From NCBI GenBank assembly GCA_913056125.1, contig CAJXNC010000004.1, forward strand, positions 1 through 64,000: a DNA stretch of 64,000 bases. The letters are read 5' to 3'. The first letter of the stretch is position 1. Each line of letters starts with the position of its first letter. A program made the position numbers and the translations under genes. Source of the DNA: an uncultured Altererythrobacter sp. GTDB taxonomy: Bacteria > Pseudomonadota > Alphaproteobacteria > Sphingomonadales > Sphingomonadaceae. The notes beneath the pieces were generated by a model. It ran no database searches, had not been told where the DNA came from, and saw nothing but the letters and a program-made list of their open reading frames with translations. Shown here piece after piece: positions 1 through 64,000 of the stretch.

Positions 1-2298
1 ACCAAGGCGCTGGTTGCCGATTACGAGCAGCAGTACCAGGACGGCTTCATCACCCAGCAGGAAAAGTACAACAAGGTGATCGACGCCTGGAGCCGTTGCG
101 GTGACCAGGTTGCGAACGCCATGATGGACAAGATCCGGGCGACGCCGAAGGATGATGACGGCCGTGAAAAGCCGATCAACTCGATCTACATGATGAGCCA
201 CTCCGGTGCGCGTGGCAGCCCCGCTCAGATGAAGCAGCTTGCCGGTATGCGTGGCCTCATGGCCAAGCCGTCGGGCGAGATCATCGAAACCCCGATCATC
301 TCGAACTTCAAGGAAGGCCTGACCGTCCTTGAATACTTCAACTCGACCCACGGCGCTCGTAAGGGCCTGGCCGACACCGCGCTCAAGACGGCGAACTCGG
401 GCTATTTGACCCGTCGCCTTGTCGACGTGTCGCAGGACTGCGTCATCGTCGAGGACGACTGCAAGACCGAGAATGCGCTGGAGATGCGTGCCATCATCCA
501 GGGCGGTTCGGTCATCGCCTCGCTTGGTGAGCGTATCCTGGGCCGCACCGTGGCCGAAGACATCATCAACGCCGCCACCGGCGAAGTGATCGTCAAGGCC
601 GGCGAGCTGGTGGACGAACCGATGATGGTCGCCATCGAGGAAGCCGAAGCGCAGGTTGCCAAGATCCGTTCGCCGCTGGTCTGCGAAGCCGAACAGGGCG
701 TTTGCGCGACCTGCTACGGTCGTGACCTTGCTCGCGGTACGCCGGTGAATATCGGTGAGGCTGTCGGTGTTATTGCCGCGCAGTCGATCGGTGAGCCGGG
801 CACCCAGCTGACCATGCGTACCTTCCATATCGGTGGTGCGGCGCAGCTGAACGAGACGAGCCATCTTGAATCGATCTCTGACGGTAAAGTCGTCTATCGC
901 GACATGCCGACTATCGTCGACAAGAAGAAGCGCATCCTCTCGCTTGCCCGCAACGGCGAAATGGTCGTGGTCGATGCCGAGGGTCGCGAACGCGCGATCC
1001 ACCGCGTTCCTTACGGTACCGTCCTGATGTTCAAGGACGGCGCCAAGGTGAAGGAAGGCGATCGCCTGGCCGAATGGGATCCGTTCACCCTGCCGATCAT
1101 CACCGAGCAGTCGGGCGTGGTCCGCTACCAGGATCTTGTCGAAGGCAAGACGATGGAAGAGCGCGTGGACGAAGCCACCGGCATCGCCCAGCGCGTTGTC
1201 ACCGAATATCGCGCCACTGGCCGCTCCAAGAAGGAAGACCTGCGTCCGCGCATGACCCTGCTTGGCGAAGAAGGTGGCAAGAAGGGCGAGGAAACCGAAG
1301 CTGCACGTTACATGCTGGCTCCGGGTACCACGCTTTCGGTCGAGGACGGGCAGGAAGTCGCCGCGGGTGACATCCTGGCGCGTGCATCGCGTGAAGCCGC
1401 CAAGACGCGCGACATCACCGGCGGTCTGCCGCGTGTTGCCGAGCTGTTCGAAGCGCGCATTCCGAAGGACAATGCGGTCATTGCCAAGATTTCGGGCAAG
1501 ATCGAATTCGTCCGCGACTACAAGGCCAAGCGCAAGATTGCGATCGTTCCGGAAGAGGGCGATCCCGTCGAGTACCTGATCCCCAAGACCAAGGTGATCG
1601 ACGTGCAGGAAGGCGACTTCGTGAAGAAGGGCGATACGCTCATCTCGGGCTCGCCCAACCCGCACGACATCCTCGATGTCCTCGGCGTGGAAGCCCTGGC
1701 GGAATATCTCTGCACCGAGATCCAGGAAGTCTATCGACTGCAGGGCGTGAAGATCAACGACAAGCACATCGAGGTGATCGTTCGCCAGATGCTGCAGAAG
1801 GTCGAGATCACCGATGGCGGAGACACCACTCTGCTGCCGGGCGAGCAGGTCGATCGTGCCGAAATGGACGAGTACAATGCCAAGCTCGGCCGCGGCAAGA
1901 AGCCGGCCGAAGGCACTCCGATCCTGCTCGGCATCACCAAGGCTTCGCTGCAGACCCGCAGCTTTATCTCGGCTGCTTCCTTCCAGGAAACCACGCGCGT
2001 GCTCACGCAGGCCGCGGTCGAAGGCAAGAAGGACACGCTGATCGGCCTGAAGGAAAACGTGATCGTCGGCCGCCTCATCCCCGCCGGTACCGGTGCGGGC
2101 ATGAACCGCATTCGCGTTACCGCTTCGAGCCGCGATGCTGCGCTTCGAGCACAGTGGAAGAAGCAGCAGGAAGCGCTTGAAGAAGCCAGCGCTGCTGCAA
2201 CCGCCGTGGTCGAGGAAGAGCCCGAAGCCGATGCGGTTCCCAGCGAGGAAGCGATGAAGGCTGCCATGGGCGGTGGCGAGGCTGCGACCGAGGAGTAA
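1..2298 (+). CDS. rpoC: DNA-directed RNA polymerase subunit beta' (3' part, start outside window)
   Basis: This is the C-terminal part (765 codons) of the largest core RNA polymerase subunit; the frame is open from base 1, so the gene begins upstream of the window. Recognisable landmarks are the [19 protein letters not shown] segment near residue 60, the bridge-helix region ([21 protein letters not shown]) and the trigger-loop region around [18 protein letters not shown]. The protein ends in an acidic Ala/Glu-rich tail ([13 protein letters not shown]), common in alphaproteobacterial RpoC. A strong intrinsic terminator follows 24 bases after the stop, so this is the last gene of its (presumably rpoBC) operon. 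Identity is certain; only the partial state limits the entry. Confidence 0.98.
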
Positions 2299-2322
2299 GC
2301 CTGCGGTCATTGCATGCATTTG

Positions 2323-2359
2323 AAAAGGCCCCGAAGGTATTTGCCTTCGGGGCCTTTTT
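2323..2359 (+). terminator. Rho-independent terminator of the rpoBC operon
   Basis: An inverted repeat AAGGCCCCGAAGG / CCTTCGGGGCCTT with a short loop is flanked by an A-run on the left and TTTTT on the right. It lies directly after the rpoC stop codon and before the next coding start. The A/T flanks would also allow function in the opposite direction. Confidence 0.93.
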
Positions 2360-2374
2360 GCTAAGGTGTTGAAG

Positions 2375-3217
2375 ATGTCGCGGATCCGTATCTTAGGCTT
2401 GTCCCCTGCAGTGGTTCTGGCGGCGTGTACTGCTGAACCCGCGCCCGTGGATGACCTCTTGCCGGAAGATAACCCTGCAACCGGGGCAGAGATGGTCGCG
2501 GACCGGCTTTCCGGCGAATATCGCATCATCCGCATCGGCGATCATATCCCGCAGCCCGGCCATGAGGAGGGGATGCTGGTCACCATCAGTGCAGACCGTA
2601 TCCACTATCGGTCGGAATGTATTTATGCTGACTGGGAATGGCGTGTGGAGCGCGGGGTCATCTACACTGATCGCTACGCAGAGCCCGGTGCCGCCATGTG
2701 CGCGCGTGCCCTGTCCGATGACGAGCTGGCCGCGGAGGGCGTGTTCGATTCAGTGCGCGACTGGACGGTGGGCGTATATGACGGCATCGCCATCCATGGG
2801 CCGCGAGACACGCTGGTTCTGCGCCCGCTCTCGCAGGAAGAAGACAACGCCGTCTTCTCGATGGAAGATCTGGTCGGCGAATATCGCGTGGCAGGGATCG
2901 ACGGCATGCCGCTTGACGGAAACATGGGGATCGCGTTGTCGATCTCGGAGAGCCGCATTTCCTTCGAACCCGAATGCCTCGGTTTCGTCTGGCGGGCGGG
3001 CGTGCCGCTGCCGGGCCTTCTGCAAGTCGAGCGCGATCCCACCTACGGCTCGCAACGGACGCCTGGCGGTTCGCTCGTCTCCTGCCAGCCAAGTGTAACG
3101 CCGGAATTCGGTGAACTGGCAAGTGCACTAGACCAGGTGGACCGCGTGACGCGGACGGAAGAAAACGGCATTGAGCTGAGCGGCAGTGGTCGCAGCGTGC
3201 TGCTTTTCACGCAATAA
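2375..3217 (+). CDS. Lipoprotein with an internally duplicated domain, function unknown
   Basis: A 280-residue protein with an N-terminal lipoprotein signal: a short basic start, hydrophobic segment and lipobox LAAC with Cys18. I chose ATG 2375 because TAAGG precedes it by 8 bases; an in-frame GTG at 2366 adds three residues but lies against the terminator. Two homologous halves are visible. Residues about 45-150 begin LSGEYRIIRIGDHIP and carry an SECIYADWEW patch; residues about 166-280 begin LVGEYRVAGIDGMPL and carry PECLGFVWRA. Each half resembles the small beta-rich META/HslJ-like or lipocalin-like folds of secreted proteins, but I cannot assign a named family. It is probably anchored in the outer or inner membrane facing the periplasm. 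It is likely monocistronic or paired with the PepSY protein that follows. Confidence 0.8.
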   Translation: MSRIRILGLSPAVVLAACTAEPAPVDDLLPEDNPATGAEMVADRLSGEYRIIRIGDHIPQPGHEEGMLVTISADRIHYRSECIYADWEWRVERGVIYTDRYAEPGAAMCARALSDDELAAEGVFDSVRDWTVGVYDGIAIHGPRDTLVLRPLSQEEDNAVFSMEDLVGEYRVAGIDGMPLDGNMGIALSISESRISFEPECLGFVWRAGVPLPGLLQVERDPTYGSQRTPGGSLVSCQPSVTPEFGELASALDQVDRVTRTEENGIELSGSGRSVLLFTQ

Positions 3218-3274
3218 TATTGCCTTTGCGTGCGTCGCCGGGCCGGGCATAGCTTGCGCGGGGGAGGACGCATA

Positions 3275-4189
3275 TTGCGCCGGATAATCGTCAAACTGCA
3301 CCGCTGGATCGGCATCGTGCTGGCAATTTACGTCGTGATGATCTGCCTCACAGGCAGCGTGCTCGTCTACCGCCCCGAACTGTTCAGCCATTTCGAGCCG
3401 AAGCCTGTCGTGGTCGAGCGGGGCGAGCGCTTGCTCACCGATGAGCAACTGCTTGCCGCGGCCGGCGAGGCGTTTCCGGGCTACGAGCCGAACCAGCTCT
3501 GGCGTGGGCGCGAGGAGGACAATGCGGTCGAGATCGAACTCCTGCGCGACGGTAGCCGACAAGGGGAATTGTTCGATCCCTATACAGGCGAGGCACTGGG
3601 GCCCGCGCTCAACCTTGGATATCGCGCCACCGATTTCCTGCTCAAGCTGCATGCCCAATTGCTGGGCGGGGATTCCGGCCGCGCGGTCAATGGTGCGCTC
3701 GGGCTGTTCTTCGTTTTCCTGGCGCTGACCGGTGTACTGGCATGGCGCCCACATAAGCGGCGTCGACCCAAGCCGGAAAAGACCCCGCACACGATCGGGA
3801 ACTGGACCATGCGGCGCCTGCACAAGACCACGGGAATATGGGCGGCAGTCTTCGTGCTGATGTGGGCGGTGACTGGCGTGCACCTCGCTTATCCGTGGAT
3901 CTTCGACTCCATCAACGAGTATTTCGATCCGTTCGACGAGATGAACCCGGTCGAGCGAGTTGGCGATCAAATCTCCTACTGGCTCGCTTATGTGCATTTC
4001 GGCCGTTTCGGCGGACGCCTGCCGGGCTGCGAATGGGATTCGGCCTGTAGCGAGGGGCTGAAAGCGCTGTGGTCGGTGCTGGCGCTGGTCCCGGCCATGC
4101 TTGCGGTGACGGGCCTGTGGATGTGGCTTCGCGGTCTTCGGGCAAGGGCGCGCGTCAGGCGCCTGGCTGAAGGTGGAGAGTCGGGCTGA
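3275..4189 (+). CDS. PepSY-associated TM helix domain protein
   Basis: A 304-residue inner-membrane protein of the PepSY/PiuB-like family. It has an N-terminal helix following KLHRWIGIVLAIYVV, a periplasmic PepSY-type stretch (LLTDEQLLAAAGEAFPGYEPNQLW), a second helix after GRAVNGALGLFFVF, a third from TTGIWAAVFVLMWAVTG, and a last helix before a basic C-terminus. The conserved helix-start motif (K/R)LH(R/K)W(I/T)G appears twice (KLHRWIG, RLHKTTG), as is usual for this family. I chose TTG 3275 because GGGGAGGA lies 6-7 bases upstream; an in-frame GTG at 3230 would add 15 unlike residues. Relatives often sit beside TonB receptors and act in iron or siderophore handling, here the nearest receptor being at 6158. 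The function is inferred from family only. Confidence 0.85.
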   Translation: MRRIIVKLHRWIGIVLAIYVVMICLTGSVLVYRPELFSHFEPKPVVVERGERLLTDEQLLAAAGEAFPGYEPNQLWRGREEDNAVEIELLRDGSRQGELFDPYTGEALGPALNLGYRATDFLLKLHAQLLGGDSGRAVNGALGLFFVFLALTGVLAWRPHKRRRPKPEKTPHTIGNWTMRRLHKTTGIWAAVFVLMWAVTGVHLAYPWIFDSINEYFDPFDEMNPVERVGDQISYWLAYVHFGRFGGRLPGCEWDSACSEGLKALWSVLALVPAMLAVTGLWMWLRGLRARARVRRLAEGGESG

Positions 4190-4244
4190 CGCTGGGCCGA
4201 TTCTGCGTTAGGATGCCTGCGGGACCACTGGGAGGGAACCTGTC

Positions 4245-4634
4245 ATGAAAACACTTGCATTGCTTTTTGCCGCTACCGGCCTTGCCGCCAGCAGTCTTGC
4301 CATCGCACCGACCGTCGCCATCGCCCAGGCGGGTACGGATATCAGCGGCACCTGGACCGCGACCTTCGATAGCCAGGTGGGCGAGCAGAGCTACACCTAC
4401 ACGTTCAGCGTCGAGGGCGGCACACTTACCGGCCACAGCGAATCCAATATCGGCGAATCCGACCTCACCGGTACGGTCGAAGGCGACAGCGTGAGTTTCG
4501 TCGAGAACCTGAACTACCAGGGCATGGATTTGGCGATCACCTATACCGGCACGATCAAGTCCGCCGACGAGATCGAGTTCACGCGCGACGTGGCCGGGCA
4601 GGGTGGCGAAACCTTCACTGCGACGCGCCAATAG
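4245..4634 (+). CDS. Small secreted protein, function unknown
   Basis: A 129-residue protein with a classical signal peptide ending near AIAQA (residues 1 to about 29) and a mature domain of roughly 100 residues made of alternating polar/beta-type segments (DISGTWTATFDSQVG, TYTYTFSVEGGTLTG, ESDLTGTVEGDS, MDLAITYTGTI). The pattern of a beta-barrel-like, ligand-free small domain resembles secreted lipocalin-like or DUF-type proteins that are frequent in sphingomonads. GGGAGG lies 9 bases before ATG 4245. No catalytic motif is visible. It stands between a PepSY protein and gltX and is probably transcribed on its own. Confidence 0.75.
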   Translation: MKTLALLFAATGLAASSLAIAPTVAIAQAGTDISGTWTATFDSQVGEQSYTYTFSVEGGTLTGHSESNIGESDLTGTVEGDSVSFVENLNYQGMDLAITYTGTIKSADEIEFTRDVAGQGGETFTATRQ

Positions 4635-4679
4635 CAATCAGGCAGTTTCTCATCGCCTGAAATCGCCTATGGGGGCGGG

Positions 4680-6020
4680 ATGATGACCGTTACCCGCTTT
4701 GCCCCGTCCCCTACGGGCCGCCTGCATGTCGGCAATATCCGCACTGCGCTGCATAACTGGTTGCTTGCCCAAAAAGCTAAGGAGCAAGCGGGCGGGCGCT
4801 TCCTGCTGCGGATCGACGATACCGATGTGGAGCGCAGCCGTGAGGAGTATGTCGAGGCGATCCGGGCGGACCTCGCCTGGCTGGGAATCCATCCCGATGG
4901 CGAGGAGCGGCAGTCGGCAAGGCTCGAGCATTACGAAGCCGCATTTGCAAAGCTGCAGGAAGAGGGGCGCGTCTATCCCTGCTACGAGACCGCGCAGGAA
5001 CTCGACCTCAAGCGCAAGATCCAGCTCGGCCGCGGCTTGCCGCCGATCTACGATCGCGCAGCGCTCGCGATGAGCGATGCCGAGCGCGCCGCGAAAGAGG
5101 CGGAAGGCATTGCTCCGCATTGGCGCTTCAAGCTGGATCATGACGAGCCGATCATGTGGGAAGACGGCATTCGCGGGCAGCAGAAGTTCGATGCCGCCCA
5201 GCTTTCCGACCCGGTGATCCGGCGCGCCGACGGCTCGTGGCTGTACATGCTGCCGAGCGTCATAGACGACGTCGAAATGGGCGTGACCGACGTGCTCCGC
5301 GGCGAGGATCATGTTTCGAACACTGCCGTTCAAATTCAGATGTTTACCGCACTTAATGCTGCGCACCCAAGATTCGCCCATGAGGCGCTCCTGGTGGGCA
5401 GCGAGGGCAAGCTTTCCAAGCGCCTCGGTTCGCTCGGATGCGATGCCTTTCGCGAGAGGGGGATCGAGCCGCAAGCGCTGGTCGCCCTGCTGGCAAGGCT
5501 AGGCACGTCGCAGCCGGTGGAGCCGATTGCCGATGCATCGCTGCTGGTCGAGACTTTCGACCTCGGCACATTCGGTCGGGCTCCTGCGCGCTTCGACGAT
5601 GAGGAGCTGGCACGCGTCAATACGGCAATCGTGCATGGCCTTGCATTCGACCAGGTGGCTGATCGCCTGCCTGCCGGCATGGATGAGGAGGGCTGGCTCG
5701 CCATCCGTCCAAATATCGAAGTGCTCGGCGATGTCGCCGACTGGTGGAGCATCGTGACGGGCCCCGTCGATCAGCCTGCCTTTGCCGACGAAGATCGCGA
5801 TTACCTGCGTACCGCCGCACAGGCCCTCAGCGAGACAGGCGCGGACTGGAAGGCGCTGACCGCGCGCCTCAAGGAGCGGACTGGGCGTAAAGGGAAATCG
5901 CTGTTCCTTCCGCTGCGGCAGGCGCTAACCGGCATGGATCACGGGCCCGACATGGCAAGCTTGCTGCCTCTCATCGGTGCCGATGCGGCAGGAACGCGGC
6001 TCGCCCGGGCGGCGGGCTAG
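4680..6020 (+). CDS. gltX: Glutamate--tRNA ligase (class I)
   Basis: Charges tRNA with glutamate in the cytoplasm. The 446-residue length, the FAPSPTGRLHVGN start with the HIGH-type motif HVGN at residues 16-19, the RIDDTDVERS segment, and the KMSKS-type loop KLSKR at residues 244-248 all identify a bacterial GluRS. Alphaproteobacteria often carry two gltX copies and rely on GatCAB for Gln-tRNA; whether this copy is discriminating cannot be read from the sequence. ATG 4680 and ATG 4683 are adjacent, and GGGGGCGGG lies just upstream. It is not clearly in an operon. Confidence 0.95.
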   Translation: MMTVTRFAPSPTGRLHVGNIRTALHNWLLAQKAKEQAGGRFLLRIDDTDVERSREEYVEAIRADLAWLGIHPDGEERQSARLEHYEAAFAKLQEEGRVYPCYETAQELDLKRKIQLGRGLPPIYDRAALAMSDAERAAKEAEGIAPHWRFKLDHDEPIMWEDGIRGQQKFDAAQLSDPVIRRADGSWLYMLPSVIDDVEMGVTDVLRGEDHVSNTAVQIQMFTALNAAHPRFAHEALLVGSEGKLSKRLGSLGCDAFRERGIEPQALVALLARLGTSQPVEPIADASLLVETFDLGTFGRAPARFDDEELARVNTAIVHGLAFDQVADRLPAGMDEEGWLAIRPNIEVLGDVADWWSIVTGPVDQPAFADEDRDYLRTAAQALSETGADWKALTARLKERTGRKGKSLFLPLRQALTGMDHGPDMASLLPLIGADAAGTRLARAAG

Positions 6021-6157
6021 CCCCTTTTCAAGCCAACGCAGCAACAGGGCATTCCATCGCAATGCAGCAATTGGGGCTTGCATGCCCTTTGTCTTGCGAT
6101 GATATGACATTACGTAACAACATAACATCCCCCATTGCTCAGATTGGATTCTCCCGC

Positions 6158-8344
6158 ATGAAAGCCTTCCGGGTTTCGCTCTTCATTACCGCGTCCATTT
6201 TCGCTGCCACTCCCGCCCTTGCACAGGATGCGCAGGCCGATTCAGTTGAGTCAGAGCCGACCTCCGATGATTTGCACGACACGATCGTGGTAACCGCAGC
6301 CGGGCTTGAACGGCTCGACGTCGTGGCCGGAACCTCGGTGGTCGAGGGAACCGAATTGCAGCGCAATCTCAACGGGCAGGTCGGCGAAGTGCTGGCCAAG
6401 CTGCCCGGTGTCACCGCCAGCGGCTTTGCACCCGGTGTCTCGCGCCCGGTCCTGCGCGGCTTTGGCGGCGAGCGTGTGCGCGTGCTGACCGATGGCGTGG
6501 GCGCGATCGATGCCTCCTCGACGTCGGACGACCATGCCGTGACGGTCGATCCGCTGATCGCCAGCCGGATCGAAGTTCTGCGCGGTCCCGCTGTCCTGCT
6601 TTATGGCAGCCAGGCAATTGGCGGTGCGGTCAATGTCATCACAAAGCGCATCCCTCCGGCCATTCCCGATGAGCCGATCCACGTGGACGGGCTGCTCGCA
6701 TTCGACACGGCGAGCAATCGCTATGAGGGCGGCCTCTCGGTCGATGTCCCGCTGGGCAGCGAGTTCGCCTTCCATGTCGATGGTTCCTACCGCAACACCG
6801 ACAATGTCGAAATTCCGGGCTTCGTCGCCTCCGACCATTTGCGCGACGAATTGCTGGAAGCCGCGGAGGAGGAAGTAGAAGAGGGCCATCTCGAGGAAGC
6901 GGAGGAGCTGCGCGAGGGCGCCAATACACGCGATGTCCTGCCCAATAGCTGGACCGAAACCTATACGCTCGGCACCGGCTTCGCCTGGATCTCGGGCGAG
7001 AACCACTTCGGCCTTTCCCTCGACTATTACGATACCAATTACGGCATTCCCGGCCTGCCCGGCGTCGGCCACGTCCATGAGCATGAGGACGAGGATCACG
7101 ACGATGAGGACCACGAGGACGAAGATCACGATGATCATGAGGACGAAGAAGGCCATGGCGAGGAGAGTGTCTCCATCGGCATGAAGCGCTACCGCGTCGA
7201 TCTGCAGGCCGGATTCGACCTGGGCGATGGCCTGTTCGACAGCGTGCAAACGCGCTGGGGTTATAGCGATTACACCCACACCGAATTCGAGGGCGACGAG
7301 ATCGGCACCGTCTTCGATGTCGAAGGCGTGGAAGGCCGGGTCGAACTGATCCAGTCGCGCCGCGGTAACTGGCAGGGTTCAACCGGCGTCCAATATTCGC
7401 ACAGCAATTTCGCCGCCATTGGCGAAGAGGCTTTCGTGCCGACCAACAGCACCGACAGCGTGGCCATCTTTGCCCTGCAGGAAGTGGACTTCGAACCCTT
7501 CGAACTCGAATTTGGCGGCCGCTACGAGAATACGTCGGTCGATGCCACGGACTCCGTGGGCGTGAAGCGCGACTTCGATACATTCTCGGGGGCCATTGGC
7601 ATTAACTACGCCCTGATCGACGGGATCGATGAATTGCGCGCCGGGCTCAACCTCTCGCGCGCAGAACGCGCCCCTTCGGCGCAGGAACTGTTTGCCGACG
7701 GACCGCATGTCGCGACCCAGCAATTCGAGATCGGCAATTCCGCGCTCGATACCGAAGGGTCATGGGGTGTCGAAGCCTATCTGCGCGGAACGGTCGGCCC
7801 GGTGCAGGTCAGCGCCAGCGTTTATCGCAACTGGTTCGACGGCTTCATCTTCCTGTCCGACACGGGAATGGAAGAAGATGGGCTGGAGGTCTTCCAGTTC
7901 CTCCAGCAGGATGCCGACCAGTTCGGTATCGAGGGCGAGATCACCTTCCCCGTCTATGAGACAGGCGATTTCAGCCTGCTGGCGGATCTGCGCGGCGATT
8001 ATGTTCGCGCGACGTTGGCGGATGGCTCACCCGTTCCGCGCATCCCGCCGCTCAGCCTGCTTGGCGCTCTGGAGGGCCAGTTCGACCATTTCGATGCGCG
8101 TGCCGAGGTGCAGTGGTTCGACGGGCAGGACCGTGTTTCGCTGCATGAAACGCTGACCGATGGCTTCACCATGGTCAATGCCTCGCTGGCCTGGCATCCC
8201 TATGAGGGGCGCGAGAACTTCACCGTGATCGCGCAGGTGGATAATATCTTCGATGTCGAAGGGCGCCGCCATTCCAGTTTCACCAAGGAATTCGTTCCCC
8301 TGCCGGGACGCAATTTCAAGCTGACGGCGCGGGTGAGCCTCTAG
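6158..8344 (+). CDS. TonB-dependent receptor with His/Asp/Glu-rich loop (probable zinc receptor)
   Basis: A 728-residue outer-membrane receptor. Residues 1-23 form a signal peptide ending ALAQ. A plug domain follows (DTIVVTAAG, GEVLAKLPGVTASGFAPG, RPVLRGFGGERVRVLTDG, VEVLRGPAVLLYGSQAIGGAVNV-like stretches), then a beta barrel ending in FKLTARVSL with a terminal hydrophobic residue. Two acidic insertions stand out: EEEVEEGHLEEAEE near residues 235-250 and a His/Asp/Glu repeat near residues 304-336. Histidine-rich extracellular loops of this kind are known from ZnuD-type zinc receptors, so zinc (or another divalent metal) uptake is the best guess. ATG 6158 fits the signal peptide; the in-frame ATG at 6062 would add 32 unlikely residues. 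The leader contains an AT-rich stretch that could bind a metal regulator. Confidence 0.88.
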   Translation: MKAFRVSLFITASIFAATPALAQDAQADSVESEPTSDDLHDTIVVTAAGLERLDVVAGTSVVEGTELQRNLNGQVGEVLAKLPGVTASGFAPGVSRPVLRGFGGERVRVLTDGVGAIDASSTSDDHAVTVDPLIASRIEVLRGPAVLLYGSQAIGGAVNVITKRIPPAIPDEPIHVDGLLAFDTASNRYEGGLSVDVPLGSEFAFHVDGSYRNTDNVEIPGFVASDHLRDELLEAAEEEVEEGHLEEAEELREGANTRDVLPNSWTETYTLGTGFAWISGENHFGLSLDYYDTNYGIPGLPGVGHVHEHEDEDHDDEDHEDEDHDDHEDEEGHGEESVSIGMKRYRVDLQAGFDLGDGLFDSVQTRWGYSDYTHTEFEGDEIGTVFDVEGVEGRVELIQSRRGNWQGSTGVQYSHSNFAAIGEEAFVPTNSTDSVAIFALQEVDFEPFELEFGGRYENTSVDATDSVGVKRDFDTFSGAIGINYALIDGIDELRAGLNLSRAERAPSAQELFADGPHVATQQFEIGNSALDTEGSWGVEAYLRGTVGPVQVSASVYRNWFDGFIFLSDTGMEEDGLEVFQFLQQDADQFGIEGEITFPVYETGDFSLLADLRGDYVRATLADGSPVPRIPPLSLLGALEGQFDHFDARAEVQWFDGQDRVSLHETLTDGFTMVNASLAWHPYEGRENFTVIAQVDNIFDVEGRRHSSFTKEFVPLPGRNFKLTARVSL

Positions 8345-8366
8345 GGCCCACCCTCGCTATCGGCGG

Positions 8367-8657
8367 CTATTCCTCCGACGTGACGCTGTCGGCAACATCC
8401 TCGACAGCGTCGCCAGCCTGCTCGGCGGCATCGCCGACCTGTCCGGCCGCTTCGGCGATGGCATTGTCCCTGCTGACCTCGGAGGCACTGCTCTGCGAGA
8501 CGAGGTAGATTCCCACCACGGCTGCCACCACGATCAGTAGCAGCACAAGCCATTTGATGACGCCGCCGGAGCCCTGGCCCTCTTCATGTACCACGGTGGT
8601 ATGAGTGTGGGTATTGCCCGCTGGATCGCGCGTTTCAACGATACGCTGTTCGGTCAT
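8367..8657 (-). CDS. Small single-pass membrane protein, function unknown
   Basis: A 96-residue protein with a polar, His/Thr-containing N-terminus (RIVETRDPAGNTHTHTTVV), one strongly hydrophobic segment at about residues 35-53 (KWLVLLLIVVAAVVGIYLV), and an acidic amphipathic tail with an AAGQVGDAAEQAGDAVEDVADS repeat pattern that could form a coiled coil or surface helix. GGAGG precedes the ATG by 6 bases. Such one-helix proteins are common and unassigned in sphingomonads. It converges on the TonB receptor gene, with 22 bases between the stop codons. Confidence 0.7.
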   Translation of the reverse strand: MTEQRIVETRDPAGNTHTHTTVVHEEGQGSGGVIKWLVLLLIVVAAVVGIYLVSQSSASEVSRDNAIAEAAGQVGDAAEQAGDAVEDVADSVTSEE

Positions 8658-8776
8658 TGTAACCTCCTTCGTATGAGGCCAACAACCATTGCACGGAGCC
8701 TGCGGTTCCCGCCTAAATCCGCATCAGAGCCTTCGATGACGCATTAACAAGCGGAAAAAGAACGAAAAACCTGTAC

Positions 8777-9373
8777 CTAAACCTCGTCGTAATGGAAAGG
8801 CGCGATTACCGCCTTGGGGTGCGCCTCATATTCGAAGGTCTGCGGCCGGTCGGGCTCGATCCCCTTGGTCGAGCGCAGCAGCGGCACCCCGCCGCGATGC
8901 CAGCCCTCGTCATATTCGCAGTAGAAATTGATGATGCCGTGCAAGCTCGCAATGCGCCATTTGCCGCCTTCGCGCTTGTAGCTGTTTTCGTAGGTCGCTT
9001 CGCCCCAGCGGCCTTCCTTGCCCAGCCAGCCCACCATCATCAGCGTGCGCCAGCGGCCCTTGGCGGTGCCCCTGGCGCTGTCCACATGGATCACCGGCTG
9101 CAACTGCATGTGGTTGAAGATCGCGCCGTCCTGGTATTCGGGAAGCTGGTGCAAATACTGTCGCACGCGGTCTCGCCCGACATAGACACCGCGCCCGGCA
9201 ATCTCGAGCGTGCCATCCTTGGCGAACAAGTCCGCCGCCTTGTCCCACATGCCCTTGTCGACATAATAGCCATAGGCCGCCTGGAGGTTGGCGATCTCGG
9301 TCCAGTCCTCCGCCTTGCGCGCGCGTGCTTCCAGCTCGTCGAGCCGTTCGGCCAGTTCCTTGGTGGTGGTCAT
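8777..9373 (-). CDS. NTF2-fold (SnoaL-like) protein, possible lyase/isomerase
   Basis: A 198-residue cytoplasmic protein of the NTF2-like/SnoaL superfamily. After a short N-terminal helix (ELAERLDELEARARKAED) comes the family pattern AYGYYVDKGMWDKAADLFAKDG, then GVYVGRDRVRQYL, a beta sheet with ATYENSYKREGGKWRI, and an extended tail. The same layout (YGYLIDKCMYDQVVDLFSDD, YENIYTKGEDGKWRI, followed by D-x-GW) occurs in the 250-residue protein at 57022, so the two are paralogs. One characterised group of this size is the LdpA-type diarylpropane deformylases, but the assignment here is only by fold and context. The gene stands alone, with AGGGGAGC upstream of the ATG. Confidence 0.8.
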   Translation of the reverse strand: MTTTKELAERLDELEARARKAEDWTEIANLQAAYGYYVDKGMWDKAADLFAKDGTLEIAGRGVYVGRDRVRQYLHQLPEYQDGAIFNHMQLQPVIHVDSARGTAKGRWRTLMMVGWLGKEGRWGEATYENSYKREGGKWRIASLHGIINFYCEYDEGWHRGGVPLLRSTKGIEPDRPQTFEYEAHPKAVIAPFHYDEV

Positions 9374-9422
9374 GCTGCTCCCCTGCCTTTTCGCGCGACC
9401 CTAACGCGGCTGGGAGATTTGG

Positions 9423-9977
9423 CTAGAGCCTCGGCAGGGTCACGCCGCGCTGGCCCATATATTTGCCCGCCCGGTCAGCATAGGTCACTTCGGGCCGCTC
9501 ATTGCCCTGCAGGAACAGGAACTGGCAGGCGCCCTCATTGGCGTAAATGCGCGCGGGCAGCGGCGTGGTGTTGGAGAATTCCAGCGTCACATGGCCTTCC
9601 CAGCCCGGTTCGAGCGGGGTGACGTTCACGATAATGCCGCAGCGGGCATAGGTGCTCTTGCCGAGGCAGATCACCAGCACATCTTCGGGAATGCGGAAAT
9701 ATTCAACCGTGCGCGCCAGCGCGAAGCTGTTGGGCGGGATCACGCAGACATCGGTCTCGCGATCGACCAAGCTATCGCCGTCGAAATTCTTCGGATCGAC
9801 GATGGCAGAATTCACATTGGTGAAGATCTTGAATTCGGGCGCGACGCGCGCGTCATAGCCGAAGGAGCTGAGCCCGTAGGAAATGCAGCCATCGCGACGC
9901 TGCGCCTCCACGAAAGGCTCAATCATGCCTTCGTTCAATGCCTTGTCGCGGATCCACTTGTCGGAAAGAATCGCCAT
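9423..9977 (-). CDS. dcd: dCTP deaminase
   Basis: Converts dCTP to dUTP in the pyrimidine deoxynucleotide pathway. The 184-residue protein has the standard start [19 protein letters not shown], the core [20 protein letters not shown], the catalytic-region pattern [30 protein letters not shown] (cut here only for description; Arg and Glu of the active site lie in it), and the C-terminal YMGQRG. I selected ATG 9977 because the preceding in-frame codons do not match the family start. Its neighbour beyond the metallo-hydrolase is an Nmad3-type protein, another possible nucleotide-related gene. Confidence 0.96.
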
Positions 9978-10060
9978 GCGCGATGGATTCCCGATGTGCG
10001 GGCGATGCACAAGGCGGCGCGGCACTTATCCCCGCCATGTGTAGCCCGATTGGAGCGGGC

Positions 10061-10954
10061 TCAGTCCTGTTCCCAGCGGTAGCGATAGGCATCGCCGTCA
10101 CGCAGTACTCGCCCGGCGCTGGTCTTGCGGAAATGGGCGGGGAAGCAGAGCAGTTCTTCTTCAGCGGCACGCTTCATCACGCGCTGGCGGGTGGCGCTGG
10201 CCGTCGCCGGGTCGGCATCGAAGGCGAAGGGCAAATCGTAGCGGATCAGCTGCACCGGGTGGTGGATCACGTCCCCCCAGAAGATCGCTTCTTCCGCCCC
10301 GGCCTGTCCGTGCACGGTGCAGCAGCCGGGCGAATGTCCGAAGGCGGGTTCGAGCCAGACTCCATCGCCGATTTCCTTATGCGCGACATGGTTCTCGTCC
10401 ACGACAATGCCCTGGCCCGCCTCCATCACCGGGATGATCGAATCCGCGAAACTTTCGTGATGCAGCTCCTCGCCTTCGGGATTGGCCTTGAAATACTCGT
10501 AATCGGTCTTGCCGAAGAGGTATTTGGCGTTGGGGAAGGTTGGCACCCATTTGCCGTTCTGCAGCATGGTGTTCCAGCCGACATGGTCGAAATGCAGGTG
10601 TGTGCACATGACGAGGTCGATGTCGCCGGGCTCGAACCCGGCGCGGCGCAGATTGCCGAGATAATCGGTATCGAGCTGGTGAACCGCCTCGACCAGGCGG
10701 TTCTTGTGATTGCCGTCGCAAGTGTCGACCAGGATCGTCTGCCCATCGACCTCGATCACGAAGCTGTGCACCGAGAAGGTCATGCCCGAGGTGTCGGGAT
10801 CGAGCGTGATCTCGTCATCGCCGGGATCGTACCATTGCTTGAGGCGCTTTAGGTCCGCAGGCGTCACGCCGGGCAATTGCATGTTCATCGGCGTGGGCGA
10901 TTCCATTTCGAAGACCTTGTGGATCTTCATCCGCCCGATTGTGATCGGCTGCAT
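10061..10954 (-). CDS. Metallo-beta-lactamase-fold hydrolase
   Basis: A 297-residue MBL-fold hydrolase. The metal-binding motif THLHFDHVGW (HxHxDH) is at about residue 115; further ligands appear as FGHSPGCCTVHG and the distal D/H region DVIHHPVQLI. The sequence resembles the AHL-lactonase/methyl-parathion-hydrolase-like branch, which acts on esters and lactones, but the substrate is unknown. ATG 10954 was chosen because GGGAGAG lies 5 bases upstream and the protein start MQPITIGRMKIHKVFE fits; longer in-frame extensions overlap the divergent gene. It is transcribed divergently from the Nmad3-type gene with about 60 bases between them. Confidence 0.85.
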   Translation of the reverse strand: MQPITIGRMKIHKVFEMESPTPMNMQLPGVTPADLKRLKQWYDPGDDEITLDPDTSGMTFSVHSFVIEVDGQTILVDTCDGNHKNRLVEAVHQLDTDYLGNLRRAGFEPGDIDLVMCTHLHFDHVGWNTMLQNGKWVPTFPNAKYLFGKTDYEYFKANPEGEELHHESFADSIIPVMEAGQGIVVDENHVAHKEIGDGVWLEPAFGHSPGCCTVHGQAGAEEAIFWGDVIHHPVQLIRYDLPFAFDADPATASATRQRVMKRAAEEELLCFPAHFRKTSAGRVLRDGDAYRYRWEQD

Positions 10955-11015
10955 TTTTCTCTCCCTTGGACGGCATCCTAGTGCGCAGCGAGTGGGCAGG
11001 CTAGGCACAATGCCC

Positions 11016-11735
11016 ATGAAGATCGTGCTCAGCCGCAAGGGATTCGATTCCAGCTCGGGAGGCGGACCTTCGCCCATCGTGGACGGCGTGCCGGTGAGCC
11101 TGCCGATCCCGGCCGGCGAGGGGCGGCCCGGCACCTCTTACGGTGCGCTCGGCCTCGCTGAACATGTGCTCGGTGCCTCTAGGGGCCGCTTAGGTTCCGC
11201 TGACCTCGCGCATCACGATCCGCAGTTTCTCGAGGACGGGACCTGCCTGTTCGGCCAGTGCGGCGCGGCGCAGAGCCACCTTGAGAACCAGGGCGTGGGG
11301 AAAGGTGACCTGTTCCTCTTCTTCGGTCTTTTCCAGGGCTTGGATGAGCCACTACATCATCGCATCTTCGGCTGGCTCTGGGTCGAGGAGGTGGTCCATC
11401 ATGGCGATCCGGCAATGGAGGAGCTGCGCGAACTCGGCCATCCGCATGCGTTGGAGCCGCATGGCAGCAATGATGCGATCTATGTCGGTTCGGGCAGGAA
11501 GGCGCGCTCGGTTCACCCGGAATTACGGCTGACCTTGCCAGGCACCCGGCCGAGCCTGTGGCGTGTGCCCTCGTGGATTGAGCGGGCCGGGTTATCATAT
11601 CACGCGCGGGAGGATCGCTGGCGCGGCGATGGTGTGCTGCAAAGCGTCGCTCGGGGGCAGGAATTCGTCGCGGATACGGGGGATGATGACGAGGCCCATG
11701 AATGGGCGCACCGCGTGCTTGCCCTGATGAGCTAG
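11016..11735 (+). CDS. Nmad3-type protein (nucleotide modification associated domain 3)
   Basis: A 239-residue protein. The opening MKIVLSRKGFDSSSGG followed by PSPI and SLPIP, the mid-protein pattern LFGQCGAAQSHLENQGVGKGDLFLFFGLF, and the later IFGWLWVEEVV with HPH and NDAIYV are, in my recollection, the signature of the Nmad3 family. Comparative genomics placed that family among proteins associated with modified nucleobases; its biochemistry is not established. I chose ATG 11016 (MKIVLS) over ATG 11010 because family members start there. It lies two genes from dcd, which may be coincidence. No phage or restriction genes are close by, so this appears to be a chromosomal housekeeping-type copy. 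Confidence 0.72.
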   Translation: MKIVLSRKGFDSSSGGGPSPIVDGVPVSLPIPAGEGRPGTSYGALGLAEHVLGASRGRLGSADLAHHDPQFLEDGTCLFGQCGAAQSHLENQGVGKGDLFLFFGLFQGLDEPLHHRIFGWLWVEEVVHHGDPAMEELRELGHPHALEPHGSNDAIYVGSGRKARSVHPELRLTLPGTRPSLWRVPSWIERAGLSYHAREDRWRGDGVLQSVARGQEFVADTGDDDEAHEWAHRVLALMS

Positions 11736-11806
11736 GCCTGATTGTCCGCTCCAGCTCCGCTGAATCGGCGAGGGCCGGAGCCGCATCCACCTCAGTGGAC
11801 CAGCCT

Positions 11807-12487
11807 CTAGCTGTTGAAGCGGTTGATCGCTTCGTGCACGCGGTCTTCCGCCTCGGCGCGCGGCAGGCCGGGCGGAACCGGGTCGCCGAAATGCACGCGG
11901 ATCACGCCAGGCTTCTTCCACAACCGGTGATAGGTCGGGCCGCTATCGACTGCGACCGGCACTACGGGCAGGCCCAGCAGCTTGTAGAGCGCGGCAAAGC
12001 CCGATTGCAGCGGCGGTCGCTGCCCATGCGGGACGCGCGTTCCTTCCGGGAAGATGATGATCGGACGGTCCTGGTCGATATAGGGCCTGGCTTCCTTGAG
12101 CATGGTCCGCAGCGCCTTTGCGCCTTCATTGCGGGCGACGGGTATCGCCCCGTAGGCGCGCGCGGCGCGGCCCCAGCCGGGAATGTCGAACAGCTCCTTC
12201 TTGGCGAAGCCGGTCGGGTTATCGAACAGGTGAGGCACTTCGATCGCTTCGAAGAACGCCTCGTGCTTGATAGCACAGAGCGCCGCGCCCTGCGGCGGAT
12301 TGCCGGTGATGCGGACCTGGATGCCCAGCAGGTTCTCGACACACCAGTGATGCCAGGTCGACCAGCTATCGCAGATCGCGCGGAATCGAGCGATTGCCAC
12401 GGTCAGGGCGAGCAGGGCGGTAATCACATAGAAGACGGAGCCGCCATAGAAGGCGATGTAAAAGACGAGGCTGCGCAGGACATGCAC
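11807..12487 (-). CDS. plsC: 1-acyl-sn-glycerol-3-phosphate acyltransferase (PlsC family)
   Basis: Transfers an acyl chain to lysophosphatidic acid in phospholipid synthesis at the inner membrane. The 226-residue protein starts with a hydrophobic anchor (LVFYIAFYGGSVFYVITALLALTV). It has the acyltransferase motif I as KHEAFFEAIEV, with His and an acidic residue spaced as in the alphaproteobacterial subgroup, motif III FPEGTRVPHG, and a motif IV-like VVPVAVDSG. The start is a GTG at 12487, four bases after the preceding DUF218 gene. It is the last gene of an ftsE-ftsX-DUF218-plsC run, an order frequent in sphingomonads. Confidence 0.9.
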   Translation of the reverse strand: MHVLRSLVFYIAFYGGSVFYVITALLALTVAIARFRAICDSWSTWHHWCVENLLGIQVRITGNPPQGAALCAIKHEAFFEAIEVPHLFDNPTGFAKKELFDIPGWGRAARAYGAIPVARNEGAKALRTMLKEARPYIDQDRPIIIFPEGTRVPHGQRPPLQSGFAALYKLLGLPVVPVAVDSGPTYHRLWKKPGVIRVHFGDPVPPGLPRAEAEDRVHEAINRFNS

Positions 12488-12491
12488 CGCT

Positions 12492-13016
12492 TCAGCCCCA
12501 GGAGATCGCCCAGGCGGCGATCAGCTTGTGATATTCGAGGACGAGGATGGTCAGCGATGGCTCTGTCGGCACCGCGTCACGCAACACGCGGACATTTTCG
12601 GGCAGGCGTGCCGCGAGCTCCAGCGCGGCGCGGCGCATGTGCCAGTCCGATGTGACCAGTCGCAGCGATTGATAGCCTTCCCCTTCGATCCAGGCCGCCG
12701 CCTCGCGCGCATTGCCGCGCGTATCGAGCGCGCTGAAGCCGAGGCTGATGCAGCAATCCATCAGCCGGTCCTCGACCTCGTATTCCGCGGCGAACTCCGC
12801 AGGCCGCACATCGCCATCGACGCCGGTCACCAGCATCTTTTGCGCCGCGCCGAGCCGCAGCAATTCGAGCCCGCGCTGGATCCTCCCGCCACTGCCGGTC
12901 GGCACGACGATCGCATCGGACCGCTCGATTCCCGCAGGTTGCGGCAAGGCCATGGCGAACCAGACGAATCCGAGGAACCAGACAACCAGGACGGAGGCGA
13001 CGATACGGCGGATCAC
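12492..13016 (-). CDS. DUF218 (YdcF/ElyC-like) envelope protein
   Basis: A 174-residue protein with one N-terminal membrane helix ([20 protein letters not shown]) and a DUF218 domain: SDAIVVPTGSGGRIQRGLELLRLG, KMLVTGVDGDV, DTRGNAREAAAWIEGEGYQSLRLVTSDWHMRRAALEL. The TS.WHM segment is the usual core of this family, which includes ElyC and SanA of E. coli, linked to envelope integrity. The GTG start at 13016 overlaps the ftsX stop codon (GTGA), indicating translational coupling. A longer in-frame extension exists upstream but lies inside ftsX and has no family similarity. Confidence 0.88.
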   Translation of the reverse strand: MIRRIVASVLVVWFLGFVWFAMALPQPAGIERSDAIVVPTGSGGRIQRGLELLRLGAAQKMLVTGVDGDVRPAEFAAEYEVEDRLMDCCISLGFSALDTRGNAREAAAWIEGEGYQSLRLVTSDWHMRRAALELAARLPENVRVLRDAVPTEPSLTILVLEYHKLIAAWAISWG

Positions 13017-13933
13017 AGGCTGCGCCTCAAGGCCGACATGACGGTGATGCGCGCCGTAACAACCGCCAGCAAGACGCCGAGCAGCGGGATGCAGCCCAGC
13101 ACGATCCAGTCGCCCAGGCCCAGTCCTCCGCCGGCGACCAGCCCTGAATCGAGCCCGGCGAACTGGCGGCCCAGCAGCATAATAGCAGTGAAGCCGAGCA
13201 GCAATCCGGCCAGCCCGCCGAGAAAGGCATCGAGGCCGATAGAGCGCTGGAAGATACCGGCAATCTGCCCATCCGTCCCGCCGAGGTGGTGGATAACGCC
13301 GATCGTGTCGCGGTTTGCGCCAAGCGCGCTGCGGGCTGCAAGCCACACTGCGGCAGAACTGGTCAGCGCCAGCAGCAGGACCAGTCCGAGCGCAAGATAT
13401 TGCAGCGATCGAATTGCCTCGAAGACGGGTGCGAGCCAGCTGGCCTGTGCATCGACACGGGCACTGGGCACACTGGCCCGTACTGCCCGGTCCAGGCCTT
13501 CAAGACGTTCGGGTGTCATCGCCCCGCGCAGCCTCACGTCGATAAGGGCGGGGGTGGGAATGCCGTCTTCGCCAAGCGCATCAGCGCCCAGCCAAGGAGC
13601 CAGAAGGTCTGCCAGCTCGTCATCCGGAACGCGTCGCACCTCCTCCACATCTTCGCGATTCGACAGGACCGATACGGCCAGCTCCGCCTGCCTGTCGCGT
13701 CGTGCCGGGGCCGCTTCCACGATCTGTACCGTCGCGCCGCCTTCTATCTCTGCCTGTGCATTGGCGGCGAGGTTGTTGAGCGCGAGGCCCGCTGCCACAG
13801 CGATCACCGAAAGCGCGACCATGATGGCGATCACCCAGGGCATCGGGCCGGACATGCGTGCCTGCGGCAGGATGCGCGAAGAGCGGCCGGACAGGCGCGT
13901 CGAGCGGCGCGGCGTGAAGCTGGGCTCGCTCAT
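13013..13933 (-). CDS. ftsX: Cell division protein FtsX
   Basis: Membrane partner of FtsE; the pair regulates septal peptidoglycan hydrolysis. The 306-residue protein has a cytoplasmic N-terminus, a first helix ([21 protein letters not shown]), an extracytoplasmic loop with [21 protein letters not shown], and three further helices ([43 protein letters not shown] and the C-terminal [23 protein letters not shown] region), the FtsX topology. It overlaps ftsE upstream and the DUF218 gene downstream by ATGA/GTGA junctions. Confidence 0.93.
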
Positions 13934-14655
13934 GTCCGGGCGGGCTCCCGGCGTGGCGGATAGCGCAACGCCCCGGTGGGATCGGAGAGTCGTCCCTTGT
14001 CGAGGCGCATGATCAGCGAATCCGGTACCTTGCGCAGCAGATGGACATCGTGGGTGGCCACCACCACGGTGGTGCCGAGCCGGTTGAGCGCTTCGAACAG
14101 GCGCAGCAGCTTCACCGCCATGTCCGGATCGACGTTACCCGTCGGTTCGTCGGCTACCAGCACTTCGGGCCGGGCGATGACCGCGCGGGCTATGGCGACG
14201 CGCTGCTGTTCGCCGCCCGACAATGTTGCCGGTCTTGCATCGGAACGATGGTCCAGACCTACCCATTCGAGCATGTCGGACACGGGCTTGCGGATCTCGC
14301 TCTCGCTCATGCCGGAAATGCGCAAGGGCAGGGCGACATTGTCGAAAGCCGACAAATGCGGGACGAGGCGGAAGTCCTGGAACACCGTGCCGATCCTGCG
14401 CCGAAAGGCGGGCAGGTTCTTGCGCGGCAAGGTGATCACATCGGTCCCGAACATGCGGATCATTCCGCGCGAGGGGCGCTGGGCAAGGTAGAGCAGGCGC
14501 AGCATGCTGGTCTTGCCTGCGCCGCTGGCGCCGGTGAGAAAGTAGAAGCTCCCCGGGTAGAGCGTGAAGGAGATATCGCTCAGCACCTCGCGATCGGTGC
14601 CGTATCGCAGCCCGACATTGTCGAACTGGACAATGCTCGTTGTCGCCTCGCTCAT
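13930..14655 (-). CDS. ftsE: Cell division ATP-binding protein FtsE
   Basis: ABC-type ATPase of the FtsEX complex at the division septum. The 241-residue protein has Walker [10 protein letters not shown], the Q-loop region [21 protein letters not shown], the signature [14 protein letters not shown], Walker [13 protein letters not shown] and the switch His in VVVATHD. ATG 14655 gives [19 protein letters not shown], typical of the family; upstream in-frame codons run through the intergenic region. Its stop overlaps the ftsX start by four bases. The gene is divergent from the zinc-ribbon gene at 14839, so the 183-base gap should contain two promoters. Confidence 0.95.
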
Positions 14656-14838
14656 GCCCGGAATGCTGCGCCTGCAAACCGGACACCGGAGCACCCGCTG
14701 ATGGGCAATAGGCGGGACTGCGCGTTCATGATCCGGGCTATAGCGGGTGTTCGATGTGGAAAAAAGCCACGGACGACCGCAACAAAATTGCTCCACAGCT
14801 TGTTGCCTAGCGCGCGTGAGCCTAGATTCGCCGGCACG

Positions 14839-15645
14839 ATGATTATCCAGTGCCCCGCCTGTTCAACACGATATGTGGTGCCCGACAGCGCGGTCGGCGT
14901 CGAAGGGCGCACTGTGCGCTGCGCCAAGTGCCGCCACAGCTGGTACCAGGATGGCCCCGAACTCGAAGCGCGGCCGGCTCCAGCCCCGGCTCCCACGCCT
15001 GCGCCCGCTCCGGAAGCGGAACCAGAGTCCGAAAGCACGCCTCCGGCATCGGTTCCACCGCCTCAACCTGTGCCCTCGCCCGAACCGGAGCCAGTCGAAA
15101 GCGAGCCTCCGCTGGCTGACGAACCGATCACGCCGCCGCCTGTCGCCACTTTCAGCGATGACGAGCGCAATGCGGATGAGGTCTCCCGCTTCGATGCGGA
15201 GCCGCCCTTCCGGCCCCGGCGCAACTGGATCAAGGTTTGGACCTGGGCGGCCCTGTTCTTCGCCGTGTTTGCCGGCGGGACAATCCTTGCTGTCAGCTAT
15301 TGGGGACTTCCCGAATGGGTGCCGGTATCACGCCCCATCTTCGCGCCTGCGCAGCCCGACCTCGAGCTCGATTTCCCCGTCGAACAGCAGCAGAAGCGCG
15401 AAATGCCCGGCGGGATCGAGTACTTCGCCGTCAATGGCACAATCACCAATACGGGCGGTTCTGCTCGCGATGTCCCGCCGATCCTGATCGTGCTGCGCGA
15501 TGCACGCGACCGGATCGTCTATAGTTGGGAGATCGTTCCGCCGCAGCGCAACCTCGGTCCGGGTGAGAGCGTAACGGTCACCGAAGCGGTCACCGATGTG
15601 CCGCGGTCGGCCCATGTCGCTCAGATCGGCTGGAAGGCCGGATAA
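14839..15645 (+). CDS. MJ0042-type zinc-ribbon / DUF3426 membrane protein
   Basis: A 268-residue protein. It begins with a zinc ribbon, CPAC at residues 5-8 and CAKC at about 33-36, with [19 protein letters not shown] between them, the MJ0042/zinc_ribbon_5 pattern. A long Pro/Glu-rich low-complexity linker ([14 protein letters not shown] and similar) follows, then one membrane helix ([20 protein letters not shown]), then a DUF3426-like extracytoplasmic domain ([38 protein letters not shown]). The family is common next to ftsE in sphingomonads; its role is unknown. ATG 14839 directly precedes the ribbon. Confidence 0.88.
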
Positions 15646-15685
15646 GCGCTTTCGACGCTCGGCAAAAAAGAGCCGGTTTGAATGC

Positions 15686-15714
15686 TTGCAGGGGCAGGGG
15701 GCCTTTGCTAATGG
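15686..15714 (+). promoter_or_regulatory. Candidate sigma-70 promoter for tRNA-Leu
   Basis: A -35-like TTGCAG (15686-15691) and a -10-like TAATGG (15709-15714) are separated by 17 bases. The predicted start would lie about 40 bases before the tRNA. This is sequence matching only. Confidence 0.4.
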
Positions 15715-15760
15715 CGCGCTCCTACCTGCCGGGTCGCTGCTTCAGCTGCCCTTGCGATGT

Positions 15761-15848
15761 GCGGTCGTGGCGGAACTGGTAGACGCGCAACGTTGAGGTC
15801 GTTGTGGGATAATATCCCGTGGAAGTTCGAGTCTTCTCGACCGCACCA
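15761..15848 (+). tRNA. tRNA-Leu (anticodon GAG)
   Basis: An 88-base class II tRNA. The acceptor stem GCGGTCG pairs with CGACCGC before A-CCA, and CCA is encoded. The D-arm contains TGGTAGAC, the anticodon stem CAACG/CGTTG encloses the loop TTGAGGT (anticodon GAG, reading CUC/CUU), a long variable arm TGGGATAATATCCCGT follows as expected for leucine, and the T-arm contains GTTCGAGTC. The opposite-strand gene's stop codon begins at the very next base. Confidence 0.96.
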
Positions 15849-16880
15849 TCACCCTTCAGGAACATCATCATAGGCGAGGCGGAAGCCGACATTGCTGGCC
15901 CCTAGGCCGGGGTCGCGGCCCTGCCGGGCTGCCGGACGGTAGCGCTGGCAGTAATTGGGCGCGCAGAGATAGGACCCGCCCTTCATCACGCGGCTGGCAT
16001 AGGTCGGATTGAGCGGATCGTAGGCCGAATTCTCGCTCGGCCCGCGCGGATTGGTGTTGTCTGCCGGGTCATGGCCGGGGCGGTAGAAGTCAGAAGTCAC
16101 TTCCCAGACATTGCCGACCATGTCGTAAAGCCCGTTGGCATTGGGCGCGAAGCAGCCCACCGGGGCGACGCCCTTGAAGCCGTCCTCGGCCTCATTGACC
16201 ATGGGAAAGACGCCCTGCCAGCTATTGGCGCTCTCGCCATCGGGCTGCTCGCTATAAGGCGCGGCACCCGCGCTTGCGGCATATTCCCACTCGGCCTCTG
16301 TCGGAATGCGACCGCCGGCCCAATCGGCATAGGCCTGCATGTCCTCATAGGAGAGATGGACCACGGGCTGGCTCGCCTCCGCATCGGGTCCGGTCGGACC
16401 ATAGGGCTTCTTCCAGTAGGCGCCCGGCACATATTGCCACCAGTCTGCAAAGCGCGTTGAGGGTTGCGATGGCGGGGTGAAGACTGCCGATCCGGGTTGC
16501 AACAACACTTCGGGGATCTGGTCTTCCGGAACGCCATAGAGCGCCGGATCGACCGGCTTTTCCGCCAGCGTGACATAGCCTGTGGCGGCAACGAATGCTG
16601 CGAACTGGCCATTGGTCACTTCATGCGGGTCGATCCAGAACCCGTCTACGCTGACCTCGTGGACCGGGCCTTCTTCCGGGTAGATATTGTCCTGCCCCAT
16701 CATGAAGCTGCCGCCCTCGATCCGCACCGGCGCATCGGGCGGGGCTGGGCAGGTTGCCTCACTCGCGAAATCGCTCGCCAAGGTGGGCGAGAGCGGCGTC
16801 GCCGCCTCCTCTGCGGACTCGACTTCGCCGCAGGCGGCAAGGCTTGCCGCCAACAGGATCAAGACGAGGGTTCGGCTCAT
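15849..16880 (-). CDS. Lipoprotein with formylglycine-generating-enzyme (SUMF1/FGE) domain
   Basis: A 343-residue protein with a lipoprotein signal (LAAC, lipid Cys near residue 17) and an FGE-sulfatase domain: GSFMMGQDNIYPEEGPVHEVSVDGFWIDPHEVTNGQFAAFV, DMQAYADWAGGRIPTEAEWEYAA and the C-terminal GGSYLCAPNYCQRYRPAARQG with SNVGFRL. Cys306 and Cys311 have the five-residue spacing of the copper-binding catalytic pair of true FGEs (CHRSYC in the human enzyme, from memory). Many SUMF1-like proteins lack these cysteines, so real formylglycine formation or another copper-thiol oxidation is possible. No sulfatase is in the window. It ends the exported four-gene operon; its ATG overlaps the stop of the gene before it (ATGA). 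The stop abuts the tRNA-Leu 3' end. Confidence 0.87.
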   Translation of the reverse strand: MSRTLVLILLAASLAACGEVESAEEAATPLSPTLASDFASEATCPAPPDAPVRIEGGSFMMGQDNIYPEEGPVHEVSVDGFWIDPHEVTNGQFAAFVAATGYVTLAEKPVDPALYGVPEDQIPEVLLQPGSAVFTPPSQPSTRFADWWQYVPGAYWKKPYGPTGPDAEASQPVVHLSYEDMQAYADWAGGRIPTEAEWEYAASAGAAPYSEQPDGESANSWQGVFPMVNEAEDGFKGVAPVGCFAPNANGLYDMVGNVWEVTSDFYRPGHDPADNTNPRGPSENSAYDPLNPTYASRVMKGGSYLCAPNYCQRYRPAARQGRDPGLGASNVGFRLAYDDVPEG

Positions 16881-17476
16881 TCGGTCAGGCTCGCGAGGTA
16901 TGCTTCTGCGGCTGCATCCATGTCGCGCACCGGATTGCCCGGTCCCGGGCTGCGTCCGTCGATGAAATCGTTGAGCACGTTGCGATAGGACAGGAACCAC
17001 TCTCCGTCGATCTTCACCAGCTGGTCCTCATAGACACCATAGGTGCCCATCTTGAGGCTGTCATCCGGCCCGTCATTGGCCATTTCGACCCACAGCGAGG
17101 TTGCCCAGGCGCGCTCGCCTTCGACGCGCACGGTCGATTGCAGGATGACATGGCGCAGCTTGGCCGGATTGCCATCCTCGGTCTGGTAGAAATTGCCGAT
17201 CCCTTCGGCAAAGCGGGTCACCGCCTCGCGGATTTCCTCGCGTCCGGTATAGGTGCCGCTGGCAAATTCGATCGTGCCATCTTCTGCGAAAGTGGCGACG
17301 TAGGCGTCCCAGTCGTGGAAATCGATGGCGAAGAGATAGCGCGCCATGAGGTCTTCGATCGCGGCGCGATCATCGGCATAGCTGGCCACCTCGTCCTGCG
17401 CCTGCGGCGCACAGGCTGACACCAGCGCCAATGTTGCCGCCGCAATGGCAATCTTGCTGCCCTTGATGATCCTCAT
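16877..17476 (-). CDS. NTF2-fold (SnoaL-like) lipoprotein
   Basis: A 199-residue protein with a lipoprotein signal (LALVSAC, lipid Cys near residue 22) and a SnoaL-like domain: DRAAIEDLMARYLFAIDFHDWDAYVATFAEDGTIEFASG, TGREEIREA, LRHVILQSTVRVEGERAW and DGEWFLSYRNVLNDFIDGR. It is a clear paralog of the cytoplasmic protein at 59372, which shares IEDLMARYLFA.D, GNPA.LRHV and VDGEW...YRN and lacks a signal. Members of this fold include isomerases, cyclases, dehydratases and the LdpA deformylase, so the reaction is open. ATG 17476 was picked because it gives the signal peptide and follows GGGAGAGGGA. It sits between the PQQ dehydrogenase (22-base gap) and the FGE-like lipoprotein (overlap). Confidence 0.87.
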   Translation of the reverse strand: MRIIKGSKIAIAAATLALVSACAPQAQDEVASYADDRAAIEDLMARYLFAIDFHDWDAYVATFAEDGTIEFASGTYTGREEIREAVTRFAEGIGNFYQTEDGNPAKLRHVILQSTVRVEGERAWATSLWVEMANDGPDDSLKMGTYGVYEDQLVKIDGEWFLSYRNVLNDFIDGRSPGPGNPVRDMDAAAEAYLASLTE

Positions 17477-17498
17477 TTCCCTCTCCCTTGTTCGCTTG

Positions 17499-19529
17499 TC
17501 ACTCGCCGACCCAATCCTCATTGGCGCGGGCGATCAGATAGTCATGAATGGCCGCTGCCTCGTCATCGCCGATCAAATCGGCAAAGCTCGCCATGCCGTT
17601 GGCGGCGCGCGATCCTCCCAGCACGATATCGGCGAAGGCCGCATGCGTTTCGGGCGACATGTGGCGCAAATCCTTGACCCCGCCGCGTGCTCCATTTCCG
17701 TGGCAGACGGCGCAATGCTGTCCGTAAAGCGCTTCGCCCGCGGCGACCTGCTCGGGTGAAGCCTCGAGCGGCGGCGGCGGCGAAAGCTCGGGGACGACAA
17801 AGCTCTCTTCGGGCATGGGCGGAAGCTGCGCCGTGCCGCCAAGCTTGAACACCAGCAGGCGCGGCGGGCCGAGGAAGAGTTCGGAAAATTGTGCGCGCTC
17901 GACATGGGCTAACCCGCCGCCCCAGCCTGCATTGACGGCGATATATTGCTCGCCATCGACCATGTAGGTGATCGGCGCGGCGATCGGCACATTCTGCACC
18001 GGCATTTCCCAGACCTTCTCGCCATTGTCGGCGCGATAGGCTGCGAAAGTTGTGCCGATAGTGCCTTGGAAAACGAGGTTCCCTCCCGTCGCCAAAACCC
18101 CGCCAGACCCCTTCTGCGGATAGGCTACGCGCCAGACCTCGGTCTGCGTCACCGGATCCCATGCAGCGAGCCATCCCTTGGAATGCTCGTCGGCATATTC
18201 GGCAATCTCGCGACGGATGTCGTCATGGCCGCCAAAGGCCGTGCCAAGACCCTGGCCGGGCTCGTATGTCGGCGCATCGGCATAGGCCATATAGGTCTCG
18301 GTCACCGGGATGTAGACGAGCCCCGTGTCGGGCGAATAGGCCATGGGGTTCCAGTTATGCACCCCGCCCGCGCCCGGGCTGACCATGACCGGCACTTCGC
18401 CATAGCGTGCTTCCGGGTTCTCGATCGGACGGCCCGTCTCCATGTCGATCCCGGTGGCCCAGTTGATCGGGGCGATGGTCTCGGCGCTCAGCAGCGTCCC
18501 GTCGCGCCGGTCGAGCACATAGAAGAAGCCGTTCTTGGGCGCCTGCATCAGGACCGGCATGCTCTCCCCGTCCAGCGCGATATCGGCGAGCACCATCTGC
18601 TGCGTGGCGGTGTAGTCCCATTCCTCGCCCGGCACGGTCTGGTAGTGCCAGCGATACTCCCCGGTCTCCGCGTCGAGCGCGACGATACTGGCAAGGAAGA
18701 GGTTGTCGCCGCCTTCGGGATCGCGCCATTTCTGCGACCAGGGCGAACCATTGCCGGTGCCGATATAGACCAGGCTAAGCTCGGGATCGTAGGAGATCGC
18801 ATCCCACACCGTGCCGCCGCCGCCCGAAAGCCAGTACTCGCCGGACCAGGTCTCGGCGGCCATTTCCATCGCCGCATTCTCGAAGCCTTCCGCCGGATTG
18901 CCCGGCACGGTGTGCCAGCGCCACAGCAGTTCGCCGGAATTGGCATCGTATGCGGAAACATAGCCGCGCACGCCCATTTCGGCGCCGCCATTGCCGATCA
19001 ACACCTTGTCGCCATAGACGCGCGGCGCGCCGGTAATGGTGTAGTTGTCGGCTGGGGCGGTTGTCTGCACCGACCACACTTCCTCGCCGCTCGCCGCATC
19101 CAATGCGATCAGCCGCCCATCCAGCGCACCGATGATCACCTTGCCGTCATGATAGCCAAGCCCGCGCGTGACGATGTCGCAGCAGGCCAGCCGCCCGAAG
19201 CGCAGCGGTACTTGCGGATCGTAGCGCCACAGCTGCTCGCCCGTCGCCGCGTCATAGGCGGTGGTGATGTTCCACGGCTCTGTATTGAAGAGCACGCCAT
19301 CCACTACCAGCGGGGTCGCTTCCTGCCCGCGATCGGTGTTGAGGTCGGCATACCAGGCAAGGCCCAGCTGGCCTGCATTGTCGGCATTGATCTGGTCGAG
19401 CGGGCTGTAATGCTGCTCGTCCCACTCAAGGCCGGTGCTGGCCCAGTCGACATTCTCCGGAGCGCCGGAACATCCCGCTGCAACAAGTACCAGCCCTGCA
19501 AGCACTGCGGGGCGCCATGACGCGATCAT
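17499..19529 (-). CDS. PQQ-dependent quinohemoprotein dehydrogenase, lipoprotein
   Basis: Oxidises an alcohol (or aldehyde) in the periplasm and passes electrons through a covalently bound heme. The 676-residue protein has a lipoprotein-type signal (VAAGC, Cys20) and the eight-bladed PQQ propeller with repeated W-docking motifs (AYDAATGEQLWRY, ALDAASGEEVWSV, AYDANSGELLWRW, ALDAETGEYRWHY). It has the vicinal pair Cys116-Cys117 over PQQ, and probable calcium/PQQ ligands Glu184, Asn260 and Asp305. The residue two after Asp305 is Thr, not Asp, which argues for a calcium rather than a lanthanide enzyme. A C-terminal cytochrome c domain carries CAVCH at 606-610 and a plausible axial Met in NGMASF. 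ATG 19529 starts 5 bases after the dioxygenase stop. PQQ synthesis genes are not in the window. Confidence 0.93.
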   Translation of the reverse strand: MIASWRPAVLAGLVLVAAGCSGAPENVDWASTGLEWDEQHYSPLDQINADNAGQLGLAWYADLNTDRGQEATPLVVDGVLFNTEPWNITTAYDAATGEQLWRYDPQVPLRFGRLACCDIVTRGLGYHDGKVIIGALDGRLIALDAASGEEVWSVQTTAPADNYTITGAPRVYGDKVLIGNGGAEMGVRGYVSAYDANSGELLWRWHTVPGNPAEGFENAAMEMAAETWSGEYWLSGGGGTVWDAISYDPELSLVYIGTGNGSPWSQKWRDPEGGDNLFLASIVALDAETGEYRWHYQTVPGEEWDYTATQQMVLADIALDGESMPVLMQAPKNGFFYVLDRRDGTLLSAETIAPINWATGIDMETGRPIENPEARYGEVPVMVSPGAGGVHNWNPMAYSPDTGLVYIPVTETYMAYADAPTYEPGQGLGTAFGGHDDIRREIAEYADEHSKGWLAAWDPVTQTEVWRVAYPQKGSGGVLATGGNLVFQGTIGTTFAAYRADNGEKVWEMPVQNVPIAAPITYMVDGEQYIAVNAGWGGGLAHVERAQFSELFLGPPRLLVFKLGGTAQLPPMPEESFVVPELSPPPPLEASPEQVAAGEALYGQHCAVCHGNGARGGVKDLRHMSPETHAAFADIVLGGSRAANGMASFADLIGDDEAAAIHDYLIARANEDWVGE

Positions 19530-19534
19530 TCCGT

Positions 19535-21097
19535 TCAGGCCTCGCCGATTGCGCTGGCATCCGCCCACCAGCCATGCACCTGTCCGACACAGCGATAGGG
19601 CATCTTCACGCGGGCGCGCGGGCCGTTGTCGATGTCTGCCAGGTCGAGCAGGATCAAATCGCTACGTCCGCCTTCGGCCTGCACGGAGCCGAGGCCGATC
19701 AGGTAGCCATCGCCCTCGGGTGCATCGGGCGTGCGCGGCACGAAGCACATCTCGGACAGCGAAGTGCCCTCGATGGTGAACACCTTGCTCGTGCCCGCCT
19801 CGTGATCGATGATTGCCCAGCCGCCATTGGCCTGCAGGAAACCCCAGCGATAGGGCAATGTGTGATAACGATCATCCTGCCGCGCCAGCACGCCGGTGAT
19901 CTCGGGGAAGATGGTCACCGCTTCGTAGCTGTCGCCGCCATCGGCCAGGTCGACCGTGAAACGGCGCAGATAGCCCACGCTTTTGGCCGGATCGAAGGGC
20001 TCGTGCAGGCTGGGGAAGAAGGGGAATTGGAGCCCTTCGCCGCCATCCATGTCGACGGTGATCTTCGTGCCATCGTTCCAGCCGCCCATGACGTGGGTGC
20101 AGAAGAGGTTGGGGCCGGTGAACCACTTGATATCGCTGCCATCCCCGCCCCGGCGCAACACGCCCATGTAGCAGGGGAGCTGCGAATTGTAGCGGAAATG
20201 CGGGCCACCCTCGGCGATCAGCTCTTCATCCGCCGGCATATTGGGGAGGTAGAGAACGACGTAATCCTGCGTGACGCAGAAATCGTGCATCATGCCGGCA
20301 TAGGGCGCCTCGACCGTTACCGACCAGGTGATGTTACCATCCTTGTCGGCACTGAAGACATTGACGTCCTTCGACAGGAAGCCGTTGGCCTCATAGCCGA
20401 AGCTGACAAATTCGCCTGTCAGCGGGTCGATCTTCGGATGGGCGGTGTGCGTCTGGCTCTCCAGCTTGCCGCCGAACGTATATTCGGGATCGATGGTCTC
20501 GAGCGTCAGCGGGTCCATGGCGACAGGCGGGCTGTCCTCCTTGAACACCAGCAGCTTGCCGTGATGGGTGAAAAGCTGCGTATTGGCCGTGCCGCGCGTC
20601 AGCCCCTCGACGCTGGGATCGTCCGTGGCGGGATTGCGATACATGCCGAACAGGCTCCGGCGCGCTTCGGCCTGCGCGTTCCAGCGGGCATTCCTCGCAT
20701 AGCGCGTCTTGTAGTCGACATGCCCGTCCTTGATGCGGAACATGGACACATGGCCTTCCCCGTCGAAGGGTATGTCGTTCTCCCATTCCTCGGGCTTGGG
20801 ATATTGAGGATCGGGCCCGACGCGGTAGAAAGCGCCATTGAGGTCCTTGGGCCAGTCGCCTTCGACCTCGCAATCGCGCAGATCCATTTCGGTCCGGTTG
20901 GTGCCGCTACCACCGAACAGGCGCGGGTCTTCGGGGAAGTCCACTTGCGGTGCGCCTGCGGCGGGATCGGCGGTATTCTCCTGCGCCATCGCGCAGCCTG
21001 CTGCGCCAAGTCCCATCAGCGCAACGCCCGTGCCGAGAGTCGATGCCCCCATGAAGCCGCGCCGATCCAGCTGCGGCCCTTTCGCCTTGTCCGTCAT
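19535..21097 (-). CDS. Tat-exported carotenoid oxygenase family protein, lignostilbene-dioxygenase-like
   Basis: A 520-residue non-heme iron dioxygenase of the carotenoid/stilbene cleavage family, with a twin-arginine signal (DRRGFMGAS at residues 11-19, hydrophobic stretch, AMAQ cleavage site near 39; the GC at 34-35 could also be lipidated). Iron ligands are His220 (TAHPKIDP), His271 (MMHDF), His335 (CTHVMGGWN) and His508 (GQVHGWW). Residues matching the hydroxystilbene-binding trio of lignostilbene dioxygenases are present: Phe111 (PFDGEG), Tyr153 (MYRNP) and Lys186 (FKEDSPP). It is paralogous to the cytoplasmic enzyme at 42315. Characterised stilbene dioxygenases that I know of are cytoplasmic, so export is unusual. 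It is the first gene of the exported operon; GGGAGAGGG precedes ATG 21097. Confidence 0.9.
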   Translation of the reverse strand: MTDKAKGPQLDRRGFMGASTLGTGVALMGLGAAGCAMAQENTADPAAGAPQVDFPEDPRLFGGSGTNRTEMDLRDCEVEGDWPKDLNGAFYRVGPDPQYPKPEEWENDIPFDGEGHVSMFRIKDGHVDYKTRYARNARWNAQAEARRSLFGMYRNPATDDPSVEGLTRGTANTQLFTHHGKLLVFKEDSPPVAMDPLTLETIDPEYTFGGKLESQTHTAHPKIDPLTGEFVSFGYEANGFLSKDVNVFSADKDGNITWSVTVEAPYAGMMHDFCVTQDYVVLYLPNMPADEELIAEGGPHFRYNSQLPCYMGVLRRGGDGSDIKWFTGPNLFCTHVMGGWNDGTKITVDMDGGEGLQFPFFPSLHEPFDPAKSVGYLRRFTVDLADGGDSYEAVTIFPEITGVLARQDDRYHTLPYRWGFLQANGGWAIIDHEAGTSKVFTIEGTSLSEMCFVPRTPDAPEGDGYLIGLGSVQAEGGRSDLILLDLADIDNGPRARVKMPYRCVGQVHGWWADASAIGEA

Positions 21098-21326
21098 ATT
21101 GTCCCTCTCCCTCGAAAACCTGCGGCTTTCGTTGGCCCTATGCTTGCCCGTCATCCCCGAGGTTGCAAGGGGATTCTAACGAACGATACAATTGGCCACA
21201 TAAGCCTTGGCCCATGGTGCGGTTCTGCTTTCCACAGCTTGTGCCCGGTCCTCCTGGTGCCGCAGAGTTGAAAAGGCGGACCCCGGCGCTTAGGTCGCTA
21301 CCTATCCCAACAGATCGAGCGATTCC

Positions 21327-22298
21327 ATGACCACGCATACCACCCGCATGCTCATTATCGGTTCCGGCCCGGCCGGCTTTTCGGCCGCCATCTATGGCGC
21401 GCGCGCCGGGATGGAGCCGATCGTTGTGCAGGGCCTGCAGCCCGGCGGACAGCTGACCATCACCACCGATGTCGAGAACTATCCCGGCTTTGCCGATGTC
21501 ATCCAGGGCCCATGGCTGATGGAGCAGATGCAAAAGCAGGCCGAGCATGTCGGCACGCGCATCATTTGGGACACGATCGTCGAAGTGGACCTCGAGAACG
21601 GTTCGCCCTTCAAGGCTATCGGCGATAGCGGCGACGAATATGTCGGTGACGTGCTGGTGATCGCGACCGGCGCGCAGGCCAAATGGCTTGGGGTTCCGGG
21701 CGAACAGGAACTGGGCGGCAAGGGCGTTTCCGCCTGCGCGACCTGTGACGGCTTTTTCTTCCGCGGCAAGAAGGTGGCAGTGATCGGCGGCGGTAACACC
21801 GCGGTCGAGGAAGCGCTTTACCTCACCAACCACTCGGACGATGTGACGCTGATCCACCGGCGTGACGAGCTGCGCAGCGAGAAGATCCTGCAGGATCGTT
21901 TGCTGGCGAACGAGAAGATCACTCCCTTGTGGAACAAGACGGTCAAGAGCTTCGTGGCGGGTGAGGACGGCGCGCTGCACCATCTCGAACTGGTCGACAC
22001 GGTGACGGGCGAGGAAAGCACGCTCGAAGTGGACGGCGCCTTTGTCGCCATCGGTCACGCGCCCTCGACCGAGCTGTTCAAGGGCAAGCTGCCGATGGAC
22101 GAAACCGGTTACCTGCTTGTCGAGCCGGGCACGCCCAAGACCGAGATCCCCGGCGTATTTGCCGCTGGCGACGTGATGGACCACACCTATCGCCAGGCGG
22201 TGACGGCGGCCGGAACGGGCTGCATGGCAGCGCTCGATGCCGAACGCTTCCTTGCCGAGTTGGAGGATTCCCGCCGCGAGGCTGTCGCTGCGGAGTGA
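21327..22298 (+). CDS. trxB: Thioredoxin-disulfide reductase
   Basis: FAD enzyme that uses NADPH to reduce thioredoxin in the cytoplasm. The 323-residue length, the FAD-binding GSGPAG at residues 12-17, the redox-active CATC at residues 137-140, the NADPH-binding GGGNTAVEEA and the C-terminal FAAGDVMDHTYRQAVTAAGTGCMAALDAERFL are all diagnostic. It is divergent from the exported operon and lies upstream of an unrelated membrane protein gene. Confidence 0.97.
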   Translation: MTTHTTRMLIIGSGPAGFSAAIYGARAGMEPIVVQGLQPGGQLTITTDVENYPGFADVIQGPWLMEQMQKQAEHVGTRIIWDTIVEVDLENGSPFKAIGDSGDEYVGDVLVIATGAQAKWLGVPGEQELGGKGVSACATCDGFFFRGKKVAVIGGGNTAVEEALYLTNHSDDVTLIHRRDELRSEKILQDRLLANEKITPLWNKTVKSFVAGEDGALHHLELVDTVTGEESTLEVDGAFVAIGHAPSTELFKGKLPMDETGYLLVEPGTPKTEIPGVFAAGDVMDHTYRQAVTAAGTGCMAALDAERFLAELEDSRREAVAAE

Positions 22299-22369
22299 GC
22301 ATATTGCCGCTCGCCCGATAGAGGCGTAGTCTCCCCGAAAAGGTCGCGCAGGTCTTGGGGGAGATTTGT

Positions 22370-23110
22370 ATGGCAAGTGTTGCATCGAAGGGCGCGCCGC
22401 GCGCCGGATTCCGGCCCAGCTTCCATCTGTGGATGGCGCTGGCCATGTGCTTCTTCATTTTTGGCGGCTTCGGGCTGACCTATCTCGCGCCCATGGCGGC
22501 GGGTACGCGTCCGCCCGACCCGCCCGTCGTCCACCTGCACGGCGTGGTCTTCTTCGCCTGGATGCTGCTGCTGGTGCTGCAATCGGCGCTGGTGAACGTG
22601 AAGAACGTCAAACTGCACCGCTCGCTCGGCCAGTTCGGGGTCGCGCTGGCCGGGATCATCGTCTTCCTCGGCCTGCTGATCACCATCATCAGCATGGCGG
22701 ACAGCAGGGGTGAACCCGTCAATTACGGTCTGATGTATTTGTCGCTGATCGCGCCCATCAGCTTTGCTGCGATCTTTGCCATGGCGATCCGTGCGGTGCG
22801 CAAGCCCGCCGTGCACCGCAACCTGATCCTTCTGGCGACGCTCAGCATCCTCATGCCCGGCATCAACCGGCTGTATATGGTCGGTTTCGCGCTCGACGGC
22901 GTGCCCTTCTACTCCACCTACATGACCATGAACGCTATGCTGGCGCTGATCCTGTGGCAGGAGCGCAGGGCGACAGGTTCGATCAGCCAGTTTTCATGGA
23001 TTTCCGCGGCGATCATCCTGGTGCCGCAGGCATTCCTCTATCCCGTAGCCGGGTCGGAATGGTTCCAGGCGCTGTGCAATGGAATGCCTGGCCTCATTTA
23101 TTATCGCTAG
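22370..23110 (+). CDS. Multi-pass membrane protein, function unknown
   Basis: A 246-residue integral membrane protein with about six to seven hydrophobic helices (WMALAMCFFIFGGFGLTYLAP, VFFAWMLLLVLQSALV, FGVALAGIIVFLGLLITII, LSLIAPISFAAIFAMAI, LILLATLSILMPGINRLYMV, WISAAIILVPQAFLYPVA). His residues near helix ends (VVHLHGVVFF, KLHRSLGQFG, AVHRNLILLA) resemble heme-coordinating or cytochrome-b561-like arrangements, but I cannot name the family. ATG 22370 follows GGGGGAGA by 6 bases. A perfect 34-base inverted repeat lies 23 bases after its stop and may end or stabilise the transcript. Confidence 0.75.
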   Translation: MASVASKGAPRAGFRPSFHLWMALAMCFFIFGGFGLTYLAPMAAGTRPPDPPVVHLHGVVFFAWMLLLVLQSALVNVKNVKLHRSLGQFGVALAGIIVFLGLLITIISMADSRGEPVNYGLMYLSLIAPISFAAIFAMAIRAVRKPAVHRNLILLATLSILMPGINRLYMVGFALDGVPFYSTYMTMNAMLALILWQERRATGSISQFSWISAAIILVPQAFLYPVAGSEWFQALCNGMPGLIYYR

Positions 23111-23133
23111 CGTCTGATCCACTATCGTGGAAG

Positions 23134-23214
23134 CGGCACCGGCCCGCGCCCCCACCCGGCCTCCCAAGACATTATCCTGATTGGGAGGCCGGGTGGGGGC
23201 GCGGGCCGGTGCCG
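23134..23214. repeat. Perfect 34-bp inverted repeat (giant GC-rich hairpin)
   Basis: The left arm 23134-23167 and right arm 23181-23214 are exact reverse complements with a 13-base AT-rich loop (GACATTATCCTGA). No T-run follows, so it is not a standard intrinsic terminator. It sits between two plus-strand genes and could act as a transcript-end structure, an mRNA stabiliser, or a copy of a palindromic repeat family. Confidence 0.9.
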
Positions 23215-23219
23215 AAATC

Positions 23220-23238
23220 GATTCAGCTAAGCTGAATC
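23220..23238. repeat. 19-bp perfect palindrome GATTCAGCT-A-AGCTGAATC
   Basis: Two 9-base arms around a single central A, 5 bases after the giant hairpin. It could be a protein-binding site (for example for a regulator of the M32 carboxypeptidase gene at 23312) or part of a composite repeat with the neighbouring hairpin. Confidence 0.75.
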
Positions 23239-23311
23239 AAACTCTAGTCCGAAACAGGCTCCACAAAGCTGTGCCTTGCGGTTACTCCGGTAACCAGACG
23301 AGGAACAGCAT

Positions 23312-24823
23312 ATGACCAAGCCCAATTCCGCCTATTCCGAACTGCTGCAGAATTTCGAGAAGGTCGGCCATATCAATGCCGCCCAGGCCACGCTGTTCTG
23401 GGAATCGCGCACCTACATGCCGCAGGGCGGTGCACCCACACGCGGCAAGGTGCTCTCGACGCTCACCGGAGTTGCGGCGGAGGCGATGGCCGATCCGCGC
23501 ATGGGCGATTTGCTCAGCCGGGCCGAAGACGAGGAGGCGGGAAGCCTCGAGGATTGGGAAGCGGCCAATCTGCGCGAAATGCGCCGCCGCTGGCAACACG
23601 AGACCGCCATCCCCGTGGCGCTCGCCAGCCGCATTGCCGAGCACAATTCGGTGGCGCAATCGGTGTGGGACAAGGCGCGTGCCGAGAATGACTTTGCCGC
23701 CTTTGCCCCGACCTTGCAGCAAAGCTGGGACAATGCCTGCAAAGTTGCCGCGATCAAGTCCGACGCATTCGGTGTCGCGCCCTACGATGCCATGCTCGAC
23801 GAGTTCGAGCCGGGACTGACAACCGCCGCCGTCGATCCGATTTTCGACGATCTGGCCAGTTTCCTTCCCGACATACTCCAGCAAATCCTGGCCAAGCAGG
23901 CACAGGGGCCGGAGATCCTGCCGCTCAAGGGACCGTTTCCCGAAGAAAGGCAGCTGGCGCTCAGCCGCAAGCTCGCCGCCATGATCGGCTTCGATTTCCA
24001 CCATGGACGCATCGACTCGACTGTCCATCCCTTTGCTTCGGGCGTTCCCGGCGATGTGCGCATCACCACACGCTTCGAACCGGACGATCTGACCGCCGGC
24101 ATCATGGCGACGATCCATGAAACCGGCCACGCCATGTACGAGGCCGGGCTGCCGGCGGATTGGGCCTTCCAGCCGGTAGGCGAAGCGCGCGGCATGGCCC
24201 TGCATGAAAGCCAGTCCCTGCTGATGGAAATGCAGGCAAGCCGCAGCGCCGAGTTCCTGCCGGTACTTTTCGGCATGATGCGTGACGAATTCGGCGATGG
24301 CAGCGAGGCGTGGAGCGACACCAACCTGCTGGCGATCTACCGCAAGGTCGGCCCCAGCTTCATCCGCGTCTATGCCGACGAGGTCACCTATCCGTTGCAT
24401 GTGATCCTGCGCTACCGGATCGAGCGCATGGTCGTGGAAGGCGAGATCAAGGCCAATGACCTGCCTGCTGTCTGGCGGGATCTGATGGTCGAGCTTGTAG
24501 GCGTCGCTCCGCCCAATGATAGCGAGGGCTGCCTGCAGGACGTCCACTGGGCAGCCGGGTTGCTCGGTTACTTCCCGACCTATTCGATCGGCGCGGTCAC
24601 CGCCGCGCAGCTTTACGCAGCGGCGCGTGAGCAGGATCCGGCTATCGATGCGAGCCTTGCGCGTGGCGATTTCAGCGCACTGGTCGGCTGGACGCGGGCC
24701 AATGTCCATTCGCAGGCCAGCCGCTTTGTCAGCAGCAATGAAGTGGTCGAGGCTGCGACCGGGCGGCCGCTTTCGACCGAGGCCTTCAAGCAGCACCTGA
24801 CGCGGCGCTACCTCGAGGAATAG
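23312..24823 (+). CDS. Carboxypeptidase, M32 (Taq) family
   Basis: Zinc metallocarboxypeptidase that removes C-terminal residues from peptides in the cytoplasm. The 503-residue length is standard. The zinc motif HETGH is at residues 269-273, and the downstream HESQSLLMEMQ motif supplies the third ligand Glu. Other family landmarks are the DVRITTRF stretch before HETGH, VTYPLHVILRYRIERMVVEG and GCLQDVHWAAGLLGYFPTYSIG. It appears to be transcribed alone, after the palindromic elements at 23.1 kb. Confidence 0.95.
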   Translation: MTKPNSAYSELLQNFEKVGHINAAQATLFWESRTYMPQGGAPTRGKVLSTLTGVAAEAMADPRMGDLLSRAEDEEAGSLEDWEAANLREMRRRWQHETAIPVALASRIAEHNSVAQSVWDKARAENDFAAFAPTLQQSWDNACKVAAIKSDAFGVAPYDAMLDEFEPGLTTAAVDPIFDDLASFLPDILQQILAKQAQGPEILPLKGPFPEERQLALSRKLAAMIGFDFHHGRIDSTVHPFASGVPGDVRITTRFEPDDLTAGIMATIHETGHAMYEAGLPADWAFQPVGEARGMALHESQSLLMEMQASRSAEFLPVLFGMMRDEFGDGSEAWSDTNLLAIYRKVGPSFIRVYADEVTYPLHVILRYRIERMVVEGEIKANDLPAVWRDLMVELVGVAPPNDSEGCLQDVHWAAGLLGYFPTYSIGAVTAAQLYAAAREQDPAIDASLARGDFSALVGWTRANVHSQASRFVSSNEVVEAATGRPLSTEAFKQHLTRRYLEE

Positions 24824-24976
24824 GCGAGGAATTTCGCCACCGGGGTAATGCTGAAATTCCTGATCTTCGGTTCCCGCCCGGAGTCTGGTCACTCGGCGTG
24901 ATCAGGGAGATATTAATCCTGTTGTGTCTTAGTCAATCCTACCGTGTCACCTGCAAAGGCATTGTGAGGGAGTAAG

Positions 24977-25993
24977 ATGACTATCGGTCACTGGCTGCAC
25001 GCCGCACCTTACGCAAAAGAACTGAATCTGCCGGGGGCGTCCGAGCAGGCCGAGATCCTGCGCAACTGGCTGGCCGGGCATCGGGCAGATATCGAACGCG
25101 CAATGCGGCAAGCGGCCAACCCGTTCGAGCTTTCTGTTCAGACGACAGCCAATGGATTGCAGGTTGAAGGCGATGCCGTCGCTATCGTCATCGCCACACG
25201 CTTTTTCGACAGGCTGTGTGCAGAGAAGTGGCAGCCTGGCGAGATGAGCAGGAGCCTCGAACCGGTAATGGTCGATGCTGTCATGGATGCGCTCAAACTC
25301 GATCTGGCTCTTGCGCTCAACGGCCTGTCAAAGGTCTTCACCCTCGAATCCATATCGCAGGTAGCCTTCCTGCAAATGCTGCTGGTCGATCCGGGGCAGC
25401 TTCTATTCGCCTTGGGGCCGACGGGGACGGGCAAGACCTATCTTGCTATCGCCGCCGGGCTCAACTTTCTGGCCGAAGGCAGGGTCAATCGTGTGATTCT
25501 GACGCACCCGCATGTTTACGAGCCAGGAGAGGTCGTTACTCCTGCTTCGCGCAAGGAAATGGATCCGGACAGCCAGCTCGACTACTTCGACGATATCCTG
25601 TTCGAACTTATCGGCCAGGACAAGACGACCGAGCTGAAGCGAAGCCGCAAGCTGGAAATCCTGCCCTTCGGGCGGCTGCGTTCGCGCGTCCTTGATGACA
25701 CCTTCGTGGTTCTCGACGAGGCGCAGAACGCCACGATAGCCAAGATGCGCATGGCGGTGACCCGTATTGGCAAGAGAACACAGATGGTGCTGACGGGCGA
25801 TCCTTCGCATTGCGAGGTCTTGGGAGATGAACCTTCGGGATTGCTCGATCTGCTCGACCTTGTCGAGGGGACCGAGCTGGCGCGCGTGCACACTTTCGAC
25901 AGTGCGAGCATTGTCCGCAATGACCTGGCAGCCAGGCTTGAAGGGCTTTATGCCGATCGACAGAAGAAATCGCCGGTCAACCTCGCGGCCTGA
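24977..25993 (+). CDS. PhoH-family ATPase, divergent
   Basis: A 338-residue P-loop ATPase of the PhoH family. Walker A is GPTGTGKT (residues 147-154), and Walker B and the downstream motif appear as DTFVVLDEAQNATIAKMRMAVTRIGKRTQMVLTGDP, closely matching PhoH. The segment that in ordinary PhoH reads like RPAVEAGE..GFLPGD instead reads THPHVYEPGEVVTPASRKEMD, so the family's signature loop is altered. The gene stands alone, not with ybeZ/ybeY neighbours, which suggests a second, specialised paralog. PhoH proteins are thought to act in RNA metabolism; its role here is unknown. GAGGGAG precedes ATG 24977. Confidence 0.87.
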   Translation: MTIGHWLHAAPYAKELNLPGASEQAEILRNWLAGHRADIERAMRQAANPFELSVQTTANGLQVEGDAVAIVIATRFFDRLCAEKWQPGEMSRSLEPVMVDAVMDALKLDLALALNGLSKVFTLESISQVAFLQMLLVDPGQLLFALGPTGTGKTYLAIAAGLNFLAEGRVNRVILTHPHVYEPGEVVTPASRKEMDPDSQLDYFDDILFELIGQDKTTELKRSRKLEILPFGRLRSRVLDDTFVVLDEAQNATIAKMRMAVTRIGKRTQMVLTGDPSHCEVLGDEPSGLLDLLDLVEGTELARVHTFDSASIVRNDLAARLEGLYADRQKKSPVNLAA

Positions 25994-26023
25994 GCCAGCC
26001 GCCCGAACGGTCTCTTTTCATCC

Positions 26024-26929
26024 CTATTCGTGTTCACGCCCGAAATCGGGCCGCGGATCGTCCTGCCCCAGCGCCACGATTGAGCGGCGTATGGCGCGCG
26101 TGCGGCTGAACGTATCGTGCATCATCTCGCCATCGCCCGCGCGGATCGCCTCGCGCATCAGCGCCAGGTCGGTGAGGAAGGAATCGAGCATTTCCAGCAC
26201 CGCATCCTTGTTGTTGAGGAAGACGTCGCGCCACATGGTCGGGTCGCTGGCGGCTATGCGCGTGAAATCGCGGAAGCCGCCTGCCGAATATTTGATCACC
26301 TCGCTGCGGGTCACCGTCTCGAGATCGCTGGCCGTGCCGACGATGGTGTAAGCGATGAGGTGGGGGATGTGGCTGGTGACGGCGAGGACCTTGTCGTGGT
26401 GCTCGGGATCCATGGTCTCGACCATGGCGCCAAGGCCTTCCCAGAAATCGACCAGCGCCGCGATCTTGTCCTCCGGCGCGCCTTCGGGCGGGGTGACGAT
26501 GCACCAACGCTGATGGAACAGGGTTGAAAAGCCGGCATCTGGGCCGGAATGCTCGGTTCCGGCAACAGGGTGTGCGGGGATTATCGTGTGCTCGGGCAAG
26601 GCTGCCTGCAAGGTCTGCAGGATGCTGCGCTTGGAAGAGCCGACATCGCTGATCACGGCATCGGGCGAGAGACCCGGCAGGATCGCCTTGGCAGCTGCAC
26701 CCATGGCGCCAACGGGCACGCACAGGATGACGAGGTCGGCACCTGTCACAGCCTCGGCGGCATCGTCATGGATCTCGTCCGCCAGCTTGCGTTCGCGTGC
26801 CCTCTCGCGGACGGCGGGATCGGCATCGAAGCCACTGGTCGTCACGCCGGAGAGTTCATCGCGCACGGCAAGGCCGATCGAACCACCGATCAGGCCAAGG
26901 CCGATAATTGCCACACGCGCAAAACTCAT
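26024..26929 (-). CDS. tyrA: Prephenate/arogenate dehydrogenase
   Basis: NAD(P)-dependent oxidative decarboxylation of prephenate and/or arogenate in tyrosine synthesis. The 301-residue protein has the dinucleotide-binding [14 protein letters not shown] at the N-terminus, [34 protein letters not shown] in the middle with the catalytic-region His, and [13 protein letters not shown] with [26 protein letters not shown] in the C-terminal domain. The last pattern is typical of the cyclohexadienyl dehydrogenases of alphaproteobacteria, which accept both substrates. It overlaps hisC upstream by an ATGA junction, the usual hisC-tyrA pairing. Confidence 0.93.
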
Positions 26930-28023
26930 TGAGCTTCCTCCGCCATCTCCCGCAGGGCGGCAGAGACCTCGTCCATCTGTTGGCTCGTCCCAATGGTGAT
27001 ACGCAGCGCCTGACGCAAGCCCTGTCCGGGCAGCCAGCGAACTGCATAGCCCCTTTGCGAAAGGCCTTCCTGCGCCGCCTCAGCCGTGAGAGCGCCCTCG
27101 AAGAGTAACAGCACGAAATTGGCCTGGCTTGGAACAATGCGCAGGCCGTGATTCCCGAGCGCTTCCATCGCCGCAACGAAGCGTGCGCGCTCGGCCAAAT
27201 TGTGCTCCCGGCTGGCGCGCACGAAATCCTGGTCTTCCAGCGCCGCCTCGGCCGCGGCCTGTGCCGTTGTGGTCAGGTTGAAGGGCCCTCTGATACGGTT
27301 CAGGGCGTCTATAATGCCTGGCGCTCCGGTTCCCCAGCCCACGCGTTCGCCGGCAAGGCCGTAAATCTTCGAAAAGGTGTGCGTTACCAACACGTTGCCT
27401 GTATTCGCGGCGAGCTCCAGGGCACCGTCATCGTCCACCGGATCTACATATTCGGCATAGGCGCGATCGACGACAAGCAGCACGTCGGAGGGCAGGCCTG
27501 CATGCAGCCGGGCAAGCTCGTCGCGCGGCAGGAAAGTGCCCGTGGGATTGTTCGGATTGGCAAGGAAGACCACCCGCGTCCTGTCGCTAACGCAGGCGAG
27601 CAGCGCATCGACATCGGTGCCGAAGTCCTTGTCCGGTGCGACCACCGGCTCCGCGCCGCAGCGTCTTGCGGCTATGTCATAGACCGAGAAGCCGTAGCGA
27701 ACATAGGCGACTTCGTCTCCCGGTCCGGCGAAGGCCTGTGCGGCCAAATTGAGCAATTCGTCCGATCCCGTGCCGCACACGATGCGCTGGGGATCGACAC
27801 CGTGCAGTTCGCCTAGCGCCTGGCGCAGGCTGGTCGAATCCGGATCGGGATAATCGCGTGGTGCACCCGCCTTTGCGCGCGCCTCCAATGCCTTGGGGCT
27901 GGTGCCCAGCGGGTTCTCGTTTGCCGATAGCTTGATGAGCTTTCGCCCGTCCGCAGCGCGCGACTTGCCCGGCACATAGGCATGGATCTTCTCGATCCAC
28001 GGCTTCATGCGTGGCGCCTGCAT
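26926..28023 (-). CDS. hisC: Histidinol-phosphate aminotransferase
   Basis: PLP enzyme of histidine synthesis; in alphaproteobacteria it often also transaminates aromatic precursors, consistent with its coupling to tyrA. The 365-residue protein shows [10 protein letters not shown] near the start, the GSDELL segment, [13 protein letters not shown], the PLP lysine in [15 protein letters not shown], and the R residues of [18 protein letters not shown]. The start is uncertain: ATG 28023 (MQAPRMKPW) is chosen, with ATG 28008 and GTG 28053 possible. It is divergent from metX with about 75 bases between. Confidence 0.93.
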
Positions 28024-28097
28024 ATCGCTGTCTCGGGTCGCGTCCTGTGTCACACCTGCGCCATTAGCCGCTTGCGAGGGCAATTGACAGCCCGCGA

Positions 28098-29231
28098 ATG
28101 AGGCCCCAAGTCCCGCTTCCCATGGCCACGATCCTCGCCTCTGACCTGACCAGGCTGACCCTGGAACAGCCTCTTCCGCTCGATAGCGGCAAGAGCCTCG
28201 AAGGCGTGGAGATCGCTTACGAAACCTATGGCGAGCTGGACGAGGACAAGTCCAATGCCATCCTTATCTTTCATGCACTTACCGGCGACCAGTTCGTCGC
28301 CAAGACGCATCCGATCACGGGCAAGCCTGGCTGGTGGGATCGCATGGTCGGCAAGGGCAAGCCGATCGACACGGCGCGCTATCATGTGATTTGTGCCAAT
28401 GTGATCGGCTCCTGCCTTGGCTCGACGGGGCCGGCCTCGGAGGCTGCAGACGGCCAGCCATACGCCATGCGCTTCCCCGTCATCACCATTCGCGACATGG
28501 TGCGCGCGCAGGTCGCGCTGCTCGATGCGCTGGGAATCGAGACGCTGCATGCGGTTGTCGGCGGATCGATGGGCGGGATGCAGGCGCTGAGCTTTGCGGC
28601 GAACTTCCCGGGTCGGACCGACCGTGTGCTGGCGATTGCGACCACGGCCCGCCACTCGGCGCAGAACATCGCCTTTCACGAGGTTGGGCGGCAGGCGATC
28701 ATGGCCGATCCCGACTGGAAGGGCGGCGACTATTACGGCGGCAATGGCAAGGGACCGGAGAAAGGCCTCTCCGTTGCCCGCATGGCCGCGCATATTACCT
28801 ATTTGTCGGAGGAAGGGCTGACCGAGAAGTTCGGTCGCCGGCTGCAGGACCGAGAAGCGAAGAGTTTCGGCTTCGATGCCGATTTCCAGGTGGAAAGCTA
28901 TCTGCGCTACCAGGGCATCGCCTTCACTGACCGTTTCGATGCGAATTCCTACCTCTATATCACGCGCGCGATGGACTATTTTGATCTCGCCGAAGAACAT
29001 GGCGGGCGGCTGGCCGATGCCTTTGCCAATGCCGGCGATACGCGCTTCTGCGTCGTCAGCTTCGACACGGACTGGCTTTATCCCACGGCGGAAAGCCGCA
29101 ATATCGTCCATGCGCTCAATGCCGTGGCCGCGCCGGTCAGTTTCGTCGAACTGTCCGCGCCATACGGCCATGACAGCTTCCTGCTCGAATGCCCGGCGCT
29201 GGACCGCGTGATCAAGGGTTTCATCGGATGA
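28098..29231 (+). CDS. metX: Homoserine O-acetyltransferase/succinyltransferase (MetX)
   Basis: Alpha/beta hydrolase-fold acyltransferase that activates homoserine for methionine synthesis. The 377-residue protein has the nucleophile elbow GGSMGG, the substrate-loop [15 protein letters not shown], the catalytic Asp in SFDTDWLYP and catalytic His in YGHDSFLLE. MetX enzymes of alphaproteobacteria can use acetyl- or succinyl-CoA; I did not try to decide. ATG 28122 (MATILASDL) is an alternative start. The stop overlaps the metW start (ATGA), the standard metXW operon. Confidence 0.95.
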
Positions 29232-29815
29232 GCTTGCGTCCTGACCTTGCCAAGATTGCCGAATTGGTCCCGACAGGATCGCGCGTGCTCGATGTCGGTT
29301 GCGGCGAGGGCGATTTGATGGACGTCCTGCGTCGCGAAAAGAGGATCGATGCTCGCGGGCTGGAGATCGATCCCGAACTGGTCGAGAAATGCGTCAGCCG
29401 CGGGCTCTCAGTGGTGCAGGGCGATGCCGATCGCGATCTGACCGAATATCCCGATGCCGCCTTCGACGTCGCGATCCTCAGCCAGACGCTGCAAACTGCC
29501 GAACGGCCCGACTACATGCTCGACCAGTTGCTGCGGATCGGGCGTACGGCCTTCGTCTCATTTCCCAATTTCGCCTATTGGAAGATGCGCTTCTCGCTGC
29601 TCACCAATGGCCGTATGCCGGTGACGCGGCATTTGCCGGTCAGCTGGTACGAGACGCAGAACATTCACCATGTCACGGTGAAGGATTTTCGCGAGCTGAT
29701 CGCCGACAAGGGCGTGACGGTGGAGGGCTGCTGGTTCTTCGCCGGGGGCATGGAGATTAGCAAATCGCGCCCCAATTGGCGCGCCGAGCATGCGGTTTTC
29801 CAGTTGAGCCGCTAA
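29228..29815 (+). CDS. metW: Methionine biosynthesis protein MetW
   Basis: A 195-residue methyltransferase-fold partner of MetX. SAM-binding-like motif I is [15 protein letters not shown]; further family patterns are [79 protein letters not shown] and [15 protein letters not shown]. MetW binds and activates MetX in several proteobacteria. Translation is coupled to metX. Its TAA overlaps the stop codon of the convergent GNAT gene. Confidence 0.96.
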
Positions 29816-30678
29816 CCCAGCTCGAAAGTGGTGACGCCGTAAATGCGCTCGTGCCGTATGTCGGGTGCCGGGCCGAGATACATGCGCGCGCAGCCGAACA
29901 CCTCTTCCATGCCGTGCCGTTCGACCAGCGCCATGGCGTCCGGATTGTTTTCTGGCGCATCGAGGAAGAGTGGGCCGCCAGCGGCAAAGGCGGACAGGCG
30001 CTGGTAAAGCGCCTCCGCCGCTTCGGCATCATTGGCGAAGAGAGGACCGATCTTGCAGCCCTCACCGCATTTGCGGACCACGCCATAGCCTGCCAGCTCG
30101 CCATTGCGCTGGAAGCCGAGCGCCAGGGATTGGTCATGGGGCTGGGCGATCCATTGCCGCAGGAAAGTCTCGCGCGGGGCCGGAAAGCAGGTGCGATCAT
30201 AGGCCAGCAGGTCCTCGAAGGGGACGAGTGCAAGCGGCACGATCCGCTTGTCATCCGGGGCCATGCCCAACGCGACTTCTGTGCGGTAACGCAGGTTCCG
30301 GTGCGAAAAGGCGAAGCCGCCTTTCGCATAATAGGACTGCATGTTGAACACGCCGTCCATTCCGATGGTCGCGCCGGGATTGAGCCGCTCGATCAGCCGG
30401 TCCCGCCTGGCGTACCAGATTTCATTACCGAGCCCGCGCCCGCGGAATTCGGGGCGGACGATGAAGAAGCCCATGAAGCCATATTCCCCGGCATAGGAGG
30501 TGATCGTGCCTCCGCCGACAAGCTTGCCATTGAGCTCGGCCGCAATGAAGGCCTCGGGATCGTTGTTCCAGAAAATCCCCGCATCGTTTAGGCCCGGATT
30601 CCAGCCTTCGGCTTTTGCCCAGGAGACGAGCACATCCACTTCGGGGCGCGTCATCTGCCTGATAGCAAGCTGGCTCAT
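29812..30678 (-). CDS. GNAT acetyltransferase, two-domain
   Basis: A 288-residue acetyltransferase. The N-terminal GNAT domain carries the acetyl-CoA loop region FFIVRPEFRGRGLGNEIW (RxxGLG type) and the preceding LVGGGTITSYAGEYGFMG strand. The C-terminal half (CGEGCKIGPLFANDAEAAEALYQRLSAFA) resembles the Acetyltransf_18 domain that often follows it. The substrate is unknown. It is the last gene of the long minus-strand train; its start overlaps the fdhD stop by four bases, so it is co-translated with formate dehydrogenase maturation. The stop overlaps the convergent metW stop. Confidence 0.88.
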   Translation of the reverse strand: MSQLAIRQMTRPEVDVLVSWAKAEGWNPGLNDAGIFWNNDPEAFIAAELNGKLVGGGTITSYAGEYGFMGFFIVRPEFRGRGLGNEIWYARRDRLIERLNPGATIGMDGVFNMQSYYAKGGFAFSHRNLRYRTEVALGMAPDDKRIVPLALVPFEDLLAYDRTCFPAPRETFLRQWIAQPHDQSLALGFQRNGELAGYGVVRKCGEGCKIGPLFANDAEAAEALYQRLSAFAAGGPLFLDAPENNPDAMALVERHGMEEVFGCARMYLGPAPDIRHERIYGVTTFELG

Positions 30679-31448
30679 GGCTGGCCTGCATTCACGCAGA
30701 TCACGCTGTCATTGCGGGCGAGGCACCAGAGGCTAAGGCCAGCAGCTGTCGCGCGCTCTACCGCCATGCTGGTGGGCAGCGAGATGGTGACCAGCGTGGT
30801 TGCCCCGGCGCGCACCGCCTTCTCGACGATCTCGTAAGAACAGCGCGCGGAGGAGAGGATAAAGCCGCCGGTCATGGGCTGTTTCTTGCGCGCCATGGCG
30901 CCGACCAGCTTGTCCATCGCATTGTGACGTCCGACATCCTCGCGCGCGCAGATGATACGGCCACCACTATCGGCAAAGGCGGCGGCATGGGCTGCCCCGG
31001 TTGCTTTGGTCAGTGGCTGGTGGTCGCGCAATTGGCCAAGCGCAGAGAAGATCGCTTCGGGATTGATGGCCTGGTGTACGCCGACCTTGGGCAGCGGCTT
31101 GGATACGGCATCGAGATTCTCGATCCCGCAAAGCCCGCAGGAACTTTCCGCCACGCGCGTGCGTACGCGCTCGGTCAGCTTGTCGATCCCGAGGCCCGAC
31201 AGCTGCGCGCGGCAGATCCAGCCCTTTTCGACCTCGACCACATCGAGATCGGTTACGTCGGATGGCGATGCGGCAAGCCCTTCGGTCAGGGCAAAGCCCA
31301 GTGCGAAATCCTCGAGGTTCGATGGCGTGGCCATCATTACCGCATAGGAGAGCCCGTTATATTCGAGCGCGACCGGGACTTCCGGGACCCAATTGCGAGA
31401 GACGGGGCGCGAGGCCCCGTCCCGTGCATATTCGATTGAATCGGCCAT
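30675..31448 (-). CDS. fdhD: Formate dehydrogenase accessory sulfurtransferase FdhD
   Basis: Transfers sulfur from a cysteine desulfurase to the molybdenum cofactor, giving active formate dehydrogenase. The 257-residue protein has the swinging-loop CxxC motif as CGLC at residues 104-107, plus CAREDVGRHNAMDKLVGAM and SSARCSYEIVEKAVRAGATTLVTISLPTSMAVE, all typical. It follows fdsD by 11 bases and overlaps the GNAT gene, so it is expressed with the enzyme it matures. Confidence 0.96.
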   Translation of the reverse strand: MADSIEYARDGASRPVSRNWVPEVPVALEYNGLSYAVMMATPSNLEDFALGFALTEGLAASPSDVTDLDVVEVEKGWICRAQLSGLGIDKLTERVRTRVAESSCGLCGIENLDAVSKPLPKVGVHQAINPEAIFSALGQLRDHQPLTKATGAAHAAAFADSGGRIICAREDVGRHNAMDKLVGAMARKKQPMTGGFILSSARCSYEIVEKAVRAGATTLVTISLPTSMAVERATAAGLSLWCLARNDSVICVNAGQP

Positions 31449-31459
31449 GGCCGAAGGCT

Positions 31460-31675
31460 TTAGGCCGCCTTGGCGTCCGCCACCAGCTTTTGAATCGCGT
31501 CACGGGCGATTGGCGAGAGGTCCGCCATATCACTGGCAAAGACCTGCGCTTTCATGCGCGGATCCCAGAACTTCCAGATATGCTCCGCGGTCGCGTCAAC
31601 GGCGGCGTCATGGCCATTGGCTTCGAAATTGGCCGCAATCTGGTTGGCCATGCGGTTCAGCTTGTTGAGGTCCAT
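31460..31675 (-). CDS. fdsD: Formate dehydrogenase delta subunit
   Basis: A 71-residue small subunit of soluble NAD-dependent formate dehydrogenase. The protein begins MDLNKLNRMANQIAANFEANG and contains HIWKFWDPRMKAQV and LSPIARDAIQKL, the FdsD pattern. The ATG overlaps the fdsA stop as TAATG. FdsD is needed for assembly or activity of the Mo subunit in related enzymes. Longer in-frame readings upstream lie inside fdsA and are not used. Confidence 0.92.
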   Translation of the reverse strand: MDLNKLNRMANQIAANFEANGHDAAVDATAEHIWKFWDPRMKAQVFASDMADLSPIARDAIQKLVADAKAA

Positions 31676-34527
31676 TACTCGGCGGGCTCCATTTCGTCCG
31701 TCTCGATCCGGCGCGCCATGGCGGCGAGGTCGGCATATTCCTGCTGCCATTCGCTCGGGCCGTTGGACGGCGTCACCTGCACGGCGGTGACCTTGTATTC
31801 GGGGCAGTTGGTTGCCCAGTCGGAATTGTCGGTGGTCACCACGTTTGCCTGCGTGTCCGGGTGGTGGAAGGTGGTGTAGACCACGCCCGGGGCCACGCGG
31901 TCGGTCACTTCCACGCGCAGGGTGGTTTCGCCCGCACGGCTGGCGAGGCGCGCGAAATCGCCCGTCTTCATGCCGCGGTTCTCGGCATCGGTCGGGTGCA
32001 TTTCGAGCACGTCCTCATGGTGCCAGGCATTGTTTTCCGTACGGCGGGTCTGTGCGCCGACATTGTACTGGCTGAGGATACGGCCCGTGGTCAGCAGCAG
32101 CGGGAAGCGCGGACCGGTCTTTTCGTCGGTCGGCACATATTCGGTCATCACGAACTTGCCCTTGCCGCGCACGAAGCCGTCAACATGCATGATCGGCGAG
32201 CCCATTGGCGCCTTGTCGTTGACCGGCCACTGGAGCTGTTCGTTGGCGTCGACGCGGTCCCAGTTGAGACCGGCAAAGCCCGGCGTCAGGCGGGCGATCT
32301 CGTCGAGGATCTCGCTCGCATGACTGTAGTTCCACTCGCAGCCGATCGCATTGGCGAGCAGCTGGGTGACTTCCCAGTCCTCATAGCCATTGGCCGGTTC
32401 CATCACCTTGCGCACGGGCTGCACGCGGCGTTCGGCATTGGTGAAGGTGCCGAACTTCTCGAGGAAGGTCGAACCCGGCAGGAAGACATGCGCATAATGC
32501 GCGGTCTCGTTGAGGAACAGGTCGTGCACGATCACGCAGTCCATCGCGGCAAGGCCGGCGGCGACGTGATGTGTGTCAGGGTCGGACTGGAGGATGTCCT
32601 CGCCCTGGATGTAGATTGCCTTGAAGCTGCCATCTACGGCGGCATCGAGCATGTTGGGAATGCGCAGGCCCGGTTCCGGGTCCAGCTTTACGCCCCAATC
32701 CTTCTCGAACAGCTCGCGCACGCTGGCGTCGGAGATGTGGCGATAGCCCGGCAGTTCGTGCGGGAAGGAGCCCATGTCGCAGGCGCCCTGCACGTTGTTC
32801 TGGCCACGCAGCGGGTTCACGCCCACGCCTTCGCGGCCGATATTGCCGGTCACCATGGCAAGGTTGGCGATCGCCATAACGGTCGAGCTACCCTGCGAGT
32901 GCTCGGTCACGCCGAGGCCGTAATAGATCGCGCCATTGCCGCCGGTGGCGAAGAGGCGGGCCGCCTCGCGCACGGTTTCGGCCGGAACGCGGGTCACGGC
33001 TTCGAGGAATTCGGGGCTGTGCTTCTCGTCGGAAACGAAGCGCGCCCATTCCGAATATTCGTCCCAGTCGCAGCGTTCCTTGATGAAGGCTTCGTCCGCC
33101 AGGCCCTCGGTCACGATGACATGGGCGAGGCTGGTCAGCACGGCGACATTGGTGCCCGGCTGCAGCGGCAGGTGATGCGCGGCATTGATGTGCGGGCTCT
33201 TCACCAGGTCGATACGGCGCGGATCGACGACGATCATCTTGCCGCCTTCACGCAGGCGCTTCTTGATGCGGCTGCCGAAGACCGGGTGGGCATCGGTGGG
33301 GTTGGCGCCGATCAGCAGGAAGACGTCGGTCTTCTCCGCCGAATCGAAATTCTGCGTGCCGGCGCTGGTGCCGAAGGTGGTCGACAGGCCGTAGCCGGTC
33401 GGGCTGTGGCAGACGCGGGCGCAGGTATCGGTGTTGTTCGAACCGAAGCCGGCGCGGATCAGCTTCTGTACCAGGAAGGTTTCTTCATTGGTGCAACGGC
33501 TGGAGGTGATGCCGCCCAGTGCCTGCGGGCCATGCTCGGCCTTGATCTTCTTGATGCGATCCGCGGCAAAGCCGATCGCCTCTTCCCAGCTGACTTCGCG
33601 CCAGGGCTGGTCGATGCTCTCGCGCACCATCGGCTTGGTGATGCGGTCCTTGTGGTTGGCATAGCCCCAGGCGAAGCGGCCCTTGACGCAGCTATGGCCG
33701 TGATTGGCCTTGCCGTCCTTCCACGGCACCATGCGCACCAGCTGCTCGCCGCGCATTTCGGCGCGGAAGGCACAGCCGACGCCGCAATAGGCGCAGGTGG
33801 TGACCACTGCGCGCTCGGGCTTGCCGATCTCGGTGACACTCTTCTCCATCAGCGCGCTGGTCGGGCAGGCCTGCACGCAGGCGCCGCAGCTGACGCATTC
33901 GGAAGACAGGAAATTGTCTTCGCTCTGGCCGGCGGAAATGACGCTGGCAAAGCCGCGTCCGTCCACGGTCAGCGCAAACGTACCCTGCACTTCGCCGCAG
34001 GCGCGAACGCAGCGCGAGCAGACGATGCACTTGTCGGCAGCGAAGGAGAAATAGGGGTTGGACTTGTCGGGCGTGGTGCCGAGGTGGTTGGCGCCCTCAT
34101 AACCATAGCGCACATCGCGCAGACCGACATTGGCCGCCTGGTCCTGCAATTCGCAATCGTTGTTGGCAGAGCAGGTCAGGCAATCGAGCGGGTGATCGGA
34201 GATATAGAGCTCCATCACGCCCTTGCGCAGCTTTTCGAGGCGCGGGGTCTGCGTCTTGACGACCATGCCCGGTCCGACCGGCGTGGTGCAGCTGGCGGGC
34301 GTACCGCGCGCACCTTCGATCTCGACCAGGCACAAGCGGCAGGAGCCGAAGGCTTTCACATTGTCCGTGGCGCACAGTTTGGGAATGTCGCCGCCGATTT
34401 CGGCAGCGGCGCGCATCACCGACGTGCCGGCCGGCACGGTGACCTCGCGCCCGTCGATCGTCAGGGTGACCTTTTCCTCGGACTCGACTTCGGGCGTCCC
34501 GAAATCCTTCTGGCGTTCAAATCCCAT
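31675..34527 (-). CDS. fdsA: NAD-dependent formate dehydrogenase, molybdenum subunit (alpha)
   Basis: Catalytic subunit oxidising formate to CO2. The 950-residue protein has an N-terminal 2Fe-2S domain (Cys52, 63, 66, 80), a His/Cys 4Fe-4S site (HPLDCLTCSANNDC, residues 112-125), two 4Fe-4S clusters (CIVCSRCVRAC at 167-177 and CVSCGACVQAC at 211-221), another 4Fe-4S (CAYCGVGC at 245-252) and the bis-MGD molybdenum domain. The Mo ligand is Cys373 in ARVCHSPTGYG, encoded by TGC, so no selenocysteine is used. The C-terminal molydopterin-binding domain includes GRILSQYNVGAQTRRT. It overlaps mobA upstream (11 bases) and fdsD downstream. Confidence 0.97.
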   Translation of the reverse strand: MGFERQKDFGTPEVESEEKVTLTIDGREVTVPAGTSVMRAAAEIGGDIPKLCATDNVKAFGSCRLCLVEIEGARGTPASCTTPVGPGMVVKTQTPRLEKLRKGVMELYISDHPLDCLTCSANNDCELQDQAANVGLRDVRYGYEGANHLGTTPDKSNPYFSFAADKCIVCSRCVRACGEVQGTFALTVDGRGFASVISAGQSEDNFLSSECVSCGACVQACPTSALMEKSVTEIGKPERAVVTTCAYCGVGCAFRAEMRGEQLVRMVPWKDGKANHGHSCVKGRFAWGYANHKDRITKPMVRESIDQPWREVSWEEAIGFAADRIKKIKAEHGPQALGGITSSRCTNEETFLVQKLIRAGFGSNNTDTCARVCHSPTGYGLSTTFGTSAGTQNFDSAEKTDVFLLIGANPTDAHPVFGSRIKKRLREGGKMIVVDPRRIDLVKSPHINAAHHLPLQPGTNVAVLTSLAHVIVTEGLADEAFIKERCDWDEYSEWARFVSDEKHSPEFLEAVTRVPAETVREAARLFATGGNGAIYYGLGVTEHSQGSSTVMAIANLAMVTGNIGREGVGVNPLRGQNNVQGACDMGSFPHELPGYRHISDASVRELFEKDWGVKLDPEPGLRIPNMLDAAVDGSFKAIYIQGEDILQSDPDTHHVAAGLAAMDCVIVHDLFLNETAHYAHVFLPGSTFLEKFGTFTNAERRVQPVRKVMEPANGYEDWEVTQLLANAIGCEWNYSHASEILDEIARLTPGFAGLNWDRVDANEQLQWPVNDKAPMGSPIMHVDGFVRGKGKFVMTEYVPTDEKTGPRFPLLLTTGRILSQYNVGAQTRRTENNAWHHEDVLEMHPTDAENRGMKTGDFARLASRAGETTLRVEVTDRVAPGVVYTTFHHPDTQANVVTTDNSDWATNCPEYKVTAVQVTPSNGPSEWQQEYADLAAMARRIETDEMEPAE

Positions 34528-35047
34528 TGCTCTGCTCCATCGCGGCCAAATCGGCCGGGGTGTTTATGTTTGCCGGTGTGGATGCACTCTTCACGGCCCG
34601 CGCATCCACGGACTTCGCAAAAGCCAGCATCGAATGGCGTCCTTCACTCTGGAGGATAGCCTCGACTGCGCCTGCAGTTTCCACATTCCAATGGCCGATT
34701 ACCGGCTGACTTTCAAGATATGCTGGCGGAGGCGAAAGATCCGACAACAAATCCTGCGGCAGCGCGACAGAATCGACCCCGCAGGTTAAGATAGTTGCGT
34801 AGTCCAGATCCCGCGCGTGGCGCAGCCCGGCAGCAATACCGCCCAGTGGCCCCATACCGGCATGCGGCCAGTCGGGGATGCACGGGGCGGGACCGGTCTC
34901 TCTTCCTGCTATCACAACCATCTCACACCATCCGGACAAGGCATCCACTGCACGCGAAATCAGTGTACGCCCGTCCAGTTCAGCCAGGGCCTTGTCGCTG
35001 CCGAAGCGGGAACTGAGTCCGCCAGCCAGGACAACGCCCAGGATCAT
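34517..35047 (-). CDS. mobA: Molybdenum cofactor guanylyltransferase
   Basis: Attaches GMP to molybdopterin to form the MGD cofactor that FdsA requires. The 176-residue protein shows the nucleotidyltransferase start LAGGLSSRFGSDKALAELDG, the PDWPHAGMGPLGGIAAGLRHA segment and the metal-binding region TCGVDSVALPQDLL (the second half of the usual CDxP is changed to CGVDS). It is inserted between fdsB and fdsA: its ATG overlaps the fdsB stop (TAATG) and its end overlaps the fdsA start by 11 bases. That placement ties cofactor synthesis to subunit synthesis. Confidence 0.88.
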   Translation of the reverse strand: MILGVVLAGGLSSRFGSDKALAELDGRTLISRAVDALSGWCEMVVIAGRETGPAPCIPDWPHAGMGPLGGIAAGLRHARDLDYATILTCGVDSVALPQDLLSDLSPPPAYLESQPVIGHWNVETAGAVEAILQSEGRHSMLAFAKSVDARAVKSASTPANINTPADLAAMEQSNGI

Positions 35048-36603
35048 TATTCCGCTGCGTCCAGCGCCTGCTCGACGACTTCGGGATTGCTCACGAAATC
35101 CTCCGGCCAGTGCTTGAGCGCGGACATCACCGGATAAGGGGTGAAGCCGCCCAAGGCGCAAAGCGAGCCGAACTTCATTGTCTCGCACAGATCGGTCAGC
35201 AGGCCAATTTCCTCGCCGGCGCTGCGGCCTTCATCCTTCTTGGTATTGTGCATCTGCGGAGCCAGTTCCAGCGTGTCACGCTGGCGGCCGCCCTTGCGGA
35301 TGCGCTCGATGATTTCCTGCCCGCGCACTGCACCGATACGGCAGGGCGTGCACTTGCCGCAGCTTTCCTCGGCGCAGAATTCCATCGCGAAATGAGCCAT
35401 GGCACCCATGTCGGCGGTGTCGTCGAAAACGGTCACGCCGGCATGGCCGATCAGCGCGTCGGCGGCGGTGAAGGCCTCGTAATCGAAGGGAATGTCAAAC
35501 TGGTCGGGGTGGATATAGGCGCCGAGCGGGCCGCCTACCTGCACCGCCTTGACCGGACGACCGGTGGCTGTGCCGCCGCCGATCTCGTTGACCAGCTCGC
35601 CCAGCGTGATGCCGAAGGGGACCTCGTAAAGACCGCCATATTTGATGTTGCCGGCCAGCTGGATCGGCATGGTGCCCTTGGAGCGATCCATGCCGCGCTC
35701 GGCATAGGCAGCAGCGCCGCCTTCCTGCAGGATATGCGGCACGGCAGCCAAGCTGAGCACATTGTTGACCACGGTCGGCTTGCCGAGGAAGCCCTCGAGC
35801 GCCGGAAGCGGCGGCTTGGCGCGCACTTCGCCGCGCTTGCCTTCGAGCGAGTTCAGCAGCGAAGTTTCCTCGCCGCAGACATAGGCCCCTGCACCCAGGC
35901 GCACTTCGCACTTGAACGGCGCGATGATGTCTTCGCACAGCTTGAGCGCTGCATTGAGCTTGCGATGCGCGTCGGGATATTCGCTGCGCAGGTAGATATA
36001 ACCCTGCGATGCGCCAACGGCCTCGCCGGCAATCGCCATGCCTTCGATCAGTGCGAAGGGATCGCCTTCCATCGCCATGCGGTCGGCAAAGGTGCCGCTA
36101 TCGCCTTCGTCGGCATTGCAGACGATGTATTTCTGCGGACCGGCGGCCTTGCGCACCGTTTCCCACTTGATGCCGGTCGGGAAGCCAGCGCCGCCACGGC
36201 CGCGCAGGCCGGAATCGAGCACTTCCTTGCAGATTGCTTCGCCGCCGAGAGTGCGCGCGCGCTTGAGGCCGCTCCAGCCGCCCGAGGCTTCGTAATCCTC
36301 GAGGCTGAGCGGGCGGGTCTTGCCTGCGCGGGCAAAGGTCAGGCGGGTCTGCGAGGAAATCCAGGGGTGTTCCTCGATGATGCCGATAGCCTTGTCGGAC
36401 GAGCCGTCAAGGATCGCATCGACATCGTCGAGCGTGGCCGGGCCGAAGCCCTTGCCGTCTACCTCGACCAGCGGTTCGAGCCACTGCATGCCCCAGGAGG
36501 AGGTGCGGTGGACCTCATGCCCCTTCTTCTCGAAGGCGGCGGCGAGCGCGTCGGCACCTGCCGCACGGGCGAGGGCGTCGTCGGAGATCTTGATGATGGT
36601 CAT
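35047..36603 (-). CDS. fdsB: NAD-dependent formate dehydrogenase, beta subunit (NuoF-like)
   Basis: Carries FMN and a 4Fe-4S cluster and reduces NAD+. The 518-residue protein has an N-terminal domain of about 110 residues, then the NuoF-type core: GLRGRGGAGFPTGIKW (NAD/FMN region), CNADEGDSGTFADR, GAGAYVCGEETSLLNSLEG and the cluster motif ESCGKCTPCRIGAVRG. ATG 36603 overlaps the fdsG stop (ATGA). Together with FdsG it forms the diaphorase part of the soluble complex. Confidence 0.96.
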   Translation of the reverse strand: MTIIKISDDALARAAGADALAAAFEKKGHEVHRTSSWGMQWLEPLVEVDGKGFGPATLDDVDAILDGSSDKAIGIIEEHPWISSQTRLTFARAGKTRPLSLEDYEASGGWSGLKRARTLGGEAICKEVLDSGLRGRGGAGFPTGIKWETVRKAAGPQKYIVCNADEGDSGTFADRMAMEGDPFALIEGMAIAGEAVGASQGYIYLRSEYPDAHRKLNAALKLCEDIIAPFKCEVRLGAGAYVCGEETSLLNSLEGKRGEVRAKPPLPALEGFLGKPTVVNNVLSLAAVPHILQEGGAAAYAERGMDRSKGTMPIQLAGNIKYGGLYEVPFGITLGELVNEIGGGTATGRPVKAVQVGGPLGAYIHPDQFDIPFDYEAFTAADALIGHAGVTVFDDTADMGAMAHFAMEFCAEESCGKCTPCRIGAVRGQEIIERIRKGGRQRDTLELAPQMHNTKKDEGRSAGEEIGLLTDLCETMKFGSLCALGGFTPYPVMSALKHWPEDFVSNPEVVEQALDAAE

Positions 36604-37028
36604 GCGTTTTCGATCAGCTTGGTGACCGACTGGCTGTCCAGTCGGATGTGGAGGTCGTCGCCGGTGCGCGCGGCGGGGCCGGCGCTGCAAAGGCCGAGGC
36701 AATAGACGGTCTGGATCTTCACCCGCTCGCCAGCCGCTGCATTGGCATCGCCGATCAGCTTTTCGACACCGCGTGCCTTGCAGGCTTCGGCGCGGCAGAT
36801 CTGCACGACGGGGCGCGGATCGGCTTCGCTCTTATAGTCGTGATAGAAGCTGACCACGCCGTGCACGTCCGCGCGCGTAAGGTTGAGCGCCTCGGCGATC
36901 TGCGCTTCGGTTTCCGCATCGACACAGCCAAGCTCGGCCTGGATGTCGTTGAGGATGGGCAGGAGCGGCCCTTCGCGATGGATGTGTTCGGCAATGATCT
37001 CGCCGATCTTCTCTTGCTTGCTACTCAT
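36600..37028 (-). CDS. fdsG: NAD-dependent formate dehydrogenase, gamma subunit (NuoE-like)
   Basis: A 142-residue 2Fe-2S subunit of soluble formate dehydrogenase. It has the thioredoxin-like NuoE fold with EALNLTRADVHGVVSFYHDY and cluster cysteines in CRAEACKARG and CLGLCSAGPAA. It begins 8 bases after the fghA stop, linking formaldehyde and formate oxidation in one transcript. Confidence 0.96.
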   Translation of the reverse strand: MSSKQEKIGEIIAEHIHREGPLLPILNDIQAELGCVDAETEAQIAEALNLTRADVHGVVSFYHDYKSEADPRPVVQICRAEACKARGVEKLIGDANAAAGERVKIQTVYCLGLCSAGPAARTGDDLHIRLDSQSVTKLIENA

Positions 37029-37036
37029 GGTCTTTC

Positions 37037-37876
37037 TCAGGCTTTGAGCCTCTCGGCATGCCAGGCGACATGGTCGCCCATAAAGGTGGATATGAAGAAA
37101 TAGGAATGGTCGTATCCGTCATGCAGGCGAATCGTCGCCTCCATGCCGGCCTTGGTCACGGCTTCATCGAGCAGGTGGGTCTTGAGCTGCTCGTCGAGGA
37201 AATTGTCGGCTCGGCCTTGGTCGACCAGCAGTTCGGGCAGGCGGGCGCCATCCTCGATCAGGGCGCAGGCATCGTATTCGCGCCATGCCGCCTTGTCGGC
37301 ACCGATATAGCCGGTCAGCGCCTTTTCGCCCCAGGGGCAATTGAGCGGGCTGACAATCGGTGAGAAGGCGCTGGTCGACTTGAACCGACCGGGATTGCGC
37401 AGCGAAATGGTCAGCGCGCCATGGCCGCCCATGGAGTGGCCGGTAATGCCCTGCCGATCCATGTCGGCGGGGAATTTCGCGGCGATGAGGGCGGGCAGTT
37501 CCTGCTCGATATAGTCGCGCATATGGAAGTTCTTGGCCCAGGGCTCCTGCGTCGCATTGACGTAGAAGCCTGCGCCCTTGCCGAAGTCATAGCCTTCGTC
37601 GTCCGGCACATTGTCGCCGCGCGGGCTCGTGTCGGGGCAGACGAAGATGATGCCGTGCTCGGCACAGGCGCGGCGGTACTCGCCCTTCTCCATGACATTG
37701 GCATGGGTGCAGGTAAGGCCGGAGAGATAAAACAGTACCGGCAGCTTCGCGCCCGCTTCGTGCTCGGGCACGAAGACGGCGAAGGTCATCGGCGTTCCGG
37801 TCGTCTCGCTATCATGCGAATAGACGCCCTGCGTTCCGCCGAATGACCGGTTTTCGCTGACGGTTTCGAGGTTCAT
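37037..37876 (-). CDS. fghA: S-formylglutathione hydrolase
   Basis: Hydrolyses S-formylglutathione to glutathione and formate, the second step of glutathione-dependent formaldehyde oxidation. The 279-residue esterase-D-type alpha/beta hydrolase starts LETVSENRSFGGTQGVYSHDS and has the nucleophile GHSMGG, FYLSGLTCTHANVMEKGEYRR around the oxyanion region, and the catalytic His in LHDGYDHSYFFISTFM. It lies between the VOC triplet (10-base gap) and fdsG (8-base gap). Confidence 0.96.
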   Translation of the reverse strand: MNLETVSENRSFGGTQGVYSHDSETTGTPMTFAVFVPEHEAGAKLPVLFYLSGLTCTHANVMEKGEYRRACAEHGIIFVCPDTSPRGDNVPDDEGYDFGKGAGFYVNATQEPWAKNFHMRDYIEQELPALIAAKFPADMDRQGITGHSMGGHGALTISLRNPGRFKSTSAFSPIVSPLNCPWGEKALTGYIGADKAAWREYDACALIEDGARLPELLVDQGRADNFLDEQLKTHLLDEAVTKAGMEATIRLHDGYDHSYFFISTFMGDHVAWHAERLKA

Positions 37877-37886
37877 CGCGCGTGCC

Positions 37887-38270
37887 TCAATCCATCATGT
37901 GCAGGGCGCACAATTTGTGGCCGGTAGGGTCGCGCAGATAAGCGAGATAGAGCTTCATGCCGGCAAAATCGCGCGGTCCGGGCGGATCCTCGATGGCGGT
38001 TCCACCGGCGGCCAAGCCTGCAGCATGCCATGCATTGCATTGTTCGGGATTGTCCATCACGAAGCCGATCGTATTGCCATTGGCGACCGTCGCCGGTTCG
38101 CCATTGATCGGCCTGATGGCGATAAAGGCACCATCCTTGTGCCGATAGGTCACGCGCGTGCCCGCTTCGTCGACCACCCCTTCGGGGCCGCCAACAGCAG
38201 TGAAGACCGCATCGTAGAAGGTCTTGCTTTCGGCGAGGTCGTTCGTGCCGACCATGTTGTGGCTATACAT
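37887..38270 (-). CDS. VOC (glyoxalase-fold) protein, first of three tandem paralogs by coordinate
   Basis: A 127-residue single-domain VOC protein: YSHNMVGTNDLAESKTFYDAV, NGEPATVANGNTIGFVM, WHAAGLAAGGTAIEDPPG and YLAYLRDPTGHKLCALH. The three VOC proteins at 37887, 38276 and 38665 share the order (S/T/N)H-x-M/F-x-G-x-ND, NGEAAT, GFTIGF-like strand, DAWHAAGLA.GGT and AYLRDP.G.K, and arose by tandem duplication. VOC enzymes include glyoxalase I and other metal enzymes acting on glutathione adducts. In this operon a role in forming or sensing S-hydroxymethylglutathione is plausible but unproven. Fifty-one in-frame codons upstream are excluded because they lie in the next gene. Confidence 0.87.
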   Translation of the reverse strand: MYSHNMVGTNDLAESKTFYDAVFTAVGGPEGVVDEAGTRVTYRHKDGAFIAIRPINGEPATVANGNTIGFVMDNPEQCNAWHAAGLAAGGTAIEDPPGPRDFAGMKLYLAYLRDPTGHKLCALHMMD

Positions 38271-38275
38271 ACAGC

Positions 38276-38656
38276 CTACTCCCCAACATTGATGGTGAAG
38301 GCGCACAACTTGTTGCCCACCGGATCGCGCAGGTAAGCGCCATACATGGGCTGCGGACCATAGTCGCGGCGGCCAGGTTCGCCCTCGCAGGTTCCGCCAT
38401 TGGCAAGACCGGCGGCATGCCATGCATCGACGGCTTCCGGGTTCGGAGCCTGGAAGCCGATCGTCCCGCCATTGGCATGCGTTGCCGCTTCGCCATCGCG
38501 CGGGGTTCCGACGCCGAACATGCCGGTTTCGGGCGATCCGTAGAATGCGCCCTTCTCGTGGTGCTGGCCGGAAATGCCGAGCGCGGAGAAGGTCGCATCG
38601 TAAAACTTGCGACCGCTCTCCGGATCGTTGCAGCCGATCATGACATGGGTGAACAT
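38276..38656 (-). CDS. VOC (glyoxalase-fold) protein, middle paralog
   Basis: A 126-residue paralog with FTHVMIGCNDPESGRKFYDATF, TPRDGEAATHANGGTIGFQAP, DAWHAAGLANGGTCEGEPG and YGAYLRDPVGNKLCAF. The spacing to both neighbouring VOC genes is 5-8 bases. Compared with the others it has CND instead of TND in the first strand and adds an extra Gly/Pro-rich loop (FGVGTPRDG). It may have a different substrate within the same ligand class. Confidence 0.88.
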   Translation of the reverse strand: MFTHVMIGCNDPESGRKFYDATFSALGISGQHHEKGAFYGSPETGMFGVGTPRDGEAATHANGGTIGFQAPNPEAVDAWHAAGLANGGTCEGEPGRRDYGPQPMYGAYLRDPVGNKLCAFTINVGE

Positions 38657-38664
38657 GTCCGGGC

Positions 38665-39048
38665 TTACTCCTTGGGGCCTACATTCGCCGTGAAAACGCA
38701 AATCTTGTGACCGTCGGGATCGCGCAGGTAGGCACCGTACATGTTACCCGGCGAAGCTTCGCGGAAACCGGGCGCGCCTTCGTCCGTGCCGCCCGCTGCA
38801 AGACCGGCAGCATGCCAGGCGTCGACAGTCGCGTAATCGGCCGCCTTGAAGCCGAAGGTGAAGCCGTTCATGCAGGTTGCCGCCTCGCCATTGGCGGGCT
38901 TGGCGACGATGAACGATCCGTCGGCGCTGGGGTAGACCGTGCCATGAGGCAGCGGATGGCCTTCGAAACCAAGGACGCCCATGGTGGCGTCATAGAAGGC
39001 GCGTGATTTCTCGATATCGTTGGTGCCGACGAAGACATGATTGAACAT
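38665..39048 (-). CDS. VOC (glyoxalase-fold) protein, promoter-proximal paralog
   Basis: A 127-residue paralog with FNHVFVGTNDIEKSRAFYDATMG, KPANGEAATCMNGFTFGFKA, DAWHAAGLAAGGTDEGAPG and YGAYLRDPDGHKICVF. AAAGGGAGAG lies 4-8 bases before ATG 39048. It follows frmA after 143 bases, the largest gap in the train, so an internal promoter could sit there (an AT-rich stretch around 39108-39140 is the best place). It is the first of the three in transcription order. Confidence 0.88.
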   Translation of the reverse strand: MFNHVFVGTNDIEKSRAFYDATMGVLGFEGHPLPHGTVYPSADGSFIVAKPANGEAATCMNGFTFGFKAADYATVDAWHAAGLAAGGTDEGAPGFREASPGNMYGAYLRDPDGHKICVFTANVGPKE

Positions 39049-39191
39049 TGAGGGCTCTCCCTTTTTGAGCAAACGCGACCGGCTCGCCAATCGCGATTCT
39101 CTACGATTTATCACATAGCCGAAAAATTCGGGTTTGTGAAAGAATGAATAGGCCGGACCGGGCTTTTTACAAGCTGGACCTCAGCCCGTGA

Positions 39192-40304
<1,113 letters not shown>

Positions 40305-40327
40305 CCGGGTATTCTCCTAAGGGGTTG

Positions 40328-41746
40328 TCAGTCGATCGGCGAACCGGCGGGAAGCTCTGCGTCCTTCATTGCTTCCTCGTCGGCATCGCGGATCGGCATC
40401 ATGAACATCAGGATCGCACCGAGGACCGAACCCATGCTCATAATGATCGATACGGTCAGCAAGTTGTCGTTGCCGCCGTTGATATGGTCGAACAGATAGC
40501 CCGCGACGATCGGCGAGCCGGCTGCACCCAGGCGTCCAACACCGAGCACGAAGCCCGTGCCGCTGGCGCGGGCATAGGCCGGGAAGCTCAGTGCGAAGGC
40601 GGCATAATAGCCAACGATCGCGGCGTTGGAGAAGAACATGGTGAACAGCGCTGCGATGCGCCAATCCCACAGGCTCTCATGCCCAAGGCCGAAATAGATG
40701 ACTGCCGCAACGCCCAGCAGCAGGCCGATAATCGTCGGCGTCTTGATGCCGAACTTCTTCAGGAAGAAGCCGAAGATCGCGCCGCCGATGGCCCCGCCGA
40801 TATTGGCGTAGGTCAGGCTGCTGGCACCTTCTGCCTGCGTGAATCCTGCCAGCGCCACGATCGTCGGAGCGTTCTTGAGGATGTAGTAGAAGGTGAAGGT
40901 GTGGAACATGTAGCCGAAGGCCAGGTAAAGCGTGGCCGGCCGCAGTTTCGGGTTGGCAAGGATGTCGGTTGCCTTGGGCTTGGGGCCGGAATCCTTGAGG
41001 TCGGGCAAGGCCTCGATTGCTGCCTTGCCAAAGGCTGCGAGCGACTTGTTGATCTTCTCGAGCGCTCCGTTCGGTCGCCGTGAGGCATAATAGGCGGGCG
41101 TTTCGGGCACGATCACCATCACCAGCGGGATCATCGCAGCGGTCACGACGGCACCGAAGATGAAGACATCGTGCCATGTGCCGGTAACCAGCAACCATTC
41201 CTGCGCGGCGAAACCGCCGATCACGCCACCGACCGGATAGCCGATCACGTAGAAGGCCATCGACACTGCGCGGCCCGAGGAACTCGAGGTTTCGGCAACC
41301 ACGGCATTGGTCGAGGCCAACATGCCGCCAATGCCGAGTCCGGTGATGAAGCGCCAGATCAGGATATCCGAAACCCAACCCAGCCCGGGTACCGAGCCCA
41401 AGGGATGCGCATAGACTGCCGTTCCGGCGAGATACATGCCCACGGCCATCACGGTAAGGCAGGCGAGCATGGTCAGCTTGCGGCCATACTTGTCGGCCAT
41501 GCCGCCCAGCAGCACCGAGCCGAAGCCCATGCCGACCAGTTCGGCCGACAGGACGAGGCCCAGCTGGGTCCGGTCGATCGACCATTCGGCCATCATGCCC
41601 GGCCCGGCGAAGGCGCTCGACAACACGTCGAATCCGTCAAGCGCGTTCAGGAACACCATAAGGATCACAACCAGCACTTGGCGGATGCCCATCGGCGTAT
41701 CGTTGATTACGGAAATGGGGTTCGTGCCCCCGGCAGCTCCGGCCAT
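40328..41746 (-). CDS. MFS transporter, aromatic acid:H+ symporter type
   Basis: A 472-residue twelve-helix transporter. The N-terminal helix with LDGFDVLSSAFAGPGM, the loop motif GGMADKYGRKLTM, RFITGLGIGGMLASTNAVVAE, VPETPAYYASRRPNGALEKINK before the central loop and the C-terminal RASGTGFVLGVGRLGAAGSPIVAGYLFD are the marks of the AAHS subfamily (PcaK, BenK, VanK, DdvK). It probably imports an aromatic acid. It lies 30 bases after marR and 23 before frmA, so uptake is coupled to formaldehyde oxidation, as expected if the imported compound yields C1 units. Confidence 0.88.
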   Translation of the reverse strand: MAGAAGGTNPISVINDTPMGIRQVLVVILMVFLNALDGFDVLSSAFAGPGMMAEWSIDRTQLGLVLSAELVGMGFGSVLLGGMADKYGRKLTMLACLTVMAVGMYLAGTAVYAHPLGSVPGLGWVSDILIWRFITGLGIGGMLASTNAVVAETSSSSGRAVSMAFYVIGYPVGGVIGGFAAQEWLLVTGTWHDVFIFGAVVTAAMIPLVMVIVPETPAYYASRRPNGALEKINKSLAAFGKAAIEALPDLKDSGPKPKATDILANPKLRPATLYLAFGYMFHTFTFYYILKNAPTIVALAGFTQAEGASSLTYANIGGAIGGAIFGFFLKKFGIKTPTIIGLLLGVAAVIYFGLGHESLWDWRIAALFTMFFSNAAIVGYYAAFALSFPAYARASGTGFVLGVGRLGAAGSPIVAGYLFDHINGGNDNLLTVSIIMSMGSVLGAILMFMMPIRDADEEAMKDAELPAGSPID

Positions 41747-41776
41747 TTTGGTTTTCCTCTCCCTTGGTCCGCGCCC

Positions 41777-42247
41777 TCATTCGTGGATTCGGGCCAGCAT
41801 TTCCACCAATTTTTCGATTTCTTCTTCGCTGAAGCGGCTTTTCAGCCATGCTTCGTGCTGGCTGATGCATCCCTTAGCCTCGACCAGCGCGCCCTCTCCG
41901 GCTTCTGTCAGGTAGAGCGATTGCTTGCGCCCGTCGCTCTCCGAGCGCTCGCGACGCAAGTAGCCGCGCTCCTGCAGGCGATTGACGATGGTCATGGTTG
42001 TCGCCCGGTCCATCTGCAACCGGCTGCCCAGCTCGATCTGCGCGATTCCCGGGAGGTCGGCGACCAGCCACAGCACGCTGACCTGCTTTTGCGTCAGGCC
42101 AAGCCCGGCGAATGTCTCGGAGAAATGGCGGTAAACCGCGCCATGCGCCAAGCGGATATGGAAGCCGAGGACGCCGTCAAGCTCCCCGATCTCTCCCGGA
42201 TTGTCCTCGATCAATGCGCCGCTGGCCAAGCTATTGTCCTCATCCAC
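41777..42247 (-). CDS. MarR-family transcriptional regulator
   Basis: A 156-residue winged-helix regulator. It has an N-terminal dimerisation helix, the recognition region LGLTQKQVSVLWLVADLPGIAQIELGSRLQMDRATTMTIVNRLQERGYLRRERSESDGRKQSLYLTEAG (described only; DNA-contact wing DGRK) and a C-terminal helix. MarR proteins that act on aromatic-acid pathways usually repress and are relieved by a pathway ligand. An imperfect palindrome, 42259-42282, lies 11 bases upstream and covers the lsd promoter, and a near-copy lies at 57789. Autoregulation and control of both sites are inferred from position and similarity. Confidence 0.93.
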   Translation of the reverse strand: MDEDNSLASGALIEDNPGEIGELDGVLGFHIRLAHGAVYRHFSETFAGLGLTQKQVSVLWLVADLPGIAQIELGSRLQMDRATTMTIVNRLQERGYLRRERSESDGRKQSLYLTEAGEGALVEAKGCISQHEAWLKSRFSEEEIEKLVEMLARIHE

Positions 42248-42252
42248 CCGTC

Positions 42253-42280
42253 TTGCCTATTTGTTAGTAAAGCATACAAT
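42253..42280 (+). promoter_or_regulatory. Candidate promoter of the lignostilbene dioxygenase gene
   Basis: A -35-like TTGCCT (42253-42258) and -10-like TACAAT (42275-42280) are spaced 16 bases. The -10 box is inside the right arm of the palindromic operator, so a bound MarR dimer would cover the promoter. The predicted transcript start is about 28 bases before ATG 42315. Confidence 0.5.
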
Positions 42281-42282
42281 TT
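42259..42282. promoter_or_regulatory. Probable MarR operator (site 1)
   Basis: ATTTGTTAG and GCATACAATTT form an imperfect inverted repeat (TTGTnnG n5 CnnACAA) between the divergent marR and lsd genes. It matches site 2 at 57789 at 16-17 of 24 positions, including ATTTGT, GC and TACAATT. Confidence 0.7.
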
Positions 42283-42314
42283 GGCGCAAGGAGAGGAACG
42301 GAGAGGACTCGAAG

Positions 42315-43796
42315 ATGGCGCATTTCCCCGACACCCCCAATTTCACCGGATTCAACACGCCCAGCCGCGTCGAGGCCGATATTGAAGACCTGGCGTATGA
42401 AGGCGAAATTCCCAAGGAAATCGACGGCGCATTCTTCCGTGTGCAGCCCGATCCGCAATTCCCGCCGATGCTGGGCGATTCGATTGCCTTCGATGGCGAC
42501 GGCATGATCACTCGCTTCCACATCCATGATGGCCAGGTCGACTTCCGGCAGCGATGGGCCAAGACCGATCGCTGGCAGATGGAGCATGATGCCGGCAAGG
42601 CGCTGTGGGGCCATTATCGCAACCCGTTGACCGACGATCCCGTGACCAAGGGTACTTACCGTGCGACCGGCAACACCAATGCCTGGGTCTTCGCCGGAAA
42701 GCTCTGGGCGATGAAGGAAGACAGCCCCGCGCTGAAGATGGACCCGATCACCATGGAGCGCGAGGAGGTCGAAACCTGGGGCGGCAAGATGAAGAGCGAA
42801 ACCTTCACCGCCCACCCCAAGATCGATCCTGCAACCGGAAACATGATCTCGCTGTGCTATGCCGCATCGGGCATTTGTAGCGATGACTGCGCGCTGGTCG
42901 AGATTAGCCCGGAAAACGAGCTGGTGCGCGAGGTGTGGTTCAAGACGCCCTATTACTGCATGATGCACGACTTCGCGGTCACGCCGGATTATCTCGTCCT
43001 GCATGTCGTGCCGTCGATCGGCAGTTGGGATCGCCTCAAGGAAGGCAAACCGCATTTCGGCTTCGACACCACCATGCCTGTCTATCTCGGCATTATCCCG
43101 CGTCGCGACGATCTGAAGCAGGAAGACATCCGCTGGTTCAAGCGCGACAACTGCTTTGCCAGCCACGTGGTCAATGCCTGGCAGGATGGCAGCAAGATCC
43201 ATTTCGTGGTGCCTGAAGCGAAGAACAACATGTTCCCCTTCTTCCCCGATGTGCACGGCGCGCCTTTCAATGGGGCGGAGGCGATGAGCAAGCTCACCCG
43301 CTGGACGGTGGACCTGTCGAGCAACACTGACGATTTCGAAGAGATCACGCAGCTGACAGAAACGGCCAGCGAGTTTCCGCGGATCGACGATCGCTTCACC
43401 GGCCTCAAGAACCAGTACACCTGGGGCCTGGAGATGGACCATTCGCGTCCGTGCGAATTGAAGGGCGGCAGTGCTGGCGGTTTCCTGATGAACTGCCTGT
43501 TCCTCAAGAACCTCGAAGATGGCAGCGAGCAGCATTGGTGGTGCGGCCCGGTCTCGAGCCTGCAGGAGCCTTGCTTCATACCGCGCAGCAAGGATGCGCC
43601 CGAAGGCGATGGCTGGATCGTGATGCTGTGCAACCGACTCGAGAACAAAAACACCGACCTGCTAATCTTCGATGCGCTCGATATCGAGAAAGGCCCAGTT
43701 GCCACGGTGCATATCCCGATCCGCCTGCGCTTCGGCCTGCACGGCAATTTCGCCCGCAGCGAAGATATCGGCCTCAAGGTCCCAGAACCGGCTTGA
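42315..43796 (+). CDS. lsd: Lignostilbene alpha,beta-dioxygenase (cytoplasmic)
   Basis: A 493-residue non-heme iron dioxygenase that cleaves the central double bond of hydroxystilbenes to two aldehydes, for example lignostilbene to vanillin. It has Phe59, Tyr101 and Lys134, the residue numbers I recall for hydroxystilbene-binding residues of characterised enzymes, and iron ligands His167 (TAHPKIDP), His218 (MMHDF), His284 (SHVVNAW) and His476 (GLHGNF). No signal peptide is present, unlike its paralog at 19535. ATG 42315 follows GGAGAGGA and gives this numbering; an upstream in-frame ATG in the promoter is rejected. Substrate specificity is inferred; the family assignment is firm. Confidence 0.93.
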   Translation: MAHFPDTPNFTGFNTPSRVEADIEDLAYEGEIPKEIDGAFFRVQPDPQFPPMLGDSIAFDGDGMITRFHIHDGQVDFRQRWAKTDRWQMEHDAGKALWGHYRNPLTDDPVTKGTYRATGNTNAWVFAGKLWAMKEDSPALKMDPITMEREEVETWGGKMKSETFTAHPKIDPATGNMISLCYAASGICSDDCALVEISPENELVREVWFKTPYYCMMHDFAVTPDYLVLHVVPSIGSWDRLKEGKPHFGFDTTMPVYLGIIPRRDDLKQEDIRWFKRDNCFASHVVNAWQDGSKIHFVVPEAKNNMFPFFPDVHGAPFNGAEAMSKLTRWTVDLSSNTDDFEEITQLTETASEFPRIDDRFTGLKNQYTWGLEMDHSRPCELKGGSAGGFLMNCLFLKNLEDGSEQHWWCGPVSSLQEPCFIPRSKDAPEGDGWIVMLCNRLENKNTDLLIFDALDIEKGPVATVHIPIRLRFGLHGNFARSEDIGLKVPEPA

Positions 43797-43835
43797 GGCA
43801 TTGCTTTAATCTCCGGCGGGGGGCACCAGTCGGTC

Positions 43836-44618
43836 ATGACTACCGATCGTAACCCGCCGGAATTCTGGCTGACCGACATGGACGGCGTCCTCGTCTCCGA
43901 AGGCGAGGCGATTCCCGGGGCAGCTGATTTCATTGCGCGACTGCAGGAAAAGGGGCGGCGTTTCCTCGTCCTCACCAACAATTCCATCTGGACGCCGCGA
44001 GACCTTGCCGCACGGCTTGCGCGCGGGGGGTTGGACGTTCCCGAAGAAGCGATCTGGACCAGTGCATTGGCTACGGCGCGCTTTCTCGACACCCAGCATC
44101 CTGGCGGGTCCGCTTACGTCATCGGCGAGGCGGGGTTGACGACGGCGCTGCACGAAGTCGGCTACACCATGACCGACAGCAATCCCGATTACGTCGTGAT
44201 CGGCGAATTGCGGAGCTACTCCTTCGAAGCGATCACCAAAGCGATCCGGCTCGTAAAGGGCGGCGCGCGCTTTATCGCCACCAATCCCGACGTGACTTCG
44301 CCTTCGCCCGAAGGCCCCTTGCCAGCGACCGGCGCGGCAGCAGCCATGATCACCAAGGCAACCGGGGCGGACCCCTATTTCGTGGGCAAGCCGAACCCGA
44401 TGATGTTTCGCTCGGCCATGAACCGCATCGATGCCCATGCGGCCAGCACGGTAATGATCGGGGACCGCATGGATACCGATATCGTCGCCGGGATCGAGGC
44501 CGGGCTGGAGACGATCCTCGTCCTTACCGGTTCGACCAAGCGCGAACAGGTCGAGCGATTCCCATGGCGGCCCAGCCGCATCTGTTCCTCAATCGCCGAT
44601 GTGGTCGACCTAATCTGA
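43836..44618 (+). CDS. HAD-IIA hydrolase (NagD-like phosphatase)
   Basis: A 260-residue haloacid-dehalogenase-superfamily phosphatase of the NagD/AraL type. Motif I is WLTDMDGVLVSEGE, motif II LTNNS (FLVLTNNSIW), motif III K in GKPNPMMF, and motif IV GDRMDTDIVAGIEAG. The cap region between motifs II and III is typical of IIA enzymes. It may dephosphorylate a sugar phosphate or phosphoglycolate-like metabolite. It is 39 bases after lsd on the same strand and could be co-transcribed, though no pathway link is evident. It converges on the GMC gene with 8 bases between stops. Confidence 0.9.
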   Translation: MTTDRNPPEFWLTDMDGVLVSEGEAIPGAADFIARLQEKGRRFLVLTNNSIWTPRDLAARLARGGLDVPEEAIWTSALATARFLDTQHPGGSAYVIGEAGLTTALHEVGYTMTDSNPDYVVIGELRSYSFEAITKAIRLVKGGARFIATNPDVTSPSPEGPLPATGAAAAMITKATGADPYFVGKPNPMMFRSAMNRIDAHAASTVMIGDRMDTDIVAGIEAGLETILVLTGSTKREQVERFPWRPSRICSSIADVVDLI

Positions 44619-44626
44619 GGGGCGGT

Positions 44627-46285
44627 TCAGGCCGATGCCAGCTCCCGCGCTTCGGCCAGAACCATGTCTGCCGCCTTCTCCGCAGCCATGATGGTCGGGG
44701 CATTGGTATTGCCGCTTGGTATCCGCGGGAAGATACTGGCATCGATCACACGCAGTCCCTCCACCCCGCGGACGCGGCATTCAGGGTCGAGCGGGAAACG
44801 TTCGTCGCCCATCGCGACAGTCCCCACCGGGTGGTAAAGCGTGCCGCCGGCGACGATCGCATATTGCAGCATTTCCTCGTCCGTTTCACCGAATGGGTCG
44901 CCGGGGTTCTTGAGGTAAGGCTGCAGCGCCGGCTGCTGCCAGATCTTGCGGATCAGCTTGAGCTGGTCGACCACGCTCTGCCGGTCCGCCGGGTCCGACA
45001 GGTACTTAGGCACGATCCTGGGTGAGACAGTCCCATCGGGCGACTTCGCATGAATGCTGCCGCGCGATTCCGGGCGGAGCTGGCAGGGGTTGGAGGCAAG
45101 GCCGGGTTCCGCATCGAGGCGCAGGCCCTGCTGTTCCGCGAGATATTGCAGGTCCATGCTGGCCGCCATCACGTGGATCTGCACATCGGGAAAATCGAGC
45201 TCCTTGCGGGTTTTGGCGAAGGCCGTGCCATGCGCCACTGCGTAGGAGAGCAGGCCCTTTCGAGTCAGTCCGTATTTGGCGACCTGCCCGACAAGGTTGA
45301 GCCCGCGGGAGAGGTAATTGATCGAGTGCTTCTTTTCCTTCAGGGGAGCCTGGCAGCCGATCATGTAGTGGTCCTGCATGTTTTCGCCGACCAGGGGTGA
45401 CTCATGCACCAGCTTGACCCCCAACTCCTGCAACAACGCGCCCTGTCCCACGCCCGAGATTTCGAGCAGTTTGGGGCTTTCCACAGAACCAGCAGCCAGG
45501 ATGACTTCGCGCCCGACCATGACGCGGCGTGTCTCGCCATTCTGGCGGAACTCGACGCCGATCGCCTTCTTGCCATCGAACAGGATGCGCGTGGTCATGG
45601 CGCGCGTTTCCACCTGCAGGTTGGGACGCTTCATCGCCGGGTGGAGATAGGCCACGGCGGCAGAATTGCGACGCCCGTCCTTCATGGTCAGCTGGAACCA
45701 GGTCACGCCTTCCTGGTCGCCAGTGTTGATATCTTCGCGATAGGGAATGCCTGCCTCTTCGCAGGCCTTGATCAGGGCGCCAGATACCGGATGCTGCTCG
45801 GGGAAGTCAGCAACATTGAGTGGGCCGCCGACACCGTCGGTATCGCTGGTGCCACGCTCCTGGTTCTGCGACTTCTTGAAATAGGGCAGCACGTCGTCCC
45901 AGCCCCAGCCACGCGCGCCCATCTGAGCCCAGCCGTCGTAATCCGCGCTCTGTCCGCGGACGTAGAGCAGGCCGTTGATGGAGGACGAGCCGCCCAGGAC
46001 CTTGCCCTTCGGCCATTTGTGGCTGCGGCCGCCCGAACCTTCGTCAATCTCGGTTTCGTAGAGCCAGTTGACCTTGGGATCGTTGAGGGTTTTGCCGAAG
46101 CCGATCGGCGTATGGATCATGATGTTCGAGAAGAATTGCGAAGGCTCCTTGAGCGGACGGTCATCGCCTCCTGCCTCAAGCAGTACGACTTTGTGTGCAC
46201 CGCTTTCGGTCAGTCGGGCTGCCAGCACACAGCCGGCGCTGCCGGCTCCGATGACGACATAATCTGCATAAAGGTCGACCGACAT
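44627..46285 (-). CDS. GMC-family FAD alcohol oxidase/dehydrogenase
   Basis: A 552-residue flavoprotein of the glucose-methanol-choline family. The FAD-binding motif VIGAGSAGCVLAARL is at the N-terminus, GMC signature 1 is KGKVLGGSSSINGLLYVRG, and the catalytic His pair lies in GGTLYHPVGTVAMG, with a NTNAPTIMAAEKAAD end. In sphingomonads, GMC enzymes such as HpvZ and PhcC/PhcD oxidise side-chain alcohols of lignin dimers and propanoids, so an analogous role fits the neighbours; the similarity is at family level only. It is divergent from the DUF3237 gene; a short hairpin CGCGCCG-gatt-CGGCGCG (46313-46330) lies between. Confidence 0.92.
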   Translation of the reverse strand: MSVDLYADYVVIGAGSAGCVLAARLTESGAHKVVLLEAGGDDRPLKEPSQFFSNIMIHTPIGFGKTLNDPKVNWLYETEIDEGSGGRSHKWPKGKVLGGSSSINGLLYVRGQSADYDGWAQMGARGWGWDDVLPYFKKSQNQERGTSDTDGVGGPLNVADFPEQHPVSGALIKACEEAGIPYREDINTGDQEGVTWFQLTMKDGRRNSAAVAYLHPAMKRPNLQVETRAMTTRILFDGKKAIGVEFRQNGETRRVMVGREVILAAGSVESPKLLEISGVGQGALLQELGVKLVHESPLVGENMQDHYMIGCQAPLKEKKHSINYLSRGLNLVGQVAKYGLTRKGLLSYAVAHGTAFAKTRKELDFPDVQIHVMAASMDLQYLAEQQGLRLDAEPGLASNPCQLRPESRGSIHAKSPDGTVSPRIVPKYLSDPADRQSVVDQLKLIRKIWQQPALQPYLKNPGDPFGETDEEMLQYAIVAGGTLYHPVGTVAMGDERFPLDPECRVRGVEGLRVIDASIFPRIPSGNTNAPTIMAAEKAADMVLAEARELASA

Positions 46286-46400
46286 TTCATACTCCTCTCA
46301 ACCTGCGATTCCCGCGCCGGATTCGGCGCGATTCGCTTGCGCGCAAGGCTAGGGGCCTTACCCTGTCTGGTCACTGACAATTGCTGGGAGAGCCTTGTCC

Positions 46401-46862
46401 ATGATCAAACCGGAACTGGAATTCGTTTATGAAGCACGGGGTGAGCTGGATGAGCCACGCCAGATCGGACAGACCTATGATGGTACAAGGCGGATCATCC
46501 CGATCATTGCTGGGGGCTATGTGAAGGGGCCGAAGATTTCCGGCAGACTGATGGGCAATTCGGCCGACTGGCAGCTGACCCGTCATGATGGCGTGACCGT
46601 GGCCGACGCGATCTATGCGATCGAGACCGATGACGATGAGATCATCCAGATCCGCAATAGGGGCCTGCGCCATGGCCCACCCGAAGTGATGCAGCGGCTG
46701 GTGATGGGAGAGGAAGTCGATCCGTCCGAATATTACTTCCGAACCGTTCCCGAATTCATCGCGCCCGATGGCCAATATGACTGGCTCAACCGCTCGATCT
46801 TCATTTGTGCCGGTGCGCGCTATGCCAGTTCGATCAAGATGTGGGTCTGGCGTGTTCTCTGA
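46401..46862 (+). CDS. DUF3237 protein
   Basis: A 153-residue protein with LEFVYEARGELDEPRQIGQTYDGTRRIIPIIAGGYVKGPKISGRLM (described; family start), GNSADWQLTRHDGVTVADAIYAIETDDDEIIQIRNRGLRHG and YYFRTVPEFIAPDGQYDWLNRSIFI, the DUF3237 layout. DUF3237 proteins are small beta-rich proteins frequent in aromatic and hydrocarbon degradation clusters, without a known reaction. I chose ATG 46401 rather than TTG 46395, since GGGAGAG is 8 bases upstream of 46401. Its stop codon directly abuts the convergent lysR stop. Confidence 0.88.
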   Translation: MIKPELEFVYEARGELDEPRQIGQTYDGTRRIIPIIAGGYVKGPKISGRLMGNSADWQLTRHDGVTVADAIYAIETDDDEIIQIRNRGLRHGPPEVMQRLVMGEEVDPSEYYFRTVPEFIAPDGQYDWLNRSIFICAGARYASSIKMWVWRVL

Positions 46863-47771
46863 TCAGGCAAAAATCTCCAACCGCTCGCGCAGGCGAGGTG
46901 CAGCGAAATCGATGAAGCGCCTGAGTTTGAGCGGCATTTGTCCGCGCGCGACATGGAGGATGTGGACGGGCGAGGGTTCCGGCTCGAAATCTTCCAGCAC
47001 GATCTGCAGGTCACCCGCCTCGAGTGCCGCCTCGGCCTGATAATGTAGCAAACGGGTAAAGCCGGTGCCCGCACAGGCTGCCATGACCGAGGCGTCCGCG
47101 GTGGTCAACGACAGGCGCGGCATGACGGGGACGTCGAAATTCTTGCCGCTCTCGGGATCGCGGAATTGCCAGGCGGGGAAGGGCAGTGGCGTATCGAAGG
47201 CGACGCAGGGTAGCTCGCCCAGCGCTTCGGGGTGATCAGGCTCTCCATGACGGGCGATCAGCGAGGGACTGGCGCACACGACGGTGCGCATGGACCCGAT
47301 GCGCGTGGCGACCAGGGTGCTGTCGGGCAGGCGGCCGATCCGCGTCGCCATATCGATGTGATCCTCTACCAAATGGATGTTCCGGTCGTTGAGCAGCATA
47401 CGGATGCTGATCTGCGGAAACTGGGCGAGGAAGTCGCTCACCACCGGCAAAAGGTGCAGCCGTCCGAAGCAGAGCGGCGCGGTGATTGCCAGCTCGCCCT
47501 TGGGAATTGTGTACTCGCCCGCGGCTTCGCGCTCCGCCTGCTCGACCTGTTCGAGGATCTTGCGCGCCGCCTCGACATAGGCCTGCCCGGCATCGGTAAG
47601 CGAAAGCTGTCTTGTGGTCCGCAGAAGCAGCTTTGTGCCGAGCCTGTCTTCCAGTTCGGCAATGCGTCTGCTGACGGTTGAAACGGGCACGCCTTGCTTG
47701 CGCGCTACTGCCGAAAAGCTGCCCAGTTCGACTGCCTGTAGCAGCAATTCCATCGCTTCGAGCCGATCCAT
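46863..47771 (-). CDS. LysR-family transcriptional regulator
   Basis: A 302-residue LysR regulator. The helix-turn-helix is FSAVARKQGVPVSTVSRRIAELEDRLGTKLLLRTTRQLSLTDAG, and the co-inducer domain includes GELAITAPLCFGRLHLLPVVSDFLAQFPQISIRMLLNDRN. The pattern is of the common CrgA/AaeR-like subgroup. ATG 47771 starts MDRLEAMELLLQAVELG; a longer frame upstream is rejected. A perfect inverted repeat at 47786 sits just upstream of this start and before the divergent CMD gene, which it may control. Confidence 0.92.
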   Translation of the reverse strand: MDRLEAMELLLQAVELGSFSAVARKQGVPVSTVSRRIAELEDRLGTKLLLRTTRQLSLTDAGQAYVEAARKILEQVEQAEREAAGEYTIPKGELAITAPLCFGRLHLLPVVSDFLAQFPQISIRMLLNDRNIHLVEDHIDMATRIGRLPDSTLVATRIGSMRTVVCASPSLIARHGEPDHPEALGELPCVAFDTPLPFPAWQFRDPESGKNFDVPVMPRLSLTTADASVMAACAGTGFTRLLHYQAEAALEAGDLQIVLEDFEPEPSPVHILHVARGQMPLKLRRFIDFAAPRLRERLEIFA

Positions 47772-47785
47772 GATATTCCCATAAA

Positions 47786-47804
47786 TTGCAAAGATGATTT
47801 GCAA
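47786..47804. promoter_or_regulatory. Probable LysR binding site
   Basis: TTGCAAA and TTTGCAA form a perfect 7-base inverted repeat around a 5-base spacer (GATGA), containing the T-n11-A pattern of LysR sites. It lies between the divergent lysR (start 47771) and CMD (start 47894) genes. Confidence 0.6.
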
Positions 47805-47893
47805 GAATACCAGATTATCATCAGAATTGGGAAGACCTATTTCCTCGCTTGCCGGGCCGATCAAGGCTCGAATTCAAGTCAGGAGAACGATGA

Positions 47894-48439
47894 ATGTCCC
47901 GCCTCACCATTCCCACGCTGGATGATGCACCCGAAGCTTCGAAGCCGATCCTCGAAGCGGTCAAGGGCCAGCTCGGCAGCGTGCCGAACATGTTCCGCCT
48001 CATTGCCAGCAGCCCCGCTGCGCTGACGGCCTATGCCGGTGCCAATGCCGCCCTTTCCAAGACGCTCGACCTCAAGACGCGTGAGCGGATTGCGCTGGCG
48101 GTGGCGCAGGTCAATGGCTGCGGTTACTGCCTTTCGGCGCATAGCTACCTCGCTACCAACCTCGCCAAGATCGCACCCGAGGAAATCGAGCTGGCGCGCA
48201 AGGGCGCTTCGCACGACCCGCAGGCGCATGCCGCAGTCCGCTTTGCCCGTAAGGTTGCAGAAGAGCGCGGCCATGTGAGCGAAGCCGATGTCGCCGACGT
48301 GCGCAATGCCGGTTTCAGCGAAGCGCAGGTGGTGGAGATCGTTTCCCTCGTCGCAGAAAACACCTTCACCAATTACCTCAACGAAGTCGCCAAGACCGAC
48401 ATCGATTTCCCCGTCGTGCAGTCCCAACTCGCTGCATGA
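47894..48439 (+). CDS. Carboxymuconolactone decarboxylase-family (AhpD-like) protein
   Basis: A 181-residue protein with the AhpD-like redox motif CGYC in VAQVNGCGYCLSAHSYLAT, where the two cysteines and the following His form a proton-relay peroxidase site. The preceding KSFPNMFRLIAS-like segment (GSVPNMFRLIASSPAALTAYAGANAAL) fits the uncharacterised peroxidase-related branch. It probably reduces peroxides rather than decarboxylating a lactone. AGGAGA lies 8 bases before ATG 47894. It starts a three-gene plus-strand cluster with a PNPOx-fold protein and a DUF1348 protein. Confidence 0.9.
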   Translation: MSRLTIPTLDDAPEASKPILEAVKGQLGSVPNMFRLIASSPAALTAYAGANAALSKTLDLKTRERIALAVAQVNGCGYCLSAHSYLATNLAKIAPEEIELARKGASHDPQAHAAVRFARKVAEERGHVSEADVADVRNAGFSEAQVVEIVSLVAENTFTNYLNEVAKTDIDFPVVQSQLAA

Positions 48440-48444
48440 CGAAA

Positions 48445-48492
48445 GGTGGGCCGGGGACGGCCCCCATCCCGACCCCCAAACCCCGGCCCACC
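48445..48492. repeat. 12-bp GC-rich inverted repeat between two genes
   Basis: GGTGGGCCGGGG (48445-48456) and CCCCGGCCCACC (48481-48492) are exact reverse complements around a 24-base C-rich loop. It sits 6 bases after the CMD stop and could be a repeat element or an mRNA processing/stability structure between cistrons. Confidence 0.75.
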
Positions 48493-48517
48493 ACCCCTTT
48501 TCCCGCGGAGACGCGCA

Positions 48518-49147
48518 ATGGCTTACGGATTTCTGGATACCGCCTACACGCCGACCATCCGGGCGCTGCAGGCCAAGGCTGGCAGCCTCAAGACCTATGA
48601 CGGCTTTTCCGGCAATCGCGAGTTCGACCGCTTCACTGTGCAGGAGCGTGAATTCATCGCCGAGCGCGATACCTTCTTCATGGCCAGCGCCTCGCCCGGC
48701 GGCTGGCCTTATGTGCAGCACCGCGGAGGCCCGCCGGGCTTCCTCAAGGTGGTGGACGATACCACGCTTGCCTTTCCCGACTATCGCGGCAACCGGCAAT
48801 ATATCAGCGCGGGCAATGCCATGGACGATGACCGCGTATGCCTGTTCCTGATCGACCAGGTGAACCGCCGCCGCCTCAAGATCTACGCCCATGCCGAACT
48901 GCTCGACCTCGACGAGGTGCCCGAGCTGGCATGGCAGCTCGAACAACCCGGCTACCGCGCGCAGGTAGAGCGGATCTTCCGCCTGAAGCTCAAGGCGTTC
49001 GACTGGAATTGCCCGCAGCATATCGTCCGCCGCTTCAGCGAGGCCGAAATCGCCGAAATGCTCGAGACGACAGGCCAGCGCATCAAGCAATTGGAACAGG
49101 AAAATGCCGCGCTCTGGGGCCGGCTCAATGCAACAGGAGACCGATAA
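48518..49147 (+). CDS. Pyridoxamine 5'-phosphate oxidase-fold flavin/heme protein
   Basis: A 209-residue protein with a split-barrel PNPOx fold. Landmarks are [53 protein letters not shown] (described), [19 protein letters not shown] and a C-terminal helix [21 protein letters not shown] that looks coiled-coil. The family includes FMN- and F420-binding proteins of mostly unknown reaction. ATG 48518 follows CGCGGAG by 8 bases. Its stop overlaps the DUF1348 start as TAATG. Confidence 0.88.
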
Positions 49148-49614
49148 TGGAAATGCCACGTCCCCCGCTTCCGCCTTTCACCGAGGAAAGTGCCGCGCAG
49201 AAGGTGCGCATGGCCGAAGATGGCTGGAATAGCCGCGATCCGGGCCGCGTCTCGCTCGCCTATACGCCCGACAGCGTCTGGCGGAACCGGTCCGAATTTT
49301 TCATCGGGCGCCAGGCCATCGTCGATTTCCTGACCGCCAAGTGGCAGCGCGAGCAGGATTACAGGCTGGTCAAGGAACTCTGGGCTTTCCACGACAACCG
49401 CATAGCCGTGCGCTTCGCCTATGAATGGAGCAATAGCGGCAACTGGTTCCGCTCCTATGGCAACGAGAACTGGGAATTCGACGAGCGAGGGCTGATGCGT
49501 CGCCGCATTGCCAGCATCAACGACCTGCCGATTGCCGAGGAAGATCGGCTGTTGCGCTGGGATGGAGCCGCGCGTCCGGCCGACTATCCAAGCCTTACCG
49601 AACTGGGATTGTAA
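49147..49614 (+). CDS. DUF1348 (NTF2-fold) protein
   Basis: A 155-residue protein matching DUF1348 almost end to end: [69 protein letters not shown] and [32 protein letters not shown]. The family has the NTF2 fold and no known activity. The ATG overlaps the preceding stop (TAATG). It converges on the BFD-like gene with 17 bases between. Confidence 0.93.
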
Positions 49615-49631
49615 GGATTGGCGCCCGGCGC

Positions 49632-51170
49632 TCAGGCGATGCGGATATCGAGCAGCGTCGGGCGTGCCTCTTCGAAACTCCAGGTCAGCGCATCGTCCAA
49701 CTTGTCCACGCTATCGACCAGTCTTGCGGCAAGGCCCTGGGCCTCGGCCAGCTTGACGAAATCGAGACCGGTTAGGTCGCATCCCGGGACGTGGTTCATG
49801 CCGAACTCTCCCGAGAAACCGGTCAGCGCGGCATAGGCCGAGTTGTTCATGATGCAGAAGCTGACATTGGCCTGTTCATCGCGTGCGGTGAACAGGCCCT
49901 GGATCGTGTACATGGCCGCGCCGTCGCCCAGGATGGCGATGACCTTGTCATCCTGCCCCATGGCAACGCCGACCGCGCCGGGCAGCGAATAGCCAAGCCC
50001 GCCGCTGGCACAGCTATAGAAGCCGCCCTCGCGGGTGATGGGCAGGGTGACATGCTCAGGTCCGCGCGATGTCGGTGCTTCCTCGACAACCACCGCCTCT
50101 TTCGGGCGCAGCGCCGCGATGCGCTTGAGCACATAGGCCGATGTCATCTCGGCTGGCGGATTGATGAATTGGTGGGTCTTGCCGTTAAATGCGCGTGCGG
50201 AGAGTTGCCCGGTTACTGCGGACAGGCCCGCTTCCACATCGCCCAGCACGCCGCCGCCGCCCGGCAAATTGGCCAGGTGCTTGGGATCGTCGCTCAGCGC
50301 CATCAATAGAGCGCCTTCGGGCCAATGCGGGCCGCTGCCTTCGACATGGTAGGTGAAGACCGGGGCGCCCGCGACGAGGATCGCGTCATGCGATGCAAGC
50401 GCGTCGCGGATCTGGTCGCGCCAGGCATTGAGGAAGCCGGCAAACTGCACATGGTCCTCGGGGAAGGTTTCGCGCGCTGCGTAGGGTGCTGCCCAGACTG
50501 ATAAGCCAGCCTTCTCGGCCAACGCAATCGCGGCATCCCATGCGCCGGCATTGGCCGCTCCTGTACCGATTACCAAGGCAGGATTGCTTGCACCTTCAAG
50601 CATGGCGGCGATGCGCTCGATTCCTGCCGGGTCGGGAAATGTTCGCAAGCTCAGATCGGGAAGGGCGGGCATTTCGCATTCCTGCTCCCAGTCATCGACT
50701 GGAATGCTGACGAATACCGGACCCATGGGCGGGGTCAGCGCCATTGCAAAGGCGCGCGCCAGCGCCAGCGGCACATCCTCGGCGCGCGCGGGTTCGAGCG
50801 CGAACTTCACATAGGGCCGCGGAAACTCCGTCGGTCGTTCCGCGCCAAGGAAGGGGTCGTAGGGCAGTATCGATCGAGCCTGTTGGCCCGCGGTCACCAC
50901 GACCGGGGCATTGTTCTTGTAGGCGGTGAAGAGATTGCCCAGCGAATGGCCGGTTCCGGCAGAGCTGTGCAGGTTTACCAGTGCAGGCTTGCCGCTGGAG
51001 CGCGCATAGCCATCGGCCATGCCCATCACGACCGCCTCGTTCAGGCCCATCACATAGGGGAAGGGCATGGCCTTGAGCATTGGCAGTTCGGTGCTGCCCG
51101 GATTGCCGAACAGGCGATCCACTCCGAAATGCTCGAAAACCGCGAAGGCAGCTTCGCGCACATTGGTCAT
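49632..51170 (-). CDS. mdlC: Thiamine-diphosphate decarboxylase, benzoylformate decarboxylase-like
   Basis: Decarboxylates a 2-oxo acid attached to an aromatic ring (benzoylformate type), giving an aldehyde. The 512-residue protein shows GNPGSTELPM with Ser26, HSSAGTGH with His68 and YHVEG with His275, corresponding to the catalytic Ser26, His70 and His281 I recall for BFD. The TPP motif is GDGAAMYTIQGLFTARDEQANVSFCIMNN. ATG 51170 starts TNVREAAFAVFEHFG; upstream in-frame codons are inside the MFS gene. It is the last gene of the 57.8-49.6 kb operon, 1 base after the MFS stop. The true substrate may be a hydroxylated phenylglyoxylate. Confidence 0.83.
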   Translation of the reverse strand: MTNVREAAFAVFEHFGVDRLFGNPGSTELPMLKAMPFPYVMGLNEAVVMGMADGYARSSGKPALVNLHSSAGTGHSLGNLFTAYKNNAPVVVTAGQQARSILPYDPFLGAERPTEFPRPYVKFALEPARAEDVPLALARAFAMALTPPMGPVFVSIPVDDWEQECEMPALPDLSLRTFPDPAGIERIAAMLEGASNPALVIGTGAANAGAWDAAIALAEKAGLSVWAAPYAARETFPEDHVQFAGFLNAWRDQIRDALASHDAILVAGAPVFTYHVEGSGPHWPEGALLMALSDDPKHLANLPGGGGVLGDVEAGLSAVTGQLSARAFNGKTHQFINPPAEMTSAYVLKRIAALRPKEAVVVEEAPTSRGPEHVTLPITREGGFYSCASGGLGYSLPGAVGVAMGQDDKVIAILGDGAAMYTIQGLFTARDEQANVSFCIMNNSAYAALTGFSGEFGMNHVPGCDLTGLDFVKLAEAQGLAARLVDSVDKLDDALTWSFEEARPTLLDIRIA

Positions 51171-51171
51171 G

Positions 51172-52803
51172 TCAGACGGCCTCCCCGCCGGCGCGCGCAC
51201 GTTCGAGCATGCTCGCCTCATCGCGCCGATAGCGGACCAGCACGATCACCATCAGTAGGATAATGGCCGGACAGACGATGTTGATCGAGATGATCGCCTG
51301 CGCCAGATCGCCGCCGTTCCGGTCACTGATGATGCCCACGAAATAGGGGCCAAGGCCGAGGCCGAGCAGCGTTTGGATGATCATGTAGGTGGAAAAGGTG
51401 ATCCCGCGCATGCGCGGCAGCACAAGGCCCAGCATCAGCGCATAGGCTGGTGGAAGCCACAGGGTCAGGATCAGCGAATAGATGATGAAGCGCAGGTAGA
51501 AATCGCCCGTGGTCTCGGCGCTGTAGGTCCAGATACCGAAAAGTGGTGAAATCGACAGCGACAGGAACATCAGCCACGCCATGCCTTTGCCGCCCATCTT
51601 TCCCGCAAGGTAATCCGATAGCGGACCCGCGACGATCGGGCCGACCATGCCAAGGCCTGCAGCAAGCAGACCGAACTGCACGCCAGCCTGCGCCGGCGTA
51701 AGGCCGAAATCGCGGATCAGCAGCGATGGTGTAAAGCCCATCACGCCGTAATTGATGGCGGTCTGCAATCCGCCCACCGCCATCAGAATGATCAGAGTCG
51801 GCGAACGGACGATGACGTTAAAGGTCGGCATGTCGGTGAGCTTGAAGCTCTGGAACAGGTTGAGCACCACGAAGGCGCCGAAGGCGATCACCGACCACTG
51901 CAAGACATGCGGATCGACCATCAGTCCGTAGATATCGAGCGGTTCGTCGGGCGAGAAGCTGCGCGTCACGAAGATCAGCCCGGCGGCCACCAGCAGGATC
52001 AGGACAAGGCCGACCAAATTGGTACGCCATTGCGCGGCTCCGGCATTGCGGCGCCAGAGGTAATACCAGTTTGTGCCGGGCACGACCGAGCCGAGCACAT
52101 CGCGGCTGGCCTTGAAGGGCTGCGGATCCTCGGGCGCGGTGATGCCGTCCATTCCGCCGCGTACCGGTTCCTTCAACTTGTAGATCAGATAGGCGAGCGG
52201 GAAGCCCGGCAGCGAAGCGACGATAAAGGCGAATTGCCAGCCGGCAAAGCCCATCGGTGCTCCGCCATCGGCATAGCGTGTATCCCACCACTCCGCGACC
52301 ACGCCGCCCAGTGCCATGGAGAGACCGAGGCCGAGGGCGAGGCCGATGCCAAGGCCGGCCATGCCGAGCCCGCGCCTGCTCTTCGGCAGGGCGTCGAAGA
52401 TGATCGAATTCGCGGCCGGCTGCGTCGCGCCCTCGCCAATGCCCACGCCCAGGCGCGAGATGGCCAGAAGAGTGAAACTGCTGGCGAATGCGGCAAGGCC
52501 CGCGAAGAACGACCAGATGGCAAGGCAGATGCCCAGCAGTTTGGTGCGAGTCCAGCCATCGACCAGGCGGCCTAGCGGCAGCGAGAACAACGCGTAAAAC
52601 AACGCAAAGACCGTGCCGTAAAGCAGGCCGAGCACGCCATCGCTGATGCCGAGATCTTCGCGGATATTGGTCGCGAGGATGGAGAGGATCTGGCGGTCGA
52701 GCAGGCTCATCGCCTGTGCGGCGGAAACCAGTGTCAGCGCGTACCAGCCATAGCTGGAAATCTTCGCGCCCTGTTTCAGCGCCTCGGCATTCGTGCTCGC
52801 CAT
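51172..52803 (-). CDS. MFS transporter, spinster-like
   Basis: A 543-residue transporter. Helix 1 carries SLLDRQILSILATNI, the loop motif GRLVDGWTRTKLL, and RLGVGIGEGATQPAANSIIFDALPKSRRG, typical of the spinster-type MFS common in sphingomonad catabolic clusters. A long central loop (LKEPVRGGMDGITAPEDPQPFK) separates the two halves, and a charged tail ends the protein. It probably moves an aromatic substrate or product. GGGGAGAGGAAGG precedes ATG 52803. It follows ligW by 86 bases, in which a short inverted repeat (52854-52872) lies. Confidence 0.87.
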   Translation of the reverse strand: MASTNAEALKQGAKISSYGWYALTLVSAAQAMSLLDRQILSILATNIREDLGISDGVLGLLYGTVFALFYALFSLPLGRLVDGWTRTKLLGICLAIWSFFAGLAAFASSFTLLAISRLGVGIGEGATQPAANSIIFDALPKSRRGLGMAGLGIGLALGLGLSMALGGVVAEWWDTRYADGGAPMGFAGWQFAFIVASLPGFPLAYLIYKLKEPVRGGMDGITAPEDPQPFKASRDVLGSVVPGTNWYYLWRRNAGAAQWRTNLVGLVLILLVAAGLIFVTRSFSPDEPLDIYGLMVDPHVLQWSVIAFGAFVVLNLFQSFKLTDMPTFNVIVRSPTLIILMAVGGLQTAINYGVMGFTPSLLIRDFGLTPAQAGVQFGLLAAGLGMVGPIVAGPLSDYLAGKMGGKGMAWLMFLSLSISPLFGIWTYSAETTGDFYLRFIIYSLILTLWLPPAYALMLGLVLPRMRGITFSTYMIIQTLLGLGLGPYFVGIISDRNGGDLAQAIISINIVCPAIILLMVIVLVRYRRDEASMLERARAGGEAV

Positions 52804-52889
52804 TGCGATCCTTCCTCTCCCCTATCCCGCGCTTCTGGCGGGTTACGGGCCTTTAGCCAAGAGACTTGGCTATCGTAATATGTCGCCGC

Positions 52890-53945
52890 TCAGAGTCCGA
52901 AGATGGTTTCGGCATTGCTCTGGTAGAATTTTTTCATGGTCGCTGCGGGCAGGTCCATGTCATCGAGCAGTTCGACCTCGGCGGGCACGTACTGGTAGGG
53001 ATAGTCCATCGCATACATCACCCGGTCTTCGCCCATCACCTCCATCATTAGTTTGATCGAAGCGGGAGAAGGCAGGCCGCTGGTGGTTCCCCAGACATTG
53101 TTGCGCAGGTAGTGGTGCAGCGGATGCTTGAGCGGCTTGAGGCGCTCGTAACGCTGCGAACGGACCCCGGCATTGAACATGTAGTTCAGCCGGTCGATCC
53201 AGAAAGGCAGGCCTTCTGCGCCATGGCCCAGCACCAGCTGCAGGTCCGGGTATCGGTCGAACACGCCCGTCGTGAGCAGGCGCAGCGCGTGATAGCTCGT
53301 CTCGATCGCAAAGCCGAACACCGCGCCTTCCAGCCCGGCCTCGACCATGCCGCCGATCATGTTGTCGGGCGGCCCCTGCGGGTGGATGTAAAGCGGGATG
53401 CCCTCTTCCGCACAGGTTCGCAGGATCGGGTCGAACTGCTCCTCGTCGAGATAATGGCCGTGCGTATGGCTGTTGGCCTGCACGCCGTGGAAACCGAGCT
53501 CTTCCTTGCCGCGCTTCAGCTCCGCAGCGGACCACTCGGGGTCCTGTGGGCAGATCGCCGTCATGCCGTAAAAGCGGTCCGGATATTTCTCGCAAGCTGC
53601 CTTGAGATGGTCGTTGGCGCGGCTGGCAATGCCTTTGGCTTCCTCAACATCGTGGATCGACTGTACGCCCGGGCTGGTCAAAGCCAGCACCGCCTTGTCG
53701 ATCCCGGCATCGTCCATCGCCTTGATGCGCAGCTCACCCAAATCGAGCAGGCGCTCGCGGATGAAGGTGGTGCGTTCCGAAGGCGACGTGCCGTAGAACC
53801 CCCACAGAGAAACCGTGCCCTTGTCGGCGCGGCCTTCCTTCACGAGGCGCAGGATCGCATCGAGTTGCTCGGCCGTGGCGAAAGCTTCCTCGGTGGCGAT
53901 GCGGAGGTATCCGCGATCTCCGCCTGTCTTCAGTTCGTGGCTCAT
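52890..53945 (-). CDS. ligW: 5-carboxyvanillate decarboxylase (LigW family amidohydrolase)
   Basis: A 351-residue amidohydrolase-superfamily decarboxylase that removes the carboxylate ortho to the phenol, for example 5-carboxyvanillate to vanillate. The sequence runs very close to LigW of SYK-6 and Novosphingobium as I recall them: RIATEEAFAT, DKGTVSLWGFYGTSPSER, ALTSPGVQ, MDYPYQYV. The active-site residues land on the LigW numbers I recall: Glu19, His188, His241 and Asp314 for the Mn2+ site and Arg58/Arg252 for the substrate. The ATG overlaps the VAO stop (ATGA). It could equally act on 5-carboxyferulate, the product expected when a 5-formyl group is oxidised. Confidence 0.85.
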   Translation of the reverse strand: MSHELKTGGDRGYLRIATEEAFATAEQLDAILRLVKEGRADKGTVSLWGFYGTSPSERTTFIRERLLDLGELRIKAMDDAGIDKAVLALTSPGVQSIHDVEEAKGIASRANDHLKAACEKYPDRFYGMTAICPQDPEWSAAELKRGKEELGFHGVQANSHTHGHYLDEEQFDPILRTCAEEGIPLYIHPQGPPDNMIGGMVEAGLEGAVFGFAIETSYHALRLLTTGVFDRYPDLQLVLGHGAEGLPFWIDRLNYMFNAGVRSQRYERLKPLKHPLHHYLRNNVWGTTSGLPSPASIKLMMEVMGEDRVMYAMDYPYQYVPAEVELLDDMDLPAATMKKFYQSNAETIFGL

Positions 53946-55477
53946 GCGTTCTCCCTGAAATTCCTTGGCCAGATGCCCTGCTTGCCCGGCGAAAGGATGC
54001 CGTTCGGGTCGAGGCAGTCCTTGATCTGCTCGGCAAAGCGGCGCTGGATGTTGTCGTTGAAATCGTAGAGCGATGCGACCTCATCCATGAAGTCGAGATG
54101 GCTGCGATATTCGCCGTAACCGAGCTTGGCGGCAGGTTCGAGCATGGCCTTGGTCGCGGCATAGGCTTCGCGCGTCTGCGCCTCGTTCTTGGTGTCGAAC
54201 ACGATCAGCGCGACATGGATCATCGACCTCTTGCCGACGATGATCGCCGCTGAATAGTCGAGATTGCGTTCGTTCAGCACCTTGCGGGTGAGGTCGCGGA
54301 TCGCACAGCCATCCTTGCCCGCGATCGGCATGGCGCAGGAAAAGCCGATATGGCCGCCTTCCTCTCCGCCATACCAGCGGGTCATCTGGTCGAGCGCCAT
54401 GGAAGGAATGCCCGCCTGCACCACATGGTGCGGATTGGTCATCTCTGGCAGGTTGTGGCCGTCATATTCATCGAACATCACGCTCGCGCCGGGAATGGTT
54501 GCGAAGGCCTTTTCGATCTTGGCGCGGTTATGCGCCACCACAGGCGCATCCCCTTGCACCGCAAAGCGCATCACCCAGCGGCCGAAGCCGGGAGTGGCGG
54601 CGATCTTGTCGAGGACTTCCTCGGGGATCGAATCCTCGCCCGTGTACCATTCCTTGCGCTCGCCAAAGGCGCTGGCGGCACACACCGCGTTGATGATCAT
54701 CGGCTGGTTGGAGATCGTGCCGTCGATCATAAGCGGGCGCAGCACTTCGAGGAAGGCGCCGTAATGCTCTTCATTGTCGAGCATGAACCAGCCGGGCGCA
54801 TAGACTTCCGGCGGGTGCATCAGCGCCACTCCCATCTTGGTGACCACGCCGTAATTCGACTGGGTGAAGATGCCGTCCCAGCTGGGGCCGGCGCTATGCG
54901 GATAGACCAGCCAGTTATGCGGATTGCCCATCCCGCCCATCCCGGTGCGCAGGATCTCGCCATTGGGCAGGACCACTTCCATCCCGCAATGCTGGCCGAA
55001 ATGATCGCCCAGCGGCGTGTAGCCGACGCCATGTTCGAGCGCGTTACCGATCACGCTGCCGCCGCCAAGGTCGGGGCAGGACATCCACAGCTTGGAGCCG
55101 ATGCTCCGCAAATGGTCGTAGAGGTCGAAGAAGCGCACGCCCGGCTCCACCAGGGCCATGCAGTTTTGTTCGTCCACCTCGAGCACCCGGTTCATGCGCC
55201 GCAACGACATGGTGAACGTGCCCGTGACGCGCGGAGCGCCGCCGCCATAGCCCTTATTGCGGCCCTGGCTGCTGGTCCAGATCGGCGTCTTGTGCGCATT
55301 GGCGATGCGCAGCACCGCCTGCACTTCCTCGACCGATCCGGGCATCAGCACCGCGCCAGGAGCGTACCAGTCTCCCGGCGGGCCGAAAGGGTCACCGTGA
55401 TCGCGCATCCCATCCGCATCAAGGATGACGTTTTCGGCACCAAGTGCCGCCTGCATGTCGCGAATCGCGGCATCCAT
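53942..55477 (-). CDS. VAO/PCMH-type FAD-linked oxidase
   Basis: A 511-residue flavoenzyme of the vanillyl-alcohol oxidase family, which oxidises para-hydroxybenzyl or 4-alkylphenol groups through a quinone-methide. The FAD domain shows PGSVEEVQAVLRIANAHKTPIWTSSQGRNKGYGGG, DLGGGSVIGNALEHGVGYTPLGDHFGQHCGMEVVLPNGEILRT (described). The C-terminal cap contains His376 (GGHIGFS), which aligns with the covalent FAD-linking His of VAO (GAHLFFS, from memory). YGEYRSHLDFMD and DPNGILSPGKQGIWP match VAO closely. Substrate is probably a 4-hydroxyaryl compound. GGGAGAG precedes ATG 55477; the stop overlaps ligW. Confidence 0.89.
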   Translation of the reverse strand: MDAAIRDMQAALGAENVILDADGMRDHGDPFGPPGDWYAPGAVLMPGSVEEVQAVLRIANAHKTPIWTSSQGRNKGYGGGAPRVTGTFTMSLRRMNRVLEVDEQNCMALVEPGVRFFDLYDHLRSIGSKLWMSCPDLGGGSVIGNALEHGVGYTPLGDHFGQHCGMEVVLPNGEILRTGMGGMGNPHNWLVYPHSAGPSWDGIFTQSNYGVVTKMGVALMHPPEVYAPGWFMLDNEEHYGAFLEVLRPLMIDGTISNQPMIINAVCAASAFGERKEWYTGEDSIPEEVLDKIAATPGFGRWVMRFAVQGDAPVVAHNRAKIEKAFATIPGASVMFDEYDGHNLPEMTNPHHVVQAGIPSMALDQMTRWYGGEEGGHIGFSCAMPIAGKDGCAIRDLTRKVLNERNLDYSAAIIVGKRSMIHVALIVFDTKNEAQTREAYAATKAMLEPAAKLGYGEYRSHLDFMDEVASLYDFNDNIQRRFAEQIKDCLDPNGILSPGKQGIWPRNFRENA

Positions 55478-55512
55478 ATCTGCTCTCCCGCTCTTATGTT
55501 CTGGAGCGGAGC

Positions 55513-56943
55513 CTACGCTTCATGCACGGCCTTTGTCACCATGCAGGCGAGTACGCCTTCCATGCCGTCCTCACTGCCATGGCCGGACCACTTCACCCCG
55601 CCGAACGGCGCGTCTGCGCCGCCGATCATATGAGTGTTGACGCCGACCATGCCGGCTTCGAGCTGCGCGGCGAGGCGGCGCTGGCGCTGCACGTCGTTGG
55701 TCCAGCTATAGGCGGCAAGGCCATAGGGCAGGCGGTTGGCCTCGGCGATCATCTCTTCTTCCGTGCGGTAGGGATTGACCAGCGCGACTGGGCCGAAGGG
55801 CTCCTCATTCATGATCTCGGCATCGAGCGGGACTTCGGACAGGACCGAAGGGGCGTAGAAATAGCCCTGGTTGCCGATGCGCTTGCCGCCCGCGCCGAGC
55901 TTGGCACCCTTGTCCTTGGCGTTGGCGATGAAGCGTTCCATTGCTTCGGGGCGGCGTGGATTGGCCATCGGGCCCATCGTCGTGCCGTCTGCCAGGCCAT
56001 CGCCGACGACCTGTGCCTTGGCACCTTCGATGAAGCCGTCGCGGAACTTCTCGAACACGTCTTCCTGCACGATGAAGCGCGTCGGGCTGACGCAGACCTG
56101 GCCACAATTGCGATACTTGCCGAAAACGCTCGTCTGCAGCGCCTTGTCGACATCGGCATCGTTGAACACCAGCACGGGGCCGTGGCCGCCGAGTTCCATC
56201 GTTGTGCGGATCATGTTGTCCGCTGCCAGCTTGGCGAGATGCTTGCCGACCACGGTAGAGCCGGTGAAGCTTAGCTTGCGGATGATCGGGCTGGCGAGCA
56301 GGTGGCGGCTCACCTCGTCGGGAACGCCGAACACGGCCTGCGCCACTTCCTTTGGCAGGCCGGCATCGAGCAGGCATTGCAGCACGCCCAGCGCGGATGC
56401 AGGCGCTTCCTCGGCAGACTTGAGGATGACCGAGCAGCCCGCCGCGATCGGCGCGCCGAGCTTGCGGCCCGGATTGCCGAGCGGGAAGTTCCACGGCGCG
56501 AAAGCAGCGACAGGACCGACCGGCTCGTGCCGCACGGTCGAGCGCATGCCTTCGGGGCGGGTCAGTTCGCGCCCGTAATTGCGGAAGCATTCGCCGGCAT
56601 AGAAATTGAACAGGCCGACATTCATCATCACTTCGATGCGGCTTTCGGCCAGCGGCTTGCCTTCTTCCATCGTGGCGATGCGGGCGAGATCCTCTTGCCG
56701 CTCGACCATCAGGCGCGCGGCGCCCTGCAGCACAGCGGCGCGTTCCTGCGGGGTCGACTTGCGCCAGATCTTGAAGCCCTTGTCCGCCACTTCCAGCGCG
56801 CGATCGAGATCGGCGGCTTCGGCAAGCGGCAGTGCGGCCAAGGCCTCACCCGTCACCGGGTTGACGACGTCGAAGGTCCGGCGGCCGCCGCCGGATACTT
56901 TTTCGCCATCGATGATCATGTGGAGCGAAGGATAATCGGTCAT
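55513..56943 (-). CDS. NAD(P)-dependent aldehyde dehydrogenase
   Basis: A 476-residue class 3-type aldehyde dehydrogenase. Catalytic Cys is in NCGQVCVSPTRFIVQED, the general-base Glu in ELGGHGP, the NAD loop in FTGSTVVGKHLA, and the structural PWNFPLGNPGRKLGAPIAAGCSVILKSAEEAP segment is present. Closest in pattern to succinate-semialdehyde dehydrogenases, a group that also holds aromatic aldehyde enzymes. In this operon the likely job is oxidation of an aromatic or 3-hydroxypropanal side-chain aldehyde, or of a 5-formyl arene to feed ligW. GGGAGAG precedes ATG 56943. Confidence 0.91.
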   Translation of the reverse strand: MTDYPSLHMIIDGEKVSGGGRRTFDVVNPVTGEALAALPLAEAADLDRALEVADKGFKIWRKSTPQERAAVLQGAARLMVERQEDLARIATMEEGKPLAESRIEVMMNVGLFNFYAGECFRNYGRELTRPEGMRSTVRHEPVGPVAAFAPWNFPLGNPGRKLGAPIAAGCSVILKSAEEAPASALGVLQCLLDAGLPKEVAQAVFGVPDEVSRHLLASPIIRKLSFTGSTVVGKHLAKLAADNMIRTTMELGGHGPVLVFNDADVDKALQTSVFGKYRNCGQVCVSPTRFIVQEDVFEKFRDGFIEGAKAQVVGDGLADGTTMGPMANPRRPEAMERFIANAKDKGAKLGAGGKRIGNQGYFYAPSVLSEVPLDAEIMNEEPFGPVALVNPYRTEEEMIAEANRLPYGLAAYSWTNDVQRQRRLAAQLEAGMVGVNTHMIGGADAPFGGVKWSGHGSEDGMEGVLACMVTKAVHEA

Positions 56944-57021
56944 GAATCTCTCCCTGGTCGCGGATGGGGGTTCCGCGGCTGGCAGTTCTCTAGGGCGTCA
57001 GGTGAGTCGGTGCAAAGGGCC

Positions 57022-57774
57022 TCAGCCCTTCGCAGCCTCCCGTTCCGCATCTCGCTTGGCATCTTCTTCCCAGCGCTCGGCCACCATTTCCTCACCCGTG
57101 ATCGGGTGCTTCATGTGGAAGGGCAGGAGCTTGTGCGTCGGCCACAGGAAGAAGTTGTCATACAGCTCGTCCGGGCCCGCCGGATCCTCCGGATAGAGCG
57201 TTTTCAGGAAGGGCACATATTCTGCCTCGGTATAAGCCCAGCCCTTGTCGAAATCGGCATGCCAGTGCGGGAAATAGTTCAGCAGCTTGATGCGCCACTT
57301 GCCGTCTTCACCCTTCGTGTAGATGTTCTCGTAAATGCCGCCTTCCCACCACTGGCGCACGGGAAGTCCGGCTTCGGGATCGGCATAGTCCCTGTGCCGG
57401 CCGGCCTGCATCGTGCTGCGACCGCGCAGCCGCGCCGTCTTGCCGTCAGGGTCGATGTCGATAATCGTCTGGATCTGCGGATGGTCGAGCAGAAAGCCGT
57501 CGATCGGGCCGTTATTGTTATGGGTGAAGCGCTTGCGGAATCGCTCGATATAGAGGCGCTTTACGCCGGCCTTGCCCTTGAAGACGCCACCGAAGAAACG
57601 CACCTCGCAATCGTCGCTGAACAGGTCCACGACCTGGTCGTACATGCATTTGTCGATCAAATAGCCGTAGAGATATTGCAGTTTCTTCACGTCCAGCTCG
57701 TCCTCGCGGACGGTCAGGCGTTTTTCCATGTCGGCCAGCTTGGCCTCGAGCGCAGCAATGCGATCGTCTGACAT
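57022..57774 (-). CDS. NTF2-fold (SnoaL-like) protein, candidate deformylase/lyase
   Basis: A 250-residue protein with a coiled-coil start (ALEAKLADMEKRLTVREDELD), then the NTF2-like core LQYLYGYLIDKCMYDQVVDLFSDDCEVRFFGGVFKGKAGVKRLYIERF (described), YENIYTKGEDGKWRIKLLNYFPHWHADFDKGW and a C-terminal extension. It is paralogous to the 198-residue protein at 8777. The LdpA diarylpropane deformylases of Novosphingobium and SYK-6 have this fold, release formaldehyde and produce a stilbene, which would fit lsd and the frmA-fds genes nearby. That is inference from fold, size and context. It is the first gene of the ALDH-VAO-ligW operon; its promoter region holds MarR site 2. Confidence 0.85.
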   Translation of the reverse strand: MSDDRIAALEAKLADMEKRLTVREDELDVKKLQYLYGYLIDKCMYDQVVDLFSDDCEVRFFGGVFKGKAGVKRLYIERFRKRFTHNNNGPIDGFLLDHPQIQTIIDIDPDGKTARLRGRSTMQAGRHRDYADPEAGLPVRQWWEGGIYENIYTKGEDGKWRIKLLNYFPHWHADFDKGWAYTEAEYVPFLKTLYPEDPAGPDELYDNFFLWPTHKLLPFHMKHPITGEEMVAERWEEDAKRDAEREAAKG

Positions 57775-57788
57775 ACGCGACTCTCCCA

Positions 57789-57812
57789 ATTTGTATGTTC
57801 TGCTTACAATTG
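57789..57812. promoter_or_regulatory. Probable MarR operator (site 2)
   Basis: ATTTGTATG and GCTTACAATTG form an imperfect inverted repeat that matches site 1 at 42259, sharing ATTTGT..G...GC.TACAATT. It lies 14 bases before the minus-strand NTF2-like gene. A consensus -35 (TTGACA read on the minus strand, 57830-57835) sits just upstream, so a bound regulator would block this promoter. Confidence 0.68.
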
Positions 57813-57854
57813 CGAAAGCGCCTTGGACCTGTCAACGCCGGATCGCAATGGCTT

Positions 57855-59252
57855 CTAGCGACCCAATGCTTCCAGCCGCGCAACCTCCTCGCCATAGGGC
57901 TTGATCGCGCGATACATGAAGAAGGTGGCGATGGGCATGAACACCGCTGCAACGATCAGCAGCGCTTCCCACAGCTTGGCTGGATCACCCACGATGACAT
58001 CGCTGACCGTGCCGATCACCCAGCTGCCCATGGCCCCGAAGAAGGTATACATGAACAGGTAGAGCGCGGTGACCTGGCCGCGCATCTCGTTTGGCGCGAT
58101 GCGCTGGATGGCTGCATTCTGCGCCGGCGCGCCGGCTAGGCCGAACAGGCTGGTCATGGCCATGCAGGCGATTGCCAGCTCGGCCGAGGGCATGAGCGGT
58201 GCGCCAATGGCGAAGATGGTGGTGCCTGTGAAAATATAGGCGGTGGCGCGGATATTGCCGTCCTTGTGGCGCTTGTTCATCCAGGTGACGAAGATGTTGC
58301 CAAGCACCAAGCCGGAAAGGCTGGCCACCAACAGGACAGGCGCAAGGAAATTGCCGATCTCCGCCTCGTTCCAGCCAAAGGTGCGCGAGAGGAACGGTAC
58401 GCGCCACGCGGGCAGGCCCTGACTCTCGATGGCGGACATGGCCAGTGCCGCGAATAGCGGCCAGTAAACGGCGCCGCGCACGTTGATCGCCTTCAAGGCA
58501 TCAAGCCCGGTGAAGCCCAGCAATTTCTGGCCAAAGGTCGCATCGTCGGGAATCAGCGGGGCGGCGTCGGGCGGATTGCGCCGTTTGGGCTCCTTGACCG
58601 TCAGGAACAGCAGCGCAGCGATCAGGCAAGGCACGCCGATCCCGATCAGGATCCACTGCCAGTTGAAGATCGTCAGGCTGAGGAATTGCGTTCGCTCGGG
58701 CAGGCTGTCGGTAAAGCCGAGCAGGAAGCCGCCGCCCCACGTTCCCGCAGCATTGGCAGCAATGTAGGAGAGCTGCATCAGCGCAAAGACCAGCGGGATG
58801 CGCATGGGCCGGAAATAGTCGGCCATCATGGAATAGCTGCCCGGACCATTGGCTGCACCGCCGGCGCCTACGAACAAGCGGCTGCCGACCAGCTGGGTAA
58901 AGCTTTGCGCGATACCACCCAGTGCGGTGATGGCACCAAGAACCGCGATCGAACCCGAAAGCACGTATTTGCGCGGATAGAGGTCGACCAGGCGCGAAAG
59001 GGGAATGCCGACAAAGACGAAGGCGACCACGCTGGCCGGTCCGAGCACGAAGCCGAGTGCGCTGTCGGACAGTTCGAAGCTGTGTTTGATGCGTTCCGCC
59101 AGCATGGCGAAGACGGTAACGTCGAAGAAGTTGAGGAAGGTCGCAAAGATGATGACGAACAGCGCCCAGGAGCCCGCGCGCTCCGAAGGCCAGGGCATGT
59201 CCAGCGTCGCTTTCTGACCGGATGGCGTGCCCGGTGTGCTTGCAATCGCCAT
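57855..59252 (-). CDS. MFS transporter, spinster-like
   Basis: A 465-residue transporter with FLNFFDVTVFAMLAERIKHSFELSDSALGFVLGPASVVAF in the first helices, the GIPLSRLVDLYPRKYVL loop, RLFVGAGGAANGPGSYSMMADYFRPMRIPL and a cytoplasmic central loop rich in Pro/Lys. It is related in layout to the MFS at 51172 but clearly diverged. It precedes the NTF2-like operon by 80 bases on the same strand, so it may be a separate transcription unit read through into it. It is divergent from the NTF2-like gene at 59372. A perfect palindrome, TGACGCGCGTCA, lies between them. Confidence 0.88.
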   Translation of the reverse strand: MAIASTPGTPSGQKATLDMPWPSERAGSWALFVIIFATFLNFFDVTVFAMLAERIKHSFELSDSALGFVLGPASVVAFVFVGIPLSRLVDLYPRKYVLSGSIAVLGAITALGGIAQSFTQLVGSRLFVGAGGAANGPGSYSMMADYFRPMRIPLVFALMQLSYIAANAAGTWGGGFLLGFTDSLPERTQFLSLTIFNWQWILIGIGVPCLIAALLFLTVKEPKRRNPPDAAPLIPDDATFGQKLLGFTGLDALKAINVRGAVYWPLFAALAMSAIESQGLPAWRVPFLSRTFGWNEAEIGNFLAPVLLVASLSGLVLGNIFVTWMNKRHKDGNIRATAYIFTGTTIFAIGAPLMPSAELAIACMAMTSLFGLAGAPAQNAAIQRIAPNEMRGQVTALYLFMYTFFGAMGSWVIGTVSDVIVGDPAKLWEALLIVAAVFMPIATFFMYRAIKPYGEEVARLEALGR

Positions 59253-59320
59253 GATCCGCTCTCTCCCGTTGCGGCCTGATTATCGCTCTTGGCTTTCGTC
59301 AGATAGCACCCCTAAAGGAA

Positions 59321-59332
59321 TGACGCGCGTCA
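59321..59332. promoter_or_regulatory. 12-bp perfect palindrome TGACGCGCGTCA in a divergent promoter
   Basis: The palindrome lies 40 bases before the plus-strand NTF2-like gene and 69 bases before the minus-strand MFS gene. It is a plausible operator for a TetR-, GntR- or similar-type dimeric regulator; no such regulator gene is adjacent. Confidence 0.45.
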
Positions 59333-59371
59333 AATTCCTGTCGCCAATTGTCGCGCAGCCGGGAGAGAACA

Positions 59372-59887
59372 ATGCCGCTATATGACGAGAACTACGCCAA
59401 GGATCGGGCAGAGATCGAGGACCTGATGGCTCGCTACCTGTTCGCCATGGACTATAACGACTTCGATACCTACGCCGATACCTTCATCGAGGATGGCACA
59501 TTGGAGTTTGCTCGCGGCGCAGTGACGGGGCGCGAGAATATCCGCGCCGCGGCCAAGGGTTTCAAGGAGGCAGTGGCCGGCATCTACACGGACGTCGACG
59601 GCAACCCGGCAGTGCTGCGTCACGTGCTTTGCCAGTCGGTCATCCGGGTGGAAGGCGACAAGGCATGGCATACCGGCTTCTGGTTCGAGACCGCCAATGA
59701 TGGCCCGCGCATCGCGGAGGGCGGACGGTTCACTCCGACGTTAGGCACATTCGGTGTCTATGAGGACGAGCTCGTGCGCGTGGATGGAGAATGGAAATTC
59801 GCCTATCGCAACATCAAGAACGAATTCCTCGCCGGGCGCGAAAGCGGGCCGGAAAATCCCGTCCTGGCAATGGATGCCAAGAGATGA
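59372..59887 (+). CDS. NTF2-fold (SnoaL-like) protein, cytoplasmic paralog of 16877
   Basis: A 171-residue protein: DRAEIEDLMARYLFAMDYNDFDTYADTFIEDGTLEFARG, TGRENIRAAAKGF, GNPAVLRHVLCQSVIRVEGDKAWHTGFWFETANDGP, VDGEWKFAYRNIKNEFLAGRESGPENPVLAMD. It matches the lipoprotein at 16877 over its whole length, without a signal. The core resembles SnoaL-type dehydratases/isomerases such as scytalone-dehydratase relatives. GGGAGAGAAC precedes ATG 59372. The reaction is unknown. Confidence 0.87.
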   Translation: MPLYDENYAKDRAEIEDLMARYLFAMDYNDFDTYADTFIEDGTLEFARGAVTGRENIRAAAKGFKEAVAGIYTDVDGNPAVLRHVLCQSVIRVEGDKAWHTGFWFETANDGPRIAEGGRFTPTLGTFGVYEDELVRVDGEWKFAYRNIKNEFLAGRESGPENPVLAMDAKR

Positions 59888-59926
59888 TCGCTTGTCCCCT
59901 CGCGTGAAGCACAGGTTCAGGAAAGC

Positions 59927-60304
59927 ATGATTAGGCGCAATCGCATGCGATGTTTGTCGCTCCTCGCCCTGCTTGTTCCCGGCCCCGCCCTAGCGCAGGA
60001 GGCCGATCCCTTGCCGCCGGTCAGCCTCGAACAGCGCATGCTCCTGCGCTGTTCGGCGGCCTTTTCAATAATTGCAGGTCGGCAGGACCATGGCGACGAG
60101 GAGGCACAGCAATATCCTCCGCTGGCAGAGCGCGGGATGGAGTTCTTCGTACAGTCGAGCGCGCAGGTGATGGATGGTACGGGAATGGATATCGACCAGC
60201 TTGCCCAGGCGCTCGAGCGCGAAGGTCTGCAGATGCTGGAAGATGACGAGCTGGACGCGATAATGCCTGTTTGCCTGCAATTGCTCGACCAATCGGGATT
60301 GTGA
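59927..60304 (+). CDS. Small periplasmic protein, function unknown
   Basis: A 125-residue protein with a signal peptide (MRCLSLLALLVPGPALAQ) and a mature helical domain: LEQRMLLRCSAAFSIIAGRQ, PPLAERGMEFFVQSSAQVMDGTGMDIDQLAQALEREGLQML, IMPVCLQLLDQSGL. Two cysteines (one in LLRCSA, one in MPVCLQ) could form a disulfide. Such small helical secreted proteins with two Cys are common in sphingomonads and unassigned. It precedes the GST gene by 33 bases. Confidence 0.75.
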   Translation: MIRRNRMRCLSLLALLVPGPALAQEADPLPPVSLEQRMLLRCSAAFSIIAGRQDHGDEEAQQYPPLAERGMEFFVQSSAQVMDGTGMDIDQLAQALEREGLQMLEDDELDAIMPVCLQLLDQSGL

Positions 60305-60337
60305 CGAATCGCGCATTGCTGCAAGAACGCGTCTCCC

Positions 60338-61009
60338 ATGTGGCAACTCTATCAATTCCCCCTTTGCCCGTTCAGCCGCAAGACGCGCCTGGCGTTGAGC
60401 GAGAAGGGCGTCGGCTATGACCTCAAGCGCGAATACCCCTGGGATGGGAGCGATCTGTTCTTTTCGCTCAATCCGGCGGGGCGCACGCCCGTGCTGCACG
60501 ATCCGGCCAAGCGGCTGGCGCTGATCGATAGCCAGGCGATCTGCGAGTATTTCGAGGAGACCACCGACAAGACTCCGCTGATCCTCGGCAGTGCCACGCA
60601 GCGCGCCGAGATTCGCCGCCTGACGGCTTTTTTCGACCAGGCCTTCTTCGCCGATGTCACGCACCCACTGCTGCATGAGAAGATGAAGAAGCGGTTGGTG
60701 CTGCGCATTGCGCCCGATTCCGGAACGCTGCGCAATGCCATGCGGCTGGCGCATGAACATCTCGATTATATCGACTGGCTGGTGGATAATCGCCGCTGGC
60801 TGGCCGGCTCGCAGCTCAGCCTCGCGGACTTTGCCGCCGCAGCGCAGATCTCGGTCGCCGATTACCTTGGCGGGATCGACTGGGGTGGGCATGACGGCGC
60901 ACATGGCTGGTACCGGGTCATGAAAAGTCGGCCCAGTTTCCGCCCGCTATTGACGGAGAAGATGGACGGCCTGCCGCCCCCCCGTCACTACGCCGACGTG
61001 AATGCCTGA
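60338..61009 (+). CDS. Glutathione S-transferase family protein
   Basis: A 223-residue GST. The N-terminal thioredoxin-like domain starts [27 protein letters not shown] with a CPFS motif (Cys rather than Ser/Tyr suggests an omega-like or thiol-transferase activity), followed by [12 protein letters not shown] and [10 protein letters not shown] for glutathione binding. The C-terminal helical domain includes [23 protein letters not shown]. Substrate unknown; it is not in a recognisable lignin beta-etherase arrangement. A hairpin (61070-61087) follows. Confidence 0.9.
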
Positions 61010-61069
61010 CCTTGCGGTTCGCCGGGCGCGAACCGATATTGCGCGCGAACGGAGTAACCCGCATTGGTC

Positions 61070-61087
61070 CGAACCCGAAAGGGTTCG
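61070..61087. repeat. Hairpin CGAACCC-gaaa-GGGTTCG
   Basis: A 7-base inverted repeat closed by a GAAA tetraloop. It is 60 bases after the GST stop and could serve as a weak terminator or RNA structure, though no T-run follows. Confidence 0.55.
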
Positions 61088-61120
61088 CAAGGGCGATTGC
61101 CCGCCCGCAGGTGCCGCGCA

Positions 61121-61139
61121 CCCCGGACTTGATCCGGGG
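61121..61139. repeat. Short palindromic repeat CCCCGGA-cttga-TCCGGGG
   Basis: A 7-base inverted repeat with a 5-base loop in the 184-base gap between GST and msrB. From memory, this exact type recurs in alphaproteobacterial genomes as an interspersed GC-rich repeat; copy number was not counted here. Confidence 0.6.
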
Positions 61140-61193
61140 GTAGCAAATGGCCCCGGAGACGCTTGCGCGGAGGCTCAAGCGAAAGGAGAACCT

Positions 61194-61595
61194 ATGACCG
61201 AGAAGATGGACCTCACCGAAGAGGAATGGCGCGAACGCCTCTCGCCCGAGCAATACGCGATCCTGCGGCAGGGGGGCACCGAACGCGCCTTCACCGGCAA
61301 GTATGAGAAGAACAAGCAGGCGGGCATGTACAAATGCGCCGGATGCGGCCTGCCGCTCTTCGTTAGCGACACCAAGTATGACAGCGGTTCGGGTTGGCCG
61401 AGCTTCACCAGTCCGGCGGCAGCCGATGCGGTGGACGAGCATCGCGACGTCAGCCACGGCATGATCCGCACCGAGGTCACTTGCGCGCGCTGCGCGGGCC
61501 ATCTCGGCCATGTCTTTCCCGACGGTCCAGGCCCGGAAGGCCTGCGCTATTGCATCAATTCCGTCTCGCTCGATTTCGATCCTGAGGGAAAGTAG
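61194..61595 (+). CDS. msrB: Peptide-methionine (R)-S-oxide reductase
   Basis: Repairs methionine-R-sulfoxide in proteins. The 133-residue protein has the two zinc CxxC pairs (KCAGC near residue 45 and CARC near 93), [11 protein letters not shown] and the catalytic RYCINS at the C-terminus. AAAGGAG lies 5 bases before ATG 61194; a longer in-frame extension upstream is intergenic and contains the repeats. It probably has its own promoter. Confidence 0.96.
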
Positions 61596-61705
61596 CCATT
61601 TCGCTCACCATGCGCGTTCACGCTGCGTTACATTTGCCTTATGCAAGCCTGACTGAATGAATTTGGCGGGTCGTTCGCGCCCAAAGACAGGTTAGATAAC
61701 GCCTT

Positions 61706-63895
61706 ATGGCAAGACGGCGGGCCCCTCGCTCCAGGACAAGAACGCACAAGGCAGCGGTTCGCAGCGCGGATGTCCCACGCAGCAAGAAGTCGCTTGCTTG
61801 GCTGTGGCTGCGCCGGCTGACGATCTGGGGTGGCGCGCTGGCCCTGCTCGGTGCGATCGGTGTTGGCACCTCGGTTTACTTCGCCGCGCGTGCAATGCCG
61901 AGCTATTCCGCCCTGATGAGCAGCGAGAACGGGCAGACTATCCTGGTCCGCGCTCGCGATGGTTCCGAGATCGTCTCGCTCGGTCCGTCCTACGGGCAAT
62001 GGCTGACCGCGGACGAGATTCCGCAAGTGATGAAGGACGCGATGGTCTCGGTGGAAGACCGGCGCTTCTATTCGCATTTCGGCATCGACGTGCTGGGCAT
62101 AGCGCGGGCGATCTTCGTATCGGTCCGAGACGATACCGGTCCGCGCGCGACATCCACCATCACCCAGCAGCTGGCGCGCAACGTATTCCTGAATTCCAAC
62201 CGCACGATGGATCGCAAACTGCGCGAGGCGGTGCTGGCGATGGCGCTCGAATGGAACTTCTCCAAGGAGCAGATCCTCGAGCTATATCTCAACAAGGTCT
62301 ATTTCGGGGGCGGCGCCTATGGCGTGGATTCCGCCAGTCGCAAGTTCTTCAGCCACTCCGCGCGCGAGCTCTCGCTGGAGGAAGCCGCGATCATCGCCGG
62401 GCTGGTGAAGGCACCGAGCCGTTATTCCCCGACCGCCGACATCGATGCCGCGGTTGGCCGCGCCAATGTGGTGATCGGGCAGATGGTTCGCTATGGCGGG
62501 CTGGACCCGGCGCGCGCCTCCACGGTCGACGTCTCCGCCGTGAACCTGCGCCAGGAACTCGGCCAAAACTCCATCCGCTATTTCACCGATTGGGTGCTGC
62601 CGCAGCTCGACTTGCTCTTGCCCAACGACACGTTCGAACCGATCGAGGTGTGGACCACGATCGATGTCGGCATGCAGGCCGCGGCAACCACCGCGATCCA
62701 GAGCAATGTACCTGACGGCGCACAGGGCGCTTTGGTCAGCCTCGACCGCGACGGGGCGATCCTCGCCATGGTCGGGGGCACTGATTACATTTCCAGCAAT
62801 TACAACCGCGCCACCACTTCGGTGCGCCAGCCAGGATCAGCGTGGAAGCTGTTCGTCTATCTGAGCGCGCTTGAGGCCGGTTACACGCCCAGTTCGGGCG
62901 TACGCGATATTCCGGTGACCATCGATGGCTGGAGTCCACGCAATTCAAATGGCAGCTTTTCGGGCGAGATAGATGTCCGCACCGCCTTCGCCTATTCGGT
63001 CAACACGGTTGCCGCGCAGCTCGGCAACGAGGTCGGCTTCTCCAATGTCGCTTCCATGGCAAGGCGTTTCGGCATCACCACGCCGATCTCTACCTATCCT
63101 GCCATGGTGCTGGGCTCCTCCGAAGTGCGCGTGATCGACATGACGCGCGCTTTCGCCGCCGTTTCCGCGCGCGGGCAGTCGGTCGAGCCCTACGGCATCC
63201 TTCGGGTGACGACACCCGATGGCGAGGAAATCTATCGTCACGAACAGTCGCGCGCCTATACGCTGGTGCCCGACTACGTCGCGGCGGGGATCACCGACCT
63301 GCTGCAGACGACGGTCAATACCGGTACGGGTCGTGCTGCGCAGATCGGCAGGCCGGTAGCCGGCAAGACCGGCACCACCAGCGACAACAAGGATGGCTGG
63401 TTCCTCGGTTTCTCCAGCGGTATCACCACCGGCGTGTGGATGGGACGAGATGACAATTCGCGTGTTCCAGGGCTCAGCGGTGGCGCTGCCCCGGCGCGCG
63501 CCTTTGCTGCCTATATGCGCTATGCCGTGCGTGACCGGCCGGTGGAGGAATTCGACACCGACCTGCAACTGCCGGACTGGCAGCTCGAACCCGATGACGA
63601 GTTCTATTACGGAGAGCCCGGCAACTACTTCTATATCGACGAGCAGGGGAATCTGATCGAACCCGGTTCGAGCCCCGGCGGCCGCGACCAGGAGTATTTC
63701 GGTATCGAAGGAGAAAGCGGGACACCCTACTACCCGCTAGAAGGTAATTCGGTCGACACGATGGGCCTGCCGCCAGACGCGCCGCAGGCTGCCAGCGACG
63801 ATTTCCTCGAACAGGCAACCGGAGGGGCGCTGCCGTCGGGAAGCCGTCGAGGCCCCAATGGCGTCACGGTGCAGCGCGGTGGCGATGCTCCGTAG
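61706..63895 (+). CDS. Class A penicillin-binding protein (transglycosylase/transpeptidase)
   Basis: A 729-residue bifunctional peptidoglycan synthase. A basic N-terminus is followed by one membrane helix (RLTIWGGALALLGAIGVGTSVYFA), then the GT51 transglycosylase domain (VSVEDRRFYSHFGID, STITQQLARNVFL, KVYFGGGAYGVDSASRKFF). The transpeptidase domain has SxxK at Ser378-Lys381 (PGSAWK), SVN at 431-433 and KTGT at 554-557. A C-terminal tail of about 125 residues is rich in Gly/Pro/acidic residues (EPGNYFYIDEQG, SPGGRDQEYFG) and looks disordered. PBP1A (mrcA) or PBP1C would be the nearest named forms; the choice is left open. ATG 61706 is the only sensible start. Confidence 0.93.
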   Translation: MARRRAPRSRTRTHKAAVRSADVPRSKKSLAWLWLRRLTIWGGALALLGAIGVGTSVYFAARAMPSYSALMSSENGQTILVRARDGSEIVSLGPSYGQWLTADEIPQVMKDAMVSVEDRRFYSHFGIDVLGIARAIFVSVRDDTGPRATSTITQQLARNVFLNSNRTMDRKLREAVLAMALEWNFSKEQILELYLNKVYFGGGAYGVDSASRKFFSHSARELSLEEAAIIAGLVKAPSRYSPTADIDAAVGRANVVIGQMVRYGGLDPARASTVDVSAVNLRQELGQNSIRYFTDWVLPQLDLLLPNDTFEPIEVWTTIDVGMQAAATTAIQSNVPDGAQGALVSLDRDGAILAMVGGTDYISSNYNRATTSVRQPGSAWKLFVYLSALEAGYTPSSGVRDIPVTIDGWSPRNSNGSFSGEIDVRTAFAYSVNTVAAQLGNEVGFSNVASMARRFGITTPISTYPAMVLGSSEVRVIDMTRAFAAVSARGQSVEPYGILRVTTPDGEEIYRHEQSRAYTLVPDYVAAGITDLLQTTVNTGTGRAAQIGRPVAGKTGTTSDNKDGWFLGFSSGITTGVWMGRDDNSRVPGLSGGAAPARAFAAYMRYAVRDRPVEEFDTDLQLPDWQLEPDDEFYYGEPGNYFYIDEQGNLIEPGSSPGGRDQEYFGIEGESGTPYYPLEGNSVDTMGLPPDAPQAASDDFLEQATGGALPSGSRRGPNGVTVQRGGDAP

Positions 63896-63923
63896 GCAGG
63901 GCTGGTATCAATTGCGGAAATAG

Positions 63924-63964
63924 AAAAGGCCGCTTCCCGGGCAGGGGAGGCGGCCTTTCTTCTT
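63924..63964 (+). terminator. Rho-independent terminator after the PBP gene
   Basis: AAAGGCCGC and GCGGCCTTT pair to form the base of a 14-bp stem (including one G-U pair) with a GGGCAG loop, followed by a T-rich CTTTCTTCTT. It lies 29 bases after the PBP stop. The reverse orientation also gives an A/T-flanked hairpin. Confidence 0.8.
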
Positions 63965-64000
63965 GGCGATCGCCCGGATGGGCGTCCGCATCAGTTGCTG
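63965..64000. other. Right edge, no gene assigned
   Basis: The last 36 bases hold no start codon with a Shine-Dalgarno sequence on the plus strand. A minus-strand frame entering from the right ends at a TGA at 63991-63993, which would place a gene's end just before the terminator, but too little is visible to support a call. Confidence 0.3.

What the first reader, a model, noticed from the sequence alone, without database searches (positions are those of the whole stretch)
29812..59252. Candidate pathway for lignin-derived biaryls with formaldehyde disposal built in
The set is coherent: GMC and VAO-type oxidases and an aldehyde dehydrogenase for side chains, an NTF2-fold protein of the LdpA fold, a dioxygenase with the exact LSD residue set, LigW, an AAHS transporter, and the full frmA-fghA-fds path. 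A beta-5 or beta-1 dimer would lose its gamma carbon as formaldehyde to give a stilbene, lsd would give vanillin plus a second aldehyde (5-formylferulate for beta-5), ALDH and LigW would turn a 5-formyl group into H, and formaldehyde would go to CO2 with NADH gain. Known parts are scattered in characterised sphingomonads; this close arrangement under one regulator looks new to me.
Basis: partly seen in the sequence, partly recalled or inferred. Interest (0 to 1): 0.88.

Follow-up and report, generated by a model that had tools for sequence, protein, structure and literature searches.

The report
Stilbene-sensor-controlled lignin-dimer and formaldehyde cluster
A sphingomonad chromosome carries a known pathway for breaking the beta-5 bond of lignin fragments beside its genes for burning off formaldehyde, and a shared DNA signal suggests that one stilbene-sensing repressor may control both.

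Summary
The genes are as described. The core pathway is already published: PcfL, LsdD, FerD, LigW and a glutathione formaldehyde dehydrogenase degrade the beta-5 dimer DC-A in Novosphingobium aromaticivorans (PMC11323797). The four core genes keep one order in 45 of 80 named loci, so the core arrangement is not new. (2) A 21-bp imperfect palindrome in the marR/lsdD promoter (42260) and again before the PcfL operon (57790). It precedes the FerD-operon head in 66 of 105 related loci, and in congeners it also lies beside formate-THF ligase and ring-cleavage genes. The formaldehyde genes follow marR on one strand with small gaps, so co-control is plausible. (3) A DUF3237 gene (family of PhcF, PhcG, PinX) present in 36 of 39 LsdD genomes and 0 of 259 others of its family, though absent near lsdD in 21 of 86 loci. 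(4) Benzoylformate-decarboxylase-like and VAO accessory genes. New variant of a known kind.

The parts
29812..30678 (-). GNAT-domain protein at the end of the formate dehydrogenase block
   Evidence: PF18014 1.6e-37
30675..31448 (-). FdhD, formate dehydrogenase accessory protein
   Evidence: PF02634 7.2e-64
31675..34527 (-). FdsA, NAD-linked formate dehydrogenase alpha
   Evidence: TIGR01591 907.7 bits (cut-off 666.25)
34517..35188 (-). MobA-like nucleotidyltransferase ORF (molybdenum cofactor) filling the FdsB-FdsA gap; start uncertain
   Evidence: PF12804 4e-23 (residues 51-151)
35047..36702 (-). FdsB, formate dehydrogenase beta (start probably internal)
   Evidence: PF01512
36600..37028 (-). 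FdsG, formate dehydrogenase gamma
   Evidence: PF01257; NF004638 147 bits, below cut-off 198
37037..37876 (-). FghA, S-formylglutathione hydrolase
   Evidence: TIGR02821 420.4 bits (cut-off 281.7)
37887..39114 (-). two or three glyoxalase-superfamily ORFs
   Evidence: PF00903 for two; the middle ORF (38276-38701) was not family-searched
39192..40304 (-). FrmA/FdhA, S-(hydroxymethyl)glutathione dehydrogenase; the only one found in the genome
40328..41746 (-). AAHS-type MFS transporter
   Evidence: below the curated cut-off
41777..42247 (-). MarR regulator, Saro_0803 family
   Evidence: NF053777 241.9 bits (cut-off 200)
42260..42280 (.). operator-like 21-mer between MarR and LsdD, overlapping a TTGCCT-16-TACAAT promoter-like site
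   Evidence: (promoter hits there are not above shuffles)
42315..43796 (+). LsdD/NOV1-type lignostilbene dioxygenase
43836..44618 (+). HAD-IIA hydrolase
44627..46285 (-). GMC oxidoreductase, PhcC/PhcD-type candidate
46395..46862 (+). DUF3237 protein (family of the decarboxylases PhcF, PhcG, PinX)
   Evidence: PF11578 1.1e-42
46863..47864 (-). LysR regulator, part of a set seen besides the window only in G008 of the congeners fetched
47894..49614 (+). CMD-family and DUF1348 genes of the same set
49632..51221 (-). benzoylformate-decarboxylase-like TPP enzyme
   Evidence: NF005485 619 bits (cut-off 493)
51172..52803 (-). MFS transporter (MFS2)
52890..53945 (-). LigW2-type 5-carboxyvanillate/5-carboxyferulate decarboxylase
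53942..55477 (-). VAO/eugenol-oxidase-type flavoenzyme
55513..56943 (-). FerD-type aldehyde dehydrogenase (assigned by synteny)
57022..57789 (-). PcfL, phenylcoumaran gamma-formaldehyde lyase (NTF2/SnoaL fold)
57790..57810 (.). second operator-like 21-mer, upstream of the PcfL-FerD-VAO-LigW-MFS2-BFD run
57855..59252 (-). MFS transporter (MFS3)
59348..59887 (+). second SnoaL-fold protein, conserved neighbour

Best explanation
[quoted passage not shown] aromaticivorans type. PcfL removes the gamma carbon of DC-C as formaldehyde and leaves a stilbene. LsdD cuts the stilbene to vanillin and 5-formylferulate. FerD oxidises the 5-formyl group and LigW removes it as CO2, giving ferulate. FrmA-FghA-Fds take formaldehyde to CO2 with NADH. 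A Saro_0803-type MarR repressor sits on a 21-bp operator in the divergent marR/lsdD promoter and, by inference, on a second copy before the PcfL operon; a stilbene releases it. The minus-strand run marR-AAHS-frmA-glx-fghA-fds would then rise together with lsdD and the PcfL operon. DUF3237 (with GMC where present) offers a second route to the same stilbene, decarboxylation of the gamma-oxidised dimer as by PhcC/D and PhcF/G in SYK-6. BFD and VAO are side modules for aryl-C2 or saturated side chains. Shown here: gene families, orthology, synteny and motif conservation. Inferred: every enzyme activity in this strain, repressor binding at either site, and co-transcription of the formaldehyde genes.
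For: PcfL clade of 71 rows with 100/99 support, apart from LdpA. LsdD residues incl. S283. LigW 63% to the LigW2 chain. PcfL-FerD-LigW-lsdD in this order in 45 of 80 named loci, with two more in another order, matching the locus numbers Saro_0796, 0797, 0799, 0802. MarR above the NF053777 equivalog cut-off. Motif before the FerD-operon head in 66 of 105 loci, and before LsdD in 77 of 84, versus 0 of 105 and 0 of 84 for each of six scrambled motifs (the motif was read off the lsdD upstream regions, so the lsdD count is partly circular and the FerD-operon count is the freer one). In the window 4 strand-matches at two sites, 0 of 100 shuffles reach 4. Site at the FerD-operon head in 58 of 69 loci with PcfL and 8 of 34 without. 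MarR to FdsG on one strand with no gap over 77 bp.
Against: frmA is next door at 11 of 49 loci with PcfL and 7 of 15 without, and marR-AAHS-frmA-fgh-fds stands in G250 without LsdD. A 226-bp FdsA-FdhD gap could hold another promoter. The promoter-like hit on the operator is one against a shuffle mean of 3.3, so it is no evidence by count. The lsdD site (TTGTTAG half) differs from the more symmetric sites elsewhere, so a paralogous repressor could bind the latter. 39 of 105 FerD-operon heads lack the motif. 21 of 86 LsdD loci lack a nearby DUF3237. No expression or binding data exist for this strain.
Confidence: 0.7

Rival explanations
1. The formaldehyde block is the cell's general detoxification set. 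It serves formaldehyde from any source, such as methoxyl removal, and sits beside the beta-5 genes by lineage history only.
For: The only frmA found in the genome. Adjacency also in PcfL-less loci G007, G016, G021, G141, G153, G071, G212. The block with MarR, AAHS and BFD but no LsdD in G250; BFD-AAHS with FghA or Fds genes in G084, G220, G272, which have no LsdD match.
Against: frmA lies directly downstream of marR-AAHS on one strand with 23-30 bp gaps. Motif copies also lie between formate-THF ligase and a divergent RmuC gene in 7 genus genomes, a possible second one-carbon target.
Confidence: 0.4
2. The main stilbene-forming route here is the SYK-6 decarboxylating one, GMC (PhcC/D-like) plus DUF3237 (PhcF/G-like), and PcfL is auxiliary.
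For: GMC and DUF3237 lie side by side in the window. GMC next to DUF3237 with no PcfL-clade match in 13 fetched genomes (G048, G053, G071, G105, G118, G141, G153, G185, G202, G212, G236, G277, G312). DUF3237 in 36 of 39 LsdD genomes and 0 of 259 others.
Against: PcfL heads the operon that carries the motif, and the GMC is absent from the cluster in 13 of 13 congeners fetched. No identity to PhcC/D/F/G could be measured.
Confidence: 0.25
3. The NTF2 protein is an LdpA and the cluster serves beta-1 dimers.
For: Same fold and family; the PDB hits are 8abv, 8abt and 8abu, which I take to be LdpA from recall.
Against: It falls in the 71-row PcfL clade apart from those chains; an LdpA-like gene lies elsewhere, G000:C6:191633, 42% identical. 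Beta-1 cleavage gives two vanillins and needs no LigW.
Confidence: 0.06

Closest known systems
beta-5 (DC-A) pathway of Novosphingobium aromaticivorans DSM 12444, Saro_0796/0797/0799/0802 and fdhA Saro_0874 (PMC11323797)
   Same: PcfL, FerD, LigW and LsdD orthologues in the same order; formaldehyde to CO2 by FdhA, FghA and Fds
   Different: There fdhA, fgh and fds are scattered (Saro_0874, 2822, 0732-0735); here they follow marR-AAHS. The window adds VAO, BFD-like, GMC and a LysR set
Saro_0803 (stilbene-responsive MarR repressor of nov1/lsdD; PMC10046596)
   Same: Equivalog-level match, divergent to lsdD, motif between the -35-like and -10-like boxes
   Different: In the passages seen the paper treats nov1; here the motif recurs before the PcfL operon and, in congeners, beside one-carbon and ring-cleavage genes
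DCA pathway of Sphingobium sp. SYK-6 (PhcC/D, PhcF/G; reviewed in PMC12997858)
   Same: GMC and DUF3237 family members near a lignostilbene dioxygenase
   Different: PcfL also present; sequence identity to PhcC/D/F/G not measured
4-hydroxybenzoylformate route of Rhodococcus jostii RHA1 (PMC9811514)
   Same: flavoenzyme related to VAO, benzoylformate decarboxylase and aldehyde dehydrogenase
   Different: Different organism and setting; here placed inside a beta-5 operon

Membership tests
PcfL-type beta-5 pathway | PcfL orthologue distinct from LdpA | tested here: met
   clade of 71 rows with 100/99 support. N. aromaticivorans PcfL itself was not in hand; N. subterraneum stood in for it
PcfL-type beta-5 pathway | LsdD with F59, Y101, K134, S283 and four Fe histidines | tested here: met
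   F59, Y101, K134 and S283 from PMC8191317; the iron histidines are recalled and read off the sequence
PcfL-type beta-5 pathway | FerD and LigW in the same cluster and order | tested here: met
PcfL-type beta-5 pathway | turnover of DC-C to stilbene and formaldehyde | not testable with these tools
   needs enzyme assay
Saro_0803 regulator family | match above the NF053777 cut-off and divergent to lsdD | tested here: met
   241.9 bits, cut-off 200
Saro_0803 regulator family | binding to the operator and release by a stilbene | not testable with these tools
   motif conservation only
PhcC/D-PhcF/G decarboxylating route | GMC oxidoreductase and DUF3237 protein | tested here: met
   family assignment of PhcC and PinX from PMC12607616
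PhcC/D-PhcF/G decarboxylating route | orthology to SYK-6 PhcC/D/F/G | not tested
   no SYK-6 sequence in hand
benzoylformate decarboxylase | NF005485 above cut-off | tested here: met
   619 bits, cut-off 493; catalytic residues judged only by eye and recall
formaldehyde block dedicated to PcfL | frmA adjacency should track PcfL | tested here: not met
   11 of 49 with PcfL, 7 of 15 without

The most novel reading that the evidence does not exclude
A stilbene-sensing MarR repressor (Saro_0803 type) is the switch of a whole lignin-dimer regulon. One operator controls stilbene formation and cleavage, formaldehyde oxidation, formate-THF ligation and aromatic ring cleavage, so the pathway's own intermediate turns on disposal of its toxic one-carbon by-product. 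DUF3237 is an unrecognised, widespread enzyme of the LsdD pathway that rescues gamma-oxidised dimers even in PcfL bacteria.
Probability: 0.35. Interest if true: 0.65.

Novelty: new variant of a known kind. Interest (0 to 1): 0.5.

Why it matters
PMC11323797 names no regulator of the beta-5 pathway in its main text (passages), and Saro_0803 is discussed in PMC10046596 as the repressor of nov1 and a resveratrol biosensor part (passages). Linking the two gives a direct, cheap test (one protein, two DNA sites) and a set of candidate co-controlled genes for engineering lignin use, the formaldehyde step among them. The DUF3237 result points to a possible missing enzyme in a pathway thought complete.

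Tried and rejected
LdpA/beta-1 reading of the NTF2 protein: rejected by tree. LysR as cluster regulator: rejected, present in 1 of 86 LsdD loci besides the window; the LysR-CMD-DUF1348 set is seen only in G008 among 13 congeners. PcfL-linked formaldehyde block: tested and not supported. PcfL is seen in 7 of the 13 congener stretches; two of the others (G003, G009) end before its place. N. aromaticivorans was not among the 80 loci kept of 402, so its genes are compared through N. subterraneum and others and through PDB chains.

BFD function from neighbours: LigW-BFD pairs without PcfL or LsdD in the stretch exist (L076, L082, L087), and BFD sits with AAHS and FghA or Fds genes in genomes without LsdD. 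The aryl-C2 reading is the best I have but is weak. A fold search of the DUF3237 model (mean pLDDT 94.1) gave 17 matches at E <= 0.001, all DUF3237-family chains as far as label them; no link to a decarboxylase of another family. The promoter scan was not above shuffles. Plasmid searches found PcfL-like genes in 2 records and BFD-like genes under 60% identity in 29, and added nothing decisive. No co-occurrence test is corrected for kinship. For these I lowered the novel case from 0.4 to 0.35 and the best explanation from 0.72 to 0.7.
Full report
WHAT IS THERE. The dioxygenase has the LSD residues F59, Y101, K134 and S283, the last shared by LSD2, LSD4 and NOV1, and matches two solved dioxygenases, 5j53 and 6xm6, at about 900 bits (that they are NOV1 and LSD4 is recalled). 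LigW is 63% identical to the solved LigW2 chain.

WHICH LYASE. The NTF2 protein is in a 71-row clade (100/99 support) with the syntenic genes of N. subterraneum, N. jiangmenense and Sphingobium species; the two solved chains that I take to be LdpA (8abt, 8abv; identity recalled, deposited as SnoaL-like proteins) fall in another clade. Of 298 family genomes searched, 41 matched at E <= 1e-40; I counted the 21 with 62% identity or more as PcfL and set aside the rest as LdpA-like or intermediate. The window's genome has one of those others at C6:191633. So this is PcfL, the beta-5 enzyme.

ALREADY KNOWN. Metz et al. 2024 (PMC11323797; abstract, two of three parts of the Results and the whole Discussion read) show by deletion and in vitro work that PcfL, LsdD, FerD and LigW degrade DC-A in N. 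aromaticivorans, with FdhA for formaldehyde, and that 82 organisms hold homologues of the four. The review PMC12997858 (abstract and four sections read) places this beside the SYK-6 route. Of 80 named loci kept of 402 (stretches of 10 kb or less on each side), 45 hold PcfL, FerD, LigW and lsdD in the window's order and two in another order. In N. aromaticivorans the formaldehyde genes are scattered by locus number.

FORMALDEHYDE BLOCK. In 13 of 13 congeners whose stretches I fetched (of 15 other genus genomes with LsdD), frmA lies next to AAHS-lsdD; FdsA is seen in 12 of 13, the last stretch ending first. FrmA at 80% or more is seen in 5 of the 80 named loci: L061, L062, L063, L066, L086. It is the only such dehydrogenase found in the genome; the next match is 36% identical. 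On 64 loci with enough sequence on both sides, frmA is adjacent in 11 of 49 with PcfL and 7 of 15 without. Congener G250, with no LsdD, PcfL or LigW match, keeps MarR-AAHS-FrmA-glyoxalases-FghA-FdsG-FdsB with BFD and FerD. The adjacency is thus real and conserved, but neither PcfL nor lsdD explains it.

THE REGULATOR AND ITS SITE. The MarR matches the NCBIfam equivalog Saro_0803 at 241.9 bits (cut-off 200). Saro_0803 represses nov1/lsdD, binds 22 bp between the -35 and -10 boxes and is released by resveratrol (PMC10046596; abstract and passages read; the 22 letters are not in the text, so identity of the sites is inferred from place and length). A MarR homologue is next to lsdD in 83 of 86 LsdD loci; the LysR occurs in 1 of 86. 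Upstream of lsdD the relatives share WTTGTTAG-N5-CATACAAT. With one mismatch allowed the core motif precedes lsdD in 77 of 84 loci and the head of the FerD operon in 66 of 105; six scrambled motifs give 0 of 84 and 0 of 105 each. The motif was read off the lsdD regions, so the second count is the freer test. In the window it occurs at two sites, 42260-42280 and 57790-57810; none of 100 shuffles gives as many matches. A promoter-like TTGCCT-16-TACAAT at 42253-42280 overlaps the first site, but such hits are no more common there than in shuffles (1 against a mean of 3.3). The FerD-operon site is present in 58 of 69 loci with PcfL and 8 of 34 without (not corrected for kinship). AAHS 0 of 51, FghA 0 of 19, FdsA 0 of 12 and FrmA 2 of 30 have a site of their own, which fits read-through from the MarR promoter: MarR, AAHS, FrmA, glyoxalases, FghA and FdsG lie on one strand with gaps of 77 bp or less, and the FdsB-FdsA gap holds the MobA-like ORF. 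Read-through itself is not shown.

THE WIDER REGULON. The exact pattern TTGTWWG-N5-CWTACAA is found in 16 of 26 genus genomes, and its backwards control in 0 of 26. Of the 25 with known LsdD status, 15 of 16 with LsdD and 1 of 9 without have it. I fetched the surroundings of 27 sites outside the cluster in congeners and 3 in the window's genome. They lie between formate-THF ligase and a divergent RmuC gene in 7 genomes (which of the two is served is open), before a glyoxalase-superfamily gene in 9, and before a presumed protocatechuate-cleavage operon in 8. For the last, Pfam was run on one genome only and gave an amidohydrolase with a divergent RraA-like aldolase (the names LigJ and LigK are recalled). 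In the window's genome one site precedes a gallate-dioxygenase-type gene (NF009904 633.8 bits, cut-off 412). Others lie by RraA-like and PrpF genes (L217) and by a methionine-synthase-like gene and a PQQ dehydrogenase (L211, L222); L228 and L232 have no assigned gene. The lsdD site has a different left half from the symmetric sites, so a second repressor is possible. Four papers in the library hold Saro_0803, of which I opened one. PMC11323797 and the DAP-seq note PMC12352068 do not hold it in their main text. I made no other search for a described regulon.

SECOND ROUTE AND ACCESSORY GENES. PinX has a DUF3237 domain and is 42% and 38% identical to PhcG and PhcF; PinY is 39% identical to PhcC, of the GMC family (PMC12607616, passages). 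In 298 genomes, 57 matched the DUF3237 query at E <= 1e-20; the 36 with 71% identity or more are all among the 39 LsdD genomes and none among 259 others, within 10 kb of lsdD in 30 of 36. 18 of 21 PcfL genomes have it. Yet 21 of 86 LsdD loci lack it nearby: by their titles 10 Novosphingobium, 8 Sphingobium, 2 labelled Gammaproteobacteria and 1 unnamed bacterium; a few stretches may end too soon. The GMC is in the window and in PcfL-less clusters of other genera, but in 0 of 13 congeners. The BFD-like query matched 45 of 298 genomes at E <= 1e-120; the 30 with 63% identity or more include 27 with LsdD. VAO lies between FerD and LigW in 13 of 13 loci that have it. R. jostii RHA1 glycolate oxidase, 24% identical to VAO, makes 4-hydroxybenzoylformate from 4-hydroxyphenylacetate, and BFD takes such acids to the aldehyde (PMC9811514, passages), the best lead for these two.

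VERDICT. Ordinary in its core, new in its control: a published pathway whose regulator, probable regulon and a neglected DUF3237 partner emerge here from comparative evidence. All activities in this strain and all binding events remain inferred.

Noticed in passing
G000:C4:116786-129216 (L183): A second GMC (39% identical), a DUF3237 gene and a lignostilbene-dioxygenase homologue lie about 75 kb from the cluster, resembling a phc or pin cluster.
   Followed up: partly
window 19535-21154 (-): A further lignostilbene-dioxygenase homologue (41% identical) lies in the window; the genome has four homologues besides LsdD.
   Followed up: no
L076, L082, L087: LigW next to a BFD-like enzyme (58-61% identical) without PcfL or LsdD in the stretch; in L087 preceded by a TonB receptor, an MFS transporter and a TetR gene: a possibly separate 5-carboxyaryl-C2 pathway.
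   Followed up: partly
L175, L177, L179: BFD-like gene beside AAHS with FghA and ALDH, or Fds, genes in genomes without an LsdD match.
   Followed up: partly
window 59348-59887 (+): A second SnoaL-fold protein beside the PcfL operon, with homologues at the same place in many congener stretches, of unknown role.
   Followed up: no
L211, L222: Motif copies by a methionine-synthase-like gene and a PQQ dehydrogenase-cytochrome gene in two congeners.
   Followed up: partly
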